Made by a program: the position numbers and the translations under genes
Shown here: positions 1 through 64,000 of the stretch, piece by piece
Layout of the letters: each line of letters starts with the position of its first letter
How positions within the stretch are numbered: position 1 is the first letter of the stretch
NCBI RefSeq assembly: GCF_001579845.1
Contig: NZ_CP007440.1
Coordinates: forward strand, 5,850,029-5,914,028
Length of the DNA stretch: 64,000 bases
Reading direction: 5' to 3'
Source: Rhodoplanes sp. Z2-YC6860
GTDB lineage: Bacteria; Pseudomonadota; Alphaproteobacteria; Rhizobiales; Xanthobacteraceae
The notes under the pieces: generated by a model
What the model was told of the DNA's origin: nothing
The model's input: the letters and a program-made list of their open reading frames with translations, nothing else
The model's database searches: none

Positions 1-161
1 ACGACGTCCATCATGGTGGTCTTGCCGGCGCCGTTCGGGCCTATGATGGCGCGCATCTCGCCGGGCTCGACCGCGAGCGACAGGTTGTTCAGGGCGCGGA
101 AGCCGTCGAACGACACGTTGACGCCGCTGAGATAGAGCAAGGATGTGGTTTTCGGCTCCAT
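1..161 (-). CDS. urtD: Urea ABC transporter ATP-binding protein UrtD (5' part only)
   Basis: This is the N-terminal 53 codons of an ABC ATPase; the rest lies beyond the left edge. The visible protein has a first beta strand, the region VSFDGFRALNNLSL typical of branched-chain amino acid/urea ATPases, and a Walker A motif GPNGAGKTT at residues 41-49. It starts 3 bases after the urtC stop, so it is the fourth gene of the urtABCD(E) operon. By family knowledge UrtD and UrtE energise urea import through UrtB/UrtC. Identity as urtD rather than livG rests on its position behind urtC. Confidence 0.88.
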   Translation of the reverse strand, partial: MEPKTTSLLYLSGVNVSFDGFRALNNLSLAVEPGEMRAIIGPNGAGKTTMMDV

Positions 162-164
162 CGT

Positions 165-1340
165 CTACTCCGCGGCTCGGGGCTGAGGCTCGGTGGCCGG
201 TGCCGACTCGGTTGCTGGCGCTGGCTCGGATTTGGCGGCCGCCGCAGCCTTGCGGCGCGCTGCGAGCCACTGCCAGGTGCCGACGATGCCGCGCGGCAGT
301 AGGAGCGTGACCGCAATGAACAGCCCGCCCAGCATGAACAGCCAGTACGGCGCGAGCACGCCTGACGTGAAGGTCGTCTTGGCGTAGTTGACCAGGATGG
401 CCCCGAGAACCGCGCCCGTCAGCGTGCCGCGACCGCCGACCGCGACCCAGATCACGGCCTCGATCGAATTGCCCGGCGAGAACTCGCTCGGATTGATGAT
501 GCCGACCTGCGGCACGTAAAGCGCGCCGGCAACGCCAGCCATGCAGGCCGACAGCGTGAACACGAACAGCTTGTAGGATTCAGCCCGGTAGCCGAGGAAG
601 CGCGTGCGCGCCTCGGCGTCGCGGATCGCGACCAGCACCTTGCCGAACTTCGAGGTCACGAGCGCCCGGCAAATGAGGAAGCAGACGCCGATCGCGACGC
701 ATGAGACCGCAAACAACGCGGCGCGCGTCGTCTGCGCCTGCACGTTGAAGCCCAGAATATCCTTGAAGTCGGTCAGGCCGTTGTTGCCGCCGAAGCCGAA
801 GTCATTGCGGAAGAAGCCGAGCAACAGGGCAAACGTCAACGCCTGGGTGATGATCGACAGATACACGCCGGTGACGCGGCTGCGGAACGCGAACCAGCCG
901 AACACGAAGGCCAGCACGCCCGGCACGGCAACGACCATCAAAAGCGCGTATGGAAAATGCTGGAAGCCGTACCAGAAGACCGGCAGTTCTTTCCAGTTCA
1001 GGAACACCATGAAGTCCGGCAGGATCGGATTGGCGTAGACGCCACGGGTGCCGATCTGCCGCATCAGATACATGCCCATGGCATAGCCGCCGAGCGCGAA
1101 GAACGCGCCGTGGCCGAGCGATAGGATGCCGACATACCCCCAGATCAGATCGATCGAGAGCGCCAGCAGCCCGTAACAGACATATTTGCCGAACAGCGCC
1201 ACCAGATAGGTCGGCACGTGGAATGCCGACGACTCCGGGAATGCCAGATTGAGAAACGGCACCAACACCGCAAAGGCCGCCAGGATGACAATAAAAATCC
1301 AGGAGCCTCTGTCGAGAATGCGATGGCTGATCATCGTCAA
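165..1340 (-). CDS. urtC: Urea ABC transporter permease UrtC
   Basis: A 391-residue inner-membrane permease of the branched-chain amino acid/urea family (LivM-like). It has about ten hydrophobic segments starting near residue 15, the family motif GYVGILSLGHGAFFALGGY (about residues 66-84), and a hydrophilic Ala/Pro/Glu-rich C-terminal tail. The ATG overlaps the urtB stop by 4 bases (ATGA), which indicates translational coupling. It should form the membrane channel with UrtB and import urea delivered by UrtA. Length and order match the family; no oddities were seen. Confidence 0.93.
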   Translation of the reverse strand: MTMISHRILDRGSWIFIVILAAFAVLVPFLNLAFPESSAFHVPTYLVALFGKYVCYGLLALSIDLIWGYVGILSLGHGAFFALGGYAMGMYLMRQIGTRGVYANPILPDFMVFLNWKELPVFWYGFQHFPYALLMVVAVPGVLAFVFGWFAFRSRVTGVYLSIITQALTFALLLGFFRNDFGFGGNNGLTDFKDILGFNVQAQTTRAALFAVSCVAIGVCFLICRALVTSKFGKVLVAIRDAEARTRFLGYRAESYKLFVFTLSACMAGVAGALYVPQVGIINPSEFSPGNSIEAVIWVAVGGRGTLTGAVLGAILVNYAKTTFTSGVLAPYWLFMLGGLFIAVTLLLPRGIVGTWQWLAARRKAAAAAKSEPAPATESAPATEPQPRAAE

Positions 1341-3061
1341 GCCTCGATCGCACGGCCTTTGAGCGCGAACAGACCGCGCGGCCGCTTCTGGATGAACAGG
1401 ATGATGATCACGAGGATTGCGATCTTGGCGAGCACCGCTCCGGCATAAGGTTCAAGGAATTTGTTGGCGATGCCGAGGCTGAACGCACCGACCAGCGTGC
1501 CCCAAAGGTTGCCGACGCCGCCGAACACCACGACCATAAAGCTGTCGATGATGTAACCCTGGCCGAGGTTGGGGCTGACGTTGTCGATCTGTGACAGCGC
1601 GACGCCGGCGATGCCCGCGATCCCCGAGCCGAGCCCGAAGGTCAGTGCGTCGACCCGCGCGGTGCGGATGCCCATCGAAGCCGCCATGGTGCGGTTCTGC
1701 GTCACTGCGCGCATCTCCAGACCCATCCGCGTGAAGCGCAGCAGGCCGAGAAGTCCGACGAACACCGCCATGGTGAAGCAGATGATCCACAGGCGTCCGT
1801 AGGTGATGTTGAGCTGGCCGATGTTGAACGCGCCGCTCATCCAGGATGGTGCGCCGACCTCGCGGTTGGTCGGGCCGAAGGCGGTGCGCACCGCCTGCTG
1901 CAGAATGAGCGAGAGGCCCCACGTGGCCAGCAGCGTTTCGAGCGGCCGGCCGTACAGGAACCGAATGATGCTCTGCTCGATCAGGATGCCGATGAAGCCC
2001 GCGATGACGAAGGCCAGCGGCACCGCGATCACCAGCGAATAGTCGAACAGCGCCGGATTGTTGGCGCGGATGTATTCCTGCACCATGAACGTGACATAGG
2101 CGCCGATCATCACCATCTCGCCATGCGCCATGTTGATGACGCCCATCACGCCGAACGTGATGGCAAGCCCGATCGCGGCCAGCAGCAGCACGGAGCCGAG
2201 CGACAGGCCGTACCAGGCGTTCTGCAGCGTGTTCCAGAGTGCAAGCTGGCTCTGCATCGATGCGATTGCATCGCGGGCGGCACGGGAGACCGCGGCCGGC
2301 GTGCCGGCCGGCAACCCCTGCAACAGGCTCAACGACTCCTGGTCACCGCGGCCTTTGATCACGCCCACTGCGTTGATCTTGTCGGCCTCGGAGGCATCTT
2401 CGGAATTGAGGATCACGGCGGCGCGCGCTTCGGTCAGCGCCTGCTTCACGCGTGGATCGGTTTCCTTGTCCAGCGCCGCATCGAGCGCCGGCAGCACGTT
2501 GGCCTCGCGAGACTTGAACACCGCCTGCGCCGCCTCGAAGCGCTTGTTCGGATCGGGCGCCATCAGCGTCAACCCGCCGAGCGCGGCATCGATGGCGCGG
2601 CGCAGCCGGTTGTTGATGTCGACGCCGGCGAGATCGGCCGGACCGTCGCCTGCGATCGCCTCGCCGGTTTCCGCCGAGAACAGCTTGCCGTCGGCGTTCT
2701 TGTAGTAGACCGTTTTCTGCTCGGCGCTGAAAAACAGCCGTTCGTCGCGCAGCGCTTCGATGATCGTCGAGGCGCGCTTGTCGCCGCTCGCCGCCGCATC
2801 GTTCACGGCGGTTTCAGTCGTGTCGAAATCGTTTTCGAGAAACTTGTCGAGCACGCCGCCGAAGCCCTCGCGCGCAGGCTTTTCCGCCGCGTCCGGCTTG
2901 TCGGTGGCGGGTTCTGAAGGAGTCTGCGGCTCGACAGCAGGTTCGGCCTGAGCCACTGCGGTTTCGGCCGCCGGCTGCGCCGGAGCGTGCTGCGCAGGAA
3001 CCGCCAGCAGCGCGATGAGCGCAAAGGCAAAAGCAGCAACACGGGCTGACACGAAGCGCAT
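1337..3061 (-). CDS. urtB: Urea ABC transporter permease UrtB
   Basis: A 574-residue permease. The C-terminal half (from about residue 285) carries the LivH-like membrane domain with the motif GVMGVINMAHGEMVMIGAY. The N-terminal half has a signal-like hydrophobic stretch (about residues 8-24), a Pro/Glu/Ala-rich linker and a soluble helical region of roughly 200 residues that LivH proteins lack. This long N-terminal region is characteristic of UrtB as opposed to LivH, so it supports the urea assignment. The gene lies 92 bp behind urtA with a hairpin in the gap, and overlaps urtC by 4 bp. Confidence 0.93.
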   Translation of the reverse strand: MRFVSARVAAFAFALIALLAVPAQHAPAQPAAETAVAQAEPAVEPQTPSEPATDKPDAAEKPAREGFGGVLDKFLENDFDTTETAVNDAAASGDKRASTIIEALRDERLFFSAEQKTVYYKNADGKLFSAETGEAIAGDGPADLAGVDINNRLRRAIDAALGGLTLMAPDPNKRFEAAQAVFKSREANVLPALDAALDKETDPRVKQALTEARAAVILNSEDASEADKINAVGVIKGRGDQESLSLLQGLPAGTPAAVSRAARDAIASMQSQLALWNTLQNAWYGLSLGSVLLLAAIGLAITFGVMGVINMAHGEMVMIGAYVTFMVQEYIRANNPALFDYSLVIAVPLAFVIAGFIGILIEQSIIRFLYGRPLETLLATWGLSLILQQAVRTAFGPTNREVGAPSWMSGAFNIGQLNITYGRLWIICFTMAVFVGLLGLLRFTRMGLEMRAVTQNRTMAASMGIRTARVDALTFGLGSGIAGIAGVALSQIDNVSPNLGQGYIIDSFMVVVFGGVGNLWGTLVGAFSLGIANKFLEPYAGAVLAKIAILVIIILFIQKRPRGLFALKGRAIEA

Positions 3062-3089
3062 CCGCGAAAGGTCCCCGACAGGATTGTTG

Positions 3090-3117
3090 GGGAGACGGCA
3101 GCAGTCCGCCGTCTCCC
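3090..3117 (-). terminator. Hairpin between urtA and urtB (attenuator or RNA-processing site)
   Basis: A perfect 10-bp inverted repeat (arms 3090-3099 and 3108-3117, loop 8) lies in the 92-bp gap between the urtA stop and the urtB start. No T-run follows it on the minus strand, so it is not a classic intrinsic terminator. Hairpins at this position behind binding-protein genes often stabilise the upstream message or cause partial termination, giving more binding protein than permease. That role is inferred. Confidence 0.45.
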
Positions 3118-3153
3118 TTCGTTGGTGGTTACATCAGACCGCGATGCGAAGGG

Positions 3154-4467
3154 TCAGGCCCCGCCGCACTTGTTGGTCTTGACGTTATAGTTGCCGCACT
3201 TCTTGCCGACCCAATCGCCGATCAGGTCCTTGGAGCCTTCGAGCTCCTTCGACCAGGCGTCGCCGGGGACGAGGCCCGGGGTCTTCCACACGGTCTTGAA
3301 CTGGCCGTCGGCGCGCACTTCGCCGATGAACACCGGCTTGGTGATGTGGTGGTTCGGCAGCATCTTCGACACGCCGCCGGTCAGATTCGGCGCCTCGATG
3401 CCCGGGAGCGCATCGATCACCTTGTCGGCGTCGGTCGACTTCACCTTCTCCACCGCCTTGACCCACATGTTGAAGCCGATCACGTGGGCTTCCATCGGAT
3501 CGTTGGTCACGCGCTTCGGATTCTTGGTGAAGGCCTGCCACTTCTTGATGAACTCGTCGTTGGCCTTGTTCTTGATCGACTCGAAGTAGTTCCAGGCCGC
3601 GAGATGGCCGACCAGCGGCTTGGTGTCGATGCCGGCGAGCTCTTCTTCGCCGACCGAGAACGCCACCACCGGGATGTCCTTGGCCTTGATGCCCTGGTTG
3701 CCGAGCTCCTTGTAGAACGGCACGTTGGCGTCGCCATTGATGGTCGAGACCACCGCGGTCTTCTTGCCCGCCGAGCCGAACTTCTTGATGTCGGACACGA
3801 TGGTCTGCCAGTCGGAGTGACCGAACGGCGTGTAGTTGATCATGATGTCGTCCTGCGCGACGCCCTTCGACTTCAGGTACGCCTCGAGGATCTTGTTGGT
3901 GGTGCGCGGATAGACGTAGTCGGTGCCGGCGAGCACCCAGCGCTTCACCTTCTCTTCCTTCATCAGATAGTCGACAGCCGGGATCGCCTGCTGGTTCGGA
4001 GCGGCGCCAGTGTAGAACACGTTGCGCTCGCTCTCCTCGCCTTCGTACTGCACCGGATAGAACAGGATCGAGTTCAGTTCCTTGAACACCGGCAGCACCG
4101 ACTTGCGGGACACCGAGGTCCAGCAGCCGAACACCACCGCGACCTTGTCCTTGGTGATGAGCTCGCGCGCCTTCTCGGCGAACAGCGGCCAGTTCGAAGC
4201 CGGGTCGACCACGACGGCTTCGAGCTTCTTGCCGTTCACGCCGCCCTTCTTGTTCTGCTCGTCGATCAGGAAAAGGATCGTGTCCTTCAGCGTGGTTTCG
4301 CTGATCGCCATGGTGCCGGACAGCGAATGCAGGATGCCGACCTTGATGGTGTCATCGGCGGCTCTGGCCTGCGGCATGGCGGCCGTCAGACCAAGCATCA
4401 GCCCGGTGGCCAAAAGCCAGCGGCGGGCAATCGGTCGCTCGGCGACCGAACGGAACGAATGGATCAT
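3154..4467 (-). CDS. urtA: Urea ABC transporter substrate-binding protein UrtA
   Basis: A 437-residue periplasmic binding protein. The signal peptide runs from residue 1 to about 36 (positive n-region with RR, hydrophobic core LLATGLMLGLTAAM, cleavage near ARA-ADD). The mature protein starts with TIKVGILHSLSGTMAISE and continues with the VVFGCWTSVSRKSVLPVFKE and LFYPVQYEGEE segments typical of UrtA/AmiC-like type I binding proteins. A GAGGG ribosome site lies 8 bp before the ATG. It is the first gene of the operon; in this family expression is usually raised under nitrogen limitation, but no NtrC site was recognised. Confidence 0.95.
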   Translation of the reverse strand: MIHSFRSVAERPIARRWLLATGLMLGLTAAMPQARAADDTIKVGILHSLSGTMAISETTLKDTILFLIDEQNKKGGVNGKKLEAVVVDPASNWPLFAEKARELITKDKVAVVFGCWTSVSRKSVLPVFKELNSILFYPVQYEGEESERNVFYTGAAPNQQAIPAVDYLMKEEKVKRWVLAGTDYVYPRTTNKILEAYLKSKGVAQDDIMINYTPFGHSDWQTIVSDIKKFGSAGKKTAVVSTINGDANVPFYKELGNQGIKAKDIPVVAFSVGEEELAGIDTKPLVGHLAAWNYFESIKNKANDEFIKKWQAFTKNPKRVTNDPMEAHVIGFNMWVKAVEKVKSTDADKVIDALPGIEAPNLTGGVSKMLPNHHITKPVFIGEVRADGQFKTVWKTPGLVPGDAWSKELEGSKDLIGDWVGKKCGNYNVKTNKCGGA

Positions 4468-4740
4468 CGGGGTGTCCCTCTGCGTTGACGCGCGTGCAAA
4501 TCCCCCCAGCGGGGTCTACGCAGACACCATGCGTCGCAAGCCACGTGCCAAAACGGGTGATGATGCTAACGGGTTGCTTACAAACGAGGTTTTGGCGTCG
4601 TTGGACGCCTGCGCATTATTTAATCAGACCGATATGATTATATAATAGGCAAACGCACGCGCGGCTGGCACCGTTCATAAAGCTTTCGTGACGCCCGGCT
4701 CAATCGACGATCTGGTGACGGCTTAGAAGGGTGCTCTTAT
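4468..4740. promoter_or_regulatory. Divergent regulatory gap upstream of urtA and the S10 peptidase gene
   Basis: This 273-bp gap must hold the promoters of the divergent urtA (minus) and peptidase (plus) genes. Its centre is markedly AT-richer than the surroundings and contains the 10-bp palindrome ATTATATAAT at 4637-4646. That reads TATAAT on both strands and could be a -10 element either way. No convincing -35 hexamer, sigma-54 site or NtrC palindrome was found, so the promoter call is weak. Confidence 0.35.
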
Positions 4741-6342
4741 ATGCGGGCCTGCCTCTCACAAGCCGAGACCCTCATGCGGATCCGCCCCTCCTTGCTCGCC
4801 CTCGCCACCTTGCTGACCGGCGTCCTCGCAGCGCCGGACCTTCTGGTCCCGGGTCTCATGGCCCAGGAGCGCCCGGCCCAAGAACGGTCGGCGCAGGAGC
4901 GGCCCGCCCGGAACGAGCGGCCGGCGCAACATTCCGATGAAGCGCAGGCCGCGGGGCCCGGTGTGCTGCGGCTGTTGCCCCCGGACGCCGTCAGCAGCAA
5001 GGAGATCACGGTCGACGGCCGGACCATCGCTTACACGGCGACCGCCGGTACGCTGCCGTTGTTCGATCAGAGCGGCGAACGCACGGCCTCGGTGTACTAC
5101 ACGGCCTACATCGCGAAGGGCGCCGATGCGGGCCGCCGTCCGATCACCTTTGCGTTCAACGGCGGGCCGGGCGCCGCCTCCGCTTACCTGAATCTGGGTG
5201 TCGTCGGTCCGCGCATTGCCGAATTCGGCGCCGACAACCGCGACGGTTCGGCGGTACGGCTCGTCGACAATCCGGACACCTGGTTCGCCTTCACCGATCT
5301 CGTGATGATCGATCCGATCGGAACCGGCTGGAGCCGCACCGCCAAGCCGGATGCGGCCAACGGTTTCTGGGGTGTGCGCTCGGACGCAAGCGTGATGGCG
5401 AAGGTGATCGCGCTCTATGTCGCTCGCAACAGCCGCGGCGCCTCGCCCAAATATCTGCTGGGCGAAAGCTACGGCGGCTTTCGCGCCGCGAAGGTCGCGG
5501 GCACCCTGCAGCACGAACAGGGCATCGTGACGAGCGGCATCATCATGCTGTCGCCGCTGCTTGAAACCTCGTTCCAGTGGGGCGGTTCGCAAACCGCGCT
5601 CGGCGCGGCCTTGCATTTCCCGACCCTGGCCGCAGCCGAGATGGACCGCACCAAGAGTTTCACGCCGGAGAAACTTGCCGAGGCCGAGCGTTTCGCCTTG
5701 ACCGATTATCTGTCCGGCCTCGCGGGTCCTCGCCCGTCAGGCGAGAAGGCCAAGTCGCTCTATGGACGCATCGCCGAACTGACCGGCCTCAAGATCGATG
5801 TGGTCGAGAAATCGCGCGGCTGGGTTCGCAACGCCTATCTCAATCATCTTCGCGACCTGGGCGTCACGGTGAGCAGCTATGACGCGACCTTCGCCGTGCC
5901 GGACCCTTATCCGGAGAGCGACCGGCGCAGAGGCAGCGATCCGATCCTCGACGGCTTTACTCGCGCGCTGTCGGGCGCCTATGTGGCCTACGCGCGCGAC
6001 GAGCTCGGTTTCAAGACCGACATGACCTACAATCTGCTCGCGGGCGAGGTCGCGTCAAAATGGGAATGGGGCGATCGCCGCGAACAGCCCGGCGTCAGCG
6101 ACGATCTTCGCGAGCTCTTGTCGCAAACGCCATCGTTCCGTCTTCTGGTCGCGCACGGCCGCACGGATCTCGTGACGCCTTACGGCGTCAGCCGCTACGT
6201 GCTCGACCACTTGCCGGAGATCGGCGGGCCAAACCGCGTGCAGCTCAAGCTCTATCGCGGCGGCCATATGTTCTATTTCAATCCGGACTCGCGCCACGCC
6301 TTCGCGCAGGAGGCTAAGAGCTTCTATCAGGCGGAGCCTTGA
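4741..6342 (+). CDS. Secreted S10-family serine carboxypeptidase-like protein
   Basis: A 533-residue peptidase of the alpha/beta-hydrolase fold. The visible triad is Ser243 in GESYGG, Asp476 in HGRTD and His509 in RGGHM, and the oxyanion region FNGGPGAAS lies at 139-147; all fit bacterial members of peptidase family S10. A hydrophobic signal segment covers about residues 16-40. It is followed by a low-complexity stretch (41-63) built of AQERPA-like repeats, probably a flexible linker. AGAAGGG lies upstream of the first ATG (4741); a second ATG at 4774 gives a shorter n-region and is a real alternative. It likely trims peptides in the periplasm. It converges with the receiver gene 2 bp away. 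Confidence 0.82.
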   Translation: MRACLSQAETLMRIRPSLLALATLLTGVLAAPDLLVPGLMAQERPAQERSAQERPARNERPAQHSDEAQAAGPGVLRLLPPDAVSSKEITVDGRTIAYTATAGTLPLFDQSGERTASVYYTAYIAKGADAGRRPITFAFNGGPGAASAYLNLGVVGPRIAEFGADNRDGSAVRLVDNPDTWFAFTDLVMIDPIGTGWSRTAKPDAANGFWGVRSDASVMAKVIALYVARNSRGASPKYLLGESYGGFRAAKVAGTLQHEQGIVTSGIIMLSPLLETSFQWGGSQTALGAALHFPTLAAAEMDRTKSFTPEKLAEAERFALTDYLSGLAGPRPSGEKAKSLYGRIAELTGLKIDVVEKSRGWVRNAYLNHLRDLGVTVSSYDATFAVPDPYPESDRRRGSDPILDGFTRALSGAYVAYARDELGFKTDMTYNLLAGEVASKWEWGDRREQPGVSDDLRELLSQTPSFRLLVAHGRTDLVTPYGVSRYVLDHLPEIGGPNRVQLKLYRGGHMFYFNPDSRHAFAQEAKSFYQAEP

Positions 6343-6344
6343 AC

Positions 6345-6710
6345 TCAGCCGAGGCTCTGGATCGCGCGATCGAGATCGGCCTGGGAAAACGGCTTCGGCA
6401 ACACCGGCCGGTTGCGGTAGGGCTCGAGCACACCCTCGCGGCCGTAACCCGTCGCGAAGATGAACGGAATTCCTTTCGCGGCCAGCGCTTCGGCGACCGG
6501 CGTGACGCTTTCGCCATAGAGGCGAACGTCGAGAACCGCGAGGTCGAAGGTTTCGTTCTCGACTGCGGCCAGTGCGGCCGAAACCCGTGGAGCGATAGTC
6601 ACCACCTCGTGGCCCAGCTCGGTCAGCATACCCTCGATCAGAATGCCAAGAAGCAGCTCGTCCTCGACCACGAGAACGCGCTTGGCGTCGCGCGTCGACG
6701 ATGCGCTCAT
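6345..6710 (-). CDS. Stand-alone response-regulator receiver protein
   Basis: A 121-residue single-domain receiver (CheY-like). Acidic pocket residues are Glu16/Asp17, the phospho-acceptor is Asp61 in AVLDVRL, the switch Thr is Thr87 in FATGYG, and the conserved Lys is Lys106 in LPKPF. There is no output domain, so it must act by protein contact or as a phosphate relay. No histidine kinase lies nearby, so its partner is unknown. The protein ends 2 bp from the convergent peptidase gene; its promoter lies in the 208-bp gap shared with the EutA-like gene. Confidence 0.85.
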   Translation of the reverse strand: MSASSTRDAKRVLVVEDELLLGILIEGMLTELGHEVVTIAPRVSAALAAVENETFDLAVLDVRLYGESVTPVAEALAAKGIPFIFATGYGREGVLEPYRNRPVLPKPFSQADLDRAIQSLG

Positions 6711-6918
6711 TTGCCCCCCATCGTCCCCCGTTTCCGCTTGGCAACCAAGCTAGCAGATTTGCGACGATTTCGCGGCGAAGAGATTGGCGAAAGAATGTGA
6801 TCGGTGAACAAGAACGGGCGAGCGGCACTGCAACAAAGCTGGATATTAAACTCAAATTTCTCGTTCCCTCCGCGGGAACGAATCGCCGGTCACCTCCCCC
6901 AGGCGCCTGTTTTGCTGT
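6711..6918. promoter_or_regulatory. Divergent promoter region of the receiver and EutA-like genes
   Basis: A 208-bp AT-richer gap between diverging genes. It contains a 7-bp inverted repeat CGTTCCC/GGGAACG (6862-6868 and 6874-6880, loop 5) upstream of the EutA-like gene, which could be an operator or a transcript hairpin. No consensus sigma-70 pair was identified with confidence. Confidence 0.3.
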
Positions 6919-8658
6919 ATGGCCTCGCCCATGGCTGACAACAACGACGAACGCGCGAACCGCCACACGCTTGCCGATCACAACCTCGGCGCCGATCTGG
7001 CCCACACCCACGGTGGCGATGCCGACCACGACCATGACGATTTCGACGACGGTCCGATCGAAGACAACCCGCTGTGGATCGCCGACAACGTCACGCTGAC
7101 CAGCGTCGGCATCGACATCGGTTCGGCCGGCACGCAGGTGATCTTTTCCAAGGTTCATCTGCGGCGGCTGAGCGAGGAGCTGACCAGCCGCTATTACGTC
7201 GTGTCACGTGAGACACTGTTCCGTTCACCCGTCGCGCTCACGCCCTACCAGAGCGAAGAGCGCATCGATGACGACAAGCTCCGCTCGATCATCGGCGACG
7301 CCTACAAGGCCGCGGAGATCGAAGCGAAGGACATCGACACCGGCGTGGTCATTCTGACCGGCGAAGCGCTGCGGCGCGACAACGCGCAGGCGATCGCGGG
7401 GCTGCTGGCACAGCAGGGCGGCGATTTCGTCTGCGCCACCGCGGGACATCACATGGAGGCGATGCTTGCAGGCTACGGTTCGGGCGCGGCGCGCGTGTCC
7501 TCCGACCAGGGCAAGCGCATTCTCAACATCGATATCGGCGGCGGCACCACCAAACTCGCGTTGGTCGAGAGTGGCCGCGTGATCGCGACCGCGGCCATTC
7601 ATGTCGGCGGCCGGCTTCAGGTCACCGATGAGCAGGGCCGCATCGTCCGGCTCGATCCCGCCGGCCAGCATCACGCCGCACAAGCGGGATTCCACTGGCA
7701 CAAGGGCGATCTCGCCAAGCCTGCCGAGCTCGACAAGGTCGCCGAATACATGGCCGACGCATTGTCGGCAGCGATCCGGCAGCGGCCGCTGCCGCCGCCG
7801 CTGAAGGCTCTTTATCTCACCGACCCGATCGAGGAGCTCGGCCGCATCGACGGCATGATGTTCTCCGGCGGCGTTGCCGAATACGTCTATGGCCGCGAGG
7901 AGCGCGACTTCGGCGACATGGGCCGCCGGCTCGGCCAGGCCATGCGCAAGCGCGCCGAGAGCGGCGCCCTGCCCTGGCCGCTGCTGCCGGCCGGCGAATG
8001 CATTCGTGCCACCGCGCTCGGGGCTTCCGAGTACAGCGTGCAGCTCTCCGGCAACACCAGCACCATCACCGATCCAGGCGCGCTGTTGCCGCGCCGGAAC
8101 TTGCAGGTGCTGCAGCCGCCCTACGTGACCAACGAAGCCGTCGATGCGGATCAACTGGCCAAGGCGATCCAGGGCCATTTCACCAATTTCGATCTCACCG
8201 AAGGCCAGGCCGACGTAGCCCTGGCCTTGCGCTGGCGCGGTGCGCCATCCTACGAGCGCATCTTCGCGTTCGCGCAGGGCATCGTGCGCGGCATGCCGAA
8301 CACGGTTGCGGAAAGGAAGCCGCTCTACATCATGCTCGACGGCGACGTGGCGCAGACGCTCGGCGCGGTGCTGCGCGAGGAGCTCGACGTCAAAAGCGAA
8401 ATCCTTTGCATCGACGGCGTGGTGTTGTGGGACTTCGACTACATCGATCTCGGCCGCATCCGGCTGCCGTCGATGACCGTGCCTGTGACCATCAAATCCC
8501 TGGTGTTCAGCGAGGACCCGCGATTGCCGCGCGGCCAGGCACATCTGCAGGGCCATCATCACGGCCATGGCCACGGTCATCACCACCATCATGGTCACAG
8601 CCACGATCACCATCACGATCATGGACACACGCGTGATGATCATCACGACCATCGCTAG
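6919..8658 (+). CDS. eutA: EutA-like ethanolamine ammonia-lyase reactivase with His-rich ends
   Basis: A 579-residue protein with the EutA/actin-like ATPase fold: a first phosphate loop GIDIGSAGT (64-72) and a second one IDIGGGTTK near residue 204. EutA removes damaged cobalamin from adenosylcobalamin-dependent ethanolamine ammonia-lyase, so that the EutBC enzyme regains activity. Two features are unusual. The N-terminus has six His in the first 45 residues (AHTHGGDADHDHDD). The last 38 residues contain 21 His, like the metal-binding tails of nickel or cobalt chaperones. No eutB or eutC is in the window. ATG 6919 was used; ATG 6931 is also possible. The amine oxidase follows 11 bp later. Confidence 0.8.
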   Translation: MASPMADNNDERANRHTLADHNLGADLAHTHGGDADHDHDDFDDGPIEDNPLWIADNVTLTSVGIDIGSAGTQVIFSKVHLRRLSEELTSRYYVVSRETLFRSPVALTPYQSEERIDDDKLRSIIGDAYKAAEIEAKDIDTGVVILTGEALRRDNAQAIAGLLAQQGGDFVCATAGHHMEAMLAGYGSGAARVSSDQGKRILNIDIGGGTTKLALVESGRVIATAAIHVGGRLQVTDEQGRIVRLDPAGQHHAAQAGFHWHKGDLAKPAELDKVAEYMADALSAAIRQRPLPPPLKALYLTDPIEELGRIDGMMFSGGVAEYVYGREERDFGDMGRRLGQAMRKRAESGALPWPLLPAGECIRATALGASEYSVQLSGNTSTITDPGALLPRRNLQVLQPPYVTNEAVDADQLAKAIQGHFTNFDLTEGQADVALALRWRGAPSYERIFAFAQGIVRGMPNTVAERKPLYIMLDGDVAQTLGAVLREELDVKSEILCIDGVVLWDFDYIDLGRIRLPSMTVPVTIKSLVFSEDPRLPRGQAHLQGHHHGHGHGHHHHHGHSHDHHHDHGHTRDDHHDHR

Positions 8659-8669
8659 CGGGTCATCGC

Positions 8670-9899
8670 GTGGCGATCAGCGACGTTGACGTCGCGATCA
8701 TCGGAGGCGGGGCCGCTGGCATCGCCGCGGCCCGCAGGCTTCGTGATGCGGGATTGCGGTGTCTAATCGTCGAAGCACGCTCGCGGCTCGGCGGCCGCGC
8801 CTTCACGGCGGCCGACCCCTCCGGTTTCGCCATCGACCTCGGCTGCGGCTGGCTGCACTCGGCCGACCGCAATCCTTGGAGCGACATCGCAAAGGCTCAA
8901 AGCTACGTCATCGACAAAACACCGCCGCCATGGGCGCGGCAGTCGCTGACGTTTGGCTTCTCGGCTGCCGAGCAGCGGGACTACCGGAAAGCCAGCCACG
9001 GCTTTTATCAACGCCTCGGTCGGGCCGAACAGCATTCCGACCGCCCGGCTTCGGCGCTGCTCGAGCCCGGCAACCGCTGGAACGACCTGATCGTCGCGGT
9101 GAACACGTTTGTCGCCGGTGCCGAGTTGCCGGACGTCTCGGCGCACGATCTCGCGCGTTACGACGACAGTGGCGTCGACTGGCGGGTGACGGATGGCTAT
9201 GGAACGCTGGTCACGAGTTACGCCGCGGATATACCGGTCGCGTTCAGTACGCCCGTGCATCGCATCGATCACAGCGGCCTGCGGATTCGGATCGAAACCG
9301 CGACAGGCGTGGTCAGCGCCGACCAAGCGATCATCGCGGTTCCGACCTCGATCCTGAGCGACGACAAGTTCTTCAAGCCCGCATTGCCTGAGAAGGCCGA
9401 AGCCGCACTGAGCCTGCCGCTTGGCCTCGACGACAAGCTGTTCCTTTCGCTCGATCATGCCGAAGAGTTCGAGAAGGACAGCCGCATGTTCGGCCGCATC
9501 GACCGCACCGGCACCGGCGCGTATCATTTCCGGCCGTTCGGCCGCCCGCACATCGAGTGTTATTTCGGCGGAACGCTGGCGCACGAACTTGAGACCAACG
9601 GCGAAGCGGCGTTCTTTGATTTCGCATCAAGCGAACTGGCCGGCTTGCTGGGCAACGACTTCGCAAAACGCATCACGCCGATCCGCGTGCATCGTTGGGG
9701 CGTCGATCCGTTCGCCCGCGGTTCCTACTCCTATGCGCGGCCCGGACAAGCCGACCAGCGCGAAGTGTTGGCACGACCCGTTAATGATCGGCTGTTCTTT
9801 GCCGGCGAGGCTTGCTCGCGCGGCGACTACTCGACCGCGCATGGTGCTTATTTGACCGGCGTTGCCGCGGCCGAACAAGTGCTGGCCATCCGCCGGTAG
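8670..9899 (+). CDS. FAD-dependent amine oxidase / oxidoreductase
   Basis: A 409-residue flavoprotein of the monoamine-oxidase/polyamine-oxidase type. The N-terminus has the ADP-binding fold GGGAAG (12-17) with the acidic residue in VEARSRLGGRA, the GG doublet that marks this family. The C-terminus carries the FAD-binding FFAGEACSRGDYSTAHGA segment. It lacks a signal peptide. The start is GTG 8670. It is probably transcribed with the EutA-like gene 11 bp upstream, so a joint role in amine breakdown is possible, but the substrate cannot be read from sequence. Confidence 0.78.
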   Translation: MAISDVDVAIIGGGAAGIAAARRLRDAGLRCLIVEARSRLGGRAFTAADPSGFAIDLGCGWLHSADRNPWSDIAKAQSYVIDKTPPPWARQSLTFGFSAAEQRDYRKASHGFYQRLGRAEQHSDRPASALLEPGNRWNDLIVAVNTFVAGAELPDVSAHDLARYDDSGVDWRVTDGYGTLVTSYAADIPVAFSTPVHRIDHSGLRIRIETATGVVSADQAIIAVPTSILSDDKFFKPALPEKAEAALSLPLGLDDKLFLSLDHAEEFEKDSRMFGRIDRTGTGAYHFRPFGRPHIECYFGGTLAHELETNGEAAFFDFASSELAGLLGNDFAKRITPIRVHRWGVDPFARGSYSYARPGQADQREVLARPVNDRLFFAGEACSRGDYSTAHGAYLTGVAAAEQVLAIRR

Positions 9900-10475
9900 C
9901 TATCCAATGGCCGCAGCCGCACGGCGCACGCGATCCTTGATGATCACGCCGTCCTTTTCCGGCAGCGCGCGCGGCGGATCGTCGGCTGTGATCGGCACGC
10001 GGGCGAACAGCGTGCCTTCGTAGCTGCCCAGCAGCCCGGCAAGTTCCTCGAGACCGGCATCATCGGCGACATCGAGCACGCGCTCGAAGCCGCAGCTTTT
10101 CGCCACACTGACCAGATCGACGCCGCCCTGGGTGTGGCTCGCCTGCATGCCGGTTTCGCCATAGTGGCCGTTGTCGAACACCACCACGGCAAGGTTTTTC
10201 GGCTTTTGCACGCCGATGGTGGCGAGGCTGCCCATGCCCATCAGCATTTCGCCGTCGCCGGCGATCACCGCGACGCGAATGTCGGGCTTCGCGAGCGCGA
10301 GCCCAAGGCCGATCATCGCCGCCCCGCCCATCGCGCCCCAGAGATAGAAGTTGCGGTCGTCGTCGCCCGCCGCGAACGCGTCCCAGGTGCAGGAGCCGAG
10401 CCCCGGCACGACGAACAGGTTCTTCGGTCGGTCGGCCAACAGCGTCTTCATCGCGGCGCGGCGTTCGAAGATCAT
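9900..10475 (-). CDS. ThDP-dependent decarboxylase, PP-domain subunit (sulfopyruvate decarboxylase beta-like)
   Basis: A 191-residue C-terminal half of a thiamine-diphosphate enzyme. The cofactor motif starts with GDG at 73-75 and ends with Asn102 in FDNGHYG, the spacing expected of the Mg-ThDP site. Size and split architecture match ComE-like beta subunits of sulfopyruvate decarboxylase and phosphonopyruvate decarboxylase. The start at 10475 was chosen because its ATG overlaps the stop of the partner subunit (ATGA); a longer reading frame exists upstream but only duplicates the partner's DNA. The substrate (sulfopyruvate, phosphonopyruvate or another 2-oxo acid) is not determined. Confidence 0.8.
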   Translation of the reverse strand: MIFERRAAMKTLLADRPKNLFVVPGLGSCTWDAFAAGDDDRNFYLWGAMGGAAMIGLGLALAKPDIRVAVIAGDGEMLMGMGSLATIGVQKPKNLAVVVFDNGHYGETGMQASHTQGGVDLVSVAKSCGFERVLDVADDAGLEELAGLLGSYEGTLFARVPITADDPPRALPEKDGVIIKDRVRRAAAAIG

Positions 10476-11008
10476 TTCACCCACACCTTGCGGCCGATCA
10501 GCTTCTGCGAGATGAGCACCGCAGCGGCACGATCGCCACCGAACGCAAGCTGAACCGCGTTCTGAACCGCCGGCACGACCTGCGCAGCGTCGGTCACCCT
10601 GGCGACGTCGGTCTCGCACAGCTTGAGCGCGGGCTCCACGATGGAGCCCATCGGCTCCTGCCATGGGTTGAACTCCTCCCACTCACCGCGCATCGTCACC
10701 AGCATCAACATCGGAAAACGGCAGGCGCGAATGAGCGACAGCATGTTGATGCAGTTGCCGACGCCGCTCGATTGCATCAGCAGCGCCGAGCGCTGGCCGC
10801 CAAGCCACGCGCCGGCGGCCAGTGCAACGCCTTCTTCTTCGGTGGTCAGCGCGATGTCGCGAATCGCGGGATCGGCCTTGCAGCGCGCGATCAGCCGCGC
10901 ATGGCCGGCGTCGGGCACATAGCAGACCTGGCGGATGTCCGAGCCCTTGAGCAACTCAAAGAGCTGGTCCTGCCAGGGTTTTACTTCCAGATCGGACGGA
11001 GCGTTCAA
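10472..11008 (-). CDS. ThDP-dependent decarboxylase, PYR-domain subunit (sulfopyruvate decarboxylase alpha-like)
   Basis: A 178-residue N-terminal half of a ThDP enzyme, with the cofactor-activating glutamate in TTEEEG (55-60) and the segment LLMQSSGVGNCINML found in ComD-like alpha subunits. I place the start at TTG 11008, because GGGAGG lies 5 bp upstream and the protein then begins right at the domain; the longer frame reads into the gene behind it. The two subunits would assemble a heteromeric decarboxylase. The VOC protein gene lies 34 bp upstream on the same strand. Confidence 0.8.
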   Translation of the reverse strand: MNAPSDLEVKPWQDQLFELLKGSDIRQVCYVPDAGHARLIARCKADPAIRDIALTTEEEGVALAAGAWLGGQRSALLMQSSGVGNCINMLSLIRACRFPMLMLVTMRGEWEEFNPWQEPMGSIVEPALKLCETDVARVTDAAQVVPAVQNAVQLAFGGDRAAAVLISQKLIGRKVWVK

Positions 11009-11042
11009 AGGCGCCTCCCGTCCGATTCCTAGCGGGCTGCGT

Positions 11043-12005
11043 TCAGACGCGCCAGGGCAGATCGCGGCCATTCTCTACGAACAGCCATGCGCCAAGCCCA
11101 ATGTCGGACGGGAACGGCACGACCAGCGCCTGGCCGAGCCGCCGCATCGCCATGCCCTCGCGTTGCAGCAGCGTCTCGGCTGCGGCGAGCGATTGCACGC
11201 GCACCGCGTAAGCACCGAGGAATGGCAGCTGCGGAATCGCGATCTCGGGAAGCATCGCCTCGAAAGCATGGCGCGACACCAATTGCACCTGGCCCCGATC
11301 GAGGGTGATGGCTTGGCCATACTTCGTTGGCTTCGCGGGATGCCCGGTGAAGCGCACGAAACGATCCGCAGCTTCCTTCGGATCGGCACTGACCACCATG
11401 AGGTCGATCAGGCCCTGCGCGCCGTTGGGATGCGTCAGCCAGCGCGGCTGCCACACCGTGTTCTCGGTGCGGTGCGCGAGGATCTGGATGCGACCTTCGG
11501 CCATCGCACCACGGTCGAGCCGCACGACCGTGAAGGCCGCAACGTCCGGGCCGTTCACGGTGTCGACCGGCCGCTGAAACTGAACCAGCGGCCGCATGGC
11601 AAAGCCCGCTTCGCGGAGCCGGCGATGCGCGCCCTCGGCGTCGGCCGCCGAGAAGGCGGCGAGATGCACGCCGGAATGCCCGGTCAGCGCGGCCTGAAAT
11701 TCCAGGCCGAGCGGCGTGTCGGCGGTCTTGAATAGCACCTCCATGTAACCGCGGCGAAACATCGCAGTGATGTTGCCCGTTCCGGTCGGCGAACCGTCGG
11801 GATTGGACTGCACCGAGACCGGCGTTGGGGCAAATCCTGCGCGCTTCAGCGCCGCGCCTGCAGCCACCGGATCGCGGACGAAATGGCCGACGTGATCGAG
11901 AAAAATCTCCTCTCCAATCGGCAGTTGGCGATCCGCTTCTTCTGTTCGATTGTCGGTCAATTGCGGGCCTGTCGTGAGGTTGTATTTGGGGGCGCTCTGT
12001 AGCAT
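11043..12005 (-). CDS. VOC-superfamily (glyoxalase-like domain) protein
   Basis: A 320-residue protein with two tandem vicinal-oxygen-chelate-like halves. The first begins at IFLDHVGHFVRDP (about residues 34-46) and the second follows WQPRWLTHPNGAQGLIDLMVV. This is the Glyoxalase_3-like type, often annotated as a lyase or dioxygenase-like protein of unknown substrate. His and Glu residues that could bind metal are present (DHVGH, GYMEVLF), but ligands cannot be fixed from sequence alone. It probably forms an operon with the split ThDP decarboxylase. It is divergent from the binding-protein gene at 12050. Confidence 0.7.
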   Translation of the reverse strand: MLQSAPKYNLTTGPQLTDNRTEEADRQLPIGEEIFLDHVGHFVRDPVAAGAALKRAGFAPTPVSVQSNPDGSPTGTGNITAMFRRGYMEVLFKTADTPLGLEFQAALTGHSGVHLAAFSAADAEGAHRRLREAGFAMRPLVQFQRPVDTVNGPDVAAFTVVRLDRGAMAEGRIQILAHRTENTVWQPRWLTHPNGAQGLIDLMVVSADPKEAADRFVRFTGHPAKPTKYGQAITLDRGQVQLVSRHAFEAMLPEIAIPQLPFLGAYAVRVQSLAAAETLLQREGMAMRRLGQALVVPFPSDIGLGAWLFVENGRDLPWRV

Positions 12006-12049
12006 AGGACGCCCGAAATAAGCTCACCAAAAGGACAAAAGGGCACCGT

Positions 12050-13030
12050 ATGAATCGTCGCGACCTCATCAAGCTCGGCCTCACTGCCATCGCGAGCGCG
12101 GCGATCCCGAAATCTGCTTTTGCGGCTTATACGGATCGGACCATCCGGCTGGTCATTCCGTTCTCGGCGGGCGGCGCAACCGACGTCGTCGGCCGCATGT
12201 GGGCCGAGCGGATGAAGGCGAAAGTCGGCACGGTGATCCCCGACAACAAGGGCGGCGGCGGCGGCGTGATCGGCGCTTTGGAAGTCGCGCGCGCCACGCC
12301 TGACGGCCTCACCTTCCTGTTCGGCAATTCCAGCACCCAGGTGCTGATCCCGGCGATCGCCGACAAGCCGCCCTATGATCCGGTCAAGGATTTCCAGGCC
12401 GTGTACATCATGGCGATTTCGCCGACCTCGATCGTGGTCCACGAGTCCGTGCCGGTGAAGACGCTGAAGGAGTTCATCGACTACGCCAAGGCCAATCCGG
12501 ACAAGCTGTCCTACGGCTCGGCCGGCGCCGGCACCATGACGAACCTGTCGGGCGAACTGTTCAAGCAGCTGATCGGCGTCCCCTCGATCACACACATTCC
12601 CTACAAGGGTGCTGCCCCCGGCATTACCGATCTGGCCTCGGGCCATATCCCGATGATGACCCCGAACGTCGGTGGTCCGCTCCTGCAGTTCCATCGCACC
12701 GGCAAGGTTCGCATTCTCGCGGTCGCCGCAAAGAAGCGCCTGCAGGCTGCGCCCGACATTCCGACCGCCGAGGAAGCGGGACTTCCCGGCATGGTCGCGG
12801 CAAATTTCAACGGCCTGTTCGCGCCCGCGGGCGTGCCGAAGGACATCATCGATCTCATCGCCACCGAGACCCGCACCGCGATGGCCGACAAGGCACTGCA
12901 GGATCAGATGATCACGTCAGGCTTCGAGCCGGTGCTGGATTCCGGCCCCGAGGCGGCGCAGCGCGAGGTGTCGAGCGAACTGGCTCGCTGGACGCCGATC
13001 GTGAAGTCGCTCGGGTTCAAGGTTCAGTAG
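12050..13030 (+). CDS. TTT-family (Bug/TctC) periplasmic substrate-binding protein 1
   Basis: A 326-residue binding protein. The first 26 residues are a signal peptide with the Tat-like start MNRRDLIK and cleavage near AFA-AYT. The mature part opens with TIRLVIPFSAGGATDVVGR, the ligand-site motif of TctC/Bug proteins, and later has the ATPDGLTFLF and HIPYKGAAPGITDL motifs. This fold binds small carboxylates or amides in the periplasm. No TctA/TctB partners are nearby. The gene diverges from the VOC/ThDP group and converges with the acyl-CoA ligase operon. Confidence 0.9.
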   Translation: MNRRDLIKLGLTAIASAAIPKSAFAAYTDRTIRLVIPFSAGGATDVVGRMWAERMKAKVGTVIPDNKGGGGGVIGALEVARATPDGLTFLFGNSSTQVLIPAIADKPPYDPVKDFQAVYIMAISPTSIVVHESVPVKTLKEFIDYAKANPDKLSYGSAGAGTMTNLSGELFKQLIGVPSITHIPYKGAAPGITDLASGHIPMMTPNVGGPLLQFHRTGKVRILAVAAKKRLQAAPDIPTAEEAGLPGMVAANFNGLFAPAGVPKDIIDLIATETRTAMADKALQDQMITSGFEPVLDSGPEAAQREVSSELARWTPIVKSLGFKVQ

Positions 13031-13048
13031 CGAACAGCGGCTCTCACC

Positions 13049-13155
13049 GGTCATTCCGGGGCACGCCGAAGGCGTGAACCCGGAATTCAGACAGAGGCAC
13101 TGAGTTCGGAACTGGATTCCGGATAACCGCGCTTCGCGCGGTTTCCGGAATGACC
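13049..13155. repeat. Intergenic palindromic repeat, GGTCATTCCGG family, copy 1
   Basis: A 107-bp element bounded by a perfect 11-bp inverted repeat (GGTCATTCCGG at 13049, its complement ending at 13155). It has inner GC-rich hairpins, including CCGCGCTTCGCGCGG. It fills the gap between the convergent binding-protein and acyl-CoA ligase genes, and could act as a transcript-end hairpin. Related copies are at 22692 and 46347. Confidence 0.8.
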
Positions 13156-13167
13156 GTGGGGAGAGAA

Positions 13168-14691
13168 CTACGCGCTCTCGACAGCAGCGGCCGCCGCAAC
13201 TCGTTCCTGCGCAAGCTTCATCAGCGCGGCGCGGTCGACCTTGTTGGTCGAGGCGAGCGGCAACTCATCGACGAACCAGACAAAGCGTGGGTGCTGGAAC
13301 GCCGGCGCGTTCGCCAGCGCATATTTCTTGATCTTGTCTTCGGTCGGCTTGTGACCAGCCTTCGGGATGACGAAGGCCACGGGCTTCGTGCCCTTGATGT
13401 CGTCGTTGACCGGAATGACCACGGCCTGGCTGACATCGGGGTTCGTCTCCAGCATGCGCTCGACATCCGCCGGATAGATGTTCTCGCCACCGGAGACGAA
13501 CATGTCGTCGGTGCGGCCGAGGAAATAGTGAAAGCCATTCTCGTCGCGGCGGAACACGTCCTTGGTGATATAGAAACCGTCATCCGTGAACGGCGGCTTC
13601 ACGTCGGGACGGTTGTGATAGCCGTTCATCATCGCAGGCGATTTCATCTCGAGCCCGCCCTGGTCGGCGTTGCGGTTGTCACCTTCGACCAGGCGAAGTT
13701 GCACCAGCGGGTGCGGATAACCGACGGAGGCTTCCGGCTGCGGCAGTCCCTTCGGATGCGGACCGAACACCACGGGACCCGCTTCGGTCGTGCCGTAGGC
13801 ATTGGTGACCTTGGCCTTGGGAAACGCGGTGTGTGTCGCCGCCATCAATGCTTCGCTCACCGGCGCCGAGCCCATGCGAATGAACTCGACACTCGAAAGG
13901 TCGGTCTTCGCCATAGTGTCGCGCTCGCGCAGCATCATGGCGATCATCGGCGGCACCGCGGTGAGCCAGGTCGGCCGATACTGGCCGATCGCTTCGATAT
14001 AGGACTTCGCTTCGAACTTCGGCAGCAGCACGATCGTGGCATGCGCCACGCAGGCGAGTATCGACAGCGCGAGCGCGTTCATATGATACAGCGGCGCCGC
14101 GATCAGATAACGATGGCGCTCGAGATCGGGCGTAAGCCGCGTTTCCGCGACCCAGATGTGGCTCTGATGGGAAAGAACGACTCCCTTCGGCAGCCCCGTC
14201 GAGCCCGACGTGTAGAGGAACATCGCCGGCTCGCGATCCTTCGGCACGACCGTCGTGAACTCGCCCGGATCGATGAAGCGGCCGAAGCTGTCGTCGCTTT
14301 CGCCGCTGAACTCGACGACCGGCAAACCGTCGGGACAGTTCACGCGGCTCGCCTTGTCGGCGAACACAAGCTTGGCGCCGGCGTTGTCGAGGATCTGATG
14401 GATGGTCTTCTGCGGGAAACGGTAGTTCACCGGCACCGCGACAAAACCCGCACGCATGATGCCGTAATAGGCGGCAAGGAATTCCACACGATTGGCCGAG
14501 ACGATCGCGACGCGGTCACCGCGCGTGAAGCCGCGCTTGGTCAACGCACGAGCCACCGCCATGGTCATGCCATCGAGTTCGGCAAAGCAATATTCGGTCG
14601 GCACATCCTCACCGCCGAGATCGATGACTGCGGTCTTGGTGGGATCGCGGTCGCGGTTGATGAGGTCGCCGAGATTTACGAACTTTGACAT
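13168..14691 (-). CDS. AMP-forming acyl-CoA synthetase / carboxylate-CoA ligase 1
   Basis: A 507-residue member of the ANL superfamily. The P-loop-like motif YTSGSTGLPKG is at 160-170, followed by YGTTEAGP, the FVSGGENIYPADVERML hinge region and a C-terminal catalytic Lys in STNKVDR. It makes an acyl-AMP and then an acyl-CoA; the acyl chain or aromatic acid is unknown. It is the last gene of a five-gene minus-strand operon, and its ATG directly abuts the TAA of the cytochrome gene. Neighbouring thioesterase and oxidoreductase genes fit CoA-thioester catabolism. Confidence 0.87.
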   Translation of the reverse strand: MSKFVNLGDLINRDRDPTKTAVIDLGGEDVPTEYCFAELDGMTMAVARALTKRGFTRGDRVAIVSANRVEFLAAYYGIMRAGFVAVPVNYRFPQKTIHQILDNAGAKLVFADKASRVNCPDGLPVVEFSGESDDSFGRFIDPGEFTTVVPKDREPAMFLYTSGSTGLPKGVVLSHQSHIWVAETRLTPDLERHRYLIAAPLYHMNALALSILACVAHATIVLLPKFEAKSYIEAIGQYRPTWLTAVPPMIAMMLRERDTMAKTDLSSVEFIRMGSAPVSEALMAATHTAFPKAKVTNAYGTTEAGPVVFGPHPKGLPQPEASVGYPHPLVQLRLVEGDNRNADQGGLEMKSPAMMNGYHNRPDVKPPFTDDGFYITKDVFRRDENGFHYFLGRTDDMFVSGGENIYPADVERMLETNPDVSQAVVIPVNDDIKGTKPVAFVIPKAGHKPTEDKIKKYALANAPAFQHPRFVWFVDELPLASTNKVDRAALMKLAQERVAAAAAVESA

Positions 14692-15630
14692 TTACGGATC
14701 ACGAGAGCCCAGATACGCCGCCAAGGCGATCATGTCGCTTTGGTCGAGCTTGGTTACAACTGGCTTCATCAGTTCCGCGGCGCCCCCGCTGCGGTTGCCA
14801 GTCTTCATATCGTTGAGTTGACGAAAGATATAGATGGCCGAGCGACCGGCGATGCCGGGAACTTCGTTCAAACCTTTGAGATCGGGTCCATGGCAGGTGG
14901 TGCAGGCCACGGTTTTACCGTCGCCGCCGGCCGCGAGCGTCGCGCCTTTGGCGATGCTGCCTTTGGCGACAAAGTCGGCAAACCCCGATTTCGGATCACG
15001 CAGGGAGGCGCGTTCGGCGCTCTGCGGCAGCACGATGATGCGGTTGCCGATGGGCTCGAAAACACCGTCGGTCAGTGCGAAGCGCATGCCGCCCGGGCCG
15101 ACATAGGTCGCCGGCACCTTGTCGGCTTCCATGACCTTGTTGTAGCCCGGCATGGGCTTGAGAGACGCGAAATAGTCGGCCGCGGCTTTGACCTCGGCTT
15201 CGTTGAGCACCTTCGCCATCGCGATCATCACGCCGGCGCGGACGCCCTTGCGCTCGCCGTTTTTGAACGCCGCCATCTGACGAACGATGTAGTTCGCGTT
15301 CAGCCCGGCGAGGCTCGCGGATTCCGGATGGCCGTCGCCGGACGGCAGATGGCATTGTGCGCAGGCACGGCCGGCGGGCCGTTGCCCGCCATGCGCGACA
15401 ACCTCCGGCATAGGCGGGTGCTCGTTCGGAAACCAGTCCGGCGGATTGAACGGGTCGTCGATCTGCGCCTGGGTGTACTTCCGGGTGCTGCCCGGCACAT
15501 GCTTCTGGACTTTGTTGTCGAGCGGCTCCGGTCGCGGTGTCGCCGGATAAGCCCAATCCAGATTGTCGGCAGCCATCGCCGTGGCTGCGCACACGAGCAG
15601 CGCCGTCAGCGTGCCGATCAGGCGCATCAT
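14692..15630 (-). CDS. Dihaem c-type cytochrome (c4-like)
   Basis: A 312-residue exported protein: signal peptide 1-20 (cleavage near AMA-ADN) and two haem-binding motifs, CAQCH at 90-94 and CTTCH at 243-247, each followed by a cytochrome c domain with candidate distal Met residues. It resembles cytochrome c4 or the electron-accepting subunit of periplasmic dehydrogenases. It lies between a thioesterase and an acyl-CoA ligase in the operon, so it may take electrons from an exported oxidase or dehydrogenase encoded elsewhere. AAGGCGG serves as ribosome site. Confidence 0.85.
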   Translation of the reverse strand: MMRLIGTLTALLVCAATAMAADNLDWAYPATPRPEPLDNKVQKHVPGSTRKYTQAQIDDPFNPPDWFPNEHPPMPEVVAHGGQRPAGRACAQCHLPSGDGHPESASLAGLNANYIVRQMAAFKNGERKGVRAGVMIAMAKVLNEAEVKAAADYFASLKPMPGYNKVMEADKVPATYVGPGGMRFALTDGVFEPIGNRIIVLPQSAERASLRDPKSGFADFVAKGSIAKGATLAAGGDGKTVACTTCHGPDLKGLNEVPGIAGRSAIYIFRQLNDMKTGNRSGGAAELMKPVVTKLDQSDMIALAAYLGSRDP

Positions 15631-15652
15631 CGCGGGCCGCCTTGATGCCCGC

Positions 15653-16114
15653 TCAGGCTTTCGGCGGTGGAGGCGGCGCGGTGAAGTAGGTGCCGCGGCC
15701 GCTGGCGAGCAATTTGCCCTGGGCGTCGTAGATCGATGCTTCGGCCACCGAGAACTGCCCGCCCATCCGGATCACCTTGCCCTTGATCGTGAGATCGCCA
15801 GGCATCGCGACGGCGTGATAATCGACCCGCATGTCGATCGTGGGCACACCGCGGCCGGTCTTTCGCACCATGGCCCAGTCTGCGCCGAGATCAATCAGCG
15901 TCGCGAGAATGCCGCCATGGGTGTAGCGGCGTTCAATGTTGACCACCCACTCCTCGCGCCACGTGGCCTTTAGCTCGATGCCGTCGTCGTGAACGGCGAT
16001 CACCTTCAGCCCCAGCCATTTGTGGAACGGCGCGCGGGTGACGATCTCCTCGATCTGCTGGAGCGTCAGATCGGCGCCCGGGCTTTTCGGCTTCTCGGCA
16101 GGCCTGTCGCTCAT
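15653..16114 (-). CDS. PaaI-type hotdog thioesterase
   Basis: A 153-residue protein of the hotdog fold. The family segment RYTHGGILATLIDLGADWAM (about 67-86) has the HGG turn and the acidic residue found in PaaI thioesterases, which hydrolyse aryl- or acyl-CoA. The N-terminal extension of about 20 residues is polar. The ATG overlaps the stop of the MDR gene by 4 bp. It probably releases CoA from blocked or dead-end intermediates of the pathway served by the ligase downstream. Confidence 0.82.
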   Translation of the reverse strand: MSDRPAEKPKSPGADLTLQQIEEIVTRAPFHKWLGLKVIAVHDDGIELKATWREEWVVNIERRYTHGGILATLIDLGADWAMVRKTGRGVPTIDMRVDYHAVAMPGDLTIKGKVIRMGGQFSVAEASIYDAQGKLLASGRGTYFTAPPPPPKA

Positions 16115-17130
16115 GGTGTCACCACGACCTTGCCGAAGATCTCGCGATCCTGGATCAGTCGCAGCCCTTCTGCGGCCTGCTCGAGCGGCAACACCTTGTC
16201 GATCACCGGCTTGATCTTTTTCTGCTGAATGAGCTGCATCAGCGCGGCGAGGTCGTCGTCATAGAAGCTGTTCGAGCCTTTGACCTCGATCTCGAAGCTC
16301 CAGATATAGCGCAGGTCTTCCTTCGGGTCGTAGCCTGCTGTCGCGCCGCAAACCAGCAGCTTTCCGCCGCGCTTGATACAGCGCAGCGACGGCACCCAGG
16401 TGTCGCCGCCGGTGAAGTTCACCACCACATCGACACCGCCCTCGTAGGAGCGGCGCTGCGGCTTGCCGTACTTCTCGACCGCCCATTTCGACCAGTCGGT
16501 CTTGGAATAGTCGACCACCTCGTCGGAGCCGAGCTCCTTCAGGCGACGCATCTTGTCTTCGCTGGACGCACAAGAGATCACCTCGGCGCCCAAGAGTTTG
16601 GCGAGGATCACGCAGCCGGTGCCGACGCCGCCCGAAGCGCCGAGTACGAGCACCCGGTCGCCCTTCTTCACGGTCTTGTGGGTGATCAGCATGCGGTGCG
16701 CGGTACCGTAGGCGACCGGCAGCGAGGCTGCGTCTTCGAAGCTCACGCCCTGCGGCATCGCGACGAGCTGATCCGCGGCGACCAGGCAGTACTCCGCCAT
16801 GCCACCGTCGAGCATCTCGCCCATCAGGCCTTTCTTCTTGTTGAGCGGATTGACCAGGACGCGATCGCCGGCCTTCCACTTCTGCACGCCCGGGCCGACC
16901 TCGGCGATCTCGCCGGCCATGTCGAGGCCCGGGATCACCGGCAGCGGCACCTTGATGCCGGGCATGCCTTTGACGGTGAACACGTCGTGATAGTTGAACG
17001 ACGAGGCCCGCACGCGGATCACCACGTGGCCTTCGGTCACCTGCGGAACCGGATGGTCAGATACGACTTGAAGTTCGTCCAGCGTGCCGTGCTTGCGCAG
17101 CACCAGCGCTTTCATCGTCTTGCTCAACAC
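16111..17130 (-). CDS. Zinc-binding-dehydrogenase-like (MDR/quinone oxidoreductase) protein
   Basis: A 339-residue medium-chain dehydrogenase/reductase. The NAD(P)-binding motif VLVLGASGGVGTG lies at 160-172; the N-terminal GroES-like part has FNYHDVFTVKGMPG and GHVVIRV. The four-Cys structural zinc loop is absent, and the expected region reads NPLNKKKGLMGEM, so it is closer to quinone-oxidoreductase or enoyl-reductase types than to classical alcohol dehydrogenases. Start GTG 17130 has AAGGA 5 bp upstream; ATG 17115 is an alternative. It is the second gene of the operon, 12 bp after the CDO-like gene. Confidence 0.82.
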   Translation of the reverse strand: MLSKTMKALVLRKHGTLDELQVVSDHPVPQVTEGHVVIRVRASSFNYHDVFTVKGMPGIKVPLPVIPGLDMAGEIAEVGPGVQKWKAGDRVLVNPLNKKKGLMGEMLDGGMAEYCLVAADQLVAMPQGVSFEDAASLPVAYGTAHRMLITHKTVKKGDRVLVLGASGGVGTGCVILAKLLGAEVISCASSEDKMRRLKELGSDEVVDYSKTDWSKWAVEKYGKPQRRSYEGGVDVVVNFTGGDTWVPSLRCIKRGGKLLVCGATAGYDPKEDLRYIWSFEIEVKGSNSFYDDDLAALMQLIQQKKIKPVIDKVLPLEQAAEGLRLIQDREIFGKVVVTP

Positions 17131-17142
17131 AAAAATCCTTTA

Positions 17143-17718
17143 TTACGGAGCGACGTCCACCACGCGATTGACGTGCGTCGCGATACAAGCGCGCTCCACA
17201 CCATAAGCGTGGATGGAGATCGCGGGCTCCCGCCCGGAATTACCGAGCCTGTGGATTTGGTCAAGCCCCGGACCGCCAAAGCAACTATAGCCCGGAAGGC
17301 GCGGCTCGGTCCGGACGAGTTCGGCCTTGGATTGTTGCGAATTGAAACGGAAGAGCTTTTCTTCGAGCGGCCGGTCATAGACCGCATAGCCGCACCAAGT
17401 GTGGTGGGCGTGCGCCGGGCTGAACTGGCCCGGCCCCCAGATGATCGCGAGAATGGTGAAGCGGCCGGCAATATCGCTGTGCAGGACATGGCGCGCATAG
17501 CAGTCCGGTTGCGGCAGGCGCTGGTCGGCGGTCAGCAGATCGGGCTCGCGAACCACACGCGCCAGCGCCGCTTTGATGCCCGCCGCCATCTCGGCATGAG
17601 ACTGACCGCAAGCCACGGTGATGTCGGCTGCCAGGGCCGCGATCGCAGGATGGACCGGCGGCCGGAGCGAGGACCCGAGGGGCTGCGACAGATGGCTGGC
17701 GATCTGGGGCATGGGCAT
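17143..17718 (-). CDS. Cysteine-dioxygenase-like cupin protein
   Basis: A 191-residue metal-binding cupin of the cysteine dioxygenase family. Likely iron ligands are His103 and His105 (PAHAHH) and His170 (SIHAYG), the three-His pattern of thiol dioxygenases. Whether it oxidises cysteine, 3-mercaptopropionate or another thiol cannot be told. It is the first gene of the five-gene minus-strand operon ending at 13168; the partners (oxidoreductase, thioesterase, cytochrome, CoA ligase) suggest it acts in a catabolic route. Confidence 0.7.
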   Translation of the reverse strand: MPMPQIASHLSQPLGSSLRPPVHPAIAALAADITVACGQSHAEMAAGIKAALARVVREPDLLTADQRLPQPDCYARHVLHSDIAGRFTILAIIWGPGQFSPAHAHHTWCGYAVYDRPLEEKLFRFNSQQSKAELVRTEPRLPGYSCFGGPGLDQIHRLGNSGREPAISIHAYGVERACIATHVNRVVDVAP

Positions 17719-17766
17719 TCCAAGAGCGCTCGGTTCAAAAGAACAATGCTACTGCTTCTGAGCAAG

Positions 17767-17795
17767 AAAATAGTACAAAAATCTACCATACGCAA
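17767..17795 (-). promoter_or_regulatory. Possible sigma-70-type promoter of the CDO-like operon
   Basis: In the AT-rich 193-bp gap before the operon, the minus strand carries TTGCGT (rc of 17790-17795), 17 bp, then TATTTT (rc of 17767-17772), about 50 bp before the first ATG. The spacing is ideal and the hexamers are partial matches. The gap is far more AT-rich than its surroundings. No experimental support. Confidence 0.3.
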
Positions 17796-17911
17796 CATCA
17801 AAAGCATGCACGTCCTATTTCTTGTACGAAATTTGGGACAAAATGATCAAAGGGATGGGAAATCGGCCGCGCCGGGCCTGATTTCCCGCCAAAATCCGCC
17901 AACCCGCCGCC

Positions 17912-18904
17912 TCAGCGAAGCCCGGCCAGGAACTCTTCGAGATGGTTCTTCCACAGCCCCGCCAGCATGGAGGTGTAGTGTCCCTGCGACTGCGGCGAGG
18001 CCGGCACGATCACGCAGCGCGCGCCCCTGATTCGCGCGACGCCCGCCTCCAGCACGCCGAGCTCCGGCGGATTGACCGCGTCGTCGGCGAAATTGATGGC
18101 CAACAGCTTGGCCTTGATGCTTTCGAGCGCCGGCCACGGGTCGTAGTCCATCGTCGACTCGATCTGATAGAGCCGGTTGTTGGCGTCGCCCTTCTTGGCG
18201 TTCTCGACGAGGCGCTTGTAGTACGCGTCGGCCTTCTCGCGCGTCGAACCGGTCTCCTGAATGCGGACCGCGCTCTGGGTGAACATCGCCGAAAGCGGCG
18301 CGACGCGCACCCAGTTGGTCGGCTGCGTCTCGTAGTCGCCATTCTTCCATTCAGGATCGTTGCGGATCGCCTCGACATTGATGCGGCGCTGGATCCAGTT
18401 GCGCCCGCTCATCGGGCCGGGCTGGCTCGCCACCGGCACCAGCGCGTCCATGAAGTCGGGAAACATCTCGCCCAGCAGCCAGGTCAGCATGCCGCCGAGC
18501 GAAAGCCCCATCACGAGCTTCACGTGCGGAATCTTCAGTCCTTCGGTGACCAGACGGTGATGCGCCACCGCCACGTCGCGCAGACGGAAATGCGGAAAAC
18601 GCGCTCGAAGCCCGTCGCTCGGCTTGCTGGAGCGGCCGAAGCCGATGATGTCGGGAATGATGAGGAAATGCTTGGCCGCATCGAGCGGCTGGCCGGGCCC
18701 GAACAGCTCGCCGGCGAGCGAAGGCTCAAGCCAGGTCTTGGCCGTGCCGGTGGTGTTGTGGATCAGAAGCACCGCCGGTGCGCCCGGCGTGCCGAGCGTG
18801 ATGAAGTGCTGCCGCAGCTCGGGCAGCGTTTCGCCCGAGGCAAAGCGGAAATCGCGGATGATGAAATCGTCTTCGCGGAGATTGGGCCAATTGGTTTCGG
18901 TCAT
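17912..18904 (-). CDS. Alpha/beta hydrolase, MetX/homoserine-acetyltransferase-like
   Basis: A 330-residue hydrolase. It has the oxyanion segment LLIHNTTG near 47-54, the nucleophile elbow GLSLGG with Ser135, an Asp in the segment NFADDAVNP, and a C-terminal His in QGHYTSM. The long helical lid and overall pattern resemble homoserine O-acetyltransferase-like alpha/beta hydrolases rather than small esterases. I chose ATG 18904, because the frame upstream has no ATG and only a TTG. It is divergent from the UbiD operon, with a 178-bp gap that should hold both promoters. Confidence 0.78.
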   Translation of the reverse strand: MTETNWPNLREDDFIIRDFRFASGETLPELRQHFITLGTPGAPAVLLIHNTTGTAKTWLEPSLAGELFGPGQPLDAAKHFLIIPDIIGFGRSSKPSDGLRARFPHFRLRDVAVAHHRLVTEGLKIPHVKLVMGLSLGGMLTWLLGEMFPDFMDALVPVASQPGPMSGRNWIQRRINVEAIRNDPEWKNGDYETQPTNWVRVAPLSAMFTQSAVRIQETGSTREKADAYYKRLVENAKKGDANNRLYQIESTMDYDPWPALESIKAKLLAINFADDAVNPPELGVLEAGVARIRGARCVIVPASPQSQGHYTSMLAGLWKNHLEEFLAGLR

Positions 18905-19082
18905 GGTCTGGAAATAGCCGACCACAGCCGCATCGGTAAAGGCGTTCCATACTCCGGAAAACCGGATGTTGTGCGCGCCACGCAACCCGCTGAGGGCATC
19001 GTCCCATTCCGCATGTTGCTCAGCGAAGGAGCGATCAGTAGGTTACGGCCCTTCCCGAAGACCGCGTCTGGAGACTGAAAAA

Positions 19083-20681
19083 ATGAAAGAAAACTTCCGC
19101 GAATTCCTCGACAGGCTGCGGCAGGCAGGGGAGCTCGTCGACCTGCGCCAGGCGGTCGACATCCGCCACATCGCAACGCTGGTCGACCAGGCCAAGACCG
19201 CGCTCTATTTCCACAACGTCATCGGCTACGACGTCCCGGTGGTGTCCGGCCTAGTCCGCTCCAAAGAGCGCGCCACCATGTCGATGGGCTGCGAGAAATT
19301 CGAGGACATCGAGCACAAGCTCGCCGCCGCGATCGCCAAGCCGATCCCGCCGAAATACGTCAACGGCTCGCCGACCCGCGAAGTGGTGATGGAGGGCAAT
19401 GACGTCGACCTGTTCAAGCTGCCGATCCCGATGTCGTCGATCTATGACGGCGGACCGATGATCACCGCCGGCGTGGTGATCGCGAAGGACCCCGAGTTCG
19501 GCATCAACAGCGGCGTCTACCGCATGATCGTCAAGGAAAAGGCGCTCACCGGCATCGACATCGTCACGCCGAACAACATGCGGTTTTTTGCGCAGCGCGC
19601 GCTTGAGCGCAACGAGCCGCTGCCGATCTCGATCTCCATCGGCACGCATCCCTTCGAGTTCGCGGGCGCTGGCTTCCGCGCGCCGCTCGGCACCGACGAG
19701 ATGGGCATTGCGGGCGGGCTTCGCGGCGAAGCCGTGCAACTCGCGCCCTGCTCCACCGTCGACGTGCCCTACATCGCCGACGCCGAGATCGTGCTGGAGG
19801 CCGAGATCCTGCCGACCGGCTGGACCTGGCCGGAGGGCCGCTTCGGCGAGTTCACGCGGCTGATGGGCGGCCTGCACTGGAATCCGCTGGTGCGCATCAA
19901 GGCCGTCGCGATGCGCAAGGACGCGGTCTACTACAACCTGCACATGCCGTGGGAGAACACCTGGCTCGCGGCGCCGACGCGCTACACGGCGATCCGGCAG
20001 GCGCTGAAGACCGCGAACGTCCAGGTCACCGGCCTCAACGTCACGCTCGGCGGCTGTGCGTTCTGGCACGCGATTGTGCAGATCAAGAAGGGCGCGGCCG
20101 GCGACGGCAAGAACGCGCTGCTCGCGGCGCTGTCGGTGATGGACCTCAAGCATGTGGTGGTGATCGACGACGACATCGACATCAACAATCCGACCGACGT
20201 GGAGTGGGCGATCGCCACCCGCGTGCAGGGCGACAAGGACGTCGTAATCATTCCAGGCGCGCGCGCGAAGCCGCTCGACCCGAGCCTCCTGCAGGGCGCG
20301 GGCGTGGTGCCGATCGGCACGAAGGTTGGCATCGACGCGACGATCCCGGAGCACATTCCGAAAGAGCACTACGAGCGCATCACCTACGCGTATGCCGAGA
20401 CCGCCAAGATCGACGACTACGTCAAGGGCAAGAAGGACGCGGCGGGCAAGTCTGGCGACACGGGTGCGGTGGAAGCGCTGGCGAAGAAGATTCTCGACGC
20501 GATCGACAAGGAGCCGCTGTACTACACCGACATCGCCGAGAAGTTCGCGGAATACGACTTCAACACCGTGGCGCGGGCGCTGGGCTTCCTGCACCAGACC
20601 GAAAAGCTCTGGCAGGATCCGAAGGGCAAGATGTGCGTCCGCGGCAGCAAGTTCGCGGCGGTGCTGCCGACGAAGAAGTAG
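19083..20681 (+). CDS. UbiD-family prenylated-FMN decarboxylase 1
   Basis: A 532-residue protein of the UbiD family, which (de)carboxylates aromatic or alpha,beta-unsaturated acids using prenylated FMN. The signature WPEGRFGEFTRLMGG, carrying the conserved acidic residues, lies just past mid-protein. Other family segments are PNNMRFFAQRALERNEPLPI, GTHPFEFAGA and VVVIDDDIDINNPTDVEWAI. The C-terminus (about 450-532) carries an extra region not seen in the second UbiD here. The start is ATG 19083; the upstream frame reads into the divergent promoter. It heads an operon with an amidohydrolase, a DHP-decarboxylase-like protein, two binding proteins and an isomerase. No UbiX prenyltransferase is in the window. 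Confidence 0.88.
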   Translation: MKENFREFLDRLRQAGELVDLRQAVDIRHIATLVDQAKTALYFHNVIGYDVPVVSGLVRSKERATMSMGCEKFEDIEHKLAAAIAKPIPPKYVNGSPTREVVMEGNDVDLFKLPIPMSSIYDGGPMITAGVVIAKDPEFGINSGVYRMIVKEKALTGIDIVTPNNMRFFAQRALERNEPLPISISIGTHPFEFAGAGFRAPLGTDEMGIAGGLRGEAVQLAPCSTVDVPYIADAEIVLEAEILPTGWTWPEGRFGEFTRLMGGLHWNPLVRIKAVAMRKDAVYYNLHMPWENTWLAAPTRYTAIRQALKTANVQVTGLNVTLGGCAFWHAIVQIKKGAAGDGKNALLAALSVMDLKHVVVIDDDIDINNPTDVEWAIATRVQGDKDVVIIPGARAKPLDPSLLQGAGVVPIGTKVGIDATIPEHIPKEHYERITYAYAETAKIDDYVKGKKDAAGKSGDTGAVEALAKKILDAIDKEPLYYTDIAEKFAEYDFNTVARALGFLHQTEKLWQDPKGKMCVRGSKFAAVLPTKK

Positions 20682-20726
20682 TACGCTCGTTAGGATGCGA
20701 CACCGCTGCAACACGAGCGGTGCGTT

Positions 20727-20826
20727 CCCTCTCCCGCTCGCGGGGGAGGGTTAGGGAGGGGGCCGCGGCGCGGCCGGTGCCTGCGGTAGCCCCCTCTCCA
20801 TCTCTCCCCCGCAAGCGGGGGAGAGA
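20727..20826. repeat. Intergenic GC-rich palindromic repeat after the UbiD gene
   Basis: Two hairpins face each other: CCCTCTCCCGCTCGCGGG with its complement (20727-20750), and CTCTCCCCCGCAAGCGGGGG (20802-20825), separated by about 50 bp of GC-rich sequence. The outer parts also pair with one another. It lies in the 194-bp gap between UbiD and amidohydrolase genes and could stabilise the upstream message. This family is found between genes in many Rhizobiales. Confidence 0.7.
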
Positions 20827-20875
20827 GCCGAGCAGAGTGCGTCGCTCTATCTGAGTTCAACGTGAAGCAACCAAC

Positions 20876-21727
20876 ATGATCATCGACACCCACACCCACG
20901 TCATCGCCACCGACACCAAGAAATATCCACTCGCGCCCCTGTTCGGAAAACAGTCCGACTGGTCGCAGGCTCATCCGATCGATTATCCCGACATGGTCAA
21001 GGCCGAAGCCGAGGCAGGCGTCGACAAGGCCGTGCTGGTACAGGCGTCCTCGGCCTATGCGTTCGACAACTCCTACGTGGCGGACTCGGTGGCCGCACAC
21101 CCTGAGCGCTTCACCGGCGTGTTCTCGATCGACGTGGTCGCGCCCGACGCGCCCGCCAAGATGAAGCACTGGATGAGCAAGGGGCTCACCGGCATGCGCA
21201 TCTTCACCTCGGGTTCGACGCACGCCGCGCAGGAGACTTTCTTTGCCGAGGAGAAGGCCTATCCGGCGTGGCAATTCGCCAACGACAACGACCTGTCGGT
21301 GTGCATGCAGATGCGGGTCGTGGGCCTGCCGCTCCTGGAAGAGAAGATCATCAAGCGCTTCCCCAAGGTGCGCATCCTGCTCGACCACTTCGCCCGCGCG
21401 GAAGCCGCCGACGGAATCCCCTTCCCGTCGGCCGCGCCGCTCTGGGCCTTGTCGAAGTATCCCAACGTCTATCTCAAACTCACCCACCGCCCGATCGAAC
21501 AGTCGGTGAAGGGCAAGTCGACGCCCGAGGCGTTCCTTGGGAAGGTGGTCAGCGAGTTCGGCGCCGGGCGCATCTGCTGGGGCTCGAATTTCCCAGCCGC
21601 CAAGGAGCCGCTGCCGGAACTGATCGAAATGGCGCGCAAGGCGCTTTCCTTCCTGTCGCAGGCGGATCAAAATCAAATCTTCCACAAGACCGCGCTCGCG
21701 CTCTACCCGGCGCTGGCCAAGAAGTAA
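20876..21727 (+). CDS. Amidohydrolase-2 family TIM-barrel protein with altered metal site
   Basis: A 283-residue metal-dependent hydrolase/decarboxylase-like protein (PF04909 type). The N-terminal HxH is present (His6, His8 in THTHV), as is a His in LLDHFAR. The strand usually giving a mid-barrel His reads VCMQMRV (Gln145), and the usual catalytic Asp of the GSD-P motif is Asn238 (WGSNFP). This family includes lactonases and decarboxylases such as ACMSD; with these changes, activity cannot be assumed. The start is the first ATG. It sits between UbiD and the DHP-decarboxylase-like gene, so it may process a ring-cleavage product or lactone. Confidence 0.75.
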   Translation: MIIDTHTHVIATDTKKYPLAPLFGKQSDWSQAHPIDYPDMVKAEAEAGVDKAVLVQASSAYAFDNSYVADSVAAHPERFTGVFSIDVVAPDAPAKMKHWMSKGLTGMRIFTSGSTHAAQETFFAEEKAYPAWQFANDNDLSVCMQMRVVGLPLLEEKIIKRFPKVRILLDHFARAEAADGIPFPSAAPLWALSKYPNVYLKLTHRPIEQSVKGKSTPEAFLGKVVSEFGAGRICWGSNFPAAKEPLPELIEMARKALSFLSQADQNQIFHKTALALYPALAKK

Positions 21728-21771
21728 GACCCCAAGAATTAAGACCCGAAGCAGAAACTGGGAGTGATGCC

Positions 21772-22668
21772 GTGCTGACCCGACCCGACAAACTGAAGCT
21801 CCACACGCTCTTGGGCAACTATGCCAACGTGATCGCGCTGAAGGATGGGCGCGTGAAGTCCGATCTGGTCGAATGGGACTTCCCGGACTATCCGGTGCCG
21901 AACCGCGGCTTCAAGCCGATGGTTCGCGAGCACAAGTTCGACTGCGGCGAGCTCGCCATCGTCACGTATCTGCAGGCCCGGGAATATGGCCTGCCCTACG
22001 TGCTGTTGCCCGCCACCGTGGTCGGCCGCGGCCAGCTGCACACGGTCGCCTACAACTCCGAGCGCGGCACGATGAAGCCGTCGGACCTCAACGGCAAGAA
22101 GTTCGGCGTGCGCTCCTACACGCAGACCACCGGCATCTGGGTGCGCGGCATCCTCGCCGAATCCTACGGCGTCGACTGGTCCAAGGTGGAGATCACCACC
22201 ATGGAGGATCCGCATGTGGCGCAGTACAAGGATCCCCCGTTCGTGAAGCGCGCGCCCGAGACCAAGCAACTGCCGCAGATGCTGATCGACGGCGAGGTCG
22301 ACGCCGCGCTGATCGGCGACAAGTTCCCTGATCCGCGCTTCAAGACGCTGGTGCCGGACGCCGAGGCCGCCAACAAGGACTGGGCGCTGAAGCATGGCGG
22401 CGTGCCGGTCAACCACATGGTGATCGTGCGCGAGAAAATCGCGAAAGAGCATCCCGAGGTGGTCGAAGAGATTTTCCGGCTGTTGAAGGCGGCGCGCGAT
22501 CTCGACACCAACGCACCGAAGGGCGCGCTTGATCCGTATCGGTTCGGCGTCGAGGCCAACCGCGAAGCGCTCGAGCGGGTCATCGACTACTCGCTCAAGC
22601 AACAGATGATCACGAAGCAGGTCAAGGTGGACGATCTGTTCAACGACCTGACGCGCAAGCTCGTGTGA
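21772..22668 (+). CDS. 4,5-dihydroxyphthalate decarboxylase-like protein (binding-protein fold)
   Basis: A 298-residue cytoplasmic protein with the periplasmic-binding-protein-like fold used by 4,5-dihydroxyphthalate decarboxylase (Pht5). Matching segments are FDCGELAIVTYLQAREYG, SYTQTTGIWVRGILAESYGV and MEDPHVAQYKDPP. No signal peptide is present, as expected for the enzyme. GTG 21772 has GGGAG 7 bp upstream and no in-frame ATG near. Pht5 converts dihydroxyphthalate to protocatechuate; the neighbouring UbiD enzyme suggests a related aromatic dicarboxylate, but the exact substrate is inferred. Confidence 0.78.
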   Translation: MLTRPDKLKLHTLLGNYANVIALKDGRVKSDLVEWDFPDYPVPNRGFKPMVREHKFDCGELAIVTYLQAREYGLPYVLLPATVVGRGQLHTVAYNSERGTMKPSDLNGKKFGVRSYTQTTGIWVRGILAESYGVDWSKVEITTMEDPHVAQYKDPPFVKRAPETKQLPQMLIDGEVDAALIGDKFPDPRFKTLVPDAEAANKDWALKHGGVPVNHMVIVREKIAKEHPEVVEEIFRLLKAARDLDTNAPKGALDPYRFGVEANREALERVIDYSLKQQMITKQVKVDDLFNDLTRKLV

Positions 22669-22691
22669 CCATGCGCGCGCTCTCTCCCCTC

Positions 22692-22796
22692 GGTCATTCC
22701 GGGGCGGCCCGAAGGGCCGAACCCGGAATCCAGAGCCGGGAGTGGAGTGCACATCTGGATTCCGGGTTCGCGCCTTCGGCGCGCCCCGGAATGACC
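22692..22796. repeat. Intergenic palindromic repeat, GGTCATTCCGG family, copy 2
   Basis: A 105-bp element with perfect 14-bp ends, GGTCATTCCGGGGC (22692-22705) and its complement (22783-22796). Inside are two hairpin arms of the type CCGAAGGGCCG and GCGCCTTCGGCGC. The right end contains the ATG used as start of the next binding-protein gene. Confidence 0.85.
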
Positions 22797-23783
22797 GTGT
22801 GGGGAGTGCTGCGCTCATTTCTCGCGATCGGACTCGTGACAGCGCTGGGCGTCGGCGCGGCGCACGCGCAGAGCGGCAACGCCGCAAACTTCCCCAACCG
22901 GCCGGTCAAGATCGTCGTGCCGTTCCCGGCCGGCGGGCCGACCGACGTCAACATGCGCATCATCGGCCAGAAGCTCTCGGAGCTCTGGAACCAGGGCGTG
23001 GTGATCGAGAACCGCCCCGGCGCCAACACCGGGATCGGCGCTCAGTTCGTGGCGAAGTCCGCGCCCGACGGCTACACCCTGCTCGCCGCCATGGACACCA
23101 CGCTGGTGATGAATCCCGCGACCGGCGCGTCGATGAACTACGATCCGTTCAAGGACTTCACGGCGATCACGCTCACCGCCAAGAACACCTCGCTGCTGAC
23201 CGTGCGCGCGAGCGACGGGCCGAAAACCGTCAAGGAGCTGATCGCGCGCGGCAAGGCGAGCGGCGCGAAACTCAACTACGGCGCCGGCATCACCATCACG
23301 CGGCTTGCGGGTGCGGTCTTTGCCAAGGCCGCCGGCATCGACGCGGTGCTGATCCCCTACAAGGGCAGCGCCGAGGTGGTGCAGGGTCTGCTCACCGGCA
23401 GCGTCGATTTCATCGTCGACGGCGTGGCGCCGAGCCTGCCGCCGATCGCAGGCGGTCAATTCCGCCCGCTCGCCAAGCTCAACAGCCGGCCGCTGCCGGT
23501 GCTCCCCGACGTCCCGTCGCTTTCCGAAGCGTCGGGCCTGCCGATCGACGAGATGTCGAGCTGGATCGGGCTCGTCGCGCCGGCCGGCACGCCTCAGACG
23601 ATTGTCCATCGGATTCAGCAGGACGTGGTGAAGGCCATCGCCGATCCGACGGTCGCCGAGCGGCTGGAGAAGGCCGGGATTCTCTCCGCCAGCACCACGC
23701 CCGAGGAATTCGAGCAATACTTCCGCAGCGAAGCCAAACGCTGGACAACCGTCTATAAGGAAAGCGGCATCAAGCTCGATTGA
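22791..23783 (+). CDS. TTT-family (Bug/TctC) periplasmic substrate-binding protein 2
   Basis: A 330-residue binding protein with signal peptide (hydrophobic core LAIGLVTALGVG, cleavage near AHA-QSG) and the family motif IVVPFPAGGPTDVNMR plus SAPDGYTLLAAM. The start is uncertain: ATG 22791 lies inside the end of the intergenic repeat and has no clear ribosome site; GTG 22797 and GTG 22806 are alternatives. It follows the DHP-decarboxylase-like gene and precedes the isomerase-like gene on the same strand, so it probably binds an acid metabolised by this operon. Confidence 0.85.
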   Translation: MTVWGVLRSFLAIGLVTALGVGAAHAQSGNAANFPNRPVKIVVPFPAGGPTDVNMRIIGQKLSELWNQGVVIENRPGANTGIGAQFVAKSAPDGYTLLAAMDTTLVMNPATGASMNYDPFKDFTAITLTAKNTSLLTVRASDGPKTVKELIARGKASGAKLNYGAGITITRLAGAVFAKAAGIDAVLIPYKGSAEVVQGLLTGSVDFIVDGVAPSLPPIAGGQFRPLAKLNSRPLPVLPDVPSLSEASGLPIDEMSSWIGLVAPAGTPQTIVHRIQQDVVKAIADPTVAERLEKAGILSASTTPEEFEQYFRSEAKRWTTVYKESGIKLD

Positions 23784-23806
23784 ACGAGCCATACGGGAGG
23801 TCCACC

Positions 23807-24562
23807 ATGAATGTCATGCCGAACGTCAATCGGGAGAGCGCTGCACTCATTCCGCCGCGGGCGCGCCTCGGCCTGATCATCCCGTCGGTCAACACGTTTA
23901 GCGAGCCGCAATTCAATCATTTCGCCCCGGAAGGCCTCGGCATCCACGTGGCGCGGGCGCGCGTCGCCGGCGAATGGAAACGGCCGCTGCCGGAGATGAA
24001 GGAAGAGATCGCGGAGGCGGCGAAACTCCTCTCCGACGCACATCCCGACGTGATCGTGTTCCACTGCACCGACACCTCCATGACGCAAGGCCCGCAGGGC
24101 GAGGGAAAAATCCTCGACATCGTCACCGAGGCGACCGGCGTCGGCGCCATGGCGACCAGCCGCCTGGTGCTCGAGGCGCTGCAGACGCTCGGCATGAAGA
24201 AGGTGGTCCTGCTCACGCCCTATAAGAGCAACAAGGCGGTGATCGACTATCTGACGGCCGCTGGCATCACCGTCGTGAACGACGTGGCGCTGAAGCTCGA
24301 AGCCAAGGATTTCGGCAAGGTGACGCCGGCCGATTGGACCAAGCTTGCGCAGGACAACGACCGGCCCGAGGCCGACGGCATCTTCCTGTCCTGCACCAAC
24401 ACCACGCAGATCGAAGCGATCGCCGATGTCGAGCGGGTGGTCGGCAAGCCCGTGGTCAACAGCAACCAGGCGGTGCTGTGGGGCGTCATGCGGCAGCTGC
24501 GCGACAAAGTGCCGGCCGTGCCGATGCCGAAGCTCGGCCGATTGATGCAGAGTTTGAGTTGA
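23807..24562 (+). CDS. Asp/Glu racemase / maleate isomerase-like protein 1
   Basis: A 251-residue member of the Asp/Glu/hydantoin racemase superfamily, closest in pattern to maleate cis-trans isomerase and arylmalonate decarboxylase. The two catalytic cysteines are visible: Cys87 in VFHCTDT and Cys196 in LSCTNTTQ; the PSVNTFSEP loop (26-34) matches the carboxylate-binding loop. GGGAGG lies 7 bp before ATG 23807. It lies between two binding-protein genes in the UbiD operon. Turning a cis-diacid into its trans form is a plausible role. A paralogue is at 30771. Confidence 0.78.
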   Translation: MNVMPNVNRESAALIPPRARLGLIIPSVNTFSEPQFNHFAPEGLGIHVARARVAGEWKRPLPEMKEEIAEAAKLLSDAHPDVIVFHCTDTSMTQGPQGEGKILDIVTEATGVGAMATSRLVLEALQTLGMKKVVLLTPYKSNKAVIDYLTAAGITVVNDVALKLEAKDFGKVTPADWTKLAQDNDRPEADGIFLSCTNTTQIEAIADVERVVGKPVVNSNQAVLWGVMRQLRDKVPAVPMPKLGRLMQSLS

Positions 24563-24592
24563 GAGGCGGCAACATAAACCGCCCTCACCCGG

Positions 24593-24703
24593 CCTCACCC
24601 TGAGGAGCGTTGCGAAGCAACGCGTCTCGAAGGGCGAGCCGCTACGGTGGTGGCCACCCCATCCTTCGAGACGCGGTCCTTCGGACCGCTCCTCAGGATG
24701 AGG
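24593..24703. repeat. Intergenic palindromic repeat, CCTCA(C/T)CCTGAG family, copy 1
   Basis: A 111-bp element starting with CCTCACCCTGAG and ending with CTCAGGATGAGG. It has inner hairpins GCGTTGCGAAGCAACGC and GGTCCTTCGGACC, and a long arm CGTCTCGAAGG pairing with CCTTCGAGACG. It lies between the isomerase-like and binding-protein genes. A second member at 58933 carries an insertion. Confidence 0.8.
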
Positions 24704-24737
24704 TGGGTCAAGAGCTCGACCTAGGGAGGGTCAATCA

Positions 24738-25709
24738 ATGCTGCTTATGCATTTGCGCAAACTATTTTTGTCGCTCGGAATCTTTCTCGCGCTTACCGCA
24801 CCTTCGCCCGCTCAAAACTATCCCAATCGTCCGATCACCATGATCGTGCCGTTTGCACCGGGCGGGCCCGCCGACGTGCTCGGCCGTCTGGTCGGACAGA
24901 AGATGAGCGAGGACCTCGGCCAGCAGGTCATCATCGACAACCGCTCCGGCGCCAACACCATCGTCGGCGCGCAGTTCGCCGCACGCGCCCAGCCGGACGG
25001 CTACACCATCCTGCTCGCCATCGACGGCACGCTGGTGATGAACCCGTTCCTCTACACCAAGCTCGCCTATGATCCGTTCAAGGACTTCGAGCCCGTCTCG
25101 CTGATCGCCCTGGTGCCTTCGGCGCTGACCGCCAACATCAACAATCCGGCGAACACGCTCAAGGAAGTGATCGACATCGAGAAGAAAAAACCCGGCACCT
25201 TCCAGATCGGCGTCTCGACGCCGACCTCGCAGGTCGCAATCGGGCTTCTCAACATGATGGCCGGCACCAACATGGTGATCGTGCCCTATCGCGGCGGCAC
25301 CACGCAGATCACCAGCATGATGGCGGGCGACATTCCGCTCGGCCACGAAAGCGTCAACGTGGCGCTGCCGCTCTACCGCGACAAGAAGGTCAAGATCATC
25401 GCGCTCACCGGCCTGAAGCGCCTGGCGCTCGCGCCGGAAATCCCGCTGATTTCCGAAACCTTCCCCGGCTTCGACCTCGGCATCTGGCAGAGCGTGGTGG
25501 TGCCGACCGGAACGCCGAAACCGATCGTCGACCGGCTGTTTGCCGCCCTGCAGAAAGCCATGGCGTCACCCGACGTGATCGAAAAGCTTTCGGCTGCCGG
25601 CATCGAGCCGACCATCAGCAAAAGCCCGGAAGAGTTCGGCGCCTTCATCAAGTCACAGGCCGAGGTTCGCGAGAAGGTGATCAAGGCGGTGGGGATCAAG
25701 ATCGACTGA
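24738..25709 (+). CDS. TTT-family (Bug/TctC) periplasmic substrate-binding protein 3
   Basis: A 323-residue binding protein: signal peptide to about residue 26 (core LFLSLGIFLALTAP, cleavage near PAQ-NYP), motif MIVPFAPGGPADVLGR and AQPDGYTILLAI. GGGAGGG lies 7 bp before ATG 24738. It is the last gene of the UbiD operon and similar in sequence style to binding protein 2, with which it shares NRPGANTGIGAQF/NRSGANTIVGAQF. Two related receptors in one operon suggest two related ligands. Confidence 0.9.
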   Translation: MLLMHLRKLFLSLGIFLALTAPSPAQNYPNRPITMIVPFAPGGPADVLGRLVGQKMSEDLGQQVIIDNRSGANTIVGAQFAARAQPDGYTILLAIDGTLVMNPFLYTKLAYDPFKDFEPVSLIALVPSALTANINNPANTLKEVIDIEKKKPGTFQIGVSTPTSQVAIGLLNMMAGTNMVIVPYRGGTTQITSMMAGDIPLGHESVNVALPLYRDKKVKIIALTGLKRLALAPEIPLISETFPGFDLGIWQSVVVPTGTPKPIVDRLFAALQKAMASPDVIEKLSAAGIEPTISKSPEEFGAFIKSQAEVREKVIKAVGIKID

Positions 25710-25715
25710 AGCTCT

Positions 25716-25849
25716 CTCCGTCATGGCCGGGCATAGCCGTCCGAAGGACGGCGTCGCTTCGCTCGCCTATGTCCCGGCCATCTCGCTTAGGGACGCACCA
25801 TGCTCACCGAAGCGAGATGCCCGCGACAAGCGCGGGCATAACAACGGAG
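25716..25849. repeat. Intergenic palindromic repeat, GTCATGGCCGGG family, copy 1
   Basis: A 134-bp element with GTCATGGCCGGG near the start and a partner CCCGGCCAT at its middle, inner hairpins CCGTCCGAAGGACGG and GCCCGCGACAAGCGCGGGC, and the joining segment CGCTTAGGGA. It lies between convergent genes. The copy at 54454 shares most of this order, but not the CCGTCCGAAGGACGG hairpin. Confidence 0.75.
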
Positions 25850-25868
25850 TTTGATGCGGCAATTGCGC

Positions 25869-27083
25869 TCAAGTCAGCCGCTGCAGGATTGTCGCGGCAT
25901 AGACCTTCGAGGCATCGCGGGTGCGGTCGACCGAGGCCATGTCCAGGTCGGTGTGAGCGTATTTGTCCTCGCCCGGGCCGTAGGTGCACGGCTCGATGCC
26001 GATGTGCTGGAGATAGCCCTGATCGAAGGCATTGGTCTGGTGGAAAGTCTCCGGTGAGATACCGAGCACGGTCTGTGACGCTTCCATCACCGCAGCGACA
26101 ACCTTGGACGCCGCGGTGACCAGATGCGGATACATGAAAGGCCCTTTGGTCACTTCGACGCGCCACGGCTTGCCGCTCGCCGGGTCTTTCATGCCGTCGA
26201 CGGTTGCGGCAATCGCCGCGATATCGGCGACGGCCTTGTCCGGGTCCTCACCTGGCATCAGCCGGCGGTCGACGCCGATCTCGCAACGGTCCTGGATGGT
26301 GTGCGTGGAATCCGGAAAGCTCCGGATCTTATTCACCGCGAATGTCGCCTTGCCGAGCGCCGGATGCGGCGCGCCGAGATCAAGGCCCTCGGTGAGACGG
26401 CGGATCACTTCAAGCGCGCCCGTGACGGCGTTGCAGGCGCTGCTGGGACGGCTGCTATGGCCTGGGCTGCCATGCACCGTCACGGTGACATCGACGCGGC
26501 CGCGATTGCCGAGGCTGATGCGGTTGCCGGTGCCGTTGAGGATCGCCATTTCGGCGCGCACACCGGTGGTCTCGATGATGCTCTTGATCGCGTCGTGACG
26601 GCCGGTCTCGCCCGAGACACAGCACAGGAACACGATCTGGCCGGTGATCGGGATTTTCGCTGCCAGGATCGATTGCAACGCAAGCAGGATCGCCGCGAGC
26701 GGCGCCTTCTGTTCGCTGAGCCCTTTCCCCAGCACCACTTCGCCAGGGAGGCCATAGGGCGCGCCGTCGCGCACCTCGCCGCCATACGGATTGGGCATGG
26801 TCGCGGGCGGCTGGGTCATCGCGTTGGTGACCAGCATCAGCGAGCGGCCGCTCGCGCCGCTCCCGACCGTGGCCGCGAGATTGCCCATGGCGTCGCGGCG
26901 AATATCGCCGATGCCCATCTCGCGCAGCCGCGGCTCGACCGCGACGTCGATGAACTCCCGAAGCTGCGGTTCGGCCTCAAACAGCGCCGTGAGCGGGCTC
27001 GGCACCTTGGCGAGCGCCACCATCAAGGCCTTGACCTTGTCCGCCGTGATCAGCGGCATCACCGCGTTGAGATCGCCCGCCAT
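25869..27083 (-). CDS. M20-family peptidase-like protein lacking the HxD metal motif
   Basis: A 404-residue protein with the M20 metallopeptidase layout: catalytic half, lid domain (about 186-300) and C-terminal half ending in GPGEDKYAHTD. The lid segment GRVDVTVTVHGSPGHSS is typical. The first metal motif, normally HxD, reads Asn87-Ala-Met89 (LVTNAMTQP), and the GRGxxDDKG motif reads GKGLSEQKAP. The His near the C-terminus remains. Unless other residues bind metal, it is not a normal peptidase or deacylase. It follows an acyl-CoA ligase by 7 bp. Start ATG 27083 was chosen; 27110 overlaps the ligase. Confidence 0.72.
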   Translation of the reverse strand: MAGDLNAVMPLITADKVKALMVALAKVPSPLTALFEAEPQLREFIDVAVEPRLREMGIGDIRRDAMGNLAATVGSGASGRSLMLVTNAMTQPPATMPNPYGGEVRDGAPYGLPGEVVLGKGLSEQKAPLAAILLALQSILAAKIPITGQIVFLCCVSGETGRHDAIKSIIETTGVRAEMAILNGTGNRISLGNRGRVDVTVTVHGSPGHSSRPSSACNAVTGALEVIRRLTEGLDLGAPHPALGKATFAVNKIRSFPDSTHTIQDRCEIGVDRRLMPGEDPDKAVADIAAIAATVDGMKDPASGKPWRVEVTKGPFMYPHLVTAASKVVAAVMEASQTVLGISPETFHQTNAFDQGYLQHIGIEPCTYGPGEDKYAHTDLDMASVDRTRDASKVYAATILQRLT

Positions 27084-27090
27084 GATCCGG

Positions 27091-28656
27091 TCACGCCTTG
27101 GCGCCGCCATAGGCGGCGGTGAGCTTGGCCTGGATGATACCGCGGTCGACCTTGCCGGCGCCGTTGAGCGGCAAGGCCGGCACGATGTCGATGAAACGCG
27201 GGTGCGAATAGGCCGGGCCTTTTTCCAGGCAATAGGTCTTGAGCGTCTCGGCCGTCATGCCGGAGCCCTCGCGCACGATCACCATGGCGGCGGGGGCGAG
27301 CCCCTTCACCTGATGCGGCACCGGCGTGACCACGGCGTTGACCACGTCGGGATGGCCGAACAGCAGGTTCTCCACCTCCTTCGGATAGACGTTCTCGCCG
27401 CCGCAGCTGAACATGTCGTCGACGCGGCTGCGGAAATAATAGAAGCCGTCCTTGTCCTTCACGAAGATATCGCCGGTGTGCAGCCAACCGTCCCTGAGTT
27501 TGGCCTTGGTGATTTCGGGCTCGTTGAAATAGCCGAGGCAGACGTAGGGGCAGCGGATGAGCAGTTCGCCCTCCTCCTGCGTCTCCTTGCCGTTGGCGTC
27601 GAGCATCTTCAGCTCGATCTCGGGCGCCTGGGCGCCGGGGCTGCCGCGCGGCACCGGCCGGCCGTCGATCGGCGGACGCAGCGGACTGCCGCCCTCGGTC
27701 AGGCCGTAGCTCTCCTCGACCTTGATGTGCGGCAGCGCACGATTGACGAGTTCGAGAAGCTCCGGCGTCACCACCGCCGAGCCGATGGTCATGCTGCGCA
27801 GGTTGCTGAGGTCGAGCGTCTTCAGCAACTCGCGATACTGCAGGAACATCGTGAACACCGCGGCGACGCCGCGCGAATACGTGACCTTGTATTTGGCCAT
27901 CGCTTCGAGATAGGCGCGCGGCTCGTAGCCCGGCATCAGCACGAAAGAGCCGCCGGCGAACAGCATCGGCTTCACGGTGCCGCGCAGCGCATTCTTGTGG
28001 AACAACGGCAGCGCGACGAGGCCGCGCGAGGTCTCGACCGACGGCCAGTAACGCTGGTTGTAGTCGACGTACCAGAGCATGCCGCGATGGGTCATGATCG
28101 CGCCTTTCGGGCGGCCCGTGGAGCCCGAGGTGTAGGGCTGGAATGCTTGCGTGTCGTCGCCGATCGGCGGCGGCTCGACCGCGGGCGCAGGCTTCGCCAT
28201 CTCGGTCTCGTAGGCGAGGAAACCGTCATGCTGCTCATCGAGCACCATGCGGTGACGCACCGGCACCTTCGAAGCGATCGAGACCGCGTCCTTGTTGCAG
28301 GACGGATCGAATATCCCGAACGTGCAGGATGCGTCGGCGATCAAGCTCTCCAGCGTACCGGCCCCGAGCCGCGTGTTGAGCAGCATCGGGATCGCGCCCA
28401 TGCGCATCGCGCCGAAGAAGAATTCGACGAACTCGACACGGTTGCCGATCAGCATGGCGACGCGCTCGCCCGCCTTCACGCCAAGCCGCGCCAGCATGCT
28501 GGCAACGCGGTTCATCCGCTCATCGAGCCGGCGATAGGTGGAGGTGCGTTCCTTGCCGCCGAACAGGTCAATGATCGCGACCTTGTCGGGAAGCCGCTCG
28601 ACGGTCTTGTCGAAGAAGAAACCGAGATTGCGGCGGCGGTTGTTTTCTTCAGTCAT
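27091..28656 (-). CDS. AMP-forming acyl-CoA synthetase / carboxylate-CoA ligase 2
   Basis: A 521-residue ANL-superfamily ligase: P-loop-like motif YTSGSTGRPKG at 175-185, SYGLTEGGS, the hinge segment MFSCGGENVYPKEVENLL and a C-terminal Lys in GAGKVDRG. It activates an unknown carboxylic acid as its CoA thioester. It shares general layout with the ligase at 13168 but is not a close copy. Together with the altered M20 protein it forms a two-gene minus-strand operon, convergent with the UbiD operon. Confidence 0.87.
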   Translation of the reverse strand: MTEENNRRRNLGFFFDKTVERLPDKVAIIDLFGGKERTSTYRRLDERMNRVASMLARLGVKAGERVAMLIGNRVEFVEFFFGAMRMGAIPMLLNTRLGAGTLESLIADASCTFGIFDPSCNKDAVSIASKVPVRHRMVLDEQHDGFLAYETEMAKPAPAVEPPPIGDDTQAFQPYTSGSTGRPKGAIMTHRGMLWYVDYNQRYWPSVETSRGLVALPLFHKNALRGTVKPMLFAGGSFVLMPGYEPRAYLEAMAKYKVTYSRGVAAVFTMFLQYRELLKTLDLSNLRSMTIGSAVVTPELLELVNRALPHIKVEESYGLTEGGSPLRPPIDGRPVPRGSPGAQAPEIELKMLDANGKETQEEGELLIRCPYVCLGYFNEPEITKAKLRDGWLHTGDIFVKDKDGFYYFRSRVDDMFSCGGENVYPKEVENLLFGHPDVVNAVVTPVPHQVKGLAPAAMVIVREGSGMTAETLKTYCLEKGPAYSHPRFIDIVPALPLNGAGKVDRGIIQAKLTAAYGGAKA

Positions 28657-28692
28657 TGGTTTCTGTCCGGACGCTTCATCGAAGCCAAAGAA

Positions 28693-28773
28693 CTGGGTCC
28701 CCGCCCCCGCGGGGACGAACGTGGAGAGAGGACGCGTCTCCCTCCGTTCGTCCCCGCGGAAGCGGGGACCCAG
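28693..28773. repeat. Intergenic inverted repeat, CTGGGTCCCCG type
   Basis: An 81-bp element between the flavin monooxygenase and acyl-CoA ligase genes. Its outer arms are CTGGGTCCCCG (28693) and CGGGGACCCAG (ending 28773); inner arms CCCGCGGGGACGAACG and CGTTCGTCCCCGCGG also pair. It could end the monooxygenase message or stabilise RNA. Confidence 0.75.
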
Positions 28774-28807
28774 GGCACATGGAATTTATATTCGAGGGCC
28801 TGCGATA

Positions 28808-29962
28808 TTACCCTTTCCGTTTTTCCCGGACACCCATGCGCTCCAGGCGCGGCAGCACCTCGTCGCAGAAATACGGCAGCTCCTTGAGATAATTGACGAA
28901 GGAGAAGCCGATGCCGCGGAGGCCAGCGGCGCTCAGGTCGGCAAGCTGCTTGGCGATCTGGTCCGGATCGCCGACCATCAGCAATCCGCCGAGACCATGC
29001 GCATAGTGGTGGCGCTGCTTCTGGAACTCCTCCTCACCCACCGTCGCGGGCGAGATGTTCTTCTTGCCGAGGATGCCATCGACGGCCGACCAGTCGGCCT
29101 TCTCGATGGTGGCGTAGTGGTAGTACTCCTCGGCCTCCTTCTGGGTCGGCCGGCAGGTCACGACGCCGACCGCATAGACGTCGAGCTCTTTGCCCTGCGC
29201 CTTGGCCTCGTCCTTCGCGTCCTTCACGCGCTGCCGCGTAGTCTCCATCGACGTGCGGTCGGCCTGGGTGAAGAAAGCGTCGCAGTTTCGGATCGCGAAA
29301 GCGCGGCCGGTGGCGGACGCGCCGGCATTCATGATCAGCGGCCGCGTTCCGCCGTAGGGCTTCGGCTTGGCGCGGACCTTCTTCAGCTTGATGAACTTGC
29401 CATCGTATTCAAAGTCCTCGTTCGGGCCCCAGGCGAGCTTCACGGCTTCGAGCCATTCCTGGGCATAGTCGTAGCGCTGCTCGTGCTCGCGCTGCGAGAC
29501 GCCGAACATCTGGAACTCGTCCTCGTTCCACCCGACCACGATGTTGAGGCCGAAGCGGCCGCCGCTCACCTGGTCGGCGGTGACGAACTGCTTGGCCGCG
29601 ATCAGGGGATGAAACAGCGGCGCATGCACGGTGCCGAACGCGATCAGCCGCTTGGTCTTGGCGAGGAGCCCGGTCGCCCAGGTGATGGTCTCGAGCGTCG
29701 TGCCCATGTAATCGGTGTCGCCGCCATAGCCTTTCCAGCGGCCGACCGGCAGCATGAACTCGATGCCGCGCTCGTCGCACATCTGCGCCAGCGCGAGATT
29801 GTCGTCCCAACTACCGGTCCAGCGCTCCGGAACCGTGGTGACGCAGCGGCCGGAGGAGCAGTTCGCGCCGAACAGGCCCATTTTCAGCGCGTTGCCGTTG
29901 TACATCGCCATGCGGTCGCGCATGGTCAGCGCAGGCTCGGTGGGCGCCGTTCTCACGTTCAT
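28808..29962 (-). CDS. LLM-class FMN-dependent monooxygenase
   Basis: A 384-residue luciferase-like (bacterial luciferase/SsuD/RutA) TIM-barrel enzyme. Family segments are LGLFGANCSSG-like at the N-terminus, GGRFGLNIVVGWNEDEF and LLMVGDPDQIAKQLADL near the C-terminus. Such enzymes use reduced FMN from a partner reductase to oxidise sulfones, sulfonates or pyrimidines; the FGANCSSG start resembles dimethylsulfone monooxygenase and RutA types. ATG 29962 follows GGGAGGAG. The FMN riboswitch/ribH2 unit diverges from it about 100 bp upstream, which fits a linked demand for flavin. No reductase is adjacent. Confidence 0.82.
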   Translation of the reverse strand: MNVRTAPTEPALTMRDRMAMYNGNALKMGLFGANCSSGRCVTTVPERWTGSWDDNLALAQMCDERGIEFMLPVGRWKGYGGDTDYMGTTLETITWATGLLAKTKRLIAFGTVHAPLFHPLIAAKQFVTADQVSGGRFGLNIVVGWNEDEFQMFGVSQREHEQRYDYAQEWLEAVKLAWGPNEDFEYDGKFIKLKKVRAKPKPYGGTRPLIMNAGASATGRAFAIRNCDAFFTQADRTSMETTRQRVKDAKDEAKAQGKELDVYAVGVVTCRPTQKEAEEYYHYATIEKADWSAVDGILGKKNISPATVGEEEFQKQRHHYAHGLGGLLMVGDPDQIAKQLADLSAAGLRGIGFSFVNYLKELPYFCDEVLPRLERMGVREKRKG

Positions 29963-30067
29963 CAGGGAAACTCCTCCCGGTGCTTTGCGCGGACTATAGG
30001 CGCGCGCTGCGCCCTGCCTCAAGCGGTCCGCCATTGACGGGTTCGCTCCCGGCATGCAGTGTGCGGG

Positions 30068-30206
30068 CGTTCTCAGGGCAGGGTGAAAGTCCCTACCGGC
30101 GGTATGCAGCCTCGAGCTGCGAGCCCGCGAGCGCCTTCCGGTGGAAGGGTCAGCAGATCAGGTGAGAGGCCTGAGCCGACGGTCAGAGTCCGGATGAAAG
30201 AGAACG
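30068..30206 (+). promoter_or_regulatory. FMN riboswitch (RFN element)
   Basis: A complete FMN aptamer. The closing helix P1 is CGTTCTC (30068-30074) with GAGAACG (30200-30206). The highly conserved core motifs follow in order: CAGGGCAGGGTGAAAGTCCC, the ACCGGCGGTA loop, AGCCCGCGAGC, GGTCAGCAGATCAGGTGA, GCCGACGGTCAGAGTCCGGA and GATGAAAGAGAACG. It lies directly before ribH2. Downstream there is no terminator hairpin with a T-run, so control is probably at translation initiation, with FMN reducing synthesis of lumazine synthase. Confidence 0.96.
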
Positions 30207-30284
30207 CGCGAACTCGCCCGGCCATGGGTCCGCTCGCACGTGATCGCCTTGGGTGACGTGTCTGTACCCGGAAAGGAGATCACT

Positions 30285-30719
30285 GTGGCACCCACCCGTT
30301 ACGCCTTCGTCAAAGCCAACTGGCACTCTGAAATCGTCGACAAAGCCTTGGACGGCTTCCTGCAATTGATTCCGGCGCAGCAAGTCGATGTGTTCGACGT
30401 GCCCGGCGCCTTCGAGCTTCCGCTGGTCGCCCGCGATCTCGCGAATTCAGGCAAGTATGCTGCGGTTGCTGCCGCAGCGCTGGTCGTGGACGGCGGCATC
30501 TACCGGCACGATTTCGTCGCGCAGGCTGTCGTCAACGGCCTGATGCGCGTCGCGCTGGATACCGGCGTGCCTGTGCTCTCGGTGTCGCTGACGCCGCATC
30601 ACTTCCAGCCGACCGAGCACCATACCGGCGTCTTCGCCAAGCACTTCGTCGAGAAGGGTCGCGAGGCCGCGCAAGCCGCTTTGATGATCGGCAAGACGCG
30701 CGCCGCCCTAGCTGCGTGA
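30285..30719 (+). CDS. ribH2: 6,7-dimethyl-8-ribityllumazine synthase, type II
   Basis: A 144-residue lumazine synthase, the penultimate enzyme of riboflavin synthesis, joining 3,4-dihydroxybutanone phosphate to the pyrimidine precursor. Conserved pieces are VKANWHSEIVDKAL (substrate loop with Trp), FDVPGAFELP and VDGGIYRHDFVAQAVVNGLM, with TPHHFQ instead of the type I sequence; the NWH and HHF pieces match decameric RibH2 of Brucella and rhizobia. GTG 30285 has AAAGGAG 6 bp upstream. It is controlled by the riboswitch in front of it. Confidence 0.93.
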   Translation: MAPTRYAFVKANWHSEIVDKALDGFLQLIPAQQVDVFDVPGAFELPLVARDLANSGKYAAVAAAALVVDGGIYRHDFVAQAVVNGLMRVALDTGVPVLSVSLTPHHFQPTEHHTGVFAKHFVEKGREAAQAALMIGKTRAALAA

Positions 30720-30734
30720 GAACCGAGCGCGACA

Positions 30735-30765
30735 CGCGCGAACGGGCCCCGCGCCCGTTCGCGCG
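30735..30765. terminator. Strong hairpin between convergent ribH2 and racemase genes
   Basis: A perfect 13-bp inverted repeat (arms 30735-30747 and 30753-30765, 5-nt loop) fills the 51-bp gap between converging genes. No T-run follows on either strand, so it may work with Rho or as an RNA-stabilising end for both messages. Confidence 0.5.
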
Positions 30766-30770
30766 GCGCC

Positions 30771-31544
30771 TCAACTGCCGTTGACGAGACGCCCGAGCCC
30801 TGCCCCAAGCGACGCGTTCCCGAGTTTCGGCCGCAAGCGCTGAGTGCAGGCCCAGAGCACGGCCTGGTTGCTGTTGATCACCGGCTTGCCGAGCCGGCGC
30901 TCGATCGGCTCGATCGCTTCGATCTGGGTGGTGTTGGTGCAACTCAGGAAATAGCCGTCGACCTCCTCCCTCGCGTGCTCGACCGCCAGTTCGACCCAGC
31001 GCTCGGGCGGCTGCGCGAGGTAGTCGTCACTCCCAGGCAAAGCCAGCGCAACGTCGTGCACCACCGACAACCCGATCTGGCGCAGGTAGTCGATCTCGTG
31101 ATCGTTGGTTTCCTGGTCGTAGGGCGTCAGCAAGATCAGCCGCTTCAGCTTCAACGCCGCCAGCGCTTCCTGAATGGCCGACGCGGTCGACAGCGCCTTT
31201 ATGCCGGTCGCCGACTCGATCAGCGCCCGCGTCCGGGCATCGCCGTCCGGCCCCTCCTCCATGGCGTGGCCGGTGCAATGAAACACGACGATGTCGACCT
31301 TGGCGTCGGCCAGCGCGCCAGCGGCGCGCTTGATGTCGTCGCCCAAGGCCGACAATGGCCTGTTCCATTGGCCCGTCATCTGCAAACGGGTCACGTGAAT
31401 GCCGAGTTCGGGCGGCGCAAAGTGTCGGAGTTGGGGCTCCGTCAGGCGGTTGCTGGACGGAATGATCAGGCCGATCCTCGCGAGCGGCGTCGCGAGAAAT
31501 CCGCGCCGTGCCAGGGATGCGGATTGAACGGCAGCAGTCGGCAT
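30771..31544 (-). CDS. Asp/Glu racemase / maleate isomerase-like protein 2
   Basis: A 257-residue paralogue of the protein at 23807. Both catalytic cysteines are kept: Cys90 in VFHCTGH and Cys202 in LSCTNTTQ, with the PSSNRLTEP loop at 29-37. Start ATG 31544 has AAGGAG 6 bp upstream; the longer frame begins with TTG and overlaps the SDR gene. It lies 11 bp after the SDR gene and is probably translated from the same message. Likely an isomerase or decarboxylase of a dicarboxylate. Confidence 0.78.
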   Translation of the reverse strand: MPTAAVQSASLARRGFLATPLARIGLIIPSSNRLTEPQLRHFAPPELGIHVTRLQMTGQWNRPLSALGDDIKRAAGALADAKVDIVVFHCTGHAMEEGPDGDARTRALIESATGIKALSTASAIQEALAALKLKRLILLTPYDQETNDHEIDYLRQIGLSVVHDVALALPGSDDYLAQPPERWVELAVEHAREEVDGYFLSCTNTTQIEAIEPIERRLGKPVINSNQAVLWACTQRLRPKLGNASLGAGLGRLVNGS

Positions 31545-31555
31545 CGCGCACTCCT

Positions 31556-32371
31556 TCAATCGCCGGTGCGGAACACCGGCGGCGTCAACGCACCAGCCGC
31601 CGCTTCATCGGGCGGAAGCTTGCTGTCCCACAGCCTGCCGATATAGCGCCCGCCGGTCTTGCCGTCCGACCGCCGCGAAGCGAGCCAGACGATCGCCGGA
31701 TCCATGATATCGACCGGCAGAAGCTTGAGCTTGGGATCGGGCGGCCGGTTCGGGTCGGTGTCGCAGGCGCCGCCCGGCAGCAGCGTGTTGACGGTGACGC
31801 CCGTGCCGGCGAGGTCGGCCGCCCAGATCATCGTCGCCGATTCCAGGGCCGCCTTGGTCACGCCGTAGGGCGAGTTGCGGCTCTGATAGAGTCCGCCGAG
31901 GCTCGTGTTGATGTTGACGATCCGTCCCCAGCCGTTGCCGATGAGATGCGGCGTCACGACATGCGACATCAGGAACGTGCCGTTCACGTTCACCTGCACG
32001 GACTCCTGCCAGATGTCGGGGTTCGACTGCCAGAACGGCAGAAAGTTGCCGGCAGGCGGCAGGCCCGGCCCACGCACCGGACGGCGCGCATTGTTCACCA
32101 GAACATCGAGTCGCCCGAATGCGCGGATACTTTCGGAAAGCACGCGTTCGCAATCAGCCCGCACGGTGATGTCGGCACGAACCGCGAGCGCACGGCCCGG
32201 GCCGGCTTTGGCGCCGATCTCCGACGCGACTTCGTTCAAAAGATTCATCTCCGGCGCCGCCAGCACCATGCGTGCGCCAGCCTCCGCGAGCGCCACGGAC
32301 ATGGAGCGTCCAAGCCCGACGCTTGCTCCCGTCATGGCGACGACGGTCCCTTGCAGATCGATGGTGCTCAT
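31556..32371 (-). CDS. Short-chain dehydrogenase/reductase
   Basis: A 271-residue classical SDR. The nucleotide site TGASVGLG is at 14-21, the structural NNA motif at 93-95, and the catalytic Ser157, Tyr169 and Lys173 are all present. It reduces or oxidises a carbonyl/alcohol with NAD(P). The substrate is unknown, but the adjacent racemase/isomerase-like gene and divergent binding-protein gene suggest a hydroxy- or oxo-acid. It has no signal peptide. Confidence 0.85.
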   Translation of the reverse strand: MSTIDLQGTVVAMTGASVGLGRSMSVALAEAGARMVLAAPEMNLLNEVASEIGAKAGPGRALAVRADITVRADCERVLSESIRAFGRLDVLVNNARRPVRGPGLPPAGNFLPFWQSNPDIWQESVQVNVNGTFLMSHVVTPHLIGNGWGRIVNINTSLGGLYQSRNSPYGVTKAALESATMIWAADLAGTGVTVNTLLPGGACDTDPNRPPDPKLKLLPVDIMDPAIVWLASRRSDGKTGGRYIGRLWDSKLPPDEAAAGALTPPVFRTGD

Positions 32372-32543
32372 TGTGCTGTTTGCGGATATCCAGGCTGCAG
32401 CTCGGACCGGACCCTAACGCGTGCGCAAACGCGGGGCTAGCCGCGCCCGGCATGCGGCATTGAGCGCACCGGGGTTCCTGCCATTGGCAGAGGTGCTAGC
32501 ATCCTTCGATCAACAATAAAGAATGCCGCGCCGGAGGAAGAAA

Positions 32544-33539
32544 ATGCTCGCAAGCCTGTTCTCGACCATGCGCGCCTTGCTGCCGGCGACGCTTATGTCT
32601 GTCGTTGCGCTGTCCTGCAACGCCGCACCAGCAAGTGCGGAAACATTTCCATCACGGTCGGTGCGCGTGGTGGTCGCGGCGCCGCCCGGCGGGCTCACCG
32701 ACGTCGTCGCGCGTTCGGTCTCGCAATTCCTTCAGGAAAAGCTCGGACAGCCGTTCATCGTCGAGAACATTGCTGGCGCGAGCAGCACCATCGGCGCGAC
32801 GCAGGTGGCCCGCAGCGCGCCGGACGGCTACACGCTGCTGGTCAATCCATCTCTGTTCGTCATCACGCCGATGCTGATGAATGTGCCGTACGACGTCGTG
32901 AAAGACTTCACGCCGATTTCCAATTTCGGCACCGTGCCGATCGCGATCGGCGTCAATCCTGCGCTCCCGGCGAAAAACCTGAAGGAGTTCATCGCACTCG
33001 CCAAAGCCAACCCCGACAAGATGACCTGGGGCGCCGAAGGCGTGGGATCGGTCGGCCATCTCACGATGGAGCGCCTGCAACGCGAAGCGGGATTCAAGAT
33101 TCTCATCGTGCACTACAAGGGTACGTCGCCCGCGCTGATCGACCTGATAGCCGGACGTGTCAGCGCCATGATCACGCCGGTCCCGAACATGATCGAGCAG
33201 TTCCGCAGCGGTGCTGTGCGGCCGCTCGCAGTCGCAACCAAGGCGCGGGTGAGCGCGCTGCCGGATGTCCCCACGATCGAGGAGCAGGGCTTTCCCAACT
33301 TCGAGATCGGTTCGTGGTACGGGTTATGGGGACCGGCAAACATGCCGAAGGACGTCGTGAGCGTCCTGAACCAGGCGATTGCCGAGGCGATGAAGACCCC
33401 GCGCGTCACCGAGCGGCTCGCCGCGCAGGGCCTCATTCCCGTGGGATCGAGCTCGGCGGACTTCGCGGCATTCGCGAACGCGGAGATCGCGAAGTTCGGC
33501 AAGATGATCAAGGACGCCGATATCAAGATCGGGAATTGA
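32544..33539 (+). CDS. TTT-family (Bug/TctC) periplasmic substrate-binding protein 4
   Basis: A 331-residue binding protein with a long signal peptide (to about residue 32, cleavage near ASA-ETF). The ligand motif is slightly changed: VVVAAPPGGLTDVVAR, with Ala-Ala-Pro-Pro in place of the usual Pro-Phe-x-x. SAPDGYTLLV follows. GGAGGA lies before ATG 32544. It is divergent from the SDR/isomerase pair and converges, 16 bp apart, with the next binding-protein gene. Confidence 0.9.
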   Translation: MLASLFSTMRALLPATLMSVVALSCNAAPASAETFPSRSVRVVVAAPPGGLTDVVARSVSQFLQEKLGQPFIVENIAGASSTIGATQVARSAPDGYTLLVNPSLFVITPMLMNVPYDVVKDFTPISNFGTVPIAIGVNPALPAKNLKEFIALAKANPDKMTWGAEGVGSVGHLTMERLQREAGFKILIVHYKGTSPALIDLIAGRVSAMITPVPNMIEQFRSGAVRPLAVATKARVSALPDVPTIEEQGFPNFEIGSWYGLWGPANMPKDVVSVLNQAIAEAMKTPRVTERLAAQGLIPVGSSSADFAAFANAEIAKFGKMIKDADIKIGN

Positions 33540-33555
33540 GCGGCCTTGCTCGCGA

Positions 33556-34533
33556 TCAATCGACCGTAATCTTCGCCTGCTGCACGACCGGGCCCCAGAT
33601 ATCCAGACTATCCTGGATCATCTTGCGCATCTCATCCGGCGTGCTGCCGAGCGGGTTGGCTTCAAGCTTGAGGATCTTCGCCCGCATGTCGGGTTCCCTG
33701 AAGCCCTTGCCGATCGCCTCGGAGATTTTCTGGACGACCGGCTTCGGCGTGCCGGGCGGCGCCGAGACCGCCATCCAGGTGATCGATGTGACGCCGGGCA
33801 AGGTCTCGGCGAGCGTCGGCACGTTGGGATATTCCTTGAGCCGCTGGGTGTCGGCGACCGCGATCATCTTGAGCTTGCCGGCGTCGATGTTGCCCTTGTT
33901 GGCGAGCAGATAGTCCGGAACCATGTCGATGCTGCCGGCGAGCAGATCGTTGATCGCGGGCGCACTGCCCCGGTAGAACACCGGCGTCATCTTGAAGTTG
34001 CCCTTGATCTTCATCAACTCGCCGAGCAGATGGCCGGTGTTGGCGACGCCCTGGTTGCCGTAGTTGACCTTGCCTTCATTCGCCTTCGCATAGGCGATGA
34101 ACTCGGCCACGTTGTTGGCCGGCAGCGTGGTTCGCGTCAGGATCACCAGCGGATAGGTCGCGAGCACGCTGACCGGCTCGAGCGGCCGCGGATCGAACGC
34201 CGCCTTGGTGAAAACGAGATGCGTGATGCTGTAGCTGAGCTGCGTGCTGCACAGCAGCGTGTAGCCGTCGGCCGGCGAGCGCATCACCTGCTCCATGCCG
34301 ATGCGGCCGCCGGCGCCGCCGGCGCGGTTCTCGACCACCACCTGCTGACCGAGTGCTGCGGAAGCCTTCTCGGCCGCGTAGCGGCAAAGGAGATCGGCCG
34401 TGCCGCCGGCCGGCAGCGGCACCACCATGGTGATCGGCCGCGACGGGAAATCGCCCTGCGCCAATGCGGAGCCGCAAGCCAGCGCTGCGAGCGCCGAGCC
34501 GAACACCGCGCGGAGCAATGAACCCTGCAACAT
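33556..34533 (-). CDS. TTT-family (Bug/TctC) periplasmic substrate-binding protein 5
   Basis: A 325-residue binding protein: signal peptide ending near ALA-QGD, motif MVVPLPAGGTADLLCR and SPADGYTLLCS. GAGGGGGAAG lies before ATG 34533. It is the last gene of a minus-strand group with a small exported protein and an amidohydrolase. The frame extends further upstream, but that part has no signal peptide and lies in the 110-bp gap. Confidence 0.9.
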   Translation of the reverse strand: MLQGSLLRAVFGSALAALACGSALAQGDFPSRPITMVVPLPAGGTADLLCRYAAEKASAALGQQVVVENRAGGAGGRIGMEQVMRSPADGYTLLCSTQLSYSITHLVFTKAAFDPRPLEPVSVLATYPLVILTRTTLPANNVAEFIAYAKANEGKVNYGNQGVANTGHLLGELMKIKGNFKMTPVFYRGSAPAINDLLAGSIDMVPDYLLANKGNIDAGKLKMIAVADTQRLKEYPNVPTLAETLPGVTSITWMAVSAPPGTPKPVVQKISEAIGKGFREPDMRAKILKLEANPLGSTPDEMRKMIQDSLDIWGPVVQQAKITVD

Positions 34534-34643
34534 GGACGCTTCCCCCTCGATTCTTTTATCGGACGTTTCAGCAGCATAACGGCTGCCTGCAGCATTGCCA
34601 GCACCCAGGCCCAACCGCCGCGTGCGACAGATGGCTGCGAATT

Positions 34644-35126
34644 TCACTGAGGTTTGCGCCCGGCCAGCCTGCTGAAATAAGCGACGAAGCTTTCGCCATC
34701 GCCGTAGTCGATATCGGCGAACTTGATCGACAAGCCTTCGCGTGCGGTGCGGATGACAAGCTGGCGTGGATTGCCCTGGACGGTGAGCTCGACCGCGACC
34801 GCGTTATGGCCGGATGCAGTGACCGGGCCGAGTGCGACTTCTCGACCGGGGAGCACCCCCTGGCCCAGGAACAGATGACGGATGGGACCGAGCGGAACGT
34901 TGGCTTTGCCCCGGTTTTCCTGCGCGGCACGCCAGAGCTCCCGCGCCTCCACGGTGAAGACCTTCAGAAAATCATCATCGCTCTGGTGCTCCTTCGCCGC
35001 GTGCCTCGCGATCTCCCTTGTATAAAAATCGCGGACGAAGGCCACCGTATCGTCATCCTGCGCGAAGGCTTGCCGCGCGGCGACGACCGCCGCGAGCGAC
35101 AAGACCATGCGCCGGGTGAGCTTCAT
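34644..35126 (-). CDS. Small exported protein of unknown function
   Basis: A 160-residue protein with a clear signal peptide (MKLTRRMVLSLAAVVAARQA, cleavage near AFA-QDD). The mature part is a small alpha/beta domain with the segments TVAFVRDFYTREIARHAA and LVIRTAREGLSIKFADIDYG, similar in style to DUF3828/NTF2-like exported proteins, though I do not recognise a specific family. Its ATG touches the stop of the amidohydrolase gene, so it is cotranscribed with it. The function is unknown. Confidence 0.65.
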   Translation of the reverse strand: MKLTRRMVLSLAAVVAARQAFAQDDDTVAFVRDFYTREIARHAAKEHQSDDDFLKVFTVEARELWRAAQENRGKANVPLGPIRHLFLGQGVLPGREVALGPVTASGHNAVAVELTVQGNPRQLVIRTAREGLSIKFADIDYGDGESFVAYFSRLAGRKPQ

Positions 35127-36134
35127 CTATTTCACGCCGAAGAGTGCCTGTGCGTTCTTGTAGCTGATTTTCTCGCGGTCGGCCGGCTTCAGATCAAGCG
35201 ACTCCAGCACCGCGATGGTCGAGCGGATGTAGCCCGGGCCCTTCTCTTTGTCGAACGGACAGTCGGAGGCGAACAACACCTTGTCGGCTCCGAAGAAGTC
35301 GAGCCCACAGAGCATCGGCGCGCGGGCGCCTTCGATCGCGGTGTCGGCGTAGAAGTCCTTGAAGTAGTCGAACGGCCGCTTCTTCAGACTCTTGCGCAGA
35401 CCCTCGTAATCCTCGTCGGAGGTGCGCACGCCCATCTGGTCGAAGCTGTGACCGACGCGGCCTTCGAGGTAAGGGATCACGCCGCCGAGATGGTGCGACA
35501 CGATCTTGAGTTTCGGGTAGGTGTCCATGATCTTGGAGAAGATGAAGCGCGACAGCGCGACGCCGGTTTCGAACGGCCAGCCAAGCACGCTGCAGATCTC
35601 GTATTTCGACTTGGCCTCACCCTGGTAATCGATCATCTCCCGGCTGCGCGCCGGATGCAGCAGGATCGGCTTGCCGGATTTCTCGATCACCTCGTACAGC
35701 GGCCAGAACTCCGGCCCGTCGATCGCCTTGCCGTTGACGTTGGTGCCGAGCTGCACGCCATGAGCGCCGTTCTTCAGCGCGCGTTCGGCTTCCTTCGCGG
35801 CCGCCTCTGGATTGTTCATCGGCACCACGGCGGTGTAGCCGACGAAACGGTCGGGATGCTTGGCGCACACCTCGGCGAGACCGTCATTGGCGAGCTTCGA
35901 CATTTCAGGCGTCTTGTCCGGCCCCCACAGCCGGTCGACCATCGGCAGGCCGAGCGAGAGAACCTGCGTGTAGTCCGGAAACTGGTCGACGACTTTCAAC
36001 CGCAGATCGAGATCGTACAGCGCGGGAATGCCACGCACCCGCTTGCCGATGTCCTTCTGGCCTGACGGCGACTCGACCAAGGCATCGAAATAACGCGGAG
36101 GGCTGAAATGACAAAACGCATCGATGTAGCGCAT
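35127..36134 (-). CDS. Amidohydrolase (ACMSD/gamma-resorcylate decarboxylase-like) with FxH in place of HxH
   Basis: A 335-residue TIM-barrel protein of the amidohydrolase-2/ACMSD family. Conserved metal-site pieces are PILLHPARS, KIVSHHLGG and LFASDCPFD. The N-terminal motif, normally DxHxH, is IDAFCH, so the first His is Phe7 and only His9 remains. Some decarboxylases of this family vary here, but Phe cannot bind metal. Start ATG 36134; the open frame further upstream is only the complement of the UbiD gene. It is divergent from UbiD 2, suggesting a joint role in aromatic acid breakdown. Confidence 0.8.
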   Translation of the reverse strand: MRYIDAFCHFSPPRYFDALVESPSGQKDIGKRVRGIPALYDLDLRLKVVDQFPDYTQVLSLGLPMVDRLWGPDKTPEMSKLANDGLAEVCAKHPDRFVGYTAVVPMNNPEAAAKEAERALKNGAHGVQLGTNVNGKAIDGPEFWPLYEVIEKSGKPILLHPARSREMIDYQGEAKSKYEICSVLGWPFETGVALSRFIFSKIMDTYPKLKIVSHHLGGVIPYLEGRVGHSFDQMGVRTSDEDYEGLRKSLKKRPFDYFKDFYADTAIEGARAPMLCGLDFFGADKVLFASDCPFDKEKGPGYIRSTIAVLESLDLKPADREKISYKNAQALFGVK

Positions 36135-36191
36135 GCGGCAGTTCCCGGAATTGGCTAGGTTGGCGGACGAAGGTTCAGGAGAACGAGACAC

Positions 36192-37664
36192 GTGATGTAC
36201 AAGGATTTGCGCGGCTTCATCAAGCAGGTGGACGAGCTCGGGGTGCTGCGGCGCATCAACGGCGCCGACCCGAAATTCGAGCTCGGCGGCATCACCGAAG
36301 TCGCGGCTGGCAGCGCCGAGTGCCCGGCGCTGCTGTTCGACCGGATCAAAGGCTACGACAGCGGCACCCGCGTCTTCACCAACGCCACCACCACGGCGCA
36401 GCGCGCGGCTCTGGCGCTCGGCATCGATCCGTCGCTGACACCGCTCGACGCGCTGAAGGCCTGGATGAAAAAGCGGCAGACGCTCGAGCGTCACAGCCCG
36501 GTCGAGATCGACAAGGCGCCGTTCCAGGACAACGTGATGCGCGGGCGCAATGTCGATCTCGGCAAGCTGCCGGCGCCCTATTGGCACCGCAAGGACGGTG
36601 GACCGTATATCGGTTCAGGTTCGATCATCATCATGCGCGATCCGGACGGCGGCTGGATCAACTCCTCGATCTATCGGGTGCAGGTGCACGGCAAGAACCG
36701 CGTGACGATCCAGTTCGATCATCTGGGCCGCCACGGCGCGATCATCGCGAAGAAATACTGGGACAAGGGCGAACCCTGTCCGGTCGCCGTGGTGAACGGC
36801 CAGGACCCGGCGCTGTTCATCGCGGGTTTTGAATATCTTCCGGATGGCCAATCCGAATACGACTTCGCGGGCTCGATCAAAGGCGCACCGATGGAGACGA
36901 TCCGCGGGCCGCTGACCGGACTGCCGCTGCCCGCCCATGCCGAGATCATTCTCGAAGGCGAGCTGGTGCTGCCGAGTGAGGCAACCCTGCCGGAAGGACC
37001 GTTCGGCGAGTTCACCGGCTATTACGCAGCCGACGCGCGCCCTGCCCCGGTGATGCAGGTGAACGCGGTCTATCACCGCGACAACCCCATTCTCCTCGGC
37101 TCGCCGCCGATGAAGCCGCCGCGCTTCCATTTCGGGCTGCCGTTCCGCGCCGCCTCGATCTGGAGCAACCTGGAGATGGCCGGCGTCACCGACGTGGTCG
37201 GCTGCTGGCAGCACGTCGCGCAGCTGATGACGGTGGTCGCGATCCGGCAGCGCTATGCCGGCCATGCCAAGCGTGCCGCGCTGATCGCCGCCGCCAACAG
37301 CTATATGGGCCGCCTTGTCGTGGTGGTCGACGATGACGTCGATCCGTCGAACCTCGCCGACGTGATGTGGGCGGTCACCACGCGCTGCGAGCCGGCCGAG
37401 CAGATCGACATCGTCCGCAACGCCTGGAGCTCGGCGCTCGACCCGCGCATTCCCGACGAGTCGAAACGCGCCGGCGTCACCTCGCACTCCAAGGCGATCA
37501 TCGAGGCGGTGCGGCCGTTCGGCTGGAAGGACAAATATCCACCGACCTCGGCGCTGACCGCCGACGAAACCCGCGAGATCGAGGAGAAATGGGGCAGCAA
37601 GCTGCGCGGAAGCCCTGTTCCTGCAGCCACCAGTCCCGCGTCCAAGACGAGAAAAAGAAAGTAG
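36192..37664 (+). CDS. UbiD-family prenylated-FMN decarboxylase 2
   Basis: A 490-residue UbiD-family enzyme with the signature LPEGPFGEFTGYY near the middle, preceded by DPDGGWINSSIYRVQVHGKN and followed by VVVVDDDVDPSNLADVMWAV. AGGAGA lies 9 bp before the GTG/ATG pair; ATG 36195 is equally possible. It lacks the C-terminal extension of UbiD 1. It is a single gene divergent from the altered amidohydrolase and convergent with the exporter genes. Prenylated FMN must come from UbiX encoded elsewhere. Confidence 0.87.
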   Translation: MMYKDLRGFIKQVDELGVLRRINGADPKFELGGITEVAAGSAECPALLFDRIKGYDSGTRVFTNATTTAQRAALALGIDPSLTPLDALKAWMKKRQTLERHSPVEIDKAPFQDNVMRGRNVDLGKLPAPYWHRKDGGPYIGSGSIIIMRDPDGGWINSSIYRVQVHGKNRVTIQFDHLGRHGAIIAKKYWDKGEPCPVAVVNGQDPALFIAGFEYLPDGQSEYDFAGSIKGAPMETIRGPLTGLPLPAHAEIILEGELVLPSEATLPEGPFGEFTGYYAADARPAPVMQVNAVYHRDNPILLGSPPMKPPRFHFGLPFRAASIWSNLEMAGVTDVVGCWQHVAQLMTVVAIRQRYAGHAKRAALIAAANSYMGRLVVVVDDDVDPSNLADVMWAVTTRCEPAEQIDIVRNAWSSALDPRIPDESKRAGVTSHSKAIIEAVRPFGWKDKYPPTSALTADETREIEEKWGSKLRGSPVPAATSPASKTRKRK

Positions 37665-37670
37665 GCGGCG

Positions 37671-38759
37671 TTACCGGCCTGCTGTCTTTTCCTTTTCCTG
37701 GCTGAAATACACGTCGACCTTCATACCCGCGGTGAGCGGGCCGGGCTGCGTGAGCCGCACCAGCACTTCGATCACGTCGACGTCGGAGCGGTTACCCTGC
37801 TGCGCCCGCGCACCGAGCCGTGACGGCTCGACCAGCGGCGCAATCGAGGTGACCGATCCCGCGAACTCCTTGCCGGGAAAGGCCGCCGCGCGGATCGATG
37901 CCGGCTGGCCGACCTTGAGGTCGGAGACGTCGCGCTCATCGAGCTCGGCTCGGACGTTGAGCGTCATCAGGTTGGCGACCATCAACAGCGGCTGGATCGA
38001 GGTCGGCGTCGCAAGCTCACCCGGATTGATGTTGATCTGCAGCACCGTTCCGTCGATCGGCGCCCGGATCCGGAGCTTTTCCAGATTGACCCGGGCAAAC
38101 GCCAGATCGCCGCGCGCAGACGCCACCTGCGCTTCCAGAGGCGTCGGCAACGGCGCGTCGTTGCTGCCCGCTCGAAGCTGCGCCTGGCGCTTGCCGAGAT
38201 CGTCCTGGGCGCGGGCCAGAGCCGAACGCGCACTGGTCAGAGCGTCGGTCGTGCCGCTGCCGGCACGCCACGCGATCGCGGCCTTGTCGGCCGCCATCTG
38301 GGCATCGAACACCGCGGTCTCGCCGTCGGCCACGGCGTCCTCGATCTTGCGGCGCTCCGCGGCCTTGCCGGTCGCCGGCTGCTCGTCGCGCAGCCGCTTG
38401 CGCATGCCGGCCTGGGATTCGGCCGCGAGATAGCGCGACTGGATTTCGTCGTCATTGAGCAGGACCAGCGGCTCACCGGCGAACACCGTGTCGTTCACCT
38501 TGACCAGCACCTTGCTGACCACACCCATGGTCGGCGCCGCGACCTTGATCATGCCGGACGGCGGCTCGACGCGACCGGGCGCGACCGCGAGCCAGCGCCG
38601 CTCGGCCGGCTTGTCGTTCGATTGCGCGCTCGCCTGCGCATTCGCGCCGGCAATGCCGCGGAACAGATCGAGCTTGTCTGGCGACGTCACGGCGATCGCC
38701 GCGCCGATCCCGACCAGACACAAGACCCCCGCAATGGCCAAGCCGCGTTTCGACATCAT
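37671..38759 (-). CDS. HlyD/DevB-type membrane-fusion protein of an ABC exporter
   Basis: A 362-residue periplasmic adaptor: N-terminal membrane anchor (about residues 7-24), biotinyl-lipoyl-like half motifs around PTMGVVSKVLVKVNDTVFAG and VNLEKLRIRAPIDGTVLQI, and a helical hairpin between them (about 110-210). It links the inner-membrane ABC exporter to an outer-membrane channel. The first ATG overlaps the ATPase stop (ATGA). Gene order here is permease-ATPase-adaptor, unlike the usual devBCA order. Confidence 0.87.
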   Translation of the reverse strand: MMSKRGLAIAGVLCLVGIGAAIAVTSPDKLDLFRGIAGANAQASAQSNDKPAERRWLAVAPGRVEPPSGMIKVAAPTMGVVSKVLVKVNDTVFAGEPLVLLNDDEIQSRYLAAESQAGMRKRLRDEQPATGKAAERRKIEDAVADGETAVFDAQMAADKAAIAWRAGSGTTDALTSARSALARAQDDLGKRQAQLRAGSNDAPLPTPLEAQVASARGDLAFARVNLEKLRIRAPIDGTVLQININPGELATPTSIQPLLMVANLMTLNVRAELDERDVSDLKVGQPASIRAAAFPGKEFAGSVTSIAPLVEPSRLGARAQQGNRSDVDVIEVLVRLTQPGPLTAGMKVDVYFSQEKEKTAGR

Positions 38760-39484
38760 TGGGCCCTTTCTAACGTTTCTCTCAGCGTTCGCGACTGGCG
38801 CGTTTCTTCGCTGACAATGTTGCCATCCTCGATACGGATGATGCGATCGGCATAGGGCACGAGGCGCGGATCGTGCGTGACGACCAGCACGCCGCGCTTC
38901 GGGTCCTTGGCGATGCCGGCGAGGATGCCCATGATCGCCTTGCCGTTCTCGGAGTCGAGCGCCGCGGTCGGCTCGTCGGCGAGGATCACCGATGGCTCCC
39001 CCACGACGGCGCGCGCAATCGCGACGCGCTGTTGCTCGCCGCCCGACAACTGCTTCGGGTAATTCGCAGTCTTCTGCGCGAGTCCCACCCGGGCCAGCGC
39101 CTCCCTCGCCCGCGCCTTCGCGTTCCTGCCGCTCTCGGCGCGCACATCGAGCGCCAGCCTCACATTGTCGGTGGCCGAGAGCGTCGGAAACAGATGGTAG
39201 GACTGGAACACGTAGCCGATGTTCTCGCGACGAAGCTTTGCCAGCTCCTCCGGTCGTTTGCCCTCGATCGAGTCGCCGCGCACCCGGATGGTGCCTTCGG
39301 TCGGCGTCAGCATGCAGCCCAGGATCGACAGCAGCGTGGTCTTGCCGCTGCCCGAAGGCCCCATCAGCAGCGTCAGTTCGCCACCGCGCAATGACAGGCT
39401 CACGCCCTTCAGCGCGCGAATCTGCGCAGGCCCATGGCCCAGCACCTTTTCGACATTGATGGCTTCCATCACGACTTCGCTCAT
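38756..39484 (-). CDS. MacB/DevA-type ABC transporter ATP-binding protein
   Basis: A 242-residue ATPase: Walker A GPSGSGKTT (42-50), signature LSGGEQQRVAIARA, Walker B VILADEPTAALD. It belongs to the class that drives MacB/LolCDE/DevCA mechanotransmission exporters. Start ATG 39484 overlaps the permease stop by 4 bp; its own end overlaps the adaptor start. Confidence 0.9.
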   Translation of the reverse strand: MSEVVMEAINVEKVLGHGPAQIRALKGVSLSLRGGELTLLMGPSGSGKTTLLSILGCMLTPTEGTIRVRGDSIEGKRPEELAKLRRENIGYVFQSYHLFPTLSATDNVRLALDVRAESGRNAKARAREALARVGLAQKTANYPKQLSGGEQQRVAIARAVVGEPSVILADEPTAALDSENGKAIMGILAGIAKDPKRGVLVVTHDPRLVPYADRIIRIEDGNIVSEETRQSRTLRETLERAQ

Positions 39485-40617
39485 CGCGTGAACACCTGTG
39501 CTGGATCGATGCGCGTCACCTTCATGATCGCCGCGACGGCCGAGATGATGCACATCACGACGGTCAGAACAAACAGCCCAACCGACAGTTCGGGCGTGAT
39601 GACGATCGGCAAGGCGCTCGCCGCGGTCGCCCGCACCACCGCGGCGCCGACCAGCGCCGCCAGGCTGAAGCCGATCACCGCGTTGAGGATCGCCTGCCAG
39701 ATGATCACCTTGTAGATGTAGCCGCGCGAAGACCCCATGGCGCGCAGCGTCGCAAATTCGTTGATGTGGTCTTTGGTGCTCGAATAGAGCGTCTGCGCGA
39801 CGATTACGGTGCCGACGATGATGCCCAGGATCGCGCCGGCGAACAGAGCGGCGCCGGCGCCGGTGCCGAACAGCCAGAACGACCGGCTGCGCTCGCGGAA
39901 TTCCGGCGCCGTGAGCACCTCGACGTCGGAGCCGAGGGTTGCCTGCAGGTTGCTGCGCACGGCGCTGAGCTGCGAGCCGCTGTCGAGCCGGATCAGGAAA
40001 TAGGTCGCCTTACTGGACGGTGTACCGGTGTAGGAGCGCGCACGATCGACGTCCATGAACACGTAAGGCGTGGTGGTGAAGGAGCGGATGCCACTGGTCA
40101 CGGCGGCGACGCGTACCGCCTGCTGGCGGATCTCGGCGCGCGCGCCGAGGCCGGAAATGCCGAGCCGATCGAAATAGGTTTTGTCGACCGCGACCGAATT
40201 GGGCGTCGACAGCGACTCGAGGCGGCCTTCGACCAGATTCCACGGCTCGAGCCCGCCGGAGCGCAGGTCCGAACCGACCACGAACACCGGCGTCGACGAG
40301 CCCGCCGGCGTGCGCCAATCGGCAAAGCCGATCACCAGCGGGATCGCTTCGGCCACGCCCGGCACGGACAGGGCGCGGTTGCGCTGGCGGGCGTCGAGCA
40401 GCGAGGGGTCCTCGAAACACTTGGTGCCCTTGGGCATCACCCAGAGATCGGCCGAGGCGTTGTCGATCATGGTGGTGACCATGCGGCCGAAGCCGAAATA
40501 AAGGCCCATCTGCACCATGACCAGCACGATCGAGAACACGATGCCGATGACGGTCGCGACCAGCCGCAACCGATCGTGGAACAGATTTCGGAACGCGAGG
40601 GTAAAAACCAGCGGCAT
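39481..40617 (-). CDS. FtsX/MacB-type ABC exporter permease (DevC-like)
   Basis: A 378-residue permease with the four-helix FtsX layout: one helix at about 17-40, a periplasmic domain of some 200 residues, then three helices from about residue 258 onward. The segment STKDHINEFATLRAMGSSRGYIYKVIIWQA is the coupling-helix area typical of DevC. With the ATPase and adaptor it makes a tripartite exporter for a lipid, polysaccharide or peptide. It follows the acyltransferase by 41 bp. Confidence 0.87.
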   Translation of the reverse strand: MPLVFTLAFRNLFHDRLRLVATVIGIVFSIVLVMVQMGLYFGFGRMVTTMIDNASADLWVMPKGTKCFEDPSLLDARQRNRALSVPGVAEAIPLVIGFADWRTPAGSSTPVFVVGSDLRSGGLEPWNLVEGRLESLSTPNSVAVDKTYFDRLGISGLGARAEIRQQAVRVAAVTSGIRSFTTTPYVFMDVDRARSYTGTPSSKATYFLIRLDSGSQLSAVRSNLQATLGSDVEVLTAPEFRERSRSFWLFGTGAGAALFAGAILGIIVGTVIVAQTLYSSTKDHINEFATLRAMGSSRGYIYKVIIWQAILNAVIGFSLAALVGAAVVRATAASALPIVITPELSVGLFVLTVVMCIISAVAAIMKVTRIDPAQVFTR

Positions 40618-40658
40618 CGTGCGCGATAGTCCTTTGTCTCGTCAGCCGGGGGATCCGC

Positions 40659-41888
40659 CTATCGGAGCGGGCCGTCCTGTTTCTGGCCAACCTTTGCGGG
40701 CACCCAGCGCTTCGCTTGGGTGAAAAAAGCGCCGAGAGAAAGGCCGCTGAAGGCCACAGCTGCGGCCCAGCTCACCACAAAGGTGCCACAGAATACGATC
40801 GCCGCCTTTGCGGCCGCGAAAAGGCCCAACCCCAGCACCGCATATTGCAGCCACACCACGAAAATGTAGTGGTTGAGATACATGTCGTAGGCGTTGGCCG
40901 ACAGGCTATCCAGCACCCAGTGCTTGCGTGTGGCGAAACGCAGGCAGATCGCCAGAAAAAAGAACGAACCCGCCGCGCAGGCGACAGCGAAGCCTATGTC
41001 GGACACAACGTGCACGATCAGCGGCGCCTGCTTCCCATCGAGCGTCAGCGACGTCGGGCCGGCCCACAGGAAGAAACCGGCGAAGGCCGCCACGGTCCAC
41101 CAAGCCCAGCGATGCGCCAGAGCGCCGTCGACAGCCAGAAGCCCGCGCTCGAAGCCATTGGCGCCGACCGCGTAGCCGGCAAAGAAGTAGACCAGATAGT
41201 GCAGCGGCCGGCTGGTCTGGAAAGAAAACGGTCCGGTGTTGGTCCAGGCCCACGGCGTGTAGGCCAGAGCCAGCGGCACGTAAACCACGGCGGAGATGAC
41301 GACCAGCCCGGCGAAGAACTTAAGCGGCTGCTCATGGGCCGCGGCGGCGAGCCGGCCGAGCCTGTCCGTCAGTTGCGGCATATAGTGGTGCAGCACGGCC
41401 GCGATCAGGTTCAGCGCCAGCAGCTGACACAGAAACCACTGCGGACCCAACGCCCAGAACGGCAACGCCCGCCAATGCTGCCAGAACGCCGCGACGCTCG
41501 GATCAGCCGCCGTGACCGCATAGGCCGGGTAATAGGCCACGGGAATGACCAGGGCGACGACAATGGCCAGCGGCAGACCGATCCGCAGCAGGCGATCGGA
41601 AAGAAAGCTTCGTGCCCCCTTGCGCTTCAGGCTCATGGGGACAAACACGCCCGACAGGAAAAACATCAGCGACATCAAACTGACGTCCTGCCAGGCGCAG
41701 AACAGGTCGAAGCCGAACCAACGGGAAGTATCGATGATGGGGGTGGCCTGCCAGCGGTAGGGGGCCGTGTCGAAGGCAAACGGCTCGGGCGGCAGTGAAG
41801 CCAGATAAGCCAGCACCGAGTGGAAGGCCAGCACGATGACGATGACGATGCCCCGCAGATTGCTGAGCGCGATGCTGGACCGTGACAT
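40659..41888 (-). CDS. Acyltransferase-3 family membrane protein (OpgC/OafA-like)
   Basis: A 409-residue membrane protein with about ten hydrophobic segments. The N-terminal LSNLRGIVIVIVLAFHS with the conserved Arg and His and the following FFLSGVFVPMSL are signatures of acyltransferase family 3, which transfers acyl groups to sugars or glycans at the inner membrane. Likely cotranscribed with the exporter downstream, so the exporter may move the acylated product. The substrate is unknown. Confidence 0.82.
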   Translation of the reverse strand: MSRSSIALSNLRGIVIVIVLAFHSVLAYLASLPPEPFAFDTAPYRWQATPIIDTSRWFGFDLFCAWQDVSLMSLMFFLSGVFVPMSLKRKGARSFLSDRLLRIGLPLAIVVALVIPVAYYPAYAVTAADPSVAAFWQHWRALPFWALGPQWFLCQLLALNLIAAVLHHYMPQLTDRLGRLAAAAHEQPLKFFAGLVVISAVVYVPLALAYTPWAWTNTGPFSFQTSRPLHYLVYFFAGYAVGANGFERGLLAVDGALAHRWAWWTVAAFAGFFLWAGPTSLTLDGKQAPLIVHVVSDIGFAVACAAGSFFFLAICLRFATRKHWVLDSLSANAYDMYLNHYIFVVWLQYAVLGLGLFAAAKAAIVFCGTFVVSWAAAVAFSGLSLGAFFTQAKRWVPAKVGQKQDGPLR

Positions 41889-42197
41889 TCGTCGGTGGAC
41901 CTTCTCCCGGCCGGCAACGGAACCGGCCCCTCAACGTAGTCGCTCTGCAGGCTCATCCCGTTCAGGCTGAGCGCGATTCGCCCCATCCATAACACACTGG
42001 AAAGGAATGCGTTCCTGCAATGTGCTTGGAATCGCCCTCCCCGGCGACCTCGTCACGTTGGGCAAAGCCCAACGATTAGCCGCTGTACTTTCGTCAAACG
42101 GCCATATTATCGGAGTGAATCGGGTTAAAATCGATTGCAAGGTGGTGGTGTGCGTACGAAGGAATTGTATCTGCAGATGAATGGAAGGACGGCGGCC
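41889..42197. other. 309-bp gap between divergent acyltransferase and DUF2147 genes
   Basis: This is the longest gene-free stretch. It contains the outward promoters of both genes, a palindrome GGAATGCGTTCC (42004-42015), a strong hairpin with 8-bp arms and AAA loop (CGTTGGGC at 42056, partner ending 42074), and an AT-richer block before the DUF2147 gene. No small gene is evident. Confidence 0.6.
41991..42015 (-). promoter_or_regulatory. EcfG-like general-stress promoter candidate
   Basis: On the minus strand GGAAC (rc of 42011-42015), a 16-bp spacer and TGTT (rc of 41991-41994) resemble the alphaproteobacterial EcfG consensus GGAAC-N16/17-CGTT, with one mismatch in the second part. It sits about 100 bp before the acyltransferase start and would drive the acyltransferase-exporter operon. 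Confidence 0.35.
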
Positions 42198-42824
42198 ATG
42201 ACGACAAAACTTGCGACCCTGGCCTTGGCAACCGCAGCAGCGCTTGGCGCTGCAACAATTCCGGCCCGGGCCTTGGACCCGAGCGCCGCTGGACTCTGGG
42301 AAAAGAGCGAGAACGGCCGGCCGGTCATCTGGGTGCTGGTGGTTGAGCGCCCGAACAACATGTACGAGGGCGCCATCGCCAAGATGTTTCCCAGACCGGA
42401 AGATCGCGATCCCCCGTTCTGCGACAAATGCACGGACGACCGGAAGAACGCGCCCGTGCTCGGCCTTTCGTTCATCCGTGACATGAAACGCAACGGACTG
42501 GGCTACGACGACGGCAACATCCTCGATCCACGCGACGGCAGCGTCTACCACGCCAAGATGACGCTGAGCCGCGACGGCCAGCAGCTCACGGTCCGTGGCT
42601 ATCTCGGCATTCCGATGTTCGGCATGGACGAGGTGTGGCATCGCCTGCCTGACACCACCATTGCCCAGCTCGATCCAACCGTGACGGCGAAGTATCTGCC
42701 AGACGCGGCACGCGGCAGCTCCGCAGCGCAGCCGGCGAACGCGATGAAGCCGACAAACGCGCCGAAACCGACGACGAACGCCGTGAGGTCGCGCCAGCCG
42801 CAGCCCAACACGGCGCAGCGCTGA
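42198..42824 (+). CDS. DUF2147-family exported protein
   Basis: A 208-residue exported protein: signal peptide with core [13 protein letters not shown] and cleavage near ARA-LDP. The mature part begins with the DUF2147 pattern [19 protein letters not shown] and continues with [21 protein letters not shown] and [19 protein letters not shown] pair of Cys (FCDKC) is unusual and may bind metal or form a disulfide. The C-terminus is a Pro/Thr/Asn-rich tail of about 40 residues. Function of the family is unknown. ATG 42198 has GGAAGGA 8 bp upstream; ATG 42177 is less likely. Confidence 0.8.
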
Positions 42825-42872
42825 ACGCCAACTTCGTCGAACGCTTGATTCGACCTGCTCAATAGGACCCTC

Positions 42873-44039
42873 TTAGTAGGACTTGGGCAGGCCGAGCGCT
42901 TTTTCGGCGATGAAGCTCAGGATCAGATGTGGCGTGATCGGCGCGATCCGCACGATCAGCGACTCCCGCAAGTAGCGCTCGACGTGGAATTCCTTGGCGT
43001 AGCCCATGCCGCCATGGCTCATCAGCGCCGTCTCGCAGGCCTTGAACACGGCTTCACCGGAAAGATACTTCGCGGCGTTGGCCTCGACGCCGCAGGGCTC
43101 GCCTTTGTCGTAGAGCGAGGCGGCCTTGAACACCATCAGGTTTGCCGCCTCGAGCTCCATCCAGCGTGCGGCCAATGGATGCTGGATCGCCTGGTTCTCG
43201 CCGATCGGCCGGTCGAACACGATGCGGTCCTTGGCATAGGCCGCAGCCTTGCGCAGCGCGGCCCGGCCGAGCCCGATGCCTTCGGCGGCGATGAGAATGC
43301 GCTCCGGATTCATGCCGTGCAGGATCAACTCGAAGCCCCTGCCCTCCTCGCCGATGCGGTCGGCGACCGGCACCGGAAGCCCGTCGATGAACAGCTCGTT
43401 GGAGTCGACGGCGCTGCGTCCCATCTTCGGGATTTCGCGGACGTCGACGTAGCGCCGGTCCAGGTCTGTGTAGAACAGGCTCAAGCCTTCGGTGCGGCGC
43501 GCCACCCGTTCGAGCTGCGTGGTGCGAGCGAGAATGAGCATCTTGCTCGCGACCTGAGCGGTTGAGATCCAGATCTTCTGGCCTGACAAGATGTAGCGGT
43601 CGCCGTCGCGGGTGGCCTTGGTCTTCAGCTTCAGCGTGTCGAGGCCGACATTGGGCTCGGTCACCGCAAAGCAGGCCTTGTCCTTGCCGGCGATCAGCGG
43701 CGGCAGCATGCGCTGCTTCTGCTCGTCGGTGCCGAACACCACCACCGGATTGAGGCCGAAGATGTTCATGTGCAGCGCGGACGCGCCGGACATGCCGGCG
43801 CCGGACTCGGCGATGGTCTGCATCATCAGCGCAGCTTCAGTGACGCCGAGCCCCGCGCCGCTGTGCTCCTGCGGCATCGCGATGCCGAGCCAGCCGGCCT
43901 CGGCGAAGGCACGATGGAAATCGTCGGGAAAACCGCCATCGCGATCCCTGGCGAGCCAGTAGTCATCGCCGAAACGCTCGCAAATCCTTGCGACCGCGTC
44001 GCGGATGGTCTGCTGCTCGGCCGACAGCGAAAAATCCAT
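42873..44039 (-). CDS. Acyl-CoA dehydrogenase 1
   Basis: A 388-residue flavoprotein with the acyl-CoA dehydrogenase layout: N-terminal helical domain (SAEQQTIRDAVARI), CFAVTEPNVG and KIWISTAQVASKM in the middle, and HGGMGYAKEFHVERYLRES in the C-terminal domain. The region that normally holds the catalytic Glu (YEGT) reads RIAPITPHLI, with no Glu; some family members carry the base on another helix. It follows a binding-protein gene by 18 bp. Confidence 0.87.
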   Translation of the reverse strand: MDFSLSAEQQTIRDAVARICERFGDDYWLARDRDGGFPDDFHRAFAEAGWLGIAMPQEHSGAGLGVTEAALMMQTIAESGAGMSGASALHMNIFGLNPVVVFGTDEQKQRMLPPLIAGKDKACFAVTEPNVGLDTLKLKTKATRDGDRYILSGQKIWISTAQVASKMLILARTTQLERVARRTEGLSLFYTDLDRRYVDVREIPKMGRSAVDSNELFIDGLPVPVADRIGEEGRGFELILHGMNPERILIAAEGIGLGRAALRKAAAYAKDRIVFDRPIGENQAIQHPLAARWMELEAANLMVFKAASLYDKGEPCGVEANAAKYLSGEAVFKACETALMSHGGMGYAKEFHVERYLRESLIVRIAPITPHLILSFIAEKALGLPKSY

Positions 44040-44057
44040 TGGGTGGCAGACTCCCTG

Positions 44058-45032
44058 CTATTGCTCGACCTTGATATTCGCCGACTTGATCAGTTCGGCC
44101 CATTTCCGCGTATCGGCCTGCATCGTCGCAAGCATCTCCGCCGGCGTGCCGCCGACCGCCTGGAGCCCCTGCACTGCCATCCGCTCGCTGAAACGCGGAT
44201 CGTGGACGGCCTTGCTCACCTCCGCCGACAGCCGCTCGATGACCGGCTGCGGCGTCTTCGCCGGCGCCAGCAGCCCGAACCAGCCAGCCATCTCGAAGCC
44301 CGGCACGCCGGACTCGCTCACTGTCGGCACGTCGGGCATCGACGGCACGCGCTGCGGCGAGGCGACTGCCAACACCCGCAGCTTGCCTTCTGCCGACATG
44401 GCTTTTGCCGACGGAGGTCCCGTGAACATCAGATCGACCACGCCGGCGACCACATCGGTAATCGCTGCTGCGGTGCCGCGGTACGGGACATGATTGATCT
44501 GCACCCCGGTTTTGAATTTGAACAGCTCCATGCCCATGTGCATCGCGCTGCCAATGCCGATGCCCGCGTAGTTGAGCTTGTTCGGATGCGCCTTGGCATA
44601 GGCAATCAGCTCGCGGACATTGGTCACCTCGACCTTGGGGTTGGCGACCAGAACCGTGTTGAGCTTGACGACCACGCTGATCGGTATGAAGTCGCGAAAC
44701 GGATCGTAGTTGAGGTTTCTGTAAAGGCTCGGGTTGACGACGAGATTGCTGTCGACCGCCAGCATCAGCGTGTAGCCGTCAGGAGCAGCACGGGCGACCG
44801 CTGCGCCCGCAAGACTGCCGTTCACTCCCGGCATGTTCTCGACGATCACCGGCTGGTTCATCTGCTCGGCAAGACGTTCGCCCAAGACGCGCGCGATCAG
44901 ATCGACCGCACCGCCCGCGGGCTGCGGCAGGACGAGCTTGATGGTTCGGGATGGATAACCCTGCGCACACACCGGGCGGAGCCCAATCGTCATGCAAGCA
45001 AGCATCAGCGCCGCAAATCCAATCCGGATCAC
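44058..45032 (-). CDS. TTT-family (Bug/TctC) periplasmic substrate-binding protein 6
   Basis: A 324-residue binding protein with signal peptide (core FAALMLACMTIGL, cleavage near CAQ-GYP), ligand motif LVLPQPAGGAVDLIAR and AAPDGYTLMLAV. The start is GTG 45032, preceded by GGAGGAG; no ATG lies at a sensible position. Cotranscribed with acyl-CoA dehydrogenase 1 and divergent from the C-C hydrolase-like gene. Confidence 0.88.
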   Translation of the reverse strand: MIRIGFAALMLACMTIGLRPVCAQGYPSRTIKLVLPQPAGGAVDLIARVLGERLAEQMNQPVIVENMPGVNGSLAGAAVARAAPDGYTLMLAVDSNLVVNPSLYRNLNYDPFRDFIPISVVVKLNTVLVANPKVEVTNVRELIAYAKAHPNKLNYAGIGIGSAMHMGMELFKFKTGVQINHVPYRGTAAAITDVVAGVVDLMFTGPPSAKAMSAEGKLRVLAVASPQRVPSMPDVPTVSESGVPGFEMAGWFGLLAPAKTPQPVIERLSAEVSKAVHDPRFSERMAVQGLQAVGGTPAEMLATMQADTRKWAELIKSANIKVEQ

Positions 45033-45172
45033 GCTGCTCCTCCTTGATTTCCGTGGCCGCCAGGTTGATCCCGCGAGCGTGCTTTTCAAGCATCATACAG
45101 CTACGACAGAAAAATCTAGCGCTCGGCAAAGCCATGGTGATTGAATGGCGCCCCGCGGAGGATGAGGGGCCC

Positions 45173-46336
45173 ATGGTTGCGATGCCAAGCGAAGCCAACT
45201 GGCAGGTGACGTTCCCAGGCAATCTGCGCTGGAGCAACGCCACGCAGATCGTCAAAGGCATGGTGGCCTATGGCGCGGCCGCGATGGCCGAGATCGACCA
45301 GATCACGCGACGGCTGAAGGCTCGCAGCAGCGAGCTCGAGCTCGACAAGGTCTGGATGGAGGAATGGTCGCGTGAGGCCGATCGCGTGGCCAAGATCGGC
45401 GACGAGGCCGATGCGGCCGGCAACACGATCACGGCCGGCAACCAGTACATGCGGGCCGGCAACTACTATTACAGCGCCGAGCGCTTCATGCCGCCGGGCG
45501 AGGACAAGCTCGCGATCTATGCCAAGGCGCTACGCTGCTACCAGGGCGCCATGGCGCGGCTGCACCCCGACATCGAGCGCGTCGAGGTGCCGTACGAAGG
45601 AACGAGCCTGCCGGCCTGGTTCGTCAAAGGCCGCGGCCTCGGTAAGCGGCCGACCGTGGTGCTGTTCGACGGCATGGACAATGCCAAGGAGATGAGCGTC
45701 ATCTTCGCGGGCCTCGATTTCGCCAAGCGCGGCATCAACACGCTTGCGATCGACGGGCCTGGCCAGTCGGAGCCGCTGCGGCTCCGCAACATCCCGTCAC
45801 GGCACGACTACGAGGCCGCGGGCATTCCGGCTTACAACTATGTGGCGTCACGGCCCGAGGTCGATCCCAAGCGGGTCGCCGTGATGGGCTACAGCTTCGG
45901 CGGCTATCACGCGCCGCGCATCTGCGCCTTCGACAAGCGTTACGCCGCCTGCGTCTGCTTCGGTGCGATGCATTGGAACGTCTACGACTTCGTCAAAGGC
46001 CATGCGCCGACCGATCCGCGGCAGACATCAGGCTCGACGTTCCAGTTTCGCTGGGTGGTCGGGGCGCCGGACAATGCCACCGGGCTGGAATGGGCGAAGA
46101 AGTTCACGCTCGAGGGCGTGGCCGACAAGGTCACCTGCCCGATCCTGATCCTGCACGGCGAGAACGATCGCGTGGTGCCGATCGAGCATGCGCACAAGCT
46201 CTACGAGAGTGTCGGCTCCCAGAATAAAACGCTGCGCATCTTCACCGAGGCCGAGGGCGGCGCCGAGCACTGCCAGGTCGACAACCGCCAGCTCGGCGTC
46301 GACTTCATCGGGGACTGGCTTCTGAAAAACATGTAA
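45173..46336 (+). CDS. Alpha/beta hydrolase of the 2,6-dihydroxypseudooxynicotine hydrolase (C-C hydrolase) type, 1
   Basis: A 387-residue hydrolase with a helical N-terminal cap of about 140 residues and a C-terminal alpha/beta core. Triad candidates are Ser241 (GYSFGG), Asp332 (HGENDRVV) and His366 (AEHCQVDNR). The capped layout, the MDNAKEM loop and the triad pattern fit the family of the C-C bond hydrolase of nicotine breakdown and related FrsA-like enzymes. Start ATG 45173 was chosen by comparison with the paralogue at 52346 (also 387 residues); ATG 45134 and 45182 remain possible. It begins a plus-strand cluster reaching 54447. Confidence 0.78.
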   Translation: MVAMPSEANWQVTFPGNLRWSNATQIVKGMVAYGAAAMAEIDQITRRLKARSSELELDKVWMEEWSREADRVAKIGDEADAAGNTITAGNQYMRAGNYYYSAERFMPPGEDKLAIYAKALRCYQGAMARLHPDIERVEVPYEGTSLPAWFVKGRGLGKRPTVVLFDGMDNAKEMSVIFAGLDFAKRGINTLAIDGPGQSEPLRLRNIPSRHDYEAAGIPAYNYVASRPEVDPKRVAVMGYSFGGYHAPRICAFDKRYAACVCFGAMHWNVYDFVKGHAPTDPRQTSGSTFQFRWVVGAPDNATGLEWAKKFTLEGVADKVTCPILILHGENDRVVPIEHAHKLYESVGSQNKTLRIFTEAEGGAEHCQVDNRQLGVDFIGDWLLKNM

Positions 46337-46346
46337 GCTGCCCGCC

Positions 46347-46486
46347 GCTGTCATTCCGGACGCCGCCATAAGCGCGTTTACGCGCGTCTTCGACACGCTA
46401 TGGCGGCGATCCGGAATCCAGTTGCAAAGTCGGTGCTTGCTTCTGGATTCCGGGTTCGCGCCTGCGGCGCGCCCCGGAATGACAGC
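46347..46486. repeat. Palindromic repeat, GTCATTCCGG family, copy 3, with nested element
   Basis: A 140-bp element with perfect 13-bp ends GCTGTCATTCCGG (46347-46359) and its complement (46474-46486). Within it lies a 46-bp insert at 46362-46407, flanked by GCCGCCATA and TATGGCGGC arms. The same insert occurs at 58947 in a different repeat. The right part has the hairpin GCGCCTGCGGCGC. Confidence 0.85.
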
Positions 46487-46541
46487 GGAGAGAGAATTGA
46501 AAAAAGCCGAGCCGCCAAGCGGCCGTGACTGGGAGGATGGA

Positions 46542-47525
46542 ATGCCGAGACTGCTTCGCTGGGCTGCCGCTGTGGTGGCCGCATGGGCTTTGATCTCCAC
46601 CGCGTCCGCGCAGAGCAATTACCCCGACAAGCCGATCCACTTCATCGTGGCCTTTGTGCCCGGTGGCGCGACCGACACCTTCGCACGTCAAATTTCCGTC
46701 GATCTGCAGGAGGCGCTCGGCCAGCCGGTGGTGATCGAGAACAAACCCGGCGCTGGCGGTTATATCGCCTGGACCCACGTCGCCTCGTCCGATCCGGACG
46801 GCTACACGCTGCTGTTGGCCGAGAATGCGGTGGCGATCAGCCAGGCGCTCTACAAGAAAACCAAGTCGAATTTCGATCCGGTGACGCAGCTCGACGCCAT
46901 CGCAGGTCTTGCCGCCTCGCCGTCGGCGCTGCTCGTTGCCAACAACATTCCGGTCAAGACCGTCGCAGAACTCATCGCCTACTCGAAAACCCAGCCGAAG
47001 AAGATGGACTTCGCCTCGGCCGGCGTCGGCAGCGTGTCGCATCTGAATTTCGAAGTGTTCATGGACAAGACCGGCCTGCAGGCCGTGCACGTCCCGTATA
47101 AAGGCGGCGGCCAGGCCATCGGCGACGTGCTCGCGGGCCATGTGCCGATGACCATCACCTCGGTGCAGGCGAGCAAGAGCCTGGTCGAGAGCGGCAAGGT
47201 CAAGGCGCTGGCGGTGACGAGCCCGACGCGCTCGGCTGCGATGCCCAATGTGCCGACCATGCAGGAGGCCGGCGTGGCCAAGGCCGACGTCGAGCTGCGC
47301 TTCTGGTTTGCGGTGTTCGGTCCGAAGGGCATGCCCGATGCAGTCAAGGCGAAGCTCTATCAGGCGCTCGCCAAGGTCATGAACAACCCTGCCACGCACG
47401 AGCGGCTCGCCAAGCTCGACATCACGCCGGACTTGATCGACGGCCCGGCCATGCATGCGAAGCTCGAGAGCGAGATCAAGAACTGGACGCGCTTCATCGA
47501 CGCCAAGGGCATCAAGGCCGAATAA
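46542..47525 (+). CDS. TTT-family (Bug/TctC) periplasmic substrate-binding protein 7
   Basis: A 327-residue binding protein: signal peptide ending near ASA-QSN, ligand motif FIVAFVPGGATDTFAR and SDPDGYTLLLAE. GGGAGGATGG lies just before ATG 46542. It is the closest relative of binding protein 8 just downstream (shared pieces GGATDTF, GGYIAW/GGYVGW, WTRFIDAKGIK/WSKFIDAKGIK), so the two come from a tandem duplication. Confidence 0.9.
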   Translation: MPRLLRWAAAVVAAWALISTASAQSNYPDKPIHFIVAFVPGGATDTFARQISVDLQEALGQPVVIENKPGAGGYIAWTHVASSDPDGYTLLLAENAVAISQALYKKTKSNFDPVTQLDAIAGLAASPSALLVANNIPVKTVAELIAYSKTQPKKMDFASAGVGSVSHLNFEVFMDKTGLQAVHVPYKGGGQAIGDVLAGHVPMTITSVQASKSLVESGKVKALAVTSPTRSAAMPNVPTMQEAGVAKADVELRFWFAVFGPKGMPDAVKAKLYQALAKVMNNPATHERLAKLDITPDLIDGPAMHAKLESEIKNWTRFIDAKGIKAE

Positions 47526-47638
47526 TCCGCAACGGCGAAGTGCCGCATCGATGACGGCGGCACCGCCTATCGACGGATGCCGCCGGTCATGGTCGAATGA
47601 ACAGCCTGCTTAGAAGCGATGTTGAGGGGAAAGCGCTC

Positions 47639-48628
47639 ATGACACACGTCATCCGATGGTGCTTGGCGTTATGTGTCTTGTTGATTTCGCCAGCGATCGC
47701 ACCCGCACAAAGCACCTATCCCGACCGTCCGATCCGCTTCGTGGTCGCGTTTCCGCCGGGTGGCGCGACCGACACCTTCTTCCGCCAGATCTCGAATGAG
47801 CTCGCCCAGGCACTGGGCGCGGCGATCGTCATCGAGAACAAAGGCGGTGCCGGCGGCTATGTCGGTTGGCAGTACGTGGCGAGCTCGCCGCCAGACGGCT
47901 ACACGTTCCTGGTTGCCGAGAATGCGCTCGGCATCAACCCGGCGCTCTACAAGAAGCATCCGTCCGGCTTCGATCCGTTGCGCGACTACGACGCGGTCGT
48001 CGCCATGGGCAGCACACCGCTGGTGTTCACCATCGCAAATAACGTCCCCGCCAACACATTCCCTGAGTTTGTCGCCTGGTCGAAAACCCAGCCGCAGAAA
48101 TTCGATTATGGCAGCGCCGGCAACGGCAGCGTGGCGCATCTGGTGATGGAGGTCATTCTCGACGGCGCCGGCATGCAGGCTGTGCACGTTCCCTATCGCG
48201 GCGGCGGTCCGGCCGCAGCGGCGATCGCAGGTGCGCAGGTCGCAGCCGTTGCATCCTCTCTGCCGGTTGCCAAGGGTCAGATGGAAGGCAAGCTCGTCAA
48301 GGGGTTGGCGGTGACGAGCGACAAGCGCGCGCCTTCGCTGCCGGACACGCCGACGCTACGCGGCGACCTCGGTGTCAAGATGGCCGATGTGGCGTTGGAG
48401 TTCTGGTGGGGCATCTTCGCGCCGAAAGGCACGCCCGAACCGATCCGTGCCAAGGTCGAGCAGGCCGTCAAAGCCACCATGGAGAACCCGGCTGTGCGGG
48501 AGCGGCTCATGAAGGTCGACACCGATCCTTCGTTTGCGCCGGGCTCAGCGCTCAAGGTCAAGCTCGAAAACGAGATCAAGAACTGGTCGAAGTTCATCGA
48601 CGCAAAAGGTATCAAGGTCGAGCAGTGA
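47639..48628 (+). CDS. TTT-family (Bug/TctC) periplasmic substrate-binding protein 8
   Basis: A 329-residue binding protein with signal peptide (core LALCVLLISPAIA, cleavage near PAQ-STY), motif FVVAFPPGGATDTFFRQ and SPPDGYTFLVAE. It ends 22 bp before the molybdenum hydroxylase small-subunit gene, so it should be cotranscribed with that enzyme; its ligand may be the enzyme's substrate. Tandem paralogue of binding protein 7. Confidence 0.9.
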   Translation: MTHVIRWCLALCVLLISPAIAPAQSTYPDRPIRFVVAFPPGGATDTFFRQISNELAQALGAAIVIENKGGAGGYVGWQYVASSPPDGYTFLVAENALGINPALYKKHPSGFDPLRDYDAVVAMGSTPLVFTIANNVPANTFPEFVAWSKTQPQKFDYGSAGNGSVAHLVMEVILDGAGMQAVHVPYRGGGPAAAAIAGAQVAAVASSLPVAKGQMEGKLVKGLAVTSDKRAPSLPDTPTLRGDLGVKMADVALEFWWGIFAPKGTPEPIRAKVEQAVKATMENPAVRERLMKVDTDPSFAPGSALKVKLENEIKNWSKFIDAKGIKVEQ

Positions 48629-48650
48629 GGCGGATGGGAATGGAGCGGAC

Positions 48651-49133
48651 GTGAGCGACAAACTCGATTTCGTCGTCAATGGCCGTGCCGTTTCCGTGAC
48701 CTGTGACGGCACGGTGCCATTGCTCACCGTGCTGCGCGACGAACTCGGCTTGCGCGGCACCAAGTTCGGCTGTGGCACCGAGCAGTGCGGCGCCTGCATG
48801 GTGCTGATCGACGGCAAGCCGGAATTCTCCTGCTCACGCGAAGCCGCGACTGTGACCGGGCGATCCGTCACCACGGTGGAAGGACTTTCCAACGGCGGCG
48901 CGCTTCACGCCCTGCAGCAGGCTTTTCTCGACGAGCAGGCCGGGCAATGCGGCTATTGCCTGTCGGGAATTTTGATCTCGGCTTCGGCGCTTCTTGCCAG
49001 GAACAGCAAGCCGAGCCGTGCCGAGATCGTTATGGCGCTCGATCCGCATCTCTGTCGCTGCGGCATCCACAACCGCGTCGTCCGCGCGGTGCAGAAGGCC
49101 GGCGACCTGATGGCGGCCGGGGCGCAGCCATGA
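48651..49133 (+). CDS. [2Fe-2S] subunit of an IorAB-type molybdenum hydroxylase
   Basis: A 160-residue iron-sulfur subunit with two [2Fe-2S] sites: plant-ferredoxin type Cys41, Cys46, Cys49, Cys61 and the C-terminal helical type Cys100, Cys103, Cys135, Cys137 (GYC and CRCG). Size and motifs match small subunits of isoquinoline 1-oxidoreductase, nicotinate hydroxylase and related xanthine-oxidase family enzymes. Start GTG 48651 has GGAG 5 bp before it. The ATGA overlap with the large subunit supports one enzyme. No FAD-binding medium subunit is present, as in IorAB. Confidence 0.9.
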   Translation: MSDKLDFVVNGRAVSVTCDGTVPLLTVLRDELGLRGTKFGCGTEQCGACMVLIDGKPEFSCSREAATVTGRSVTTVEGLSNGGALHALQQAFLDEQAGQCGYCLSGILISASALLARNSKPSRAEIVMALDPHLCRCGIHNRVVRAVQKAGDLMAAGAQP

Positions 49134-51253
49134 TCTCCAACGCGCTGCCGCTGAGCCTCACCGACAATCCGATCCTGTCGCAATGGATCGCGTTCAAGGA
49201 AAACGGCCGCGTGCGGGTGGGTTCCGGCAAGGTCGAGATCGGCCAGGGCATCCTGACGGCGCTGACGCAGATCGCCGCCGAGGAATTGGATGTGCGGCCG
49301 GACCAGATCCATCTCGTTTCCGGCGAAACCGACATCAGCCCGGCGGAAGGTTTTACGTCCGGCAGCTATTCGGTCGCGGTGGGCGGCGCGTCGATCCGCC
49401 TGGTCTGCGCCGAGGTGCGTTCGCTGTTCATCGAGCGGCTGGCAGAGACGCTGCGCTGTTCGCCTGGTGAATTGACCATCGAAGACGGAAAATTCCTGCG
49501 CGCCGGCCGAGACACCGGCCGCGACTATTGGTCACTCGCGGGCGAGATCACGCTCGACCGCCGCGCCACCGGCACTGCGCCGGTCAAAAAGCCGTCGAGC
49601 TACAGGATCGTCGGCAAGCATCTTCCGCGGCTCGATCTGCCGGCGAAGATCGCTGGCACCGGCTTCATCCAGGATTTGGCGCCGGAGAACGTGCTGCACG
49701 CCCGCGTCCTGCGCCAGCCATGGCGCGGCGCACGTCTTGCCGAACTCGACGAGAATGCCGTGCGAAGGGCCGCCAAGGCGCCGATCGACATCCTGCGCGA
49801 AGGCGACTTCGTGGCGTTTATCTCCGACAGCGAGATTGCGGTGATGCGCGCGACCGAGGCCGCCCGTCCGCTGGCACGGTGGGACGCTGGGACGCCGCCC
49901 CCGGCCGATGTCGGCACTCGTGACTGGCTGAAGGCGCAGAAATCCAAGGACAAGGTGACCGACGCCGGCCATCGCGATGCGGTGCCGGGCGGCCGCGTGA
50001 TCGAGGCCGAGTATTCCCGCCCTTTCCTCACCTACGCCTCCGTCGGACCGTGCTGCGCACTGGCAGAATGGAAGGACAACGCCCTCAAAGTCTGGTCGCA
50101 TTGTCAGGGCCCGGCGGTGCTGCGCGACTGGCTCGCCAAGGCGCTCGGTCTTCCCGCAGCAAAGGTCACTGTTCTGCATCGCCAGGGCTCGGGCGCCTAC
50201 GGCCACAACACGGCTGACGACGCGGCCTTCGACGCCGCCTTCATCGCCATGCGCCATCCCGGCCGCATGGTGCGGGTGCAATGGCCACGCGAGGACGATT
50301 TTGCCGCCTCCCCGATCAGCCCCGCGATGGCCATCAAGCTTCGCGCCGTGCTCGGCAACGAGAACAAGCCGGTCGATTGGAGCATCGAGCTGTGGAGCCC
50401 GCCGCACGCCCAACGACCGGGCATGAACGGCAATTCCAACCTGCTCGGCGCCGAAGCCTTGCCCAATGCGCCAACGCTCAATCCGATCGGCGATGTGCCC
50501 GACGAGCGCGGCGGCGGCGCCACACGCAATGCCATCCCGATCTACGACCTGCCGCGGCACCGCATGATCCATCACATGCTGCCCGAGGTGCCGATGCGCA
50601 CCTCGTCGCTGCGCGGGCTCGGCGCCTGGGTCAATGTGTTCGCGATCGAATCTTTCATGGATGAGCTTGCAGAAGGTGTCGGTGAAGACCCGGTCACCTA
50701 TCGGCTCTCTCTCCTCTCCGATCCGCGCGCCCGTCGCGTCGTCGAGACGGCAGCTCGAATGAGTGGTTGGTTCGAACAGCAGTCCCTCTCCGAAGGCCGC
50801 GCCAGAGGTTTCGGTTTCGCGCGCTACAAGAACATCGCGTCATTTGCCGCTGTCGTGGTCGAACTCGACGTCCAGGAGGACATCAAGCTCCGGCGCATCT
50901 GGTGCGCGGCCGACGCCGGCCTCGTGATCGCGCCGGACGGCGCGCGGAACCAGCTCGAAGGCGGCATCATCCAGGGCGCGAGCTTCGTGATGCGCGAGCA
51001 GGTCAAATACGAGGACGGCCGCGTCGCGACCCGCACCTGGGAGGACTATCCGATCCTGCGTTTCTCCGACATTCCAGAGATCGACATCGAGCTGATCGAC
51101 AACCCGAACGAGCCGACGCTCGGCCTGGGCGAAGCCTCGGTCGGCCCGACTGGAGCTGCGATCGGCAACGCGCTCGCCCGCGCGCTCGGCAAGCGGGTCC
51201 GCGATTTGCCGCTGACGCGGGAGCGCATCATGGCTACGCTATTGGCTGACTGA
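49130..51253 (+). CDS. Molybdopterin-binding subunit of an IorAB-type hydroxylase
   Basis: A 707-residue large subunit. The permuted order, with a Mo-pterin segment VEIGQGILTALTQIAAEELDV first and the hammerhead-like segment RIVGKHLPRLDLPAKIAGTG after about residue 165, is that of IorB. The catalytic Glu668 is in GLGEASVGPTG. Such enzymes insert oxygen from water into heteroaromatic rings or aldehydes and need molybdopterin. Electrons go to a cytochrome or other acceptor rather than NAD. It is shorter than IorB (about 780), and no signal peptide is seen. Start ATG 49130 overlaps the stop of the small subunit. Confidence 0.88.
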   Translation: MISNALPLSLTDNPILSQWIAFKENGRVRVGSGKVEIGQGILTALTQIAAEELDVRPDQIHLVSGETDISPAEGFTSGSYSVAVGGASIRLVCAEVRSLFIERLAETLRCSPGELTIEDGKFLRAGRDTGRDYWSLAGEITLDRRATGTAPVKKPSSYRIVGKHLPRLDLPAKIAGTGFIQDLAPENVLHARVLRQPWRGARLAELDENAVRRAAKAPIDILREGDFVAFISDSEIAVMRATEAARPLARWDAGTPPPADVGTRDWLKAQKSKDKVTDAGHRDAVPGGRVIEAEYSRPFLTYASVGPCCALAEWKDNALKVWSHCQGPAVLRDWLAKALGLPAAKVTVLHRQGSGAYGHNTADDAAFDAAFIAMRHPGRMVRVQWPREDDFAASPISPAMAIKLRAVLGNENKPVDWSIELWSPPHAQRPGMNGNSNLLGAEALPNAPTLNPIGDVPDERGGGATRNAIPIYDLPRHRMIHHMLPEVPMRTSSLRGLGAWVNVFAIESFMDELAEGVGEDPVTYRLSLLSDPRARRVVETAARMSGWFEQQSLSEGRARGFGFARYKNIASFAAVVVELDVQEDIKLRRIWCAADAGLVIAPDGARNQLEGGIIQGASFVMREQVKYEDGRVATRTWEDYPILRFSDIPEIDIELIDNPNEPTLGLGEASVGPTGAAIGNALARALGKRVRDLPLTRERIMATLLAD

Positions 51254-51289
51254 CCAACGACAAGAAAAACGCAATCAAGGGAGGATGTG

Positions 51290-52276
51290 ATGACGGCTCT
51301 GCCTCGAGGCATACGTTTGGCCGCGGTCCTGCTCGCGGGCTTCTTCACGGCGGCGCTGCCGCAGGCGAAAGCGCAGGAACTTGAGACCGGCAAGACCATC
51401 CGGCTGATCGTCGGCCTGTCGGCTGGCGGCGGCACGGACGTCACCGCGCGCCTGATCGCCCAGCAGATGTCGCAGAACATGGGCACGCCCGTGGTGGTGG
51501 AGAACAAGGCCGGCGGCAATTTCATTCCCGCCGCCAAGGAGGTTCTCGCCTCGCCGGCCGACGGCCATACGCTTTATTTCATTTCGTCGAGTTCTCTGAT
51601 CACGCAAGCGCTGCATCCAGACTATCCGGTCGATCTGCTGAAGTTTGCCGCAGTCGCAGAGGTCTCGACCGGCCCGCTGATCCTGGTCGCGAAAAACAGT
51701 CTCGGCGTTAAATCAGTCAAGGAACTGATCGATCTGGCCAAGAAGAATCCAGGCAAGCTGCAATTCGGCGCAGGCGGCGGCATCGGCAGCTCGCTCGGCT
51801 TCGGCATCGCTCTGCTGCAGAACCTGGCAAACATCAACATCAGCATCGTGCCCTATCGGGGCGCCGGACCCGCGCTCAACGATCTGCTTGGCGGCCACAT
51901 CGACGCCATGGTGGACGCCATGCCGGTGATGTCGATCCAGGCCAAAGAAGGCAAGGTGACGCCGCTCGCCGTGACCGGCACCAAACGCGCGGCCACGCTG
52001 CCCAACGTACCCACCATGCAGGAGCTCGGCTTTCCGACATTCGTGATTACCGGCTGGTACGGCATCCTGGCGCCGCCCGGCACGCCGCAGTCGATCGTGC
52101 AAAAGCTCAGCGAGGAAGCTGCGAAGGCGGTGAAGCCGGCGGATGTGGTCAAGACGCTGGGGACGCAGGGGATGGAGCCGCGCGGCACCAAGCCCGAGGA
52201 GTTCGCGAAATACATGGCCTCGGAGCTCGCGTTCTATTCAAAAATCGTCAAGGACGCGAACCTCAAGCCGGAATAG
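51290..52276 (+). CDS. TTT-family (Bug/TctC) periplasmic substrate-binding protein 9
   Basis: A 328-residue binding protein: signal peptide ending near AKA-QEL, ligand motif LIVGLSAGGGTDVTAR and SPADGHTLYFIS. AAGGGAGG lies 5 bp before ATG 51290, with a GTG just upstream as alternative. It follows the molybdenum hydroxylase by 36 bp and precedes the second C-C hydrolase-like gene. Confidence 0.9.
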   Translation: MTALPRGIRLAAVLLAGFFTAALPQAKAQELETGKTIRLIVGLSAGGGTDVTARLIAQQMSQNMGTPVVVENKAGGNFIPAAKEVLASPADGHTLYFISSSSLITQALHPDYPVDLLKFAAVAEVSTGPLILVAKNSLGVKSVKELIDLAKKNPGKLQFGAGGGIGSSLGFGIALLQNLANINISIVPYRGAGPALNDLLGGHIDAMVDAMPVMSIQAKEGKVTPLAVTGTKRAATLPNVPTMQELGFPTFVITGWYGILAPPGTPQSIVQKLSEEAAKAVKPADVVKTLGTQGMEPRGTKPEEFAKYMASELAFYSKIVKDANLKPE

Positions 52277-52345
52277 ATTGTCACCCAACCGCTATCAGAT
52301 GGCCGGGGGTCTCCCGGCCATCCTTGTTTGAAAGGCAAAACTGGA

Positions 52346-53509
52346 ATGTCCCGCGGCCCCTGGAACGACCACTTCCCCGACAACTTCCTCTGGTCCAACG
52401 CCACGCTGATCCTGAAGGGCATGGCGCCCTACGGCGTGGTCGCGCTCGAAGAAATGGACCGCTGCTGCGAGAAGCTCCGCGCGCGGCAGAGCGAGGCGGA
52501 CCGCGGCAAGGCCTGGTTCGAGGAATGGCGCGCCATCGGCGATCTGATCGAGAAGCGCGGCGACGAGGCACTGGCGAAAAACCGCAAGATCACGGCGGGC
52601 GACTATTACCTCCGTGCCGGCATCTATCACTACAACGCCGAACGGTTCATCTCGCCGAGCCCGGAAAAGAAGGCGCAGTGCGCGCACGCCTACAAGGTCT
52701 GGCACCAGGGCATCCGGCTGCGTTATCCGGAGGTCGAGTTCATCGAGGTGCCTTACGAAGGCACGACGTTGCCGGCGCTGTTCATGCCGGGCAAAGGCAA
52801 CGGCCCCAAGCCCACCGTCGTGGTGGTCAACGGCATGGACAATGCCAAGGAGATGAGCATCTTCTTCTGCGGGCTTGAGTTCGCGCGCCGCGGCTTCAAC
52901 ACGCTCTGCCTGGACGGTCCCGGCATGGGCGAGATGCGGCGCATGCGCGATATGCCGAGCCGCTACGACTACGAGGTGCCGGGCGCGGCCGCCTTCGACT
53001 ATCTCGCAAAGCGGCCCGACGTGGACGCCAAGCGCATCGCCATCATGGGCTACAGCTTCGGCGGCTACTACTCGTCGCGCATCGCGGCCTTCGAGAAGCG
53101 CTACGCCGCCTGCATCGCGCTCTCGGCACTGCACTGGGACCTTGCCGCCTGGCAGACCAAGATCAAGGAAGCCAACAAGAACGCACCCAAGAGCGTGGCG
53201 CAGTCGAACTTCCAATGGCGCTGGGTCGCGGGCGCCGCCGACGAGGACGAAGGCATCGAGATCGCCAGGAAATTCTCGCTGAAGGACGCGGCGAAGCACA
53301 TCACCTGCCCGTTCCTGGTGACACACGCCGGCAACGACCGCGTCGTGCCGGTCGAAAACGCGCAGAAGCTCTATGATGCGGTCGGCTCGTCCAACAAGAC
53401 CATCAAGATCTTCACCACCGAGGAAGGCGGCGCCGAGCACGCCCATGTCGACAACCGCCAGATCGGCATCGACTTCGCCGCCGACTGGCTCGCCGAGAAC
53501 ATGAAATAA
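52346..53509 (+). CDS. Alpha/beta hydrolase of the 2,6-dihydroxypseudooxynicotine hydrolase (C-C hydrolase) type, 2
   Basis: A 387-residue paralogue of the protein at 45173, with the same N-terminal cap (LWSNAT, AGDYYLRAGIYHYNAERF) and triad Ser237 (GYSFGG), Asp331 (HAGNDRVV), His365 (AEHAHVDNR). Both share the PYEGT-LPA segment before the core. By family it would hydrolyse a C-C bond next to a keto group, or an ester. The signal-less DctP-like gene follows 11 bp later. Confidence 0.78.
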   Translation: MSRGPWNDHFPDNFLWSNATLILKGMAPYGVVALEEMDRCCEKLRARQSEADRGKAWFEEWRAIGDLIEKRGDEALAKNRKITAGDYYLRAGIYHYNAERFISPSPEKKAQCAHAYKVWHQGIRLRYPEVEFIEVPYEGTTLPALFMPGKGNGPKPTVVVVNGMDNAKEMSIFFCGLEFARRGFNTLCLDGPGMGEMRRMRDMPSRYDYEVPGAAAFDYLAKRPDVDAKRIAIMGYSFGGYYSSRIAAFEKRYAACIALSALHWDLAAWQTKIKEANKNAPKSVAQSNFQWRWVAGAADEDEGIEIARKFSLKDAAKHITCPFLVTHAGNDRVVPVENAQKLYDAVGSSNKTIKIFTTEEGGAEHAHVDNRQIGIDFAADWLAENMK

Positions 53510-53520
53510 CGGGACACAGC

Positions 53521-54447
53521 ATGGCCAATCCGATCGTGATCCGTATGGGCGGCTACGGGCCGCCCACCACCGGCTTCAGTCAGGCGATGAAGCTCATCGG
53601 CGACAAGCTCGTCGCGCAGTTCGGCGACCGCATCGACGTGAAGTACGTCTGGAACATCATGGATTTCGGCTACAAGGCCGAGGAGATCCTGTGGCTGGTC
53701 GAAAGCGGCATCCTGACGCTCGGCTACCAGTCGTCGAGCTATCTCACCGACCGCGTGCCGGAGCTGAGCTTCGTCGACATGCCGTTCCTGTTCGAGAACA
53801 ATGACCACGCGCGCGGCGCGATGGACGGCGCGCTCGGCAAGCGGCTCGTACAGGCGATCGAGAGCAAGGTGAACTTCCGCATCCTCGGCTGGTACGAGAA
53901 CGGCTTCCGCCAGATCTCCAATCGGGTGCGCACCGTGCGCACGCCCTCCGATTTCAAGGCCATGACCATCCGCGTGCTGCCGAGCAAGATCCAGGCGCGC
54001 ACGTTCGAACTTCTTGGCGCCAAGCCGATGATCATGGACCTCACCGACGCGATCCGGATGATCAAAGCGTCAGAGATCGACGCCCAAGAGAACCCGCTGA
54101 CCAACACGGTCACCTACGGCGTTCACAAGTTCCATCGCTTTCACACCATCAGCAATCACTTCTACATCTCGCGGCCCATCTTCCTGCACCAGCCGACCTT
54201 CGACGCCTGGCCGGATGATCTGAAGGCCGCGATGCAGAAGGCGGTGAACGAGTCGGTCGCGTTCCAGCGCGGACTGCATGTGAAGGAGGAGCTGGACGCC
54301 GAGAATGCGATCAAGGCGGAAGGCTGCGAGATCGTCGAACTCGACGGCGCGCAGCACGATGCCTTCGCCAAGGCGGTGCAGCCGATCTACGCCGAGGCTC
54401 GGAAAGATCTCGGCAATGAGCTGTTCGACTTAGCTGGCACCAAATAA
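53521..54447 (+). CDS. DctP-family (TRAP) binding-protein-like protein without signal peptide
   Basis: A 308-residue protein of the TRAP-transporter DctP family: FVDMPFLFENNDHARGAMDG, RILGWYENGFRQISN, and MIMDLTDAIRMIKASEIDAQENPL are typical ligand-site pieces. It begins directly with mature-like sequence (MANPIVIRMGGYGPP) and has no hydrophobic leader. The preceding stop is only 11 bp upstream, so no longer start is possible. No DctQ or DctM gene is near. It is therefore predicted to be cytoplasmic. It may be an enzyme or an intracellular carrier that re-uses the fold, as Pht5-type decarboxylases re-use another binding-protein fold. Confidence 0.82.
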   Translation: MANPIVIRMGGYGPPTTGFSQAMKLIGDKLVAQFGDRIDVKYVWNIMDFGYKAEEILWLVESGILTLGYQSSSYLTDRVPELSFVDMPFLFENNDHARGAMDGALGKRLVQAIESKVNFRILGWYENGFRQISNRVRTVRTPSDFKAMTIRVLPSKIQARTFELLGAKPMIMDLTDAIRMIKASEIDAQENPLTNTVTYGVHKFHRFHTISNHFYISRPIFLHQPTFDAWPDDLKAAMQKAVNESVAFQRGLHVKEELDAENAIKAEGCEIVELDGAQHDAFAKAVQPIYAEARKDLGNELFDLAGTK

Positions 54448-54453
54448 TTTCCG

Positions 54454-54550
54454 ACGGTCATGGCCGGGCTTGTCCCGGCCATCCCGCTTAGGGAGGCACT
54501 GTGCTCACCCAATCGAGATGCCCGCGACAAGCGCGGGCATGACAGCGGAG
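54454..54550. repeat. Intergenic palindromic repeat, GTCATGGCCGGG family, copy 2
   Basis: A 97-bp relative of the element at 25716: GGTCATGGCCGGGCTTGTCC with CCGGCCAT partner, then CGCTTAGGGA, TGCTCACC and the hairpin GCCCGCGACAAGCGCGGGC. It lies between the convergent DctP-like and MmgE/PrpD genes. Confidence 0.8.
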
Positions 54551-54558
54551 TTTGTTGC

Positions 54559-55962
54559 TCAGCGCTTGCCCGACAACACCTGTCCAAGCCACCGCGGATC
54601 GAGCCGGTCGAGATCGCGCGACATCGCGACGATCTCGCCGCAGGTCTTGTCGCCGCCCCGCGGCGCAAGCTCCTGGATAAACCGCGCCTCGTGCTCGGCG
54701 GCGGTGAAGGGCTGCGAGGGGCTTCCCTTCGGCGCCGGCACCAGCATCGAAAACTTGCGCCCGTCACGCAGTACCACCGAGACCCGCGCCGCGGTGGAAA
54801 GCTCGTTGCTCGCGGCCTCGACCTCGTCGTCGAGCGCAATCGTGGTGCGCTCCTCGATGTCGTGAAGTCTCTTGTCCTTCAATCCAGCCTTATAGTCCGG
54901 AATGCCCAACGTGGTGATACCGCCTGGCGCAAGCGGAACCTTCGCAGCCAGCGCCACGCTGAACGGCAGGCACATCTGCGCGGCTTGCAAGTCCACCGGA
55001 TGTGGATTGGTCAATCGCCCCTGGATGATCTTCGGGATGCCCAGCGCCATGCTGGCGATGTCGTTGCTGCCGAATCCGTGCTGCTCGCGGAGGACCAGCA
55101 TGGCGTCGATGCCGGCCGCGACGCGGGCCGCAGCGGCATGCGACTTCACCAGCACGTCCATCAGATGGAAGCGCTGGCCCAGCCCCTCCTCGATCACCGC
55201 CGGATTGAAGCCGTCCGCATAGGCGCGGGCGAAGCCGCCCTGCCCTTCGATGATATCGTTGGGTCCGCTATAGCCCTGCTCGGCGAGCAACGCCGCGGCG
55301 ACGCCGCCCTCGGCGGCATGCGCGGCGTGAATGCGCTTCGCCGAGCCGCCCGAATAGTAGAATTGCGCGAGCCCGCCAGCGTGGCCGCCGGCGATGCCCA
55401 ACGCGTCGGCGATCTTCTGCGCCGCGTCCTTGCCACGGAACAGCAGCCGCCCCGACGCCGCCGCGGTGCCGAAACCGTCGCAGGTGCCTGTGCTCTGGAA
55501 GCCGCGCTTGAAATGGCCGGGCTGCACCGACAACCCGATGCGGATGATCGTTTCGTAAGCCGCAACGACCGCGGCCAGCACGTCGGGACCCGATGCGCCG
55601 GTGTGCTCGCCGACCGCAAGCGCCGCCGACCAAGCAGCGACCCCGGGATGCAGCATGGCGCCGACGTGGGTGTCGTCGCCATCGAAGCTCGAACCGAAGG
55701 TGACGTTGAGGAATGTCGCGTGCTGCGGATTGACCGTCTCGGCCTCGAACAGCACATGCGAATTTCCGGCGCGGCCGACCAGCCCGACATAACGCCGCGA
55801 CCAGTCGCTCCACGGCAGCCGCGCGCCGATCGAGCAGACGCGGAGGTGATCCAGAAACAGCCAGCCGAGCTTCCGCCGCACCTCGTCGGGCAAAGTCCTG
55901 GCGTCGAACCCGGCCGCAAAGGACGCCAGCGCTCGCGTGGATTGATGTTGCGCGATCGCCAT
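54559..55962 (-). CDS. MmgE/PrpD-family protein (2-methylcitrate dehydratase-like)
   Basis: A 467-residue protein of the MmgE/PrpD family, in which PrpD dehydrates 2-methylcitrate and other members act as cis-aconitate decarboxylase-like enzymes. Family segments are FGSSFDGDDTHVGAMLHPG, GSNDIASMALGIPKIIQGRL and FLDHLRVCSIGARLPW near the N-terminus. Start ATG 55962 overlaps the stop of the binding-protein gene (TGATG). It is the third gene of a tightly overlapping minus-strand operon with an altered hydrolase and a binding protein. Confidence 0.82.
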   Translation of the reverse strand: MAIAQHQSTRALASFAAGFDARTLPDEVRRKLGWLFLDHLRVCSIGARLPWSDWSRRYVGLVGRAGNSHVLFEAETVNPQHATFLNVTFGSSFDGDDTHVGAMLHPGVAAWSAALAVGEHTGASGPDVLAAVVAAYETIIRIGLSVQPGHFKRGFQSTGTCDGFGTAAASGRLLFRGKDAAQKIADALGIAGGHAGGLAQFYYSGGSAKRIHAAHAAEGGVAAALLAEQGYSGPNDIIEGQGGFARAYADGFNPAVIEEGLGQRFHLMDVLVKSHAAAARVAAGIDAMLVLREQHGFGSNDIASMALGIPKIIQGRLTNPHPVDLQAAQMCLPFSVALAAKVPLAPGGITTLGIPDYKAGLKDKRLHDIEERTTIALDDEVEAASNELSTAARVSVVLRDGRKFSMLVPAPKGSPSQPFTAAEHEARFIQELAPRGGDKTCGEIVAMSRDLDRLDPRWLGQVLSGKR

Positions 55963-56930
55963 CACTGCACCGTCTTGAACAGGTCGGCGAGGTTGCCGTA
56001 CTTCACGAAATCGCGCTCCATCACCTGGCGGAACTCATCAGGCTTGCTTGCCACGACCTCGGAACCGCTGCTCGCGAGATTGTCGGTCACGGGCTTCTCC
56101 GCCATCGCGGCGCGGACCGCGCCCGAAAGCTTGTCCATCGTGGGCGCGGGCAGCCCGGCCGGCGCCACCATGCCGATCCACGACACCGCCTCGTAGCCCG
56201 GCACGCCCGCCTCGGCCACGGTCGGCACCTCCGGCAGCGCCTTCGAACGATCGAGGCTGCCGACTGCAAGCGCGCGCAGCACGCCGCCGCGAATATGCGG
56301 AATGAGCCCCGCCATGAAGCCCCACATGGCCGGCACCTGGTTCGAGACCACCGCCTGGATGGCAAGCCCGGTGCCCTGGAACGGCACGTGGGTGATCTTC
56401 AGCCCGGTCATGCGGTTGAAGATCTCGCCCGCGAGATGATTGGGGCCGCCGACGCCGGACGACGCGTAGAACAACTCGCCGGGCTTCGAGCGCGCCAGCG
56501 CCATGAACTCCTGCAGGCTCTGCACCGGCAGCGACGGATGCACCACCAGCATCACGGTGTTGCGGGTGAGCAACGACACCGGCGCGAAGTCCTTCAGCGG
56601 GTCATAGCCGATCGACTGGCCGATATGCGGCGCGATCACCAGCGAGGATTCGGTCGAGACCAGCAGGGTGTGGCCGTCCGGATCGGACTTCGCCACCACG
56701 CCGGTGCCGATGCGTCCCGCGGCGCCGGCGCGGTTCTCGACCACGATAGATTGGCCGAGCGACGCCTGCATGTAAGGCGAAATGAGCCGCGACACGATGT
56801 CGGCGCCGCCGCCCGGCGCGAACGGCACGATGATGCGCACCGGATGCGTCGGATAGGCCTGCGCCCGCGCGCGTCCCGGCAGCGCGACGGCCGCTGCCAA
56901 TCCACCGACAACGCCTCGCCGCGTGATCAT
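55962..56930 (-). CDS. TTT-family (Bug/TctC) periplasmic substrate-binding protein 10
   Basis: A 322-residue binding protein with short Tat-like leader (MITRRGVVGGLAAAVALPG, cleavage near ARA-QAY), ligand motif IIVPFAPGGGADIVSR and SDPDGHTLLVST. Its ATG overlaps the stop of the hydrolase gene by 4 bp, and its stop overlaps the MmgE/PrpD start, so the binding protein is translationally coupled to enzymes on both sides. Confidence 0.9.
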   Translation of the reverse strand: MITRRGVVGGLAAAVALPGRARAQAYPTHPVRIIVPFAPGGGADIVSRLISPYMQASLGQSIVVENRAGAAGRIGTGVVAKSDPDGHTLLVSTESSLVIAPHIGQSIGYDPLKDFAPVSLLTRNTVMLVVHPSLPVQSLQEFMALARSKPGELFYASSGVGGPNHLAGEIFNRMTGLKITHVPFQGTGLAIQAVVSNQVPAMWGFMAGLIPHIRGGVLRALAVGSLDRSKALPEVPTVAEAGVPGYEAVSWIGMVAPAGLPAPTMDKLSGAVRAAMAEKPVTDNLASSGSEVVASKPDEFRQVMERDFVKYGNLADLFKTVQ

Positions 56931-57739
56931 TCGGCGGCCTTTGCCTTGGCGGCGTCGGCCTCGCGCATGAAGGCGAGCGCATGCTGCGCGCAAATGTCCG
57001 GCTCGACCGCCGCGATGTGATAACTGTCGCCCGGCATGACGATCACGCGCGACACCGGAATTTTCGCCGCGTAGCGCTCGACCGCCTCGACAGTCTGCAA
57101 GCCGCTCTCCTGTGTGGTGACGATCAGCGTCGGCGCGGCGATGCGCGACAACTCTTTTTCCAGCTCCATGTCGATCCGCGAAGCCGACGCGTTGAACGCC
57201 GCACGGCCTGACGTCTTGCCCATCAGTTCGTCGGCCCACCATTTCAGCTGCGCCTCGGACGCCGAGTTCCCGAGCCGCGCGCGCATGGTCTCGGCGGCCC
57301 AGCGATGCACGCCCTTGGTGCGAATGAGGTCGGCATTGCCGCTGCCGCTACCGCGCACCGGCGAGCCGAACAGGCAGAGCGAGCGCAGCCGCGACGGCTG
57401 ATCGATGGCCAGTCGCATGCAAGCCGAGCCGCCATACTTCGCGCCGATCAGATGACAGCGCTCGATCTGCAGCGCGTCGAGGAAGCGTCCGATGTCGGCA
57501 GCAAGCTCGGCCGCCGTCCAGCCGTATTCGACTGGCTCAGGCGACGAGCCGAAACCCGGGAGGTCGGGACGAATGACACGGTAGTGCCTCGATAGATGCG
57601 GCACCCAGCAGGTCCAGGCGCGCGAGGATTCTGAATTGCCGTGGATCATCACCACCGGCTCGGGCGCGGCCCACGGCTCGCCGAACCAGTGGTCCTCGTA
57701 AGCGATCGTCACGCCGGGACGCACTTCAACCTTGTTCAT
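56927..57739 (-). CDS. Alpha/beta hydrolase with Lys in place of the catalytic nucleophile
   Basis: A 270-residue alpha/beta-hydrolase: oxyanion loop MIHGNSESSRAW (31-42), RPDLPGFGSS, and His in GDSYHIAAV. The nucleophile elbow G-x-Ser-x-G is IGAKYGGS here, so Lys101 (codon 57437-57439, AAG) stands where Ser, Asp or Cys should be. It cannot work by the usual acyl-enzyme route and may be a non-catalytic binder or use another chemistry. Start ATG 57739 is preceded by a short frame without a better start. First gene of the minus-strand operon, divergent from binding protein 11. Confidence 0.8.
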   Translation of the reverse strand: MNKVEVRPGVTIAYEDHWFGEPWAAPEPVVMIHGNSESSRAWTCWVPHLSRHYRVIRPDLPGFGSSPEPVEYGWTAAELAADIGRFLDALQIERCHLIGAKYGGSACMRLAIDQPSRLRSLCLFGSPVRGSGSGNADLIRTKGVHRWAAETMRARLGNSASEAQLKWWADELMGKTSGRAAFNASASRIDMELEKELSRIAAPTLIVTTQESGLQTVEAVERYAAKIPVSRVIVMPGDSYHIAAVEPDICAQHALAFMREADAAKAKAAE

Positions 57740-57908
57740 GACGTCACGCCCTAACCCGCTCCACCACACTTTGCCACCGTTTTATGCACGCGGGAATGCG
57801 CCGCACGGATTCCGCCGAATGGCGCTTGTGCAAGGCCGTCGCTGCTTCCTACAATCCCGGCAATTAAAAAACAGCGCGCCGCAACGGTGTGCCGCAGGGA
57901 GGAATGTA

Positions 57909-58904
57909 ATGCGTCGATTGGGCGGCGTCTTGCTTTGGCTTGTCTGCGCAGTGCTGCTGGCAAGCCCTGCTTCCGCACAGGGCACCTATCCTAACCGTCC
58001 GATCCGCGTGCTGATCCCTTATGCGCCCGGCGGGCTCACCGATGTGGTGGCCCGATACTACGGCGATTATCTGCGCAAAACGCAGGGCCAGACCGTGCTG
58101 GTCGAGAACAAGCCCGGCGCCTCCGGCATCATCGCCATCGAGGAATTGGCCCGCGCCAAGCCCGATGGCTACACCATCATGGTCGGCAACATCTCGACCA
58201 ATTGCCTGACGCCGGTGCTGCTCGCCAAGCGCATGCGCATCGATTACGACAAGGATGTGCAGATCATCGCGCGGCTCGCCGATACGCCGGTGTTCTTCAT
58301 GGCGACGACGGTAAACTTTCCGCCGAAGACCTTCGCCGAGTTCGTCGATTACGCGAAAGCGCATCCCGATGAGGTGCGCTACGCCAGCGCCGGCGTCGGC
58401 GCCTATCAGCACGTCAACACCGAGATCCTGGCGAAGCGCGCCGGCGGGCTGAAGCTCGTCCACATTCCGTTCAAGGACGGCGGCCCGGGCATCCTGAAAG
58501 ATATCGCCGGCGGCGACACCCAGGTGTCGTGGTTCAACGTCTCCAACTCGGTCGGCATGATCAAAGCCGGCCGGGTGCGCCCGCTCGCGGTCGCGGCCGA
58601 TGCACGGCTGCCGGCCTGGCCGGACGTGCCGACCATCGCCGAGGTCGGCTTTCCAGGCTTCCGCCCGTCGCAATGGTCGGCGGCCTTTGCGCCGGCCGGC
58701 GTGCCGCGCGAGATCATCGACAAGCTGCACGCGGCGTTCACGGAAGCCGCACGCACGCCCGAACTGAAAGCGATCTTCGAGAAAAGCGGCATGTTCGCGC
58801 CGGTCGACAAGACCGCCGAAGATGCGCGCGCGTGGCTCAAGAACGAGATGGAAACCTGGCGGCGCGACATCGCCGATGCGGGCGTGAAGGTGGACAGCGA
58901 GTGA
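57909..58904 (+). CDS. TTT-family (Bug/TctC) periplasmic substrate-binding protein 11
   Basis: A 331-residue binding protein: signal peptide ending near ASA-QGT, ligand motif VLIPYAPGGLTDVVAR and KPDGYTIMVGN. GGGAGGAATGTA precedes ATG 57909. A single gene followed by a repeat and then the dehydrogenase operon; it is divergent from the altered hydrolase operon. Confidence 0.9.
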   Translation: MRRLGGVLLWLVCAVLLASPASAQGTYPNRPIRVLIPYAPGGLTDVVARYYGDYLRKTQGQTVLVENKPGASGIIAIEELARAKPDGYTIMVGNISTNCLTPVLLAKRMRIDYDKDVQIIARLADTPVFFMATTVNFPPKTFAEFVDYAKAHPDEVRYASAGVGAYQHVNTEILAKRAGGLKLVHIPFKDGGPGILKDIAGGDTQVSWFNVSNSVGMIKAGRVRPLAVAADARLPAWPDVPTIAEVGFPGFRPSQWSAAFAPAGVPREIIDKLHAAFTEAARTPELKAIFEKSGMFAPVDKTAEDARAWLKNEMETWRRDIADAGVKVDSE

Positions 58905-58932
58905 TTTGCCACCGCTGCAGAAGCCAACCCCG

Positions 58933-59060
58933 CCTCATCCTGAGAAGCCCGCCACAAGCGCGTTTACGCGCGTCTTCGACGCGCTATGGCGGGCGTCTCG
59001 AAGGATGGGGCGGCCTCGTCCTTCGAGACGCATCGCTTCGCGATGCTCCGCAGGATGAGG
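58933..59060. repeat. Palindromic repeat, CCTCATCCTGAG family, copy 2, with nested element
   Basis: A 128-bp relative of the element at 24593, with ends CCTCATCCTGAG and CCGCAGGATGAGG and the inner hairpin GCATCGCTTCGCGATGC. After the first 14 bp it is interrupted by a 48-bp insert at 58947-58994 with arms GCCCGCCA and TGGCGGGC, nearly identical to the one at 46362. Confidence 0.82.
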
Positions 59061-59103
59061 CAGGGCTGTCGGCACGCCGGATTGAAAGAAAAGGGATAGG
59101 AAA

Positions 59104-60156
59104 TTGAAAATCGGAATCATGCACGGCGACGACATCGGCCTGGAAGTCGTTCCCGAAGCCGTGAAGGTGATGAAAGCTGCGGCGGCCAAGACCGGGCTCG
59201 CCATCGAATGGCACGAGCTGCTGATCGGAAAGGCCGGCCACGAGAAATACGGCGACACGCTGCCCAAGATCACCGAGGACACGCTGCGCACCCTCGACGG
59301 CTGGTTCATGGGCCCGATCGGCCATGGTGCCTATCCGCGCGGCGACATGACCTGGGTGATGCCGCCGATCCGCAAGAAGTTCGATCTGTTCACCGCACTG
59401 CGGCCGTCGCTGTCGCATCCGACCATTCCGTCGATCCACAAGAACGTCGACATCGCGTTCTTCCGCGAGCTCACGGAGGGCATGCTTTATTCGGAGACGG
59501 TCGTCGCCGGCTTGCCCGAGTTCCGGCCGAACGACGACATCACCATCTCGTCGCGCGTGATCACCCGCAAGGGCTCGAACCGAGTCGCGCGCGAAGCGTT
59601 CGAATTGGCGCGCACGCGGCCGCGCAAGAAGGTCACCGCCGCACACAAGGAACCGGTCTATCGGCTGGCCTGCGGCATGTTCGCCGAGGAGTGCCGCAAG
59701 GTCGCGAAGGAATATCCGGACGTCGCCTATGACGAGATGATGATCGACTCGATCGCCATGAAGCTCGTCACCGATCCGCAGCGCTTCGACGTGGTCGTCA
59801 CCACCAACCAGTTCGGCGATATCCTGACCGACATCGGCGCGGGCCTGGTCGGAGGCTTGGGTCTCGCGCCGGGCCTGTGCATCGGCGAGAAGCAGGCGAT
59901 GGCACAGGCGACGCACGGCTCGGCGCCCGACATCTCAGGCCAGAACATCGCCAATCCCTACGCCATGATCGTGTCGGGCCAAATGCTGATGGGCTGGCTT
60001 GGTCGGAAGCATAAGAACGACAAGGCTATCGCTGCGTCCGACTTGATGCTCAAGGCGGTGACCAAGGTTCTGGCCGACGGCAAGGCGCTGACGCGCGATC
60101 TCGGCGGCAAGGCGAGCACGACCGAAATGGGAGACGCCATCGTCGCGGCGCTCTGA
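59104..60156 (+). CDS. Isocitrate/isopropylmalate dehydrogenase-family protein
   Basis: A 350-residue beta-decarboxylating dehydrogenase. The N-terminal KIGIMHGDDIG matches the family start, the segment YDEMMIDSIAMKLVTDPQRF, then VVTTNQFGDILTDIGAGLVGG, carries the metal and substrate Asp residues, and ATHGSAPDISGQNIANP lies near the nucleotide site. It oxidises and decarboxylates a 2-hydroxy-3-carboxy acid such as isopropylmalate or tartrate; the context points to a catabolic diacid, not leucine synthesis. Start TTG 59104 with AAGGGATAGG upstream is needed to keep the first strand; ATG 59119 would cut it. It heads an operon with a binding protein and two acyl-CoA dehydrogenases. Confidence 0.85.
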   Translation: MKIGIMHGDDIGLEVVPEAVKVMKAAAAKTGLAIEWHELLIGKAGHEKYGDTLPKITEDTLRTLDGWFMGPIGHGAYPRGDMTWVMPPIRKKFDLFTALRPSLSHPTIPSIHKNVDIAFFRELTEGMLYSETVVAGLPEFRPNDDITISSRVITRKGSNRVAREAFELARTRPRKKVTAAHKEPVYRLACGMFAEECRKVAKEYPDVAYDEMMIDSIAMKLVTDPQRFDVVVTTNQFGDILTDIGAGLVGGLGLAPGLCIGEKQAMAQATHGSAPDISGQNIANPYAMIVSGQMLMGWLGRKHKNDKAIAASDLMLKAVTKVLADGKALTRDLGGKASTTEMGDAIVAAL

Positions 60157-60191
60157 CCAAACAACGACAAGAATTCAACGGGAGGACGGCA

Positions 60192-61166
60192 ATGAAAGGG
60201 GTACTGACCAGAACCGCGATTGTGCTTGGCCTCCTTGCTGTGGCGCCGGCGGTGGCCTCGGCGGAGGTTTGGCAGCCAACGCGGTCGATCAAGATGATCT
60301 GCCCGTTTCCGGCCGGCGGCGGCACCGATCTCATTGCCCGCCTTGCCGCAAAAGGCCTGAGCGACCGGCTCGGCCAGCAGGTCTATGTCGAGAATCGCGG
60401 CGGCGCCAACGGCGCGATCGGCGTGCAGCAACTGATGCAATCGGACCCCGACGGCTACACCATCGGCGCCATTTCCGACGGGCCGATGATCGTCAATCCG
60501 GCGCTCTATCCCAACAACCCGTATCAGCCGCTGCGCGACTTCATCGCGGTCGGCCAGATGATCAAATTTCCGTCGCTGCTGACCGCGAACCCATCGACCG
60601 GCATCAAGACCGTGGCCGATATGATCAAGGCCGCGAAGGAAAAGCCAGGCGCGCTGAACTTCTCGTCGGGCGGCATCGGCAATTTCAGTCACATGGGACT
60701 TGAGCTCCTGGCGATTCAAGCGGGCATCAAACTCACCCACGTGCCCTATCGCGGGGTCGGGCCCGCGACCACCGCGGTGCTCGGTGGCGAGGTCCAGCTC
60801 ATGTACAACAACGTCGCCACCGCGATCGAGCATGTGCGCGGCGGCAAGCTCAACGCGCTCGGTGTCGGCGAACCCAAGCGCATCGAAGGCCTGCCGGACA
60901 TTCCGGCCATTGCAGAGACGGTTCCGGGATTCGAGATGGCAGCCTGGGTCGGTATCTTCGTGCCGGTCAAAACGCCGCAGCCGATCGTGGACCGGCTCAC
61001 CAAGGAAACCGCAGCCTTCCTCGAAGACCCGGAGACCAAGAAATACTTCCAGCAGCAATTCATCGTCGCGGCCTACAAGAACCCCGAGCAGTTCCAGAAA
61101 TACATCAAAGTCGAGCTCGACCGCTGGGCCGACGTGGTCAAGACCGCAGGCATCAAGGGCGAATAG
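60192..61166 (+). CDS. TTT-family (Bug/TctC) periplasmic substrate-binding protein 12
   Basis: A 324-residue binding protein with signal peptide ending near ASA-EVW, ligand motif MICPFPAGGGTDLIAR (Cys in place of the usual Val) and SDPDGYTIGAIS. GGGAGG precedes ATG 60192. It lies between the dehydrogenase and the acyl-CoA dehydrogenase pair, with gaps of 35 and 9 bp, so it is part of the operon. Confidence 0.9.
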   Translation: MKGVLTRTAIVLGLLAVAPAVASAEVWQPTRSIKMICPFPAGGGTDLIARLAAKGLSDRLGQQVYVENRGGANGAIGVQQLMQSDPDGYTIGAISDGPMIVNPALYPNNPYQPLRDFIAVGQMIKFPSLLTANPSTGIKTVADMIKAAKEKPGALNFSSGGIGNFSHMGLELLAIQAGIKLTHVPYRGVGPATTAVLGGEVQLMYNNVATAIEHVRGGKLNALGVGEPKRIEGLPDIPAIAETVPGFEMAAWVGIFVPVKTPQPIVDRLTKETAAFLEDPETKKYFQQQFIVAAYKNPEQFQKYIKVELDRWADVVKTAGIKGE

Positions 61167-61175
61167 GAATCACTC

Positions 61176-62381
61176 ATGTACGATCTGCATCTGTCACCTG
61201 AACAGTTGGAGTTTCGCGACACGGTGCGAAGCTTCGTCAATGACGAGGTCAAGCCGGTGACGCTCAAGGCCGACCGGCTCGATCTCGCCGATCGCACCTT
61301 GCCTGCCGACGTCCTTCGCAAGGCCTCGCAGATGGGACTACGCACGATCGCGCTTCCCGAGGATCTGGGCGGCGTCGGCGCGGACGCGCTGACCTGCTGC
61401 ATCGTGATCGAGGAGCTTGCCGTCGGCGACACCGACCTGGCCGCAGTGCTCGCCGAAACCGCTGCGCTGTCGCTGCGGCTGTTTCCGGCGATGACGCCGG
61501 AGCAAGGCGACCGCTTCCTGCAGAAATTCCTGGAAGATGACGACCATCACCTCGCCTGCGCGGAGCGCGAGCCCGATGCCGAGACGGCGCTGGGCATCAA
61601 CTACCACCGGCCGGGCAGCGTCGAGCGACGCGTCACGACCACCGCGACGCGCAACGGCAACGAGTTCATCATCAACGGCGTCAAGGACCATGTCGCCAAT
61701 GCCACCGTCGCCAAGCTGATCGCGGTCGAAGCGCAGACCGACAAGGGCCCGGCGCTGATCCTGGTGCCGCGCGACACGCCCGGTCTGAGCGTCAGCGCGC
61801 AGCCCGGGCCGCGCTGGTTTCATGGCGACCGCGGCCGGATCGAGCTGAAGGATTGCCGCGTGCCGGCGGGCAATCTGCTCACGTTGGGCGGCGCGCCGGA
61901 CGCGGGCCGCGCCATTCCGTTTCGTGAGGCTGTCAACATCGGCATCGGGCGCGCCGCCCATGAGGCCGCCGTGGACTATTCGCAGCTTCGCGTGCAGGGC
62001 GGCCGCCCGATCGCCGAGCACCAGGCGATCGGCACCAAGCTTGCCGACATCGCGATCCGGCTCGACGTCGCCCGCTCCGTCGTGTGGCGCGCCGCCTGGG
62101 CGGCGGATCATGCCGATGCCTTCGCCGACCGGAGCTTGCCAAACCTGCCGCTCACGACCATCGCCAAGGTCTACACGACCGAGGCGATCTATCGCGCCAC
62201 CAAGGACGCCGCCGAATGCTTCGGCGCCATGGGCGTGATGCGCGACATGCCGCTGCAGAAGTACATCCACGACGCCCGCGTCTGCCTCTACTCCGGCGAT
62301 GGCGCGGCCGACGACCGGCTGCGCATCGCCGAAGCCGTCACCCAATTTCGGCGCGGCGCGCCGATGCTCGCTGCCGAATAA
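61176..62381 (+). CDS. Acyl-CoA dehydrogenase 2
   Basis: A 401-residue acyl-CoA dehydrogenase-like flavoprotein: LSPEQLEFRDTVRSFVNDEV at the N-terminus, ALPEDLGGVGADALTCCIV, and the C-terminal AECFGAMGVMRDMPLQKYIHDAR. The position normally held by the catalytic Glu of YEGT reads LYSGDGAADD, so the Glu is replaced. The middle domain lacks the strict TEPxxGSD motif (CAERE-PDAETA). It forms a pair with the next gene, which has the same length; the two may make a heteromeric enzyme. Confidence 0.82.
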   Translation: MYDLHLSPEQLEFRDTVRSFVNDEVKPVTLKADRLDLADRTLPADVLRKASQMGLRTIALPEDLGGVGADALTCCIVIEELAVGDTDLAAVLAETAALSLRLFPAMTPEQGDRFLQKFLEDDDHHLACAEREPDAETALGINYHRPGSVERRVTTTATRNGNEFIINGVKDHVANATVAKLIAVEAQTDKGPALILVPRDTPGLSVSAQPGPRWFHGDRGRIELKDCRVPAGNLLTLGGAPDAGRAIPFREAVNIGIGRAAHEAAVDYSQLRVQGGRPIAEHQAIGTKLADIAIRLDVARSVVWRAAWAADHADAFADRSLPNLPLTTIAKVYTTEAIYRATKDAAECFGAMGVMRDMPLQKYIHDARVCLYSGDGAADDRLRIAEAVTQFRRGAPMLAAE

Positions 62382-62392
62382 GAGGTGTGACC

Positions 62393-63598
62393 ATGGATTT
62401 TTCACTGAGCAACGAACAGCGCTCCTGGCAGATGCAGGCCCGCAAATTCGCCCAGGAGGAGATCAAGCCGATTGCGCTCGATCTCGACGAAGCACCGGAC
62501 GCCCACGGCACCTTCAACTGGGACATCGTCGAGAAGGGATCGAAGCTCGGCTTCCGCACGCTGGCGGTGCCGAAGGAATACGGCGGCGAAGGCACCGACT
62601 ACGTGACCCAGGCGCTGGTCATGGCGGAGCTCGCCCGCGGCGACAGCGCGATCTCCAAGACCTTCAGCCAGAACTGGAAGTGGAGCCATCTGATCGCGCA
62701 GGCCTGCAATCCCGAACAGAAGGAGCGGTTTCTCCGGCCGTTCGTCGCCGATCACCGATTTCTGCTCGGCAAGGGCATCACCGAGCCGACCGCGGGCTCC
62801 GACAACCGCATGCCGCCGAGCGACGCGCCGAAAGCCGGCCTGAAGCTCCGCGCCGAGCGCCAGGGCGATGACTGGATCTTGAATGGCGAGAAATGCTTCA
62901 TCGCCAATGCGCCAGTCGGCAAGCTGTTCTTCATCGACGCGCGCACCGATCCGAACGCGCCGCTGCGCCAGGGCACCACGATGTTCCTGGTGCCGCGCGA
63001 CACGCCGGGCTTCCGCATCGGCAAGGTGTTCAACAAAAGCGGCTGGCGGTTCTATCGCAACGGCGAGATGATCTTCGAGAACGCCCGCGTGCCGCACGCC
63101 AACGTGGTCGGCCACGTCAACAACTCCGACATGAAGACGCAAGCCGCGGGCGATCGCACCGGCGGCGACATCTTCGGCGATCTCGAATTGGCCGCGAATG
63201 CGCTCGGCGTCTGCGACGATGCATGTGAGTCCGCGATGAAGCACGCCAAGACCGCGACGCAAGGCGGCAAGCCGCTGTTCGATCAGCAACTGGTGCAGCT
63301 CAAGATCAACAAGATGCACATGTGGACCGAGGCGCTGCGGTCATTGGTCATGCGGGTGGCCTGGGAGCACGACCACAAGGTCCATTCGGCCAATGCCGGA
63401 CTTGCGATGAATCTTTCGACCGACGTGATCCAGGAGGTCACGGAGCTGAACCTGGAGATTCACGTCGGGGCCGGCGGAAATGCGCTGCGTCACGCCGAAA
63501 AGCTCGTGCGCGACGGCTTCATCTGGAGCCATCTCGCCGGCGACACCGTGCAGCGGCTCAAGGTCGCGGCGCGGTTGGCCAAGATGGCGGCGCATTAG
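62393..63598 (+). CDS. Acyl-CoA dehydrogenase 3
   Basis: A 401-residue acyl-CoA dehydrogenase: FSLSNEQRSWQMQARKFAQE at the N-terminus, GKGITEPTAGSDNRM in the middle (canonical TEP-GSD motif), and a C-terminal domain ending GFIWSHLAGDTVQRLK, where the usual catalytic Glu is Ala. AAGAGG precedes ATG 62393, 11 bp after the first partner. One subunit with the TEP-GSD motif and one without fits alpha/beta heteromeric dehydrogenases of aromatic or steroid catabolism, but this is inference. Confidence 0.87.
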   Translation: MDFSLSNEQRSWQMQARKFAQEEIKPIALDLDEAPDAHGTFNWDIVEKGSKLGFRTLAVPKEYGGEGTDYVTQALVMAELARGDSAISKTFSQNWKWSHLIAQACNPEQKERFLRPFVADHRFLLGKGITEPTAGSDNRMPPSDAPKAGLKLRAERQGDDWILNGEKCFIANAPVGKLFFIDARTDPNAPLRQGTTMFLVPRDTPGFRIGKVFNKSGWRFYRNGEMIFENARVPHANVVGHVNNSDMKTQAAGDRTGGDIFGDLELAANALGVCDDACESAMKHAKTATQGGKPLFDQQLVQLKINKMHMWTEALRSLVMRVAWEHDHKVHSANAGLAMNLSTDVIQEVTELNLEIHVGAGGNALRHAEKLVRDGFIWSHLAGDTVQRLKVAARLAKMAAH

Positions 63599-63657
63599 CA
63601 TCTCGTGCACAGCGCTTGCCCATCGTTGGCATTGACGCATCCACACACTCCGCTGTA

Positions 63658-63762
63658 ACCCCCGCGCTTGACGCGGGGGTCCATACGGTGTCACAGCCGA
63701 GAACAATCTTACGATTGCATTCGCTGCGCCCGCTCATGGATTGCCGGGTCAAGCCCGGCAAT
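63658..63762. repeat. Two intergenic GC-rich hairpins before the decarboxylase gene
   Basis: The 210-bp gap holds ACCCCCGCGC paired with GCGGGGGT (63658-63680) and ATTGCCGGG paired with CCCGGCAAT (63740-63762), separated by AT-richer sequence. They resemble other repeats of this chromosome and may end or stabilise the upstream message. Confidence 0.65.
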
Positions 63763-63808
63763 GACACCTGTGGTGTTGCACCAGGAGTGGCAACAACAGG
63801 GACAAACC

Positions 63809-64000
63809 ATGGATACAAAAGACCTCGCCGACAAAGGCCTCAAGCTCCGCAAGGAGCTGTTCGGCGAAGCCGCCGTCGCACAACGCATGAACGCATTCGG
63901 CGAATTCGGCGAGCCGCTGCAGCACATCATCAACGCTTACGCCTATGGCGACGTCTGGAGCCGGCCCGGACTCTCACTCGGCGTCAAGAGCCTGGCCATG
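63809..64000 (+). CDS. Carboxymuconolactone decarboxylase family protein (5' part only)
   Basis: The first 64 codons of a CMD-family protein, cut by the right edge. It starts MDTKDLADKGLKLRKELFG and continues with IINAYAYGDVWSRPGLS, the pattern of 4-carboxymuconolactone decarboxylase (PcaC) and relatives; the CxxC/His region expected later is beyond the edge. It follows the dehydrogenase operon in the same direction. Confidence 0.75.
   Translation, partial: MDTKDLADKGLKLRKELFGEAAVAQRMNAFGEFGEPLQHIINAYAYGDVWSRPGLSLGVKSLAM

Follow-up and report, generated by a model that had tools for sequence, protein, structure and literature searches.

Orphan TctC/Bug receptor genes in Rhodoplanes sp. Z2-YC6860: the receptors examined mostly stay beside the same enzyme genes in related species

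A genome of 8.193 Mb with a GC content of 63.5% and 434 receptors of the TctC/Bug type has been described (PMC5994714), and it is almost certainly the same genome as the one analysed here. As at the present locus, orphan receptors there face few TctAB permeases, and both a shared-permease and a sensor hypothesis are stated in that account. The Bug proteins of Bordetella (Antoine et al. 2003, via PMC5994714 and PMC5812351) are similar in that 79 to 181 orphan-rich receptors accompany at most four permease representatives. TphC is a receptor encoded in a catabolic operon while its permease, TpiBA, is encoded elsewhere (PMC8556258), which is the same arrangement of a receptor gene among catabolic genes and unlinked membrane subunits. 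TctC genes have also been reported beside arylmalonate decarboxylase (AMDase) genes, in clusters with TTT genes (PMC4996985). The layout of one receptor per enzyme set, which the original prediction regarded as unusual, is therefore not new, given the expansion published for this genome and the case of TphC.

In the window, by which we mean the whole stretch of 64,000 nucleotides analysed, twelve genes match the PF03401 profile at 177 to 256 bits (cut-off 27), in agreement with the twelve TctC/Bug receptors predicted. These genes and the enzyme genes beside them are listed below; receptor scores refer to PF03401.

12050..13030, + strand: receptor 1, standing alone, with one neighbouring gene divergent and the other convergent; 203.6 bits, GGxxD, RR motif, twin-arginine-like N-terminus
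19083..22668, + strand: UbiD decarboxylase, Amidohydro_2 and 4,5-dihydroxyphthalate decarboxylase-like protein, upstream of receptor 2; Pfam, NCBIfam TIGR00148, 9jp7
22791..23783, + strand: receptor 2, between the 4,5-dihydroxyphthalate decarboxylase-like and Amdase-family genes; 176.7 bits, synteny
23807..24562, + strand: Amdase-family gene downstream of receptor 2; PF17645 79.5 bits; reaches the NCBIfam threshold of neither EutA nor arylmalonate decarboxylase
24738..25709, + strand: receptor 3, following the Amdase-family gene at a distance of 175 bp; 177.1 bits
32523..33539, + strand: receptor 4, which stands alone, pointing away from an SDR gene and towards receptor 5; 235.8 bits
33556..34533, - strand: receptor 5, near Amidohydro_2 (35127-36134) and UbiD (36192-37664) genes; 206.7 bits
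42873..44039, - strand: acyl-CoA dehydrogenase downstream of receptor 6; PF00441, PF02771, PF02770
44058..45032, - strand: receptor 6, 18 bp upstream of the acyl-CoA dehydrogenase; 255.6 bits
46542..47525, + strand: receptor 7, in tandem with receptor 8 (53% identity); 248.4 bits
47597..48628, + strand: receptor 8, followed after 22 bp by a [2Fe-2S] gene of the molybdo-hydroxylase small subunit type; 210.9 bits
48651..51253, + strand: Fer2_2 and MoCoBD genes that separate receptors 8 and 9 and are of the two-subunit molybdopterin hydroxylase type; Pfam
51287..52276, + strand: receptor 9, separated by 33 bp (63 bp if the shorter start is used) from the preceding MoCoBD gene and by 69 bp from the FrsA-like hydrolase that follows; 186.8 bits
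54559..55962, - strand: gene of the MmgE/PrpD family that follows receptor 10; PF03972 180.5 bits
55962..56930, - strand: receptor 10, overlapping the hydrolase gene (4 bp) and the MmgE/PrpD gene (1 bp); 216.4 bits
56927..57739, - strand: alpha/beta hydrolase upstream of receptor 10; PF00561 88.7 bits
57909..58904, + strand: receptor 11, standing alone, with the Iso_dh gene 199 bp further on; 191.6 bits
59104..60156, + strand: isocitrate/isopropylmalate-type dehydrogenase (Iso_dh) upstream of receptor 12; PF00180 268 bits
60192..61166, + strand: receptor 12, preceded by Iso_dh and followed by two acyl-CoA dehydrogenases; 218.9 bits
61176..63598, + strand: the pair of acyl-CoA dehydrogenases that follows receptor 12; Pfam

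TctC/Bug receptors bind their ligands through the GG-x-x-D loop. The motif is intact in all twelve, as predicted, and is present in its exact form in 104 of 170 full-length receptors of the genome-wide sample, the window's own included. This sample consists of 140 stretches of 20 kb taken every 51.2 kb, spanning 10 kb to 7.15 Mb of the 8.19 Mb, with genes and their starts called by a home-made codon-usage caller. A signal peptide had been claimed for each receptor; with the longer gene starts, eleven of the twelve reach the threshold of our hydropathy heuristic (at least 1.8), and 12050 scores 1.7 and carries the twin-arginine motif. With starts from the home-made caller, 104 of the 170 sampled receptors pass this threshold; SignalP-positive receptors make up 355 of 434 in the published account (PMC5994714). 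A search for literature on DctP proteins without a signal peptide found no paper. Comparison of five of the twelve with solved structures gave nearest relatives that leave the ligands unfixed; for receptor 5 (33556), the best solved relative is the terephthalate-binding protein 8hka (228 bits).

According to the original prediction, most of the receptors sit inside operons, often with 4-bp overlaps, which is not what the gene positions show. A same-strand non-receptor gene, one for an enzyme each time, lies within 50 bp of six of the twelve (22791, 44058, 47597, 51287, 55962 and 60192), in the case of 51287 with the longer start only, and for four (12050, 24738, 32523 and 57909) the nearest same-strand gene is more than 170 bp away. 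The only receptor overlapping its neighbours is 55962-56930. Unusual operonic packing was likewise rejected in the genome-wide sample, where counts that take in the window's stretches (L115, L116) give a same-strand neighbour within 50 bp for 60/137 receptors and 1015/2088 other genes, and an overlap for 8/137 and 390/2088, respectively, so that receptors are no more operonic than other genes and overlap more rarely. Nor is one receptor per enzyme set a strict rule in the window, since 46542 and 47597 form a tandem pair and 32523 and 33556 are convergent neighbours.

No match to PF01970 (TctA) or PF07331 (TctB) was found in the window, and thus no complete TctCBA operon for any of the twelve. 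The full-genome search returned nine TctA and nine TctB, none of which flanks the window; the nearest TctA (G000:C1:6206932) is about 293 kb past the window end, which rules out tctAB pairs just outside it and upholds the orphan status that had been predicted. The 8-kb stretch of one TctBA (L142) contains no receptor on the same strand, and a second TctBA (L146) is flanked by six, three on its upstream and three on its downstream side; this comparison of TctAB loci covers 13 receptors near TctA, some of them non-cognate. Among 37 family-level genomes, with TctA scored from the best six matches per genome, a TctA match occurs in every one that has more than three TctC candidates. A shared distant permease for the orphan receptors is therefore possible.

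Counted with a profile built from the window's receptors, the genome has about 450-460 receptors, and the twelve are a small part of this giant family, which was apparently published earlier for the same bacterium. Twelve receptors in 49 kb compare with 2.76 expected (negative-binomial P = 0.0018), and 0.31 windows of such density are expected per genome; the window is a dense receptor patch, within chance once the whole genome is searched. First-look candidate counts, in which fragmented assemblies may count one gene twice, suggest a higher receptor density than in the published record genome for several genus mates and one other genus.

The twelve are not the product of one recent tandem expansion, which, like tctAB pairs just outside the window, the original prediction had named as a refutation. 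Their mean mutual identity is 32.5%, against 30.5% in random receptor sets, with a single tandem pair at 53%, and their mean tree distance is slightly under random (3.5% of random sets are as low). Relatedness was compared across 164 of the 170 full-length receptors, after removal of duplicates, and the closest sampled relative lies more than 40 kb away for 143 of the 164. Pairs more than 45% identical make up 33% of the 33 pairs less than 1.5 kb apart and 0.7% of pairs more than 20 kb apart. For six receptors, in comparison with one relative, dN/dS is 0.19-0.37. Duplication of receptor and enzyme together as a cassette was rejected: distant receptors with a neighbour family in common resemble each other no more than shuffled ones do (593 pairs within three genes, P = 0.77; 102 pairs of immediate neighbours, P = 0.58), and a neighbour family is shared by 3/96 distant pairs more than 45% identical, compared with 590/13065 others. 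Simple joint duplication predicts that receptor relatedness tracks the neighbouring enzyme family, and the lack of such tracking counts against it.

The neighbours themselves are biased towards enzymes. The commonest Pfam families beside receptors are enzymes whereas those in controls are permeases (among the 25 commonest of 165 and 172 families, respectively); nine of the 125 neighbour genes are the window's own (L115, L116). Of 54 clusters tested, with representatives checked by Pfam and the window's stretches counted in, those enriched near receptors are UbiD (6/7, no window genes) and acyl-CoA dehydrogenase (5/6, two of the six being window genes). Multi-pass proteins, with at least four hydrophobic segments, are depleted, at 7/211 beside receptors against 182/1776 (L115 and L116 left out).

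Among orthologues, the examined receptors mostly stay by the same enzymes in related species. The enzyme context of 22791 is kept in 7/8 genus-mate orthologues, and an acyl-CoA dehydrogenase is near one of the two closest foreign relatives of 44058 (the one at 84%, not that at 74%), in surroundings of about 1.5 kb on each side, as also for loci L148 and L149. For 55962, matched at E 1e-90 in just 2/10 genus mates, the context is kept in both (2/2), with identical gene order in G004 and G009. The context of 60192 is kept in 3/3 alphaproteobacterial loci (L150, L151 and L153), extending beyond the genus to two other alphaproteobacterial MAGs. Four further receptors keep the same enzymes in one syntenic contig, and orthologues of 33556 occur in 8/10 genus mates at 69-82% identity. 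This synteny may in part reflect slow rearrangement. The predicted link between receptor and enzyme has support among the examined orthologues and none among paralogues; taken as a whole, the original observation is partly confirmed and its interpretation partly supported.

How these receptors function can be viewed in several ways. We lean, although only slightly, towards an arrangement like that of TphC, in which the orphan receptors are predicted to bind substrates of the neighbouring enzymes, with uptake via shared TctAB sets elsewhere. This reading draws on the ratio of about 460 receptors to nine TctA and nine TctB, the enzyme-biased neighbours, the orthologues beside the same enzymes, the low dN/dS and the precedent of TphC (PMC8556258), and it is weakened by the four receptors of the window that have no close same-strand gene, by the incomplete conservation seen for 44058 and 55962, by an operonic packing that is no tighter than for other genes, and by receptor relatedness that does not follow neighbour family. 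A bolder version, somewhat less likely than not, is modular uptake. Hundreds of receptors would each be tied genetically to a single set of catabolic enzymes, and all of them would deliver to some nine TctAB permeases in common, among them a hub permease that has no receptor of its own (G000:C1:1183978-1185780); duplication of one receptor gene and a change of its target would then suffice to add a new substrate. If this is true, receptor-enzyme linkage could be used to read off ligands genome-wide. Conserved pairs lead to ligand guesses, for example for 22791 with its dihydroxyphthalate-decarboxylase-like and Amdase-family enzymes, and they count against a pure tandem expansion as well as against purely incidental neighbours. 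That the receptor genes are mobile or hitch-hiking duplicates is the account to which we give least credence: relatedness that does not follow neighbour family and nearest relatives that are mostly far away would suit it, but the orthologues retained beside the same enzymes, in the case of 60192 even outside the genus, the catabolic bias of the neighbours and dN/dS well below 1 argue otherwise.

It is unlikely that the receptors are periplasmic sensors. In such a scheme, for which BctC and BctE of Bordetella are the precedent (PMC5812351), the liganded receptor would pass a signal to a kinase in the membrane, or to some other partner, and this partner would control the operon next to the receptor gene. 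In the published genome, a receptor lies near 14/22 histidine kinases and a transcription factor near 70/434 receptors, but 22 kinases are too few for one per receptor (PMC5994714). MarR families match 4/125 neighbour genes and are outside the control's 25 commonest families, yet the control has other regulators (LysR HTH_1 2 and GntR 2 of 125), so regulators overall are not clearly enriched. In the window the sensor idea finds no support: a scan of all 57 genes found no histidine kinase or transcription factor family and no BctC-type two-component genes beside the twelve, the sole regulator being a response-regulator receiver (6345-6710), 5.3 kb before the first receptor. Service to other permease families (ABC, TRAP or MFS), or buffering of periplasmic ligand, we consider improbable. 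Although 41 receptors are linked to ABC genes and 8 to TRAP genes (PMC5994714), ABC_tran matches 3/125 neighbours and 4/125 controls, an ABC-ATPase cluster is unenriched near receptors (6/63 no further than two genes away; odds ratio 0.5, P = 0.13), and there is the depletion of multi-pass membrane proteins.

Compared with the systems described to date, the Bordetella Bug proteins differ in belonging to Betaproteobacteria and in their lower numbers (via PMC5994714, PMC5812351). TphC is a single receptor whose ligand (terephthalate) and permease are both established (PMC8556258), whereas for the window's receptors both are matters of prediction. In the AMDase clusters with TTT genes (PMC4996985), those of alphaproteobacteria have all three subunits and those of betaproteobacteria have nothing but orphans; here, an alphaproteobacterium has the receptor only, 22791 beside the Amdase-family gene 23807. 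For what is almost certainly the same genome, links of receptors to transporters, kinases, motility genes and transcription factors have been counted, and the main text of PMC5994714, as far as available, gives no count of catabolic-enzyme links or of orthologous conservation. The detail added here is that the receptors examined mostly stay by the same enzymes in related species.

All twelve TctC/Bug genes between 12050 and 61166 match PF03401 far above the family cut-off and carry the GG-x-x-D motif, and a profile search found no TctA or TctB match anywhere in the 64-kb window, as the original prediction held; the closest TctA in the genome lies ~293 kb beyond the window end. Signal peptides had been claimed for the whole set. 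Using the longer gene starts and a hydropathy threshold, 11 of the 12 N-termini are clearly hydrophobic, with that of 12050 falling just below the threshold; the N-termini of 12050 and 55962 resemble twin-arginine leaders. The description of most receptors as packed inside operons was too strong, since a same-strand non-receptor gene lies within 50 bp of six receptors only (51287 being counted with its longer start) and gene overlaps at receptors are confined to the 55962-57739 locus. The enzymes interspersed with the receptors are, by family assignment, mostly of degradative type.

Enzyme genes between the window receptors (window coordinates; Pfam assignments unless stated)
13168 and 27091: AMP-binding enzymes
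19083 and 36192: UbiD decarboxylases
20876 and 35127: Amidohydro_2
21772-22668: 4,5-dihydroxyphthalate decarboxylase-like protein (structure relative 9jp7)
23807 and 30771: Amdase-family proteins
42873, 61176 and 62393: acyl-CoA dehydrogenases
45173-46336 and 52346-53509: FrsA-like hydrolases
48651 and 49130: Fer2_2 gene and MoCoBD gene
54559: MmgE/PrpD
59104: Iso_dh

The NMT1-like protein at 21772-22668 has no leader at its called start and, being related to 4,5-dihydroxyphthalate decarboxylase, is an enzyme of a binding-protein-like family adjoining a receptor. The two FrsA-like hydrolases enclose a block with receptors 46542, 47597 and 51287, and both hydrolases occupy the same positions in Rhodoplanes piscinae. 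At 9900-11008 a thiamine-pyrophosphate enzyme is encoded as two genes, N-domain and C-domain, overlapping by 4 bp, an arrangement like that of two-subunit sulfopyruvate or phosphonopyruvate decarboxylases. The DctP (TRAP receptor) family protein at 53521-54447 also lacks a signal peptide: its earliest ATG/GTG/TTG start falls at the mature fold, and the frame stays open 48 codons further upstream without a common start. Of 61 genomes, 16 (its own counted) contain a match with an E-value no higher than 1e-60, and in five of these (G010, G012, G006, G001, G002) the entire open frame is just 308-313 aa, leaving no space for a leader. This protein is possibly a cytoplasmic enzyme evolved from a binding protein.

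The genome is one contig of 8,193,889 bp (window at G000:C1:5850029-5914028) with 462 first-look TctC candidates, 150 of which were scored; each of these reached at least 218 bits, above the cut-off. Systematic sampling of the genome (140 stretches, 20 kb each) yielded 161 receptors and an estimate of 460 per genome (two window-overlapping stretches excluded), slightly high because receptors truncated at stretch ends were counted; the figure quoted from a published account of almost certainly the same genome is 434 (PMC5994714). Twelve receptors in 49.1 kb compare with 2.76 expected (negative-binomial P = 0.0018), and about 0.31 such dense windows are expected per genome, so that the window is a dense patch and no outlier when the whole genome is searched. 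A single expansion of the twelve was rejected: compared pairwise they average 32.5% identity, where random sets of the same size average 30.5%, and only 46542 and 47597 are close mutual relatives (53% identity). Their mean tree distance is slightly under random, a value as low being reached by 3.5% of random sets.

Among 54 gene clusters tested for enrichment within two genes of sampled receptors, a UbiD cluster ranked highest (6/7, P = 1.4e-4, no window genes among them), followed by an acyl-CoA dehydrogenase cluster (5/6, P = 7e-4; the six include two window genes). With correction for 54 tests UbiD stays (about 0.008), acyl-CoA dehydrogenase marginally so (about 0.04), and no others; two alpha/beta-hydrolase clusters and one of mandelate-racemase type ranked next. 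An ABC-ATPase cluster showed no enrichment (6/63 within two genes, odds ratio 0.5, P = 0.13). When 125 receptor-neighbour genes were compared with 125 control genes by Pfam, the top neighbour families, with 3 to 5 members apiece, were TPP enzymes, luciferase-like monooxygenases, amidohydrolases, hydrolases, Ribonuc_L-PSP, MarR, MoCoBD, UbiD and MmgE/PrpD, and the top control families were BPD_transp_1, MFS_1, BPD_transp_2 and ABC_tran (4 to 6 apiece). Proteins with at least four hydrophobic segments are rarer beside receptors (7/211 vs 182/1776 elsewhere, P = 4.6e-4).

Within the genome, receptors do not stay with their enzymes: those with a common neighbour family are no more similar than shuffled ones, and for 143 of 164 receptors the nearest sampled relative lies more than 40 kb off. 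Between genomes, the receptors examined mostly do stay. Receptor 22791 has a relative at 72-81% in 8 of 10 genus mates, seven keeping both the 21772-type and 23807-type neighbours and the eighth (G004) only a fragment of the former. At 51-65%, none of six cut-out loci has the 21772-type neighbour, and one (L173, on the same contig as the G004 relative, 7 kb apart) has an Amdase-family gene nearby. Receptor 55962 has a relative at E 1e-90 in 2 of 10 genus mates, with both partner genes kept in each. For 60192, Iso_dh and the first acyl-CoA dehydrogenase are kept at three alphaproteobacterial loci (56-59%) and the second in two of the three, the sequence of L151 stopping before that point; the partners are absent at four beta-/gammaproteobacterial loci (31-38%), one of which, L152, ends right after the match. 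On a Rhodoplanes piscinae contig (L153, matching G004:C2 in length and coordinates) 46542, 47597, 51287 and 57909 are likewise in place. Of 16 genes compared with this contig, six receptors have dN/dS values of 0.19-0.37, and the ten remaining genes 0.07-0.32. Receptor 44058 has an 84% relative with an acyl-CoA dehydrogenase nearby, not directly adjoining, and a 74% relative without. Some of this kept adjacency, scored for receptor-enzyme pairs, may be plain synteny; the locus L150 counts against that, since its window matches are confined to the four genes 59104-63598 and the neighbouring receptor 57909 is unmatched.

The most likely reading is a capture receptor for each enzyme set and a few shared TctAB permeases: each receptor would bind the acid degraded by its neighbour enzymes and hand it to one of these permeases. 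Profile searches of the genome found nine TctA and nine TctB, and in seven of the resulting nine TctAB sets a receptor shares the gene run and strand. The other two are L141, where a Peptidase_S15-family hydrolase gene separates receptor and TctB, and L142 (G000:C1:1183978-1185780), a TctBA pair with no same-strand TctC within its 8-kb stretch and hence a candidate shared permease. At L146 (G000:C1:7512500-7520500), one of the seven, one TctBA has three receptors upstream and three downstream, two of the latter 78% identical and the third truncated by the stretch end. In L145 (G000:C1:7185500-7193500) the TctB match lies inside the frame of the TctA gene, an apparent fusion. Counts across 37 family-level genomes (G000-G036) are compatible with permease sharing: the two genomes without a TctA match have 0 (G017) and 3 (G028) TctC candidates, and G012 has 78 against two TctA. 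A role in sensing, which is possible for receptors elsewhere in the genome, has no local support within the window.

The orphan-receptor observation is correct, and the phenomenon has already been described; what is new here is some quantitative detail on how receptors and enzymes are linked. First-look TctC candidates number 88-435 in ten genus mates, and both the genus mate G010 (360 in 4.5 Mb) and G018, of another genus (362 in 4.9 Mb), are denser than the window's genome, these being unscored candidates, with several assemblies in hundreds of contigs. In the window's genome, though, the 462 candidates agree well with the estimated and published figures, so the expansion seems to extend through the genus and to reach a higher density in some relatives than in the genome already published.
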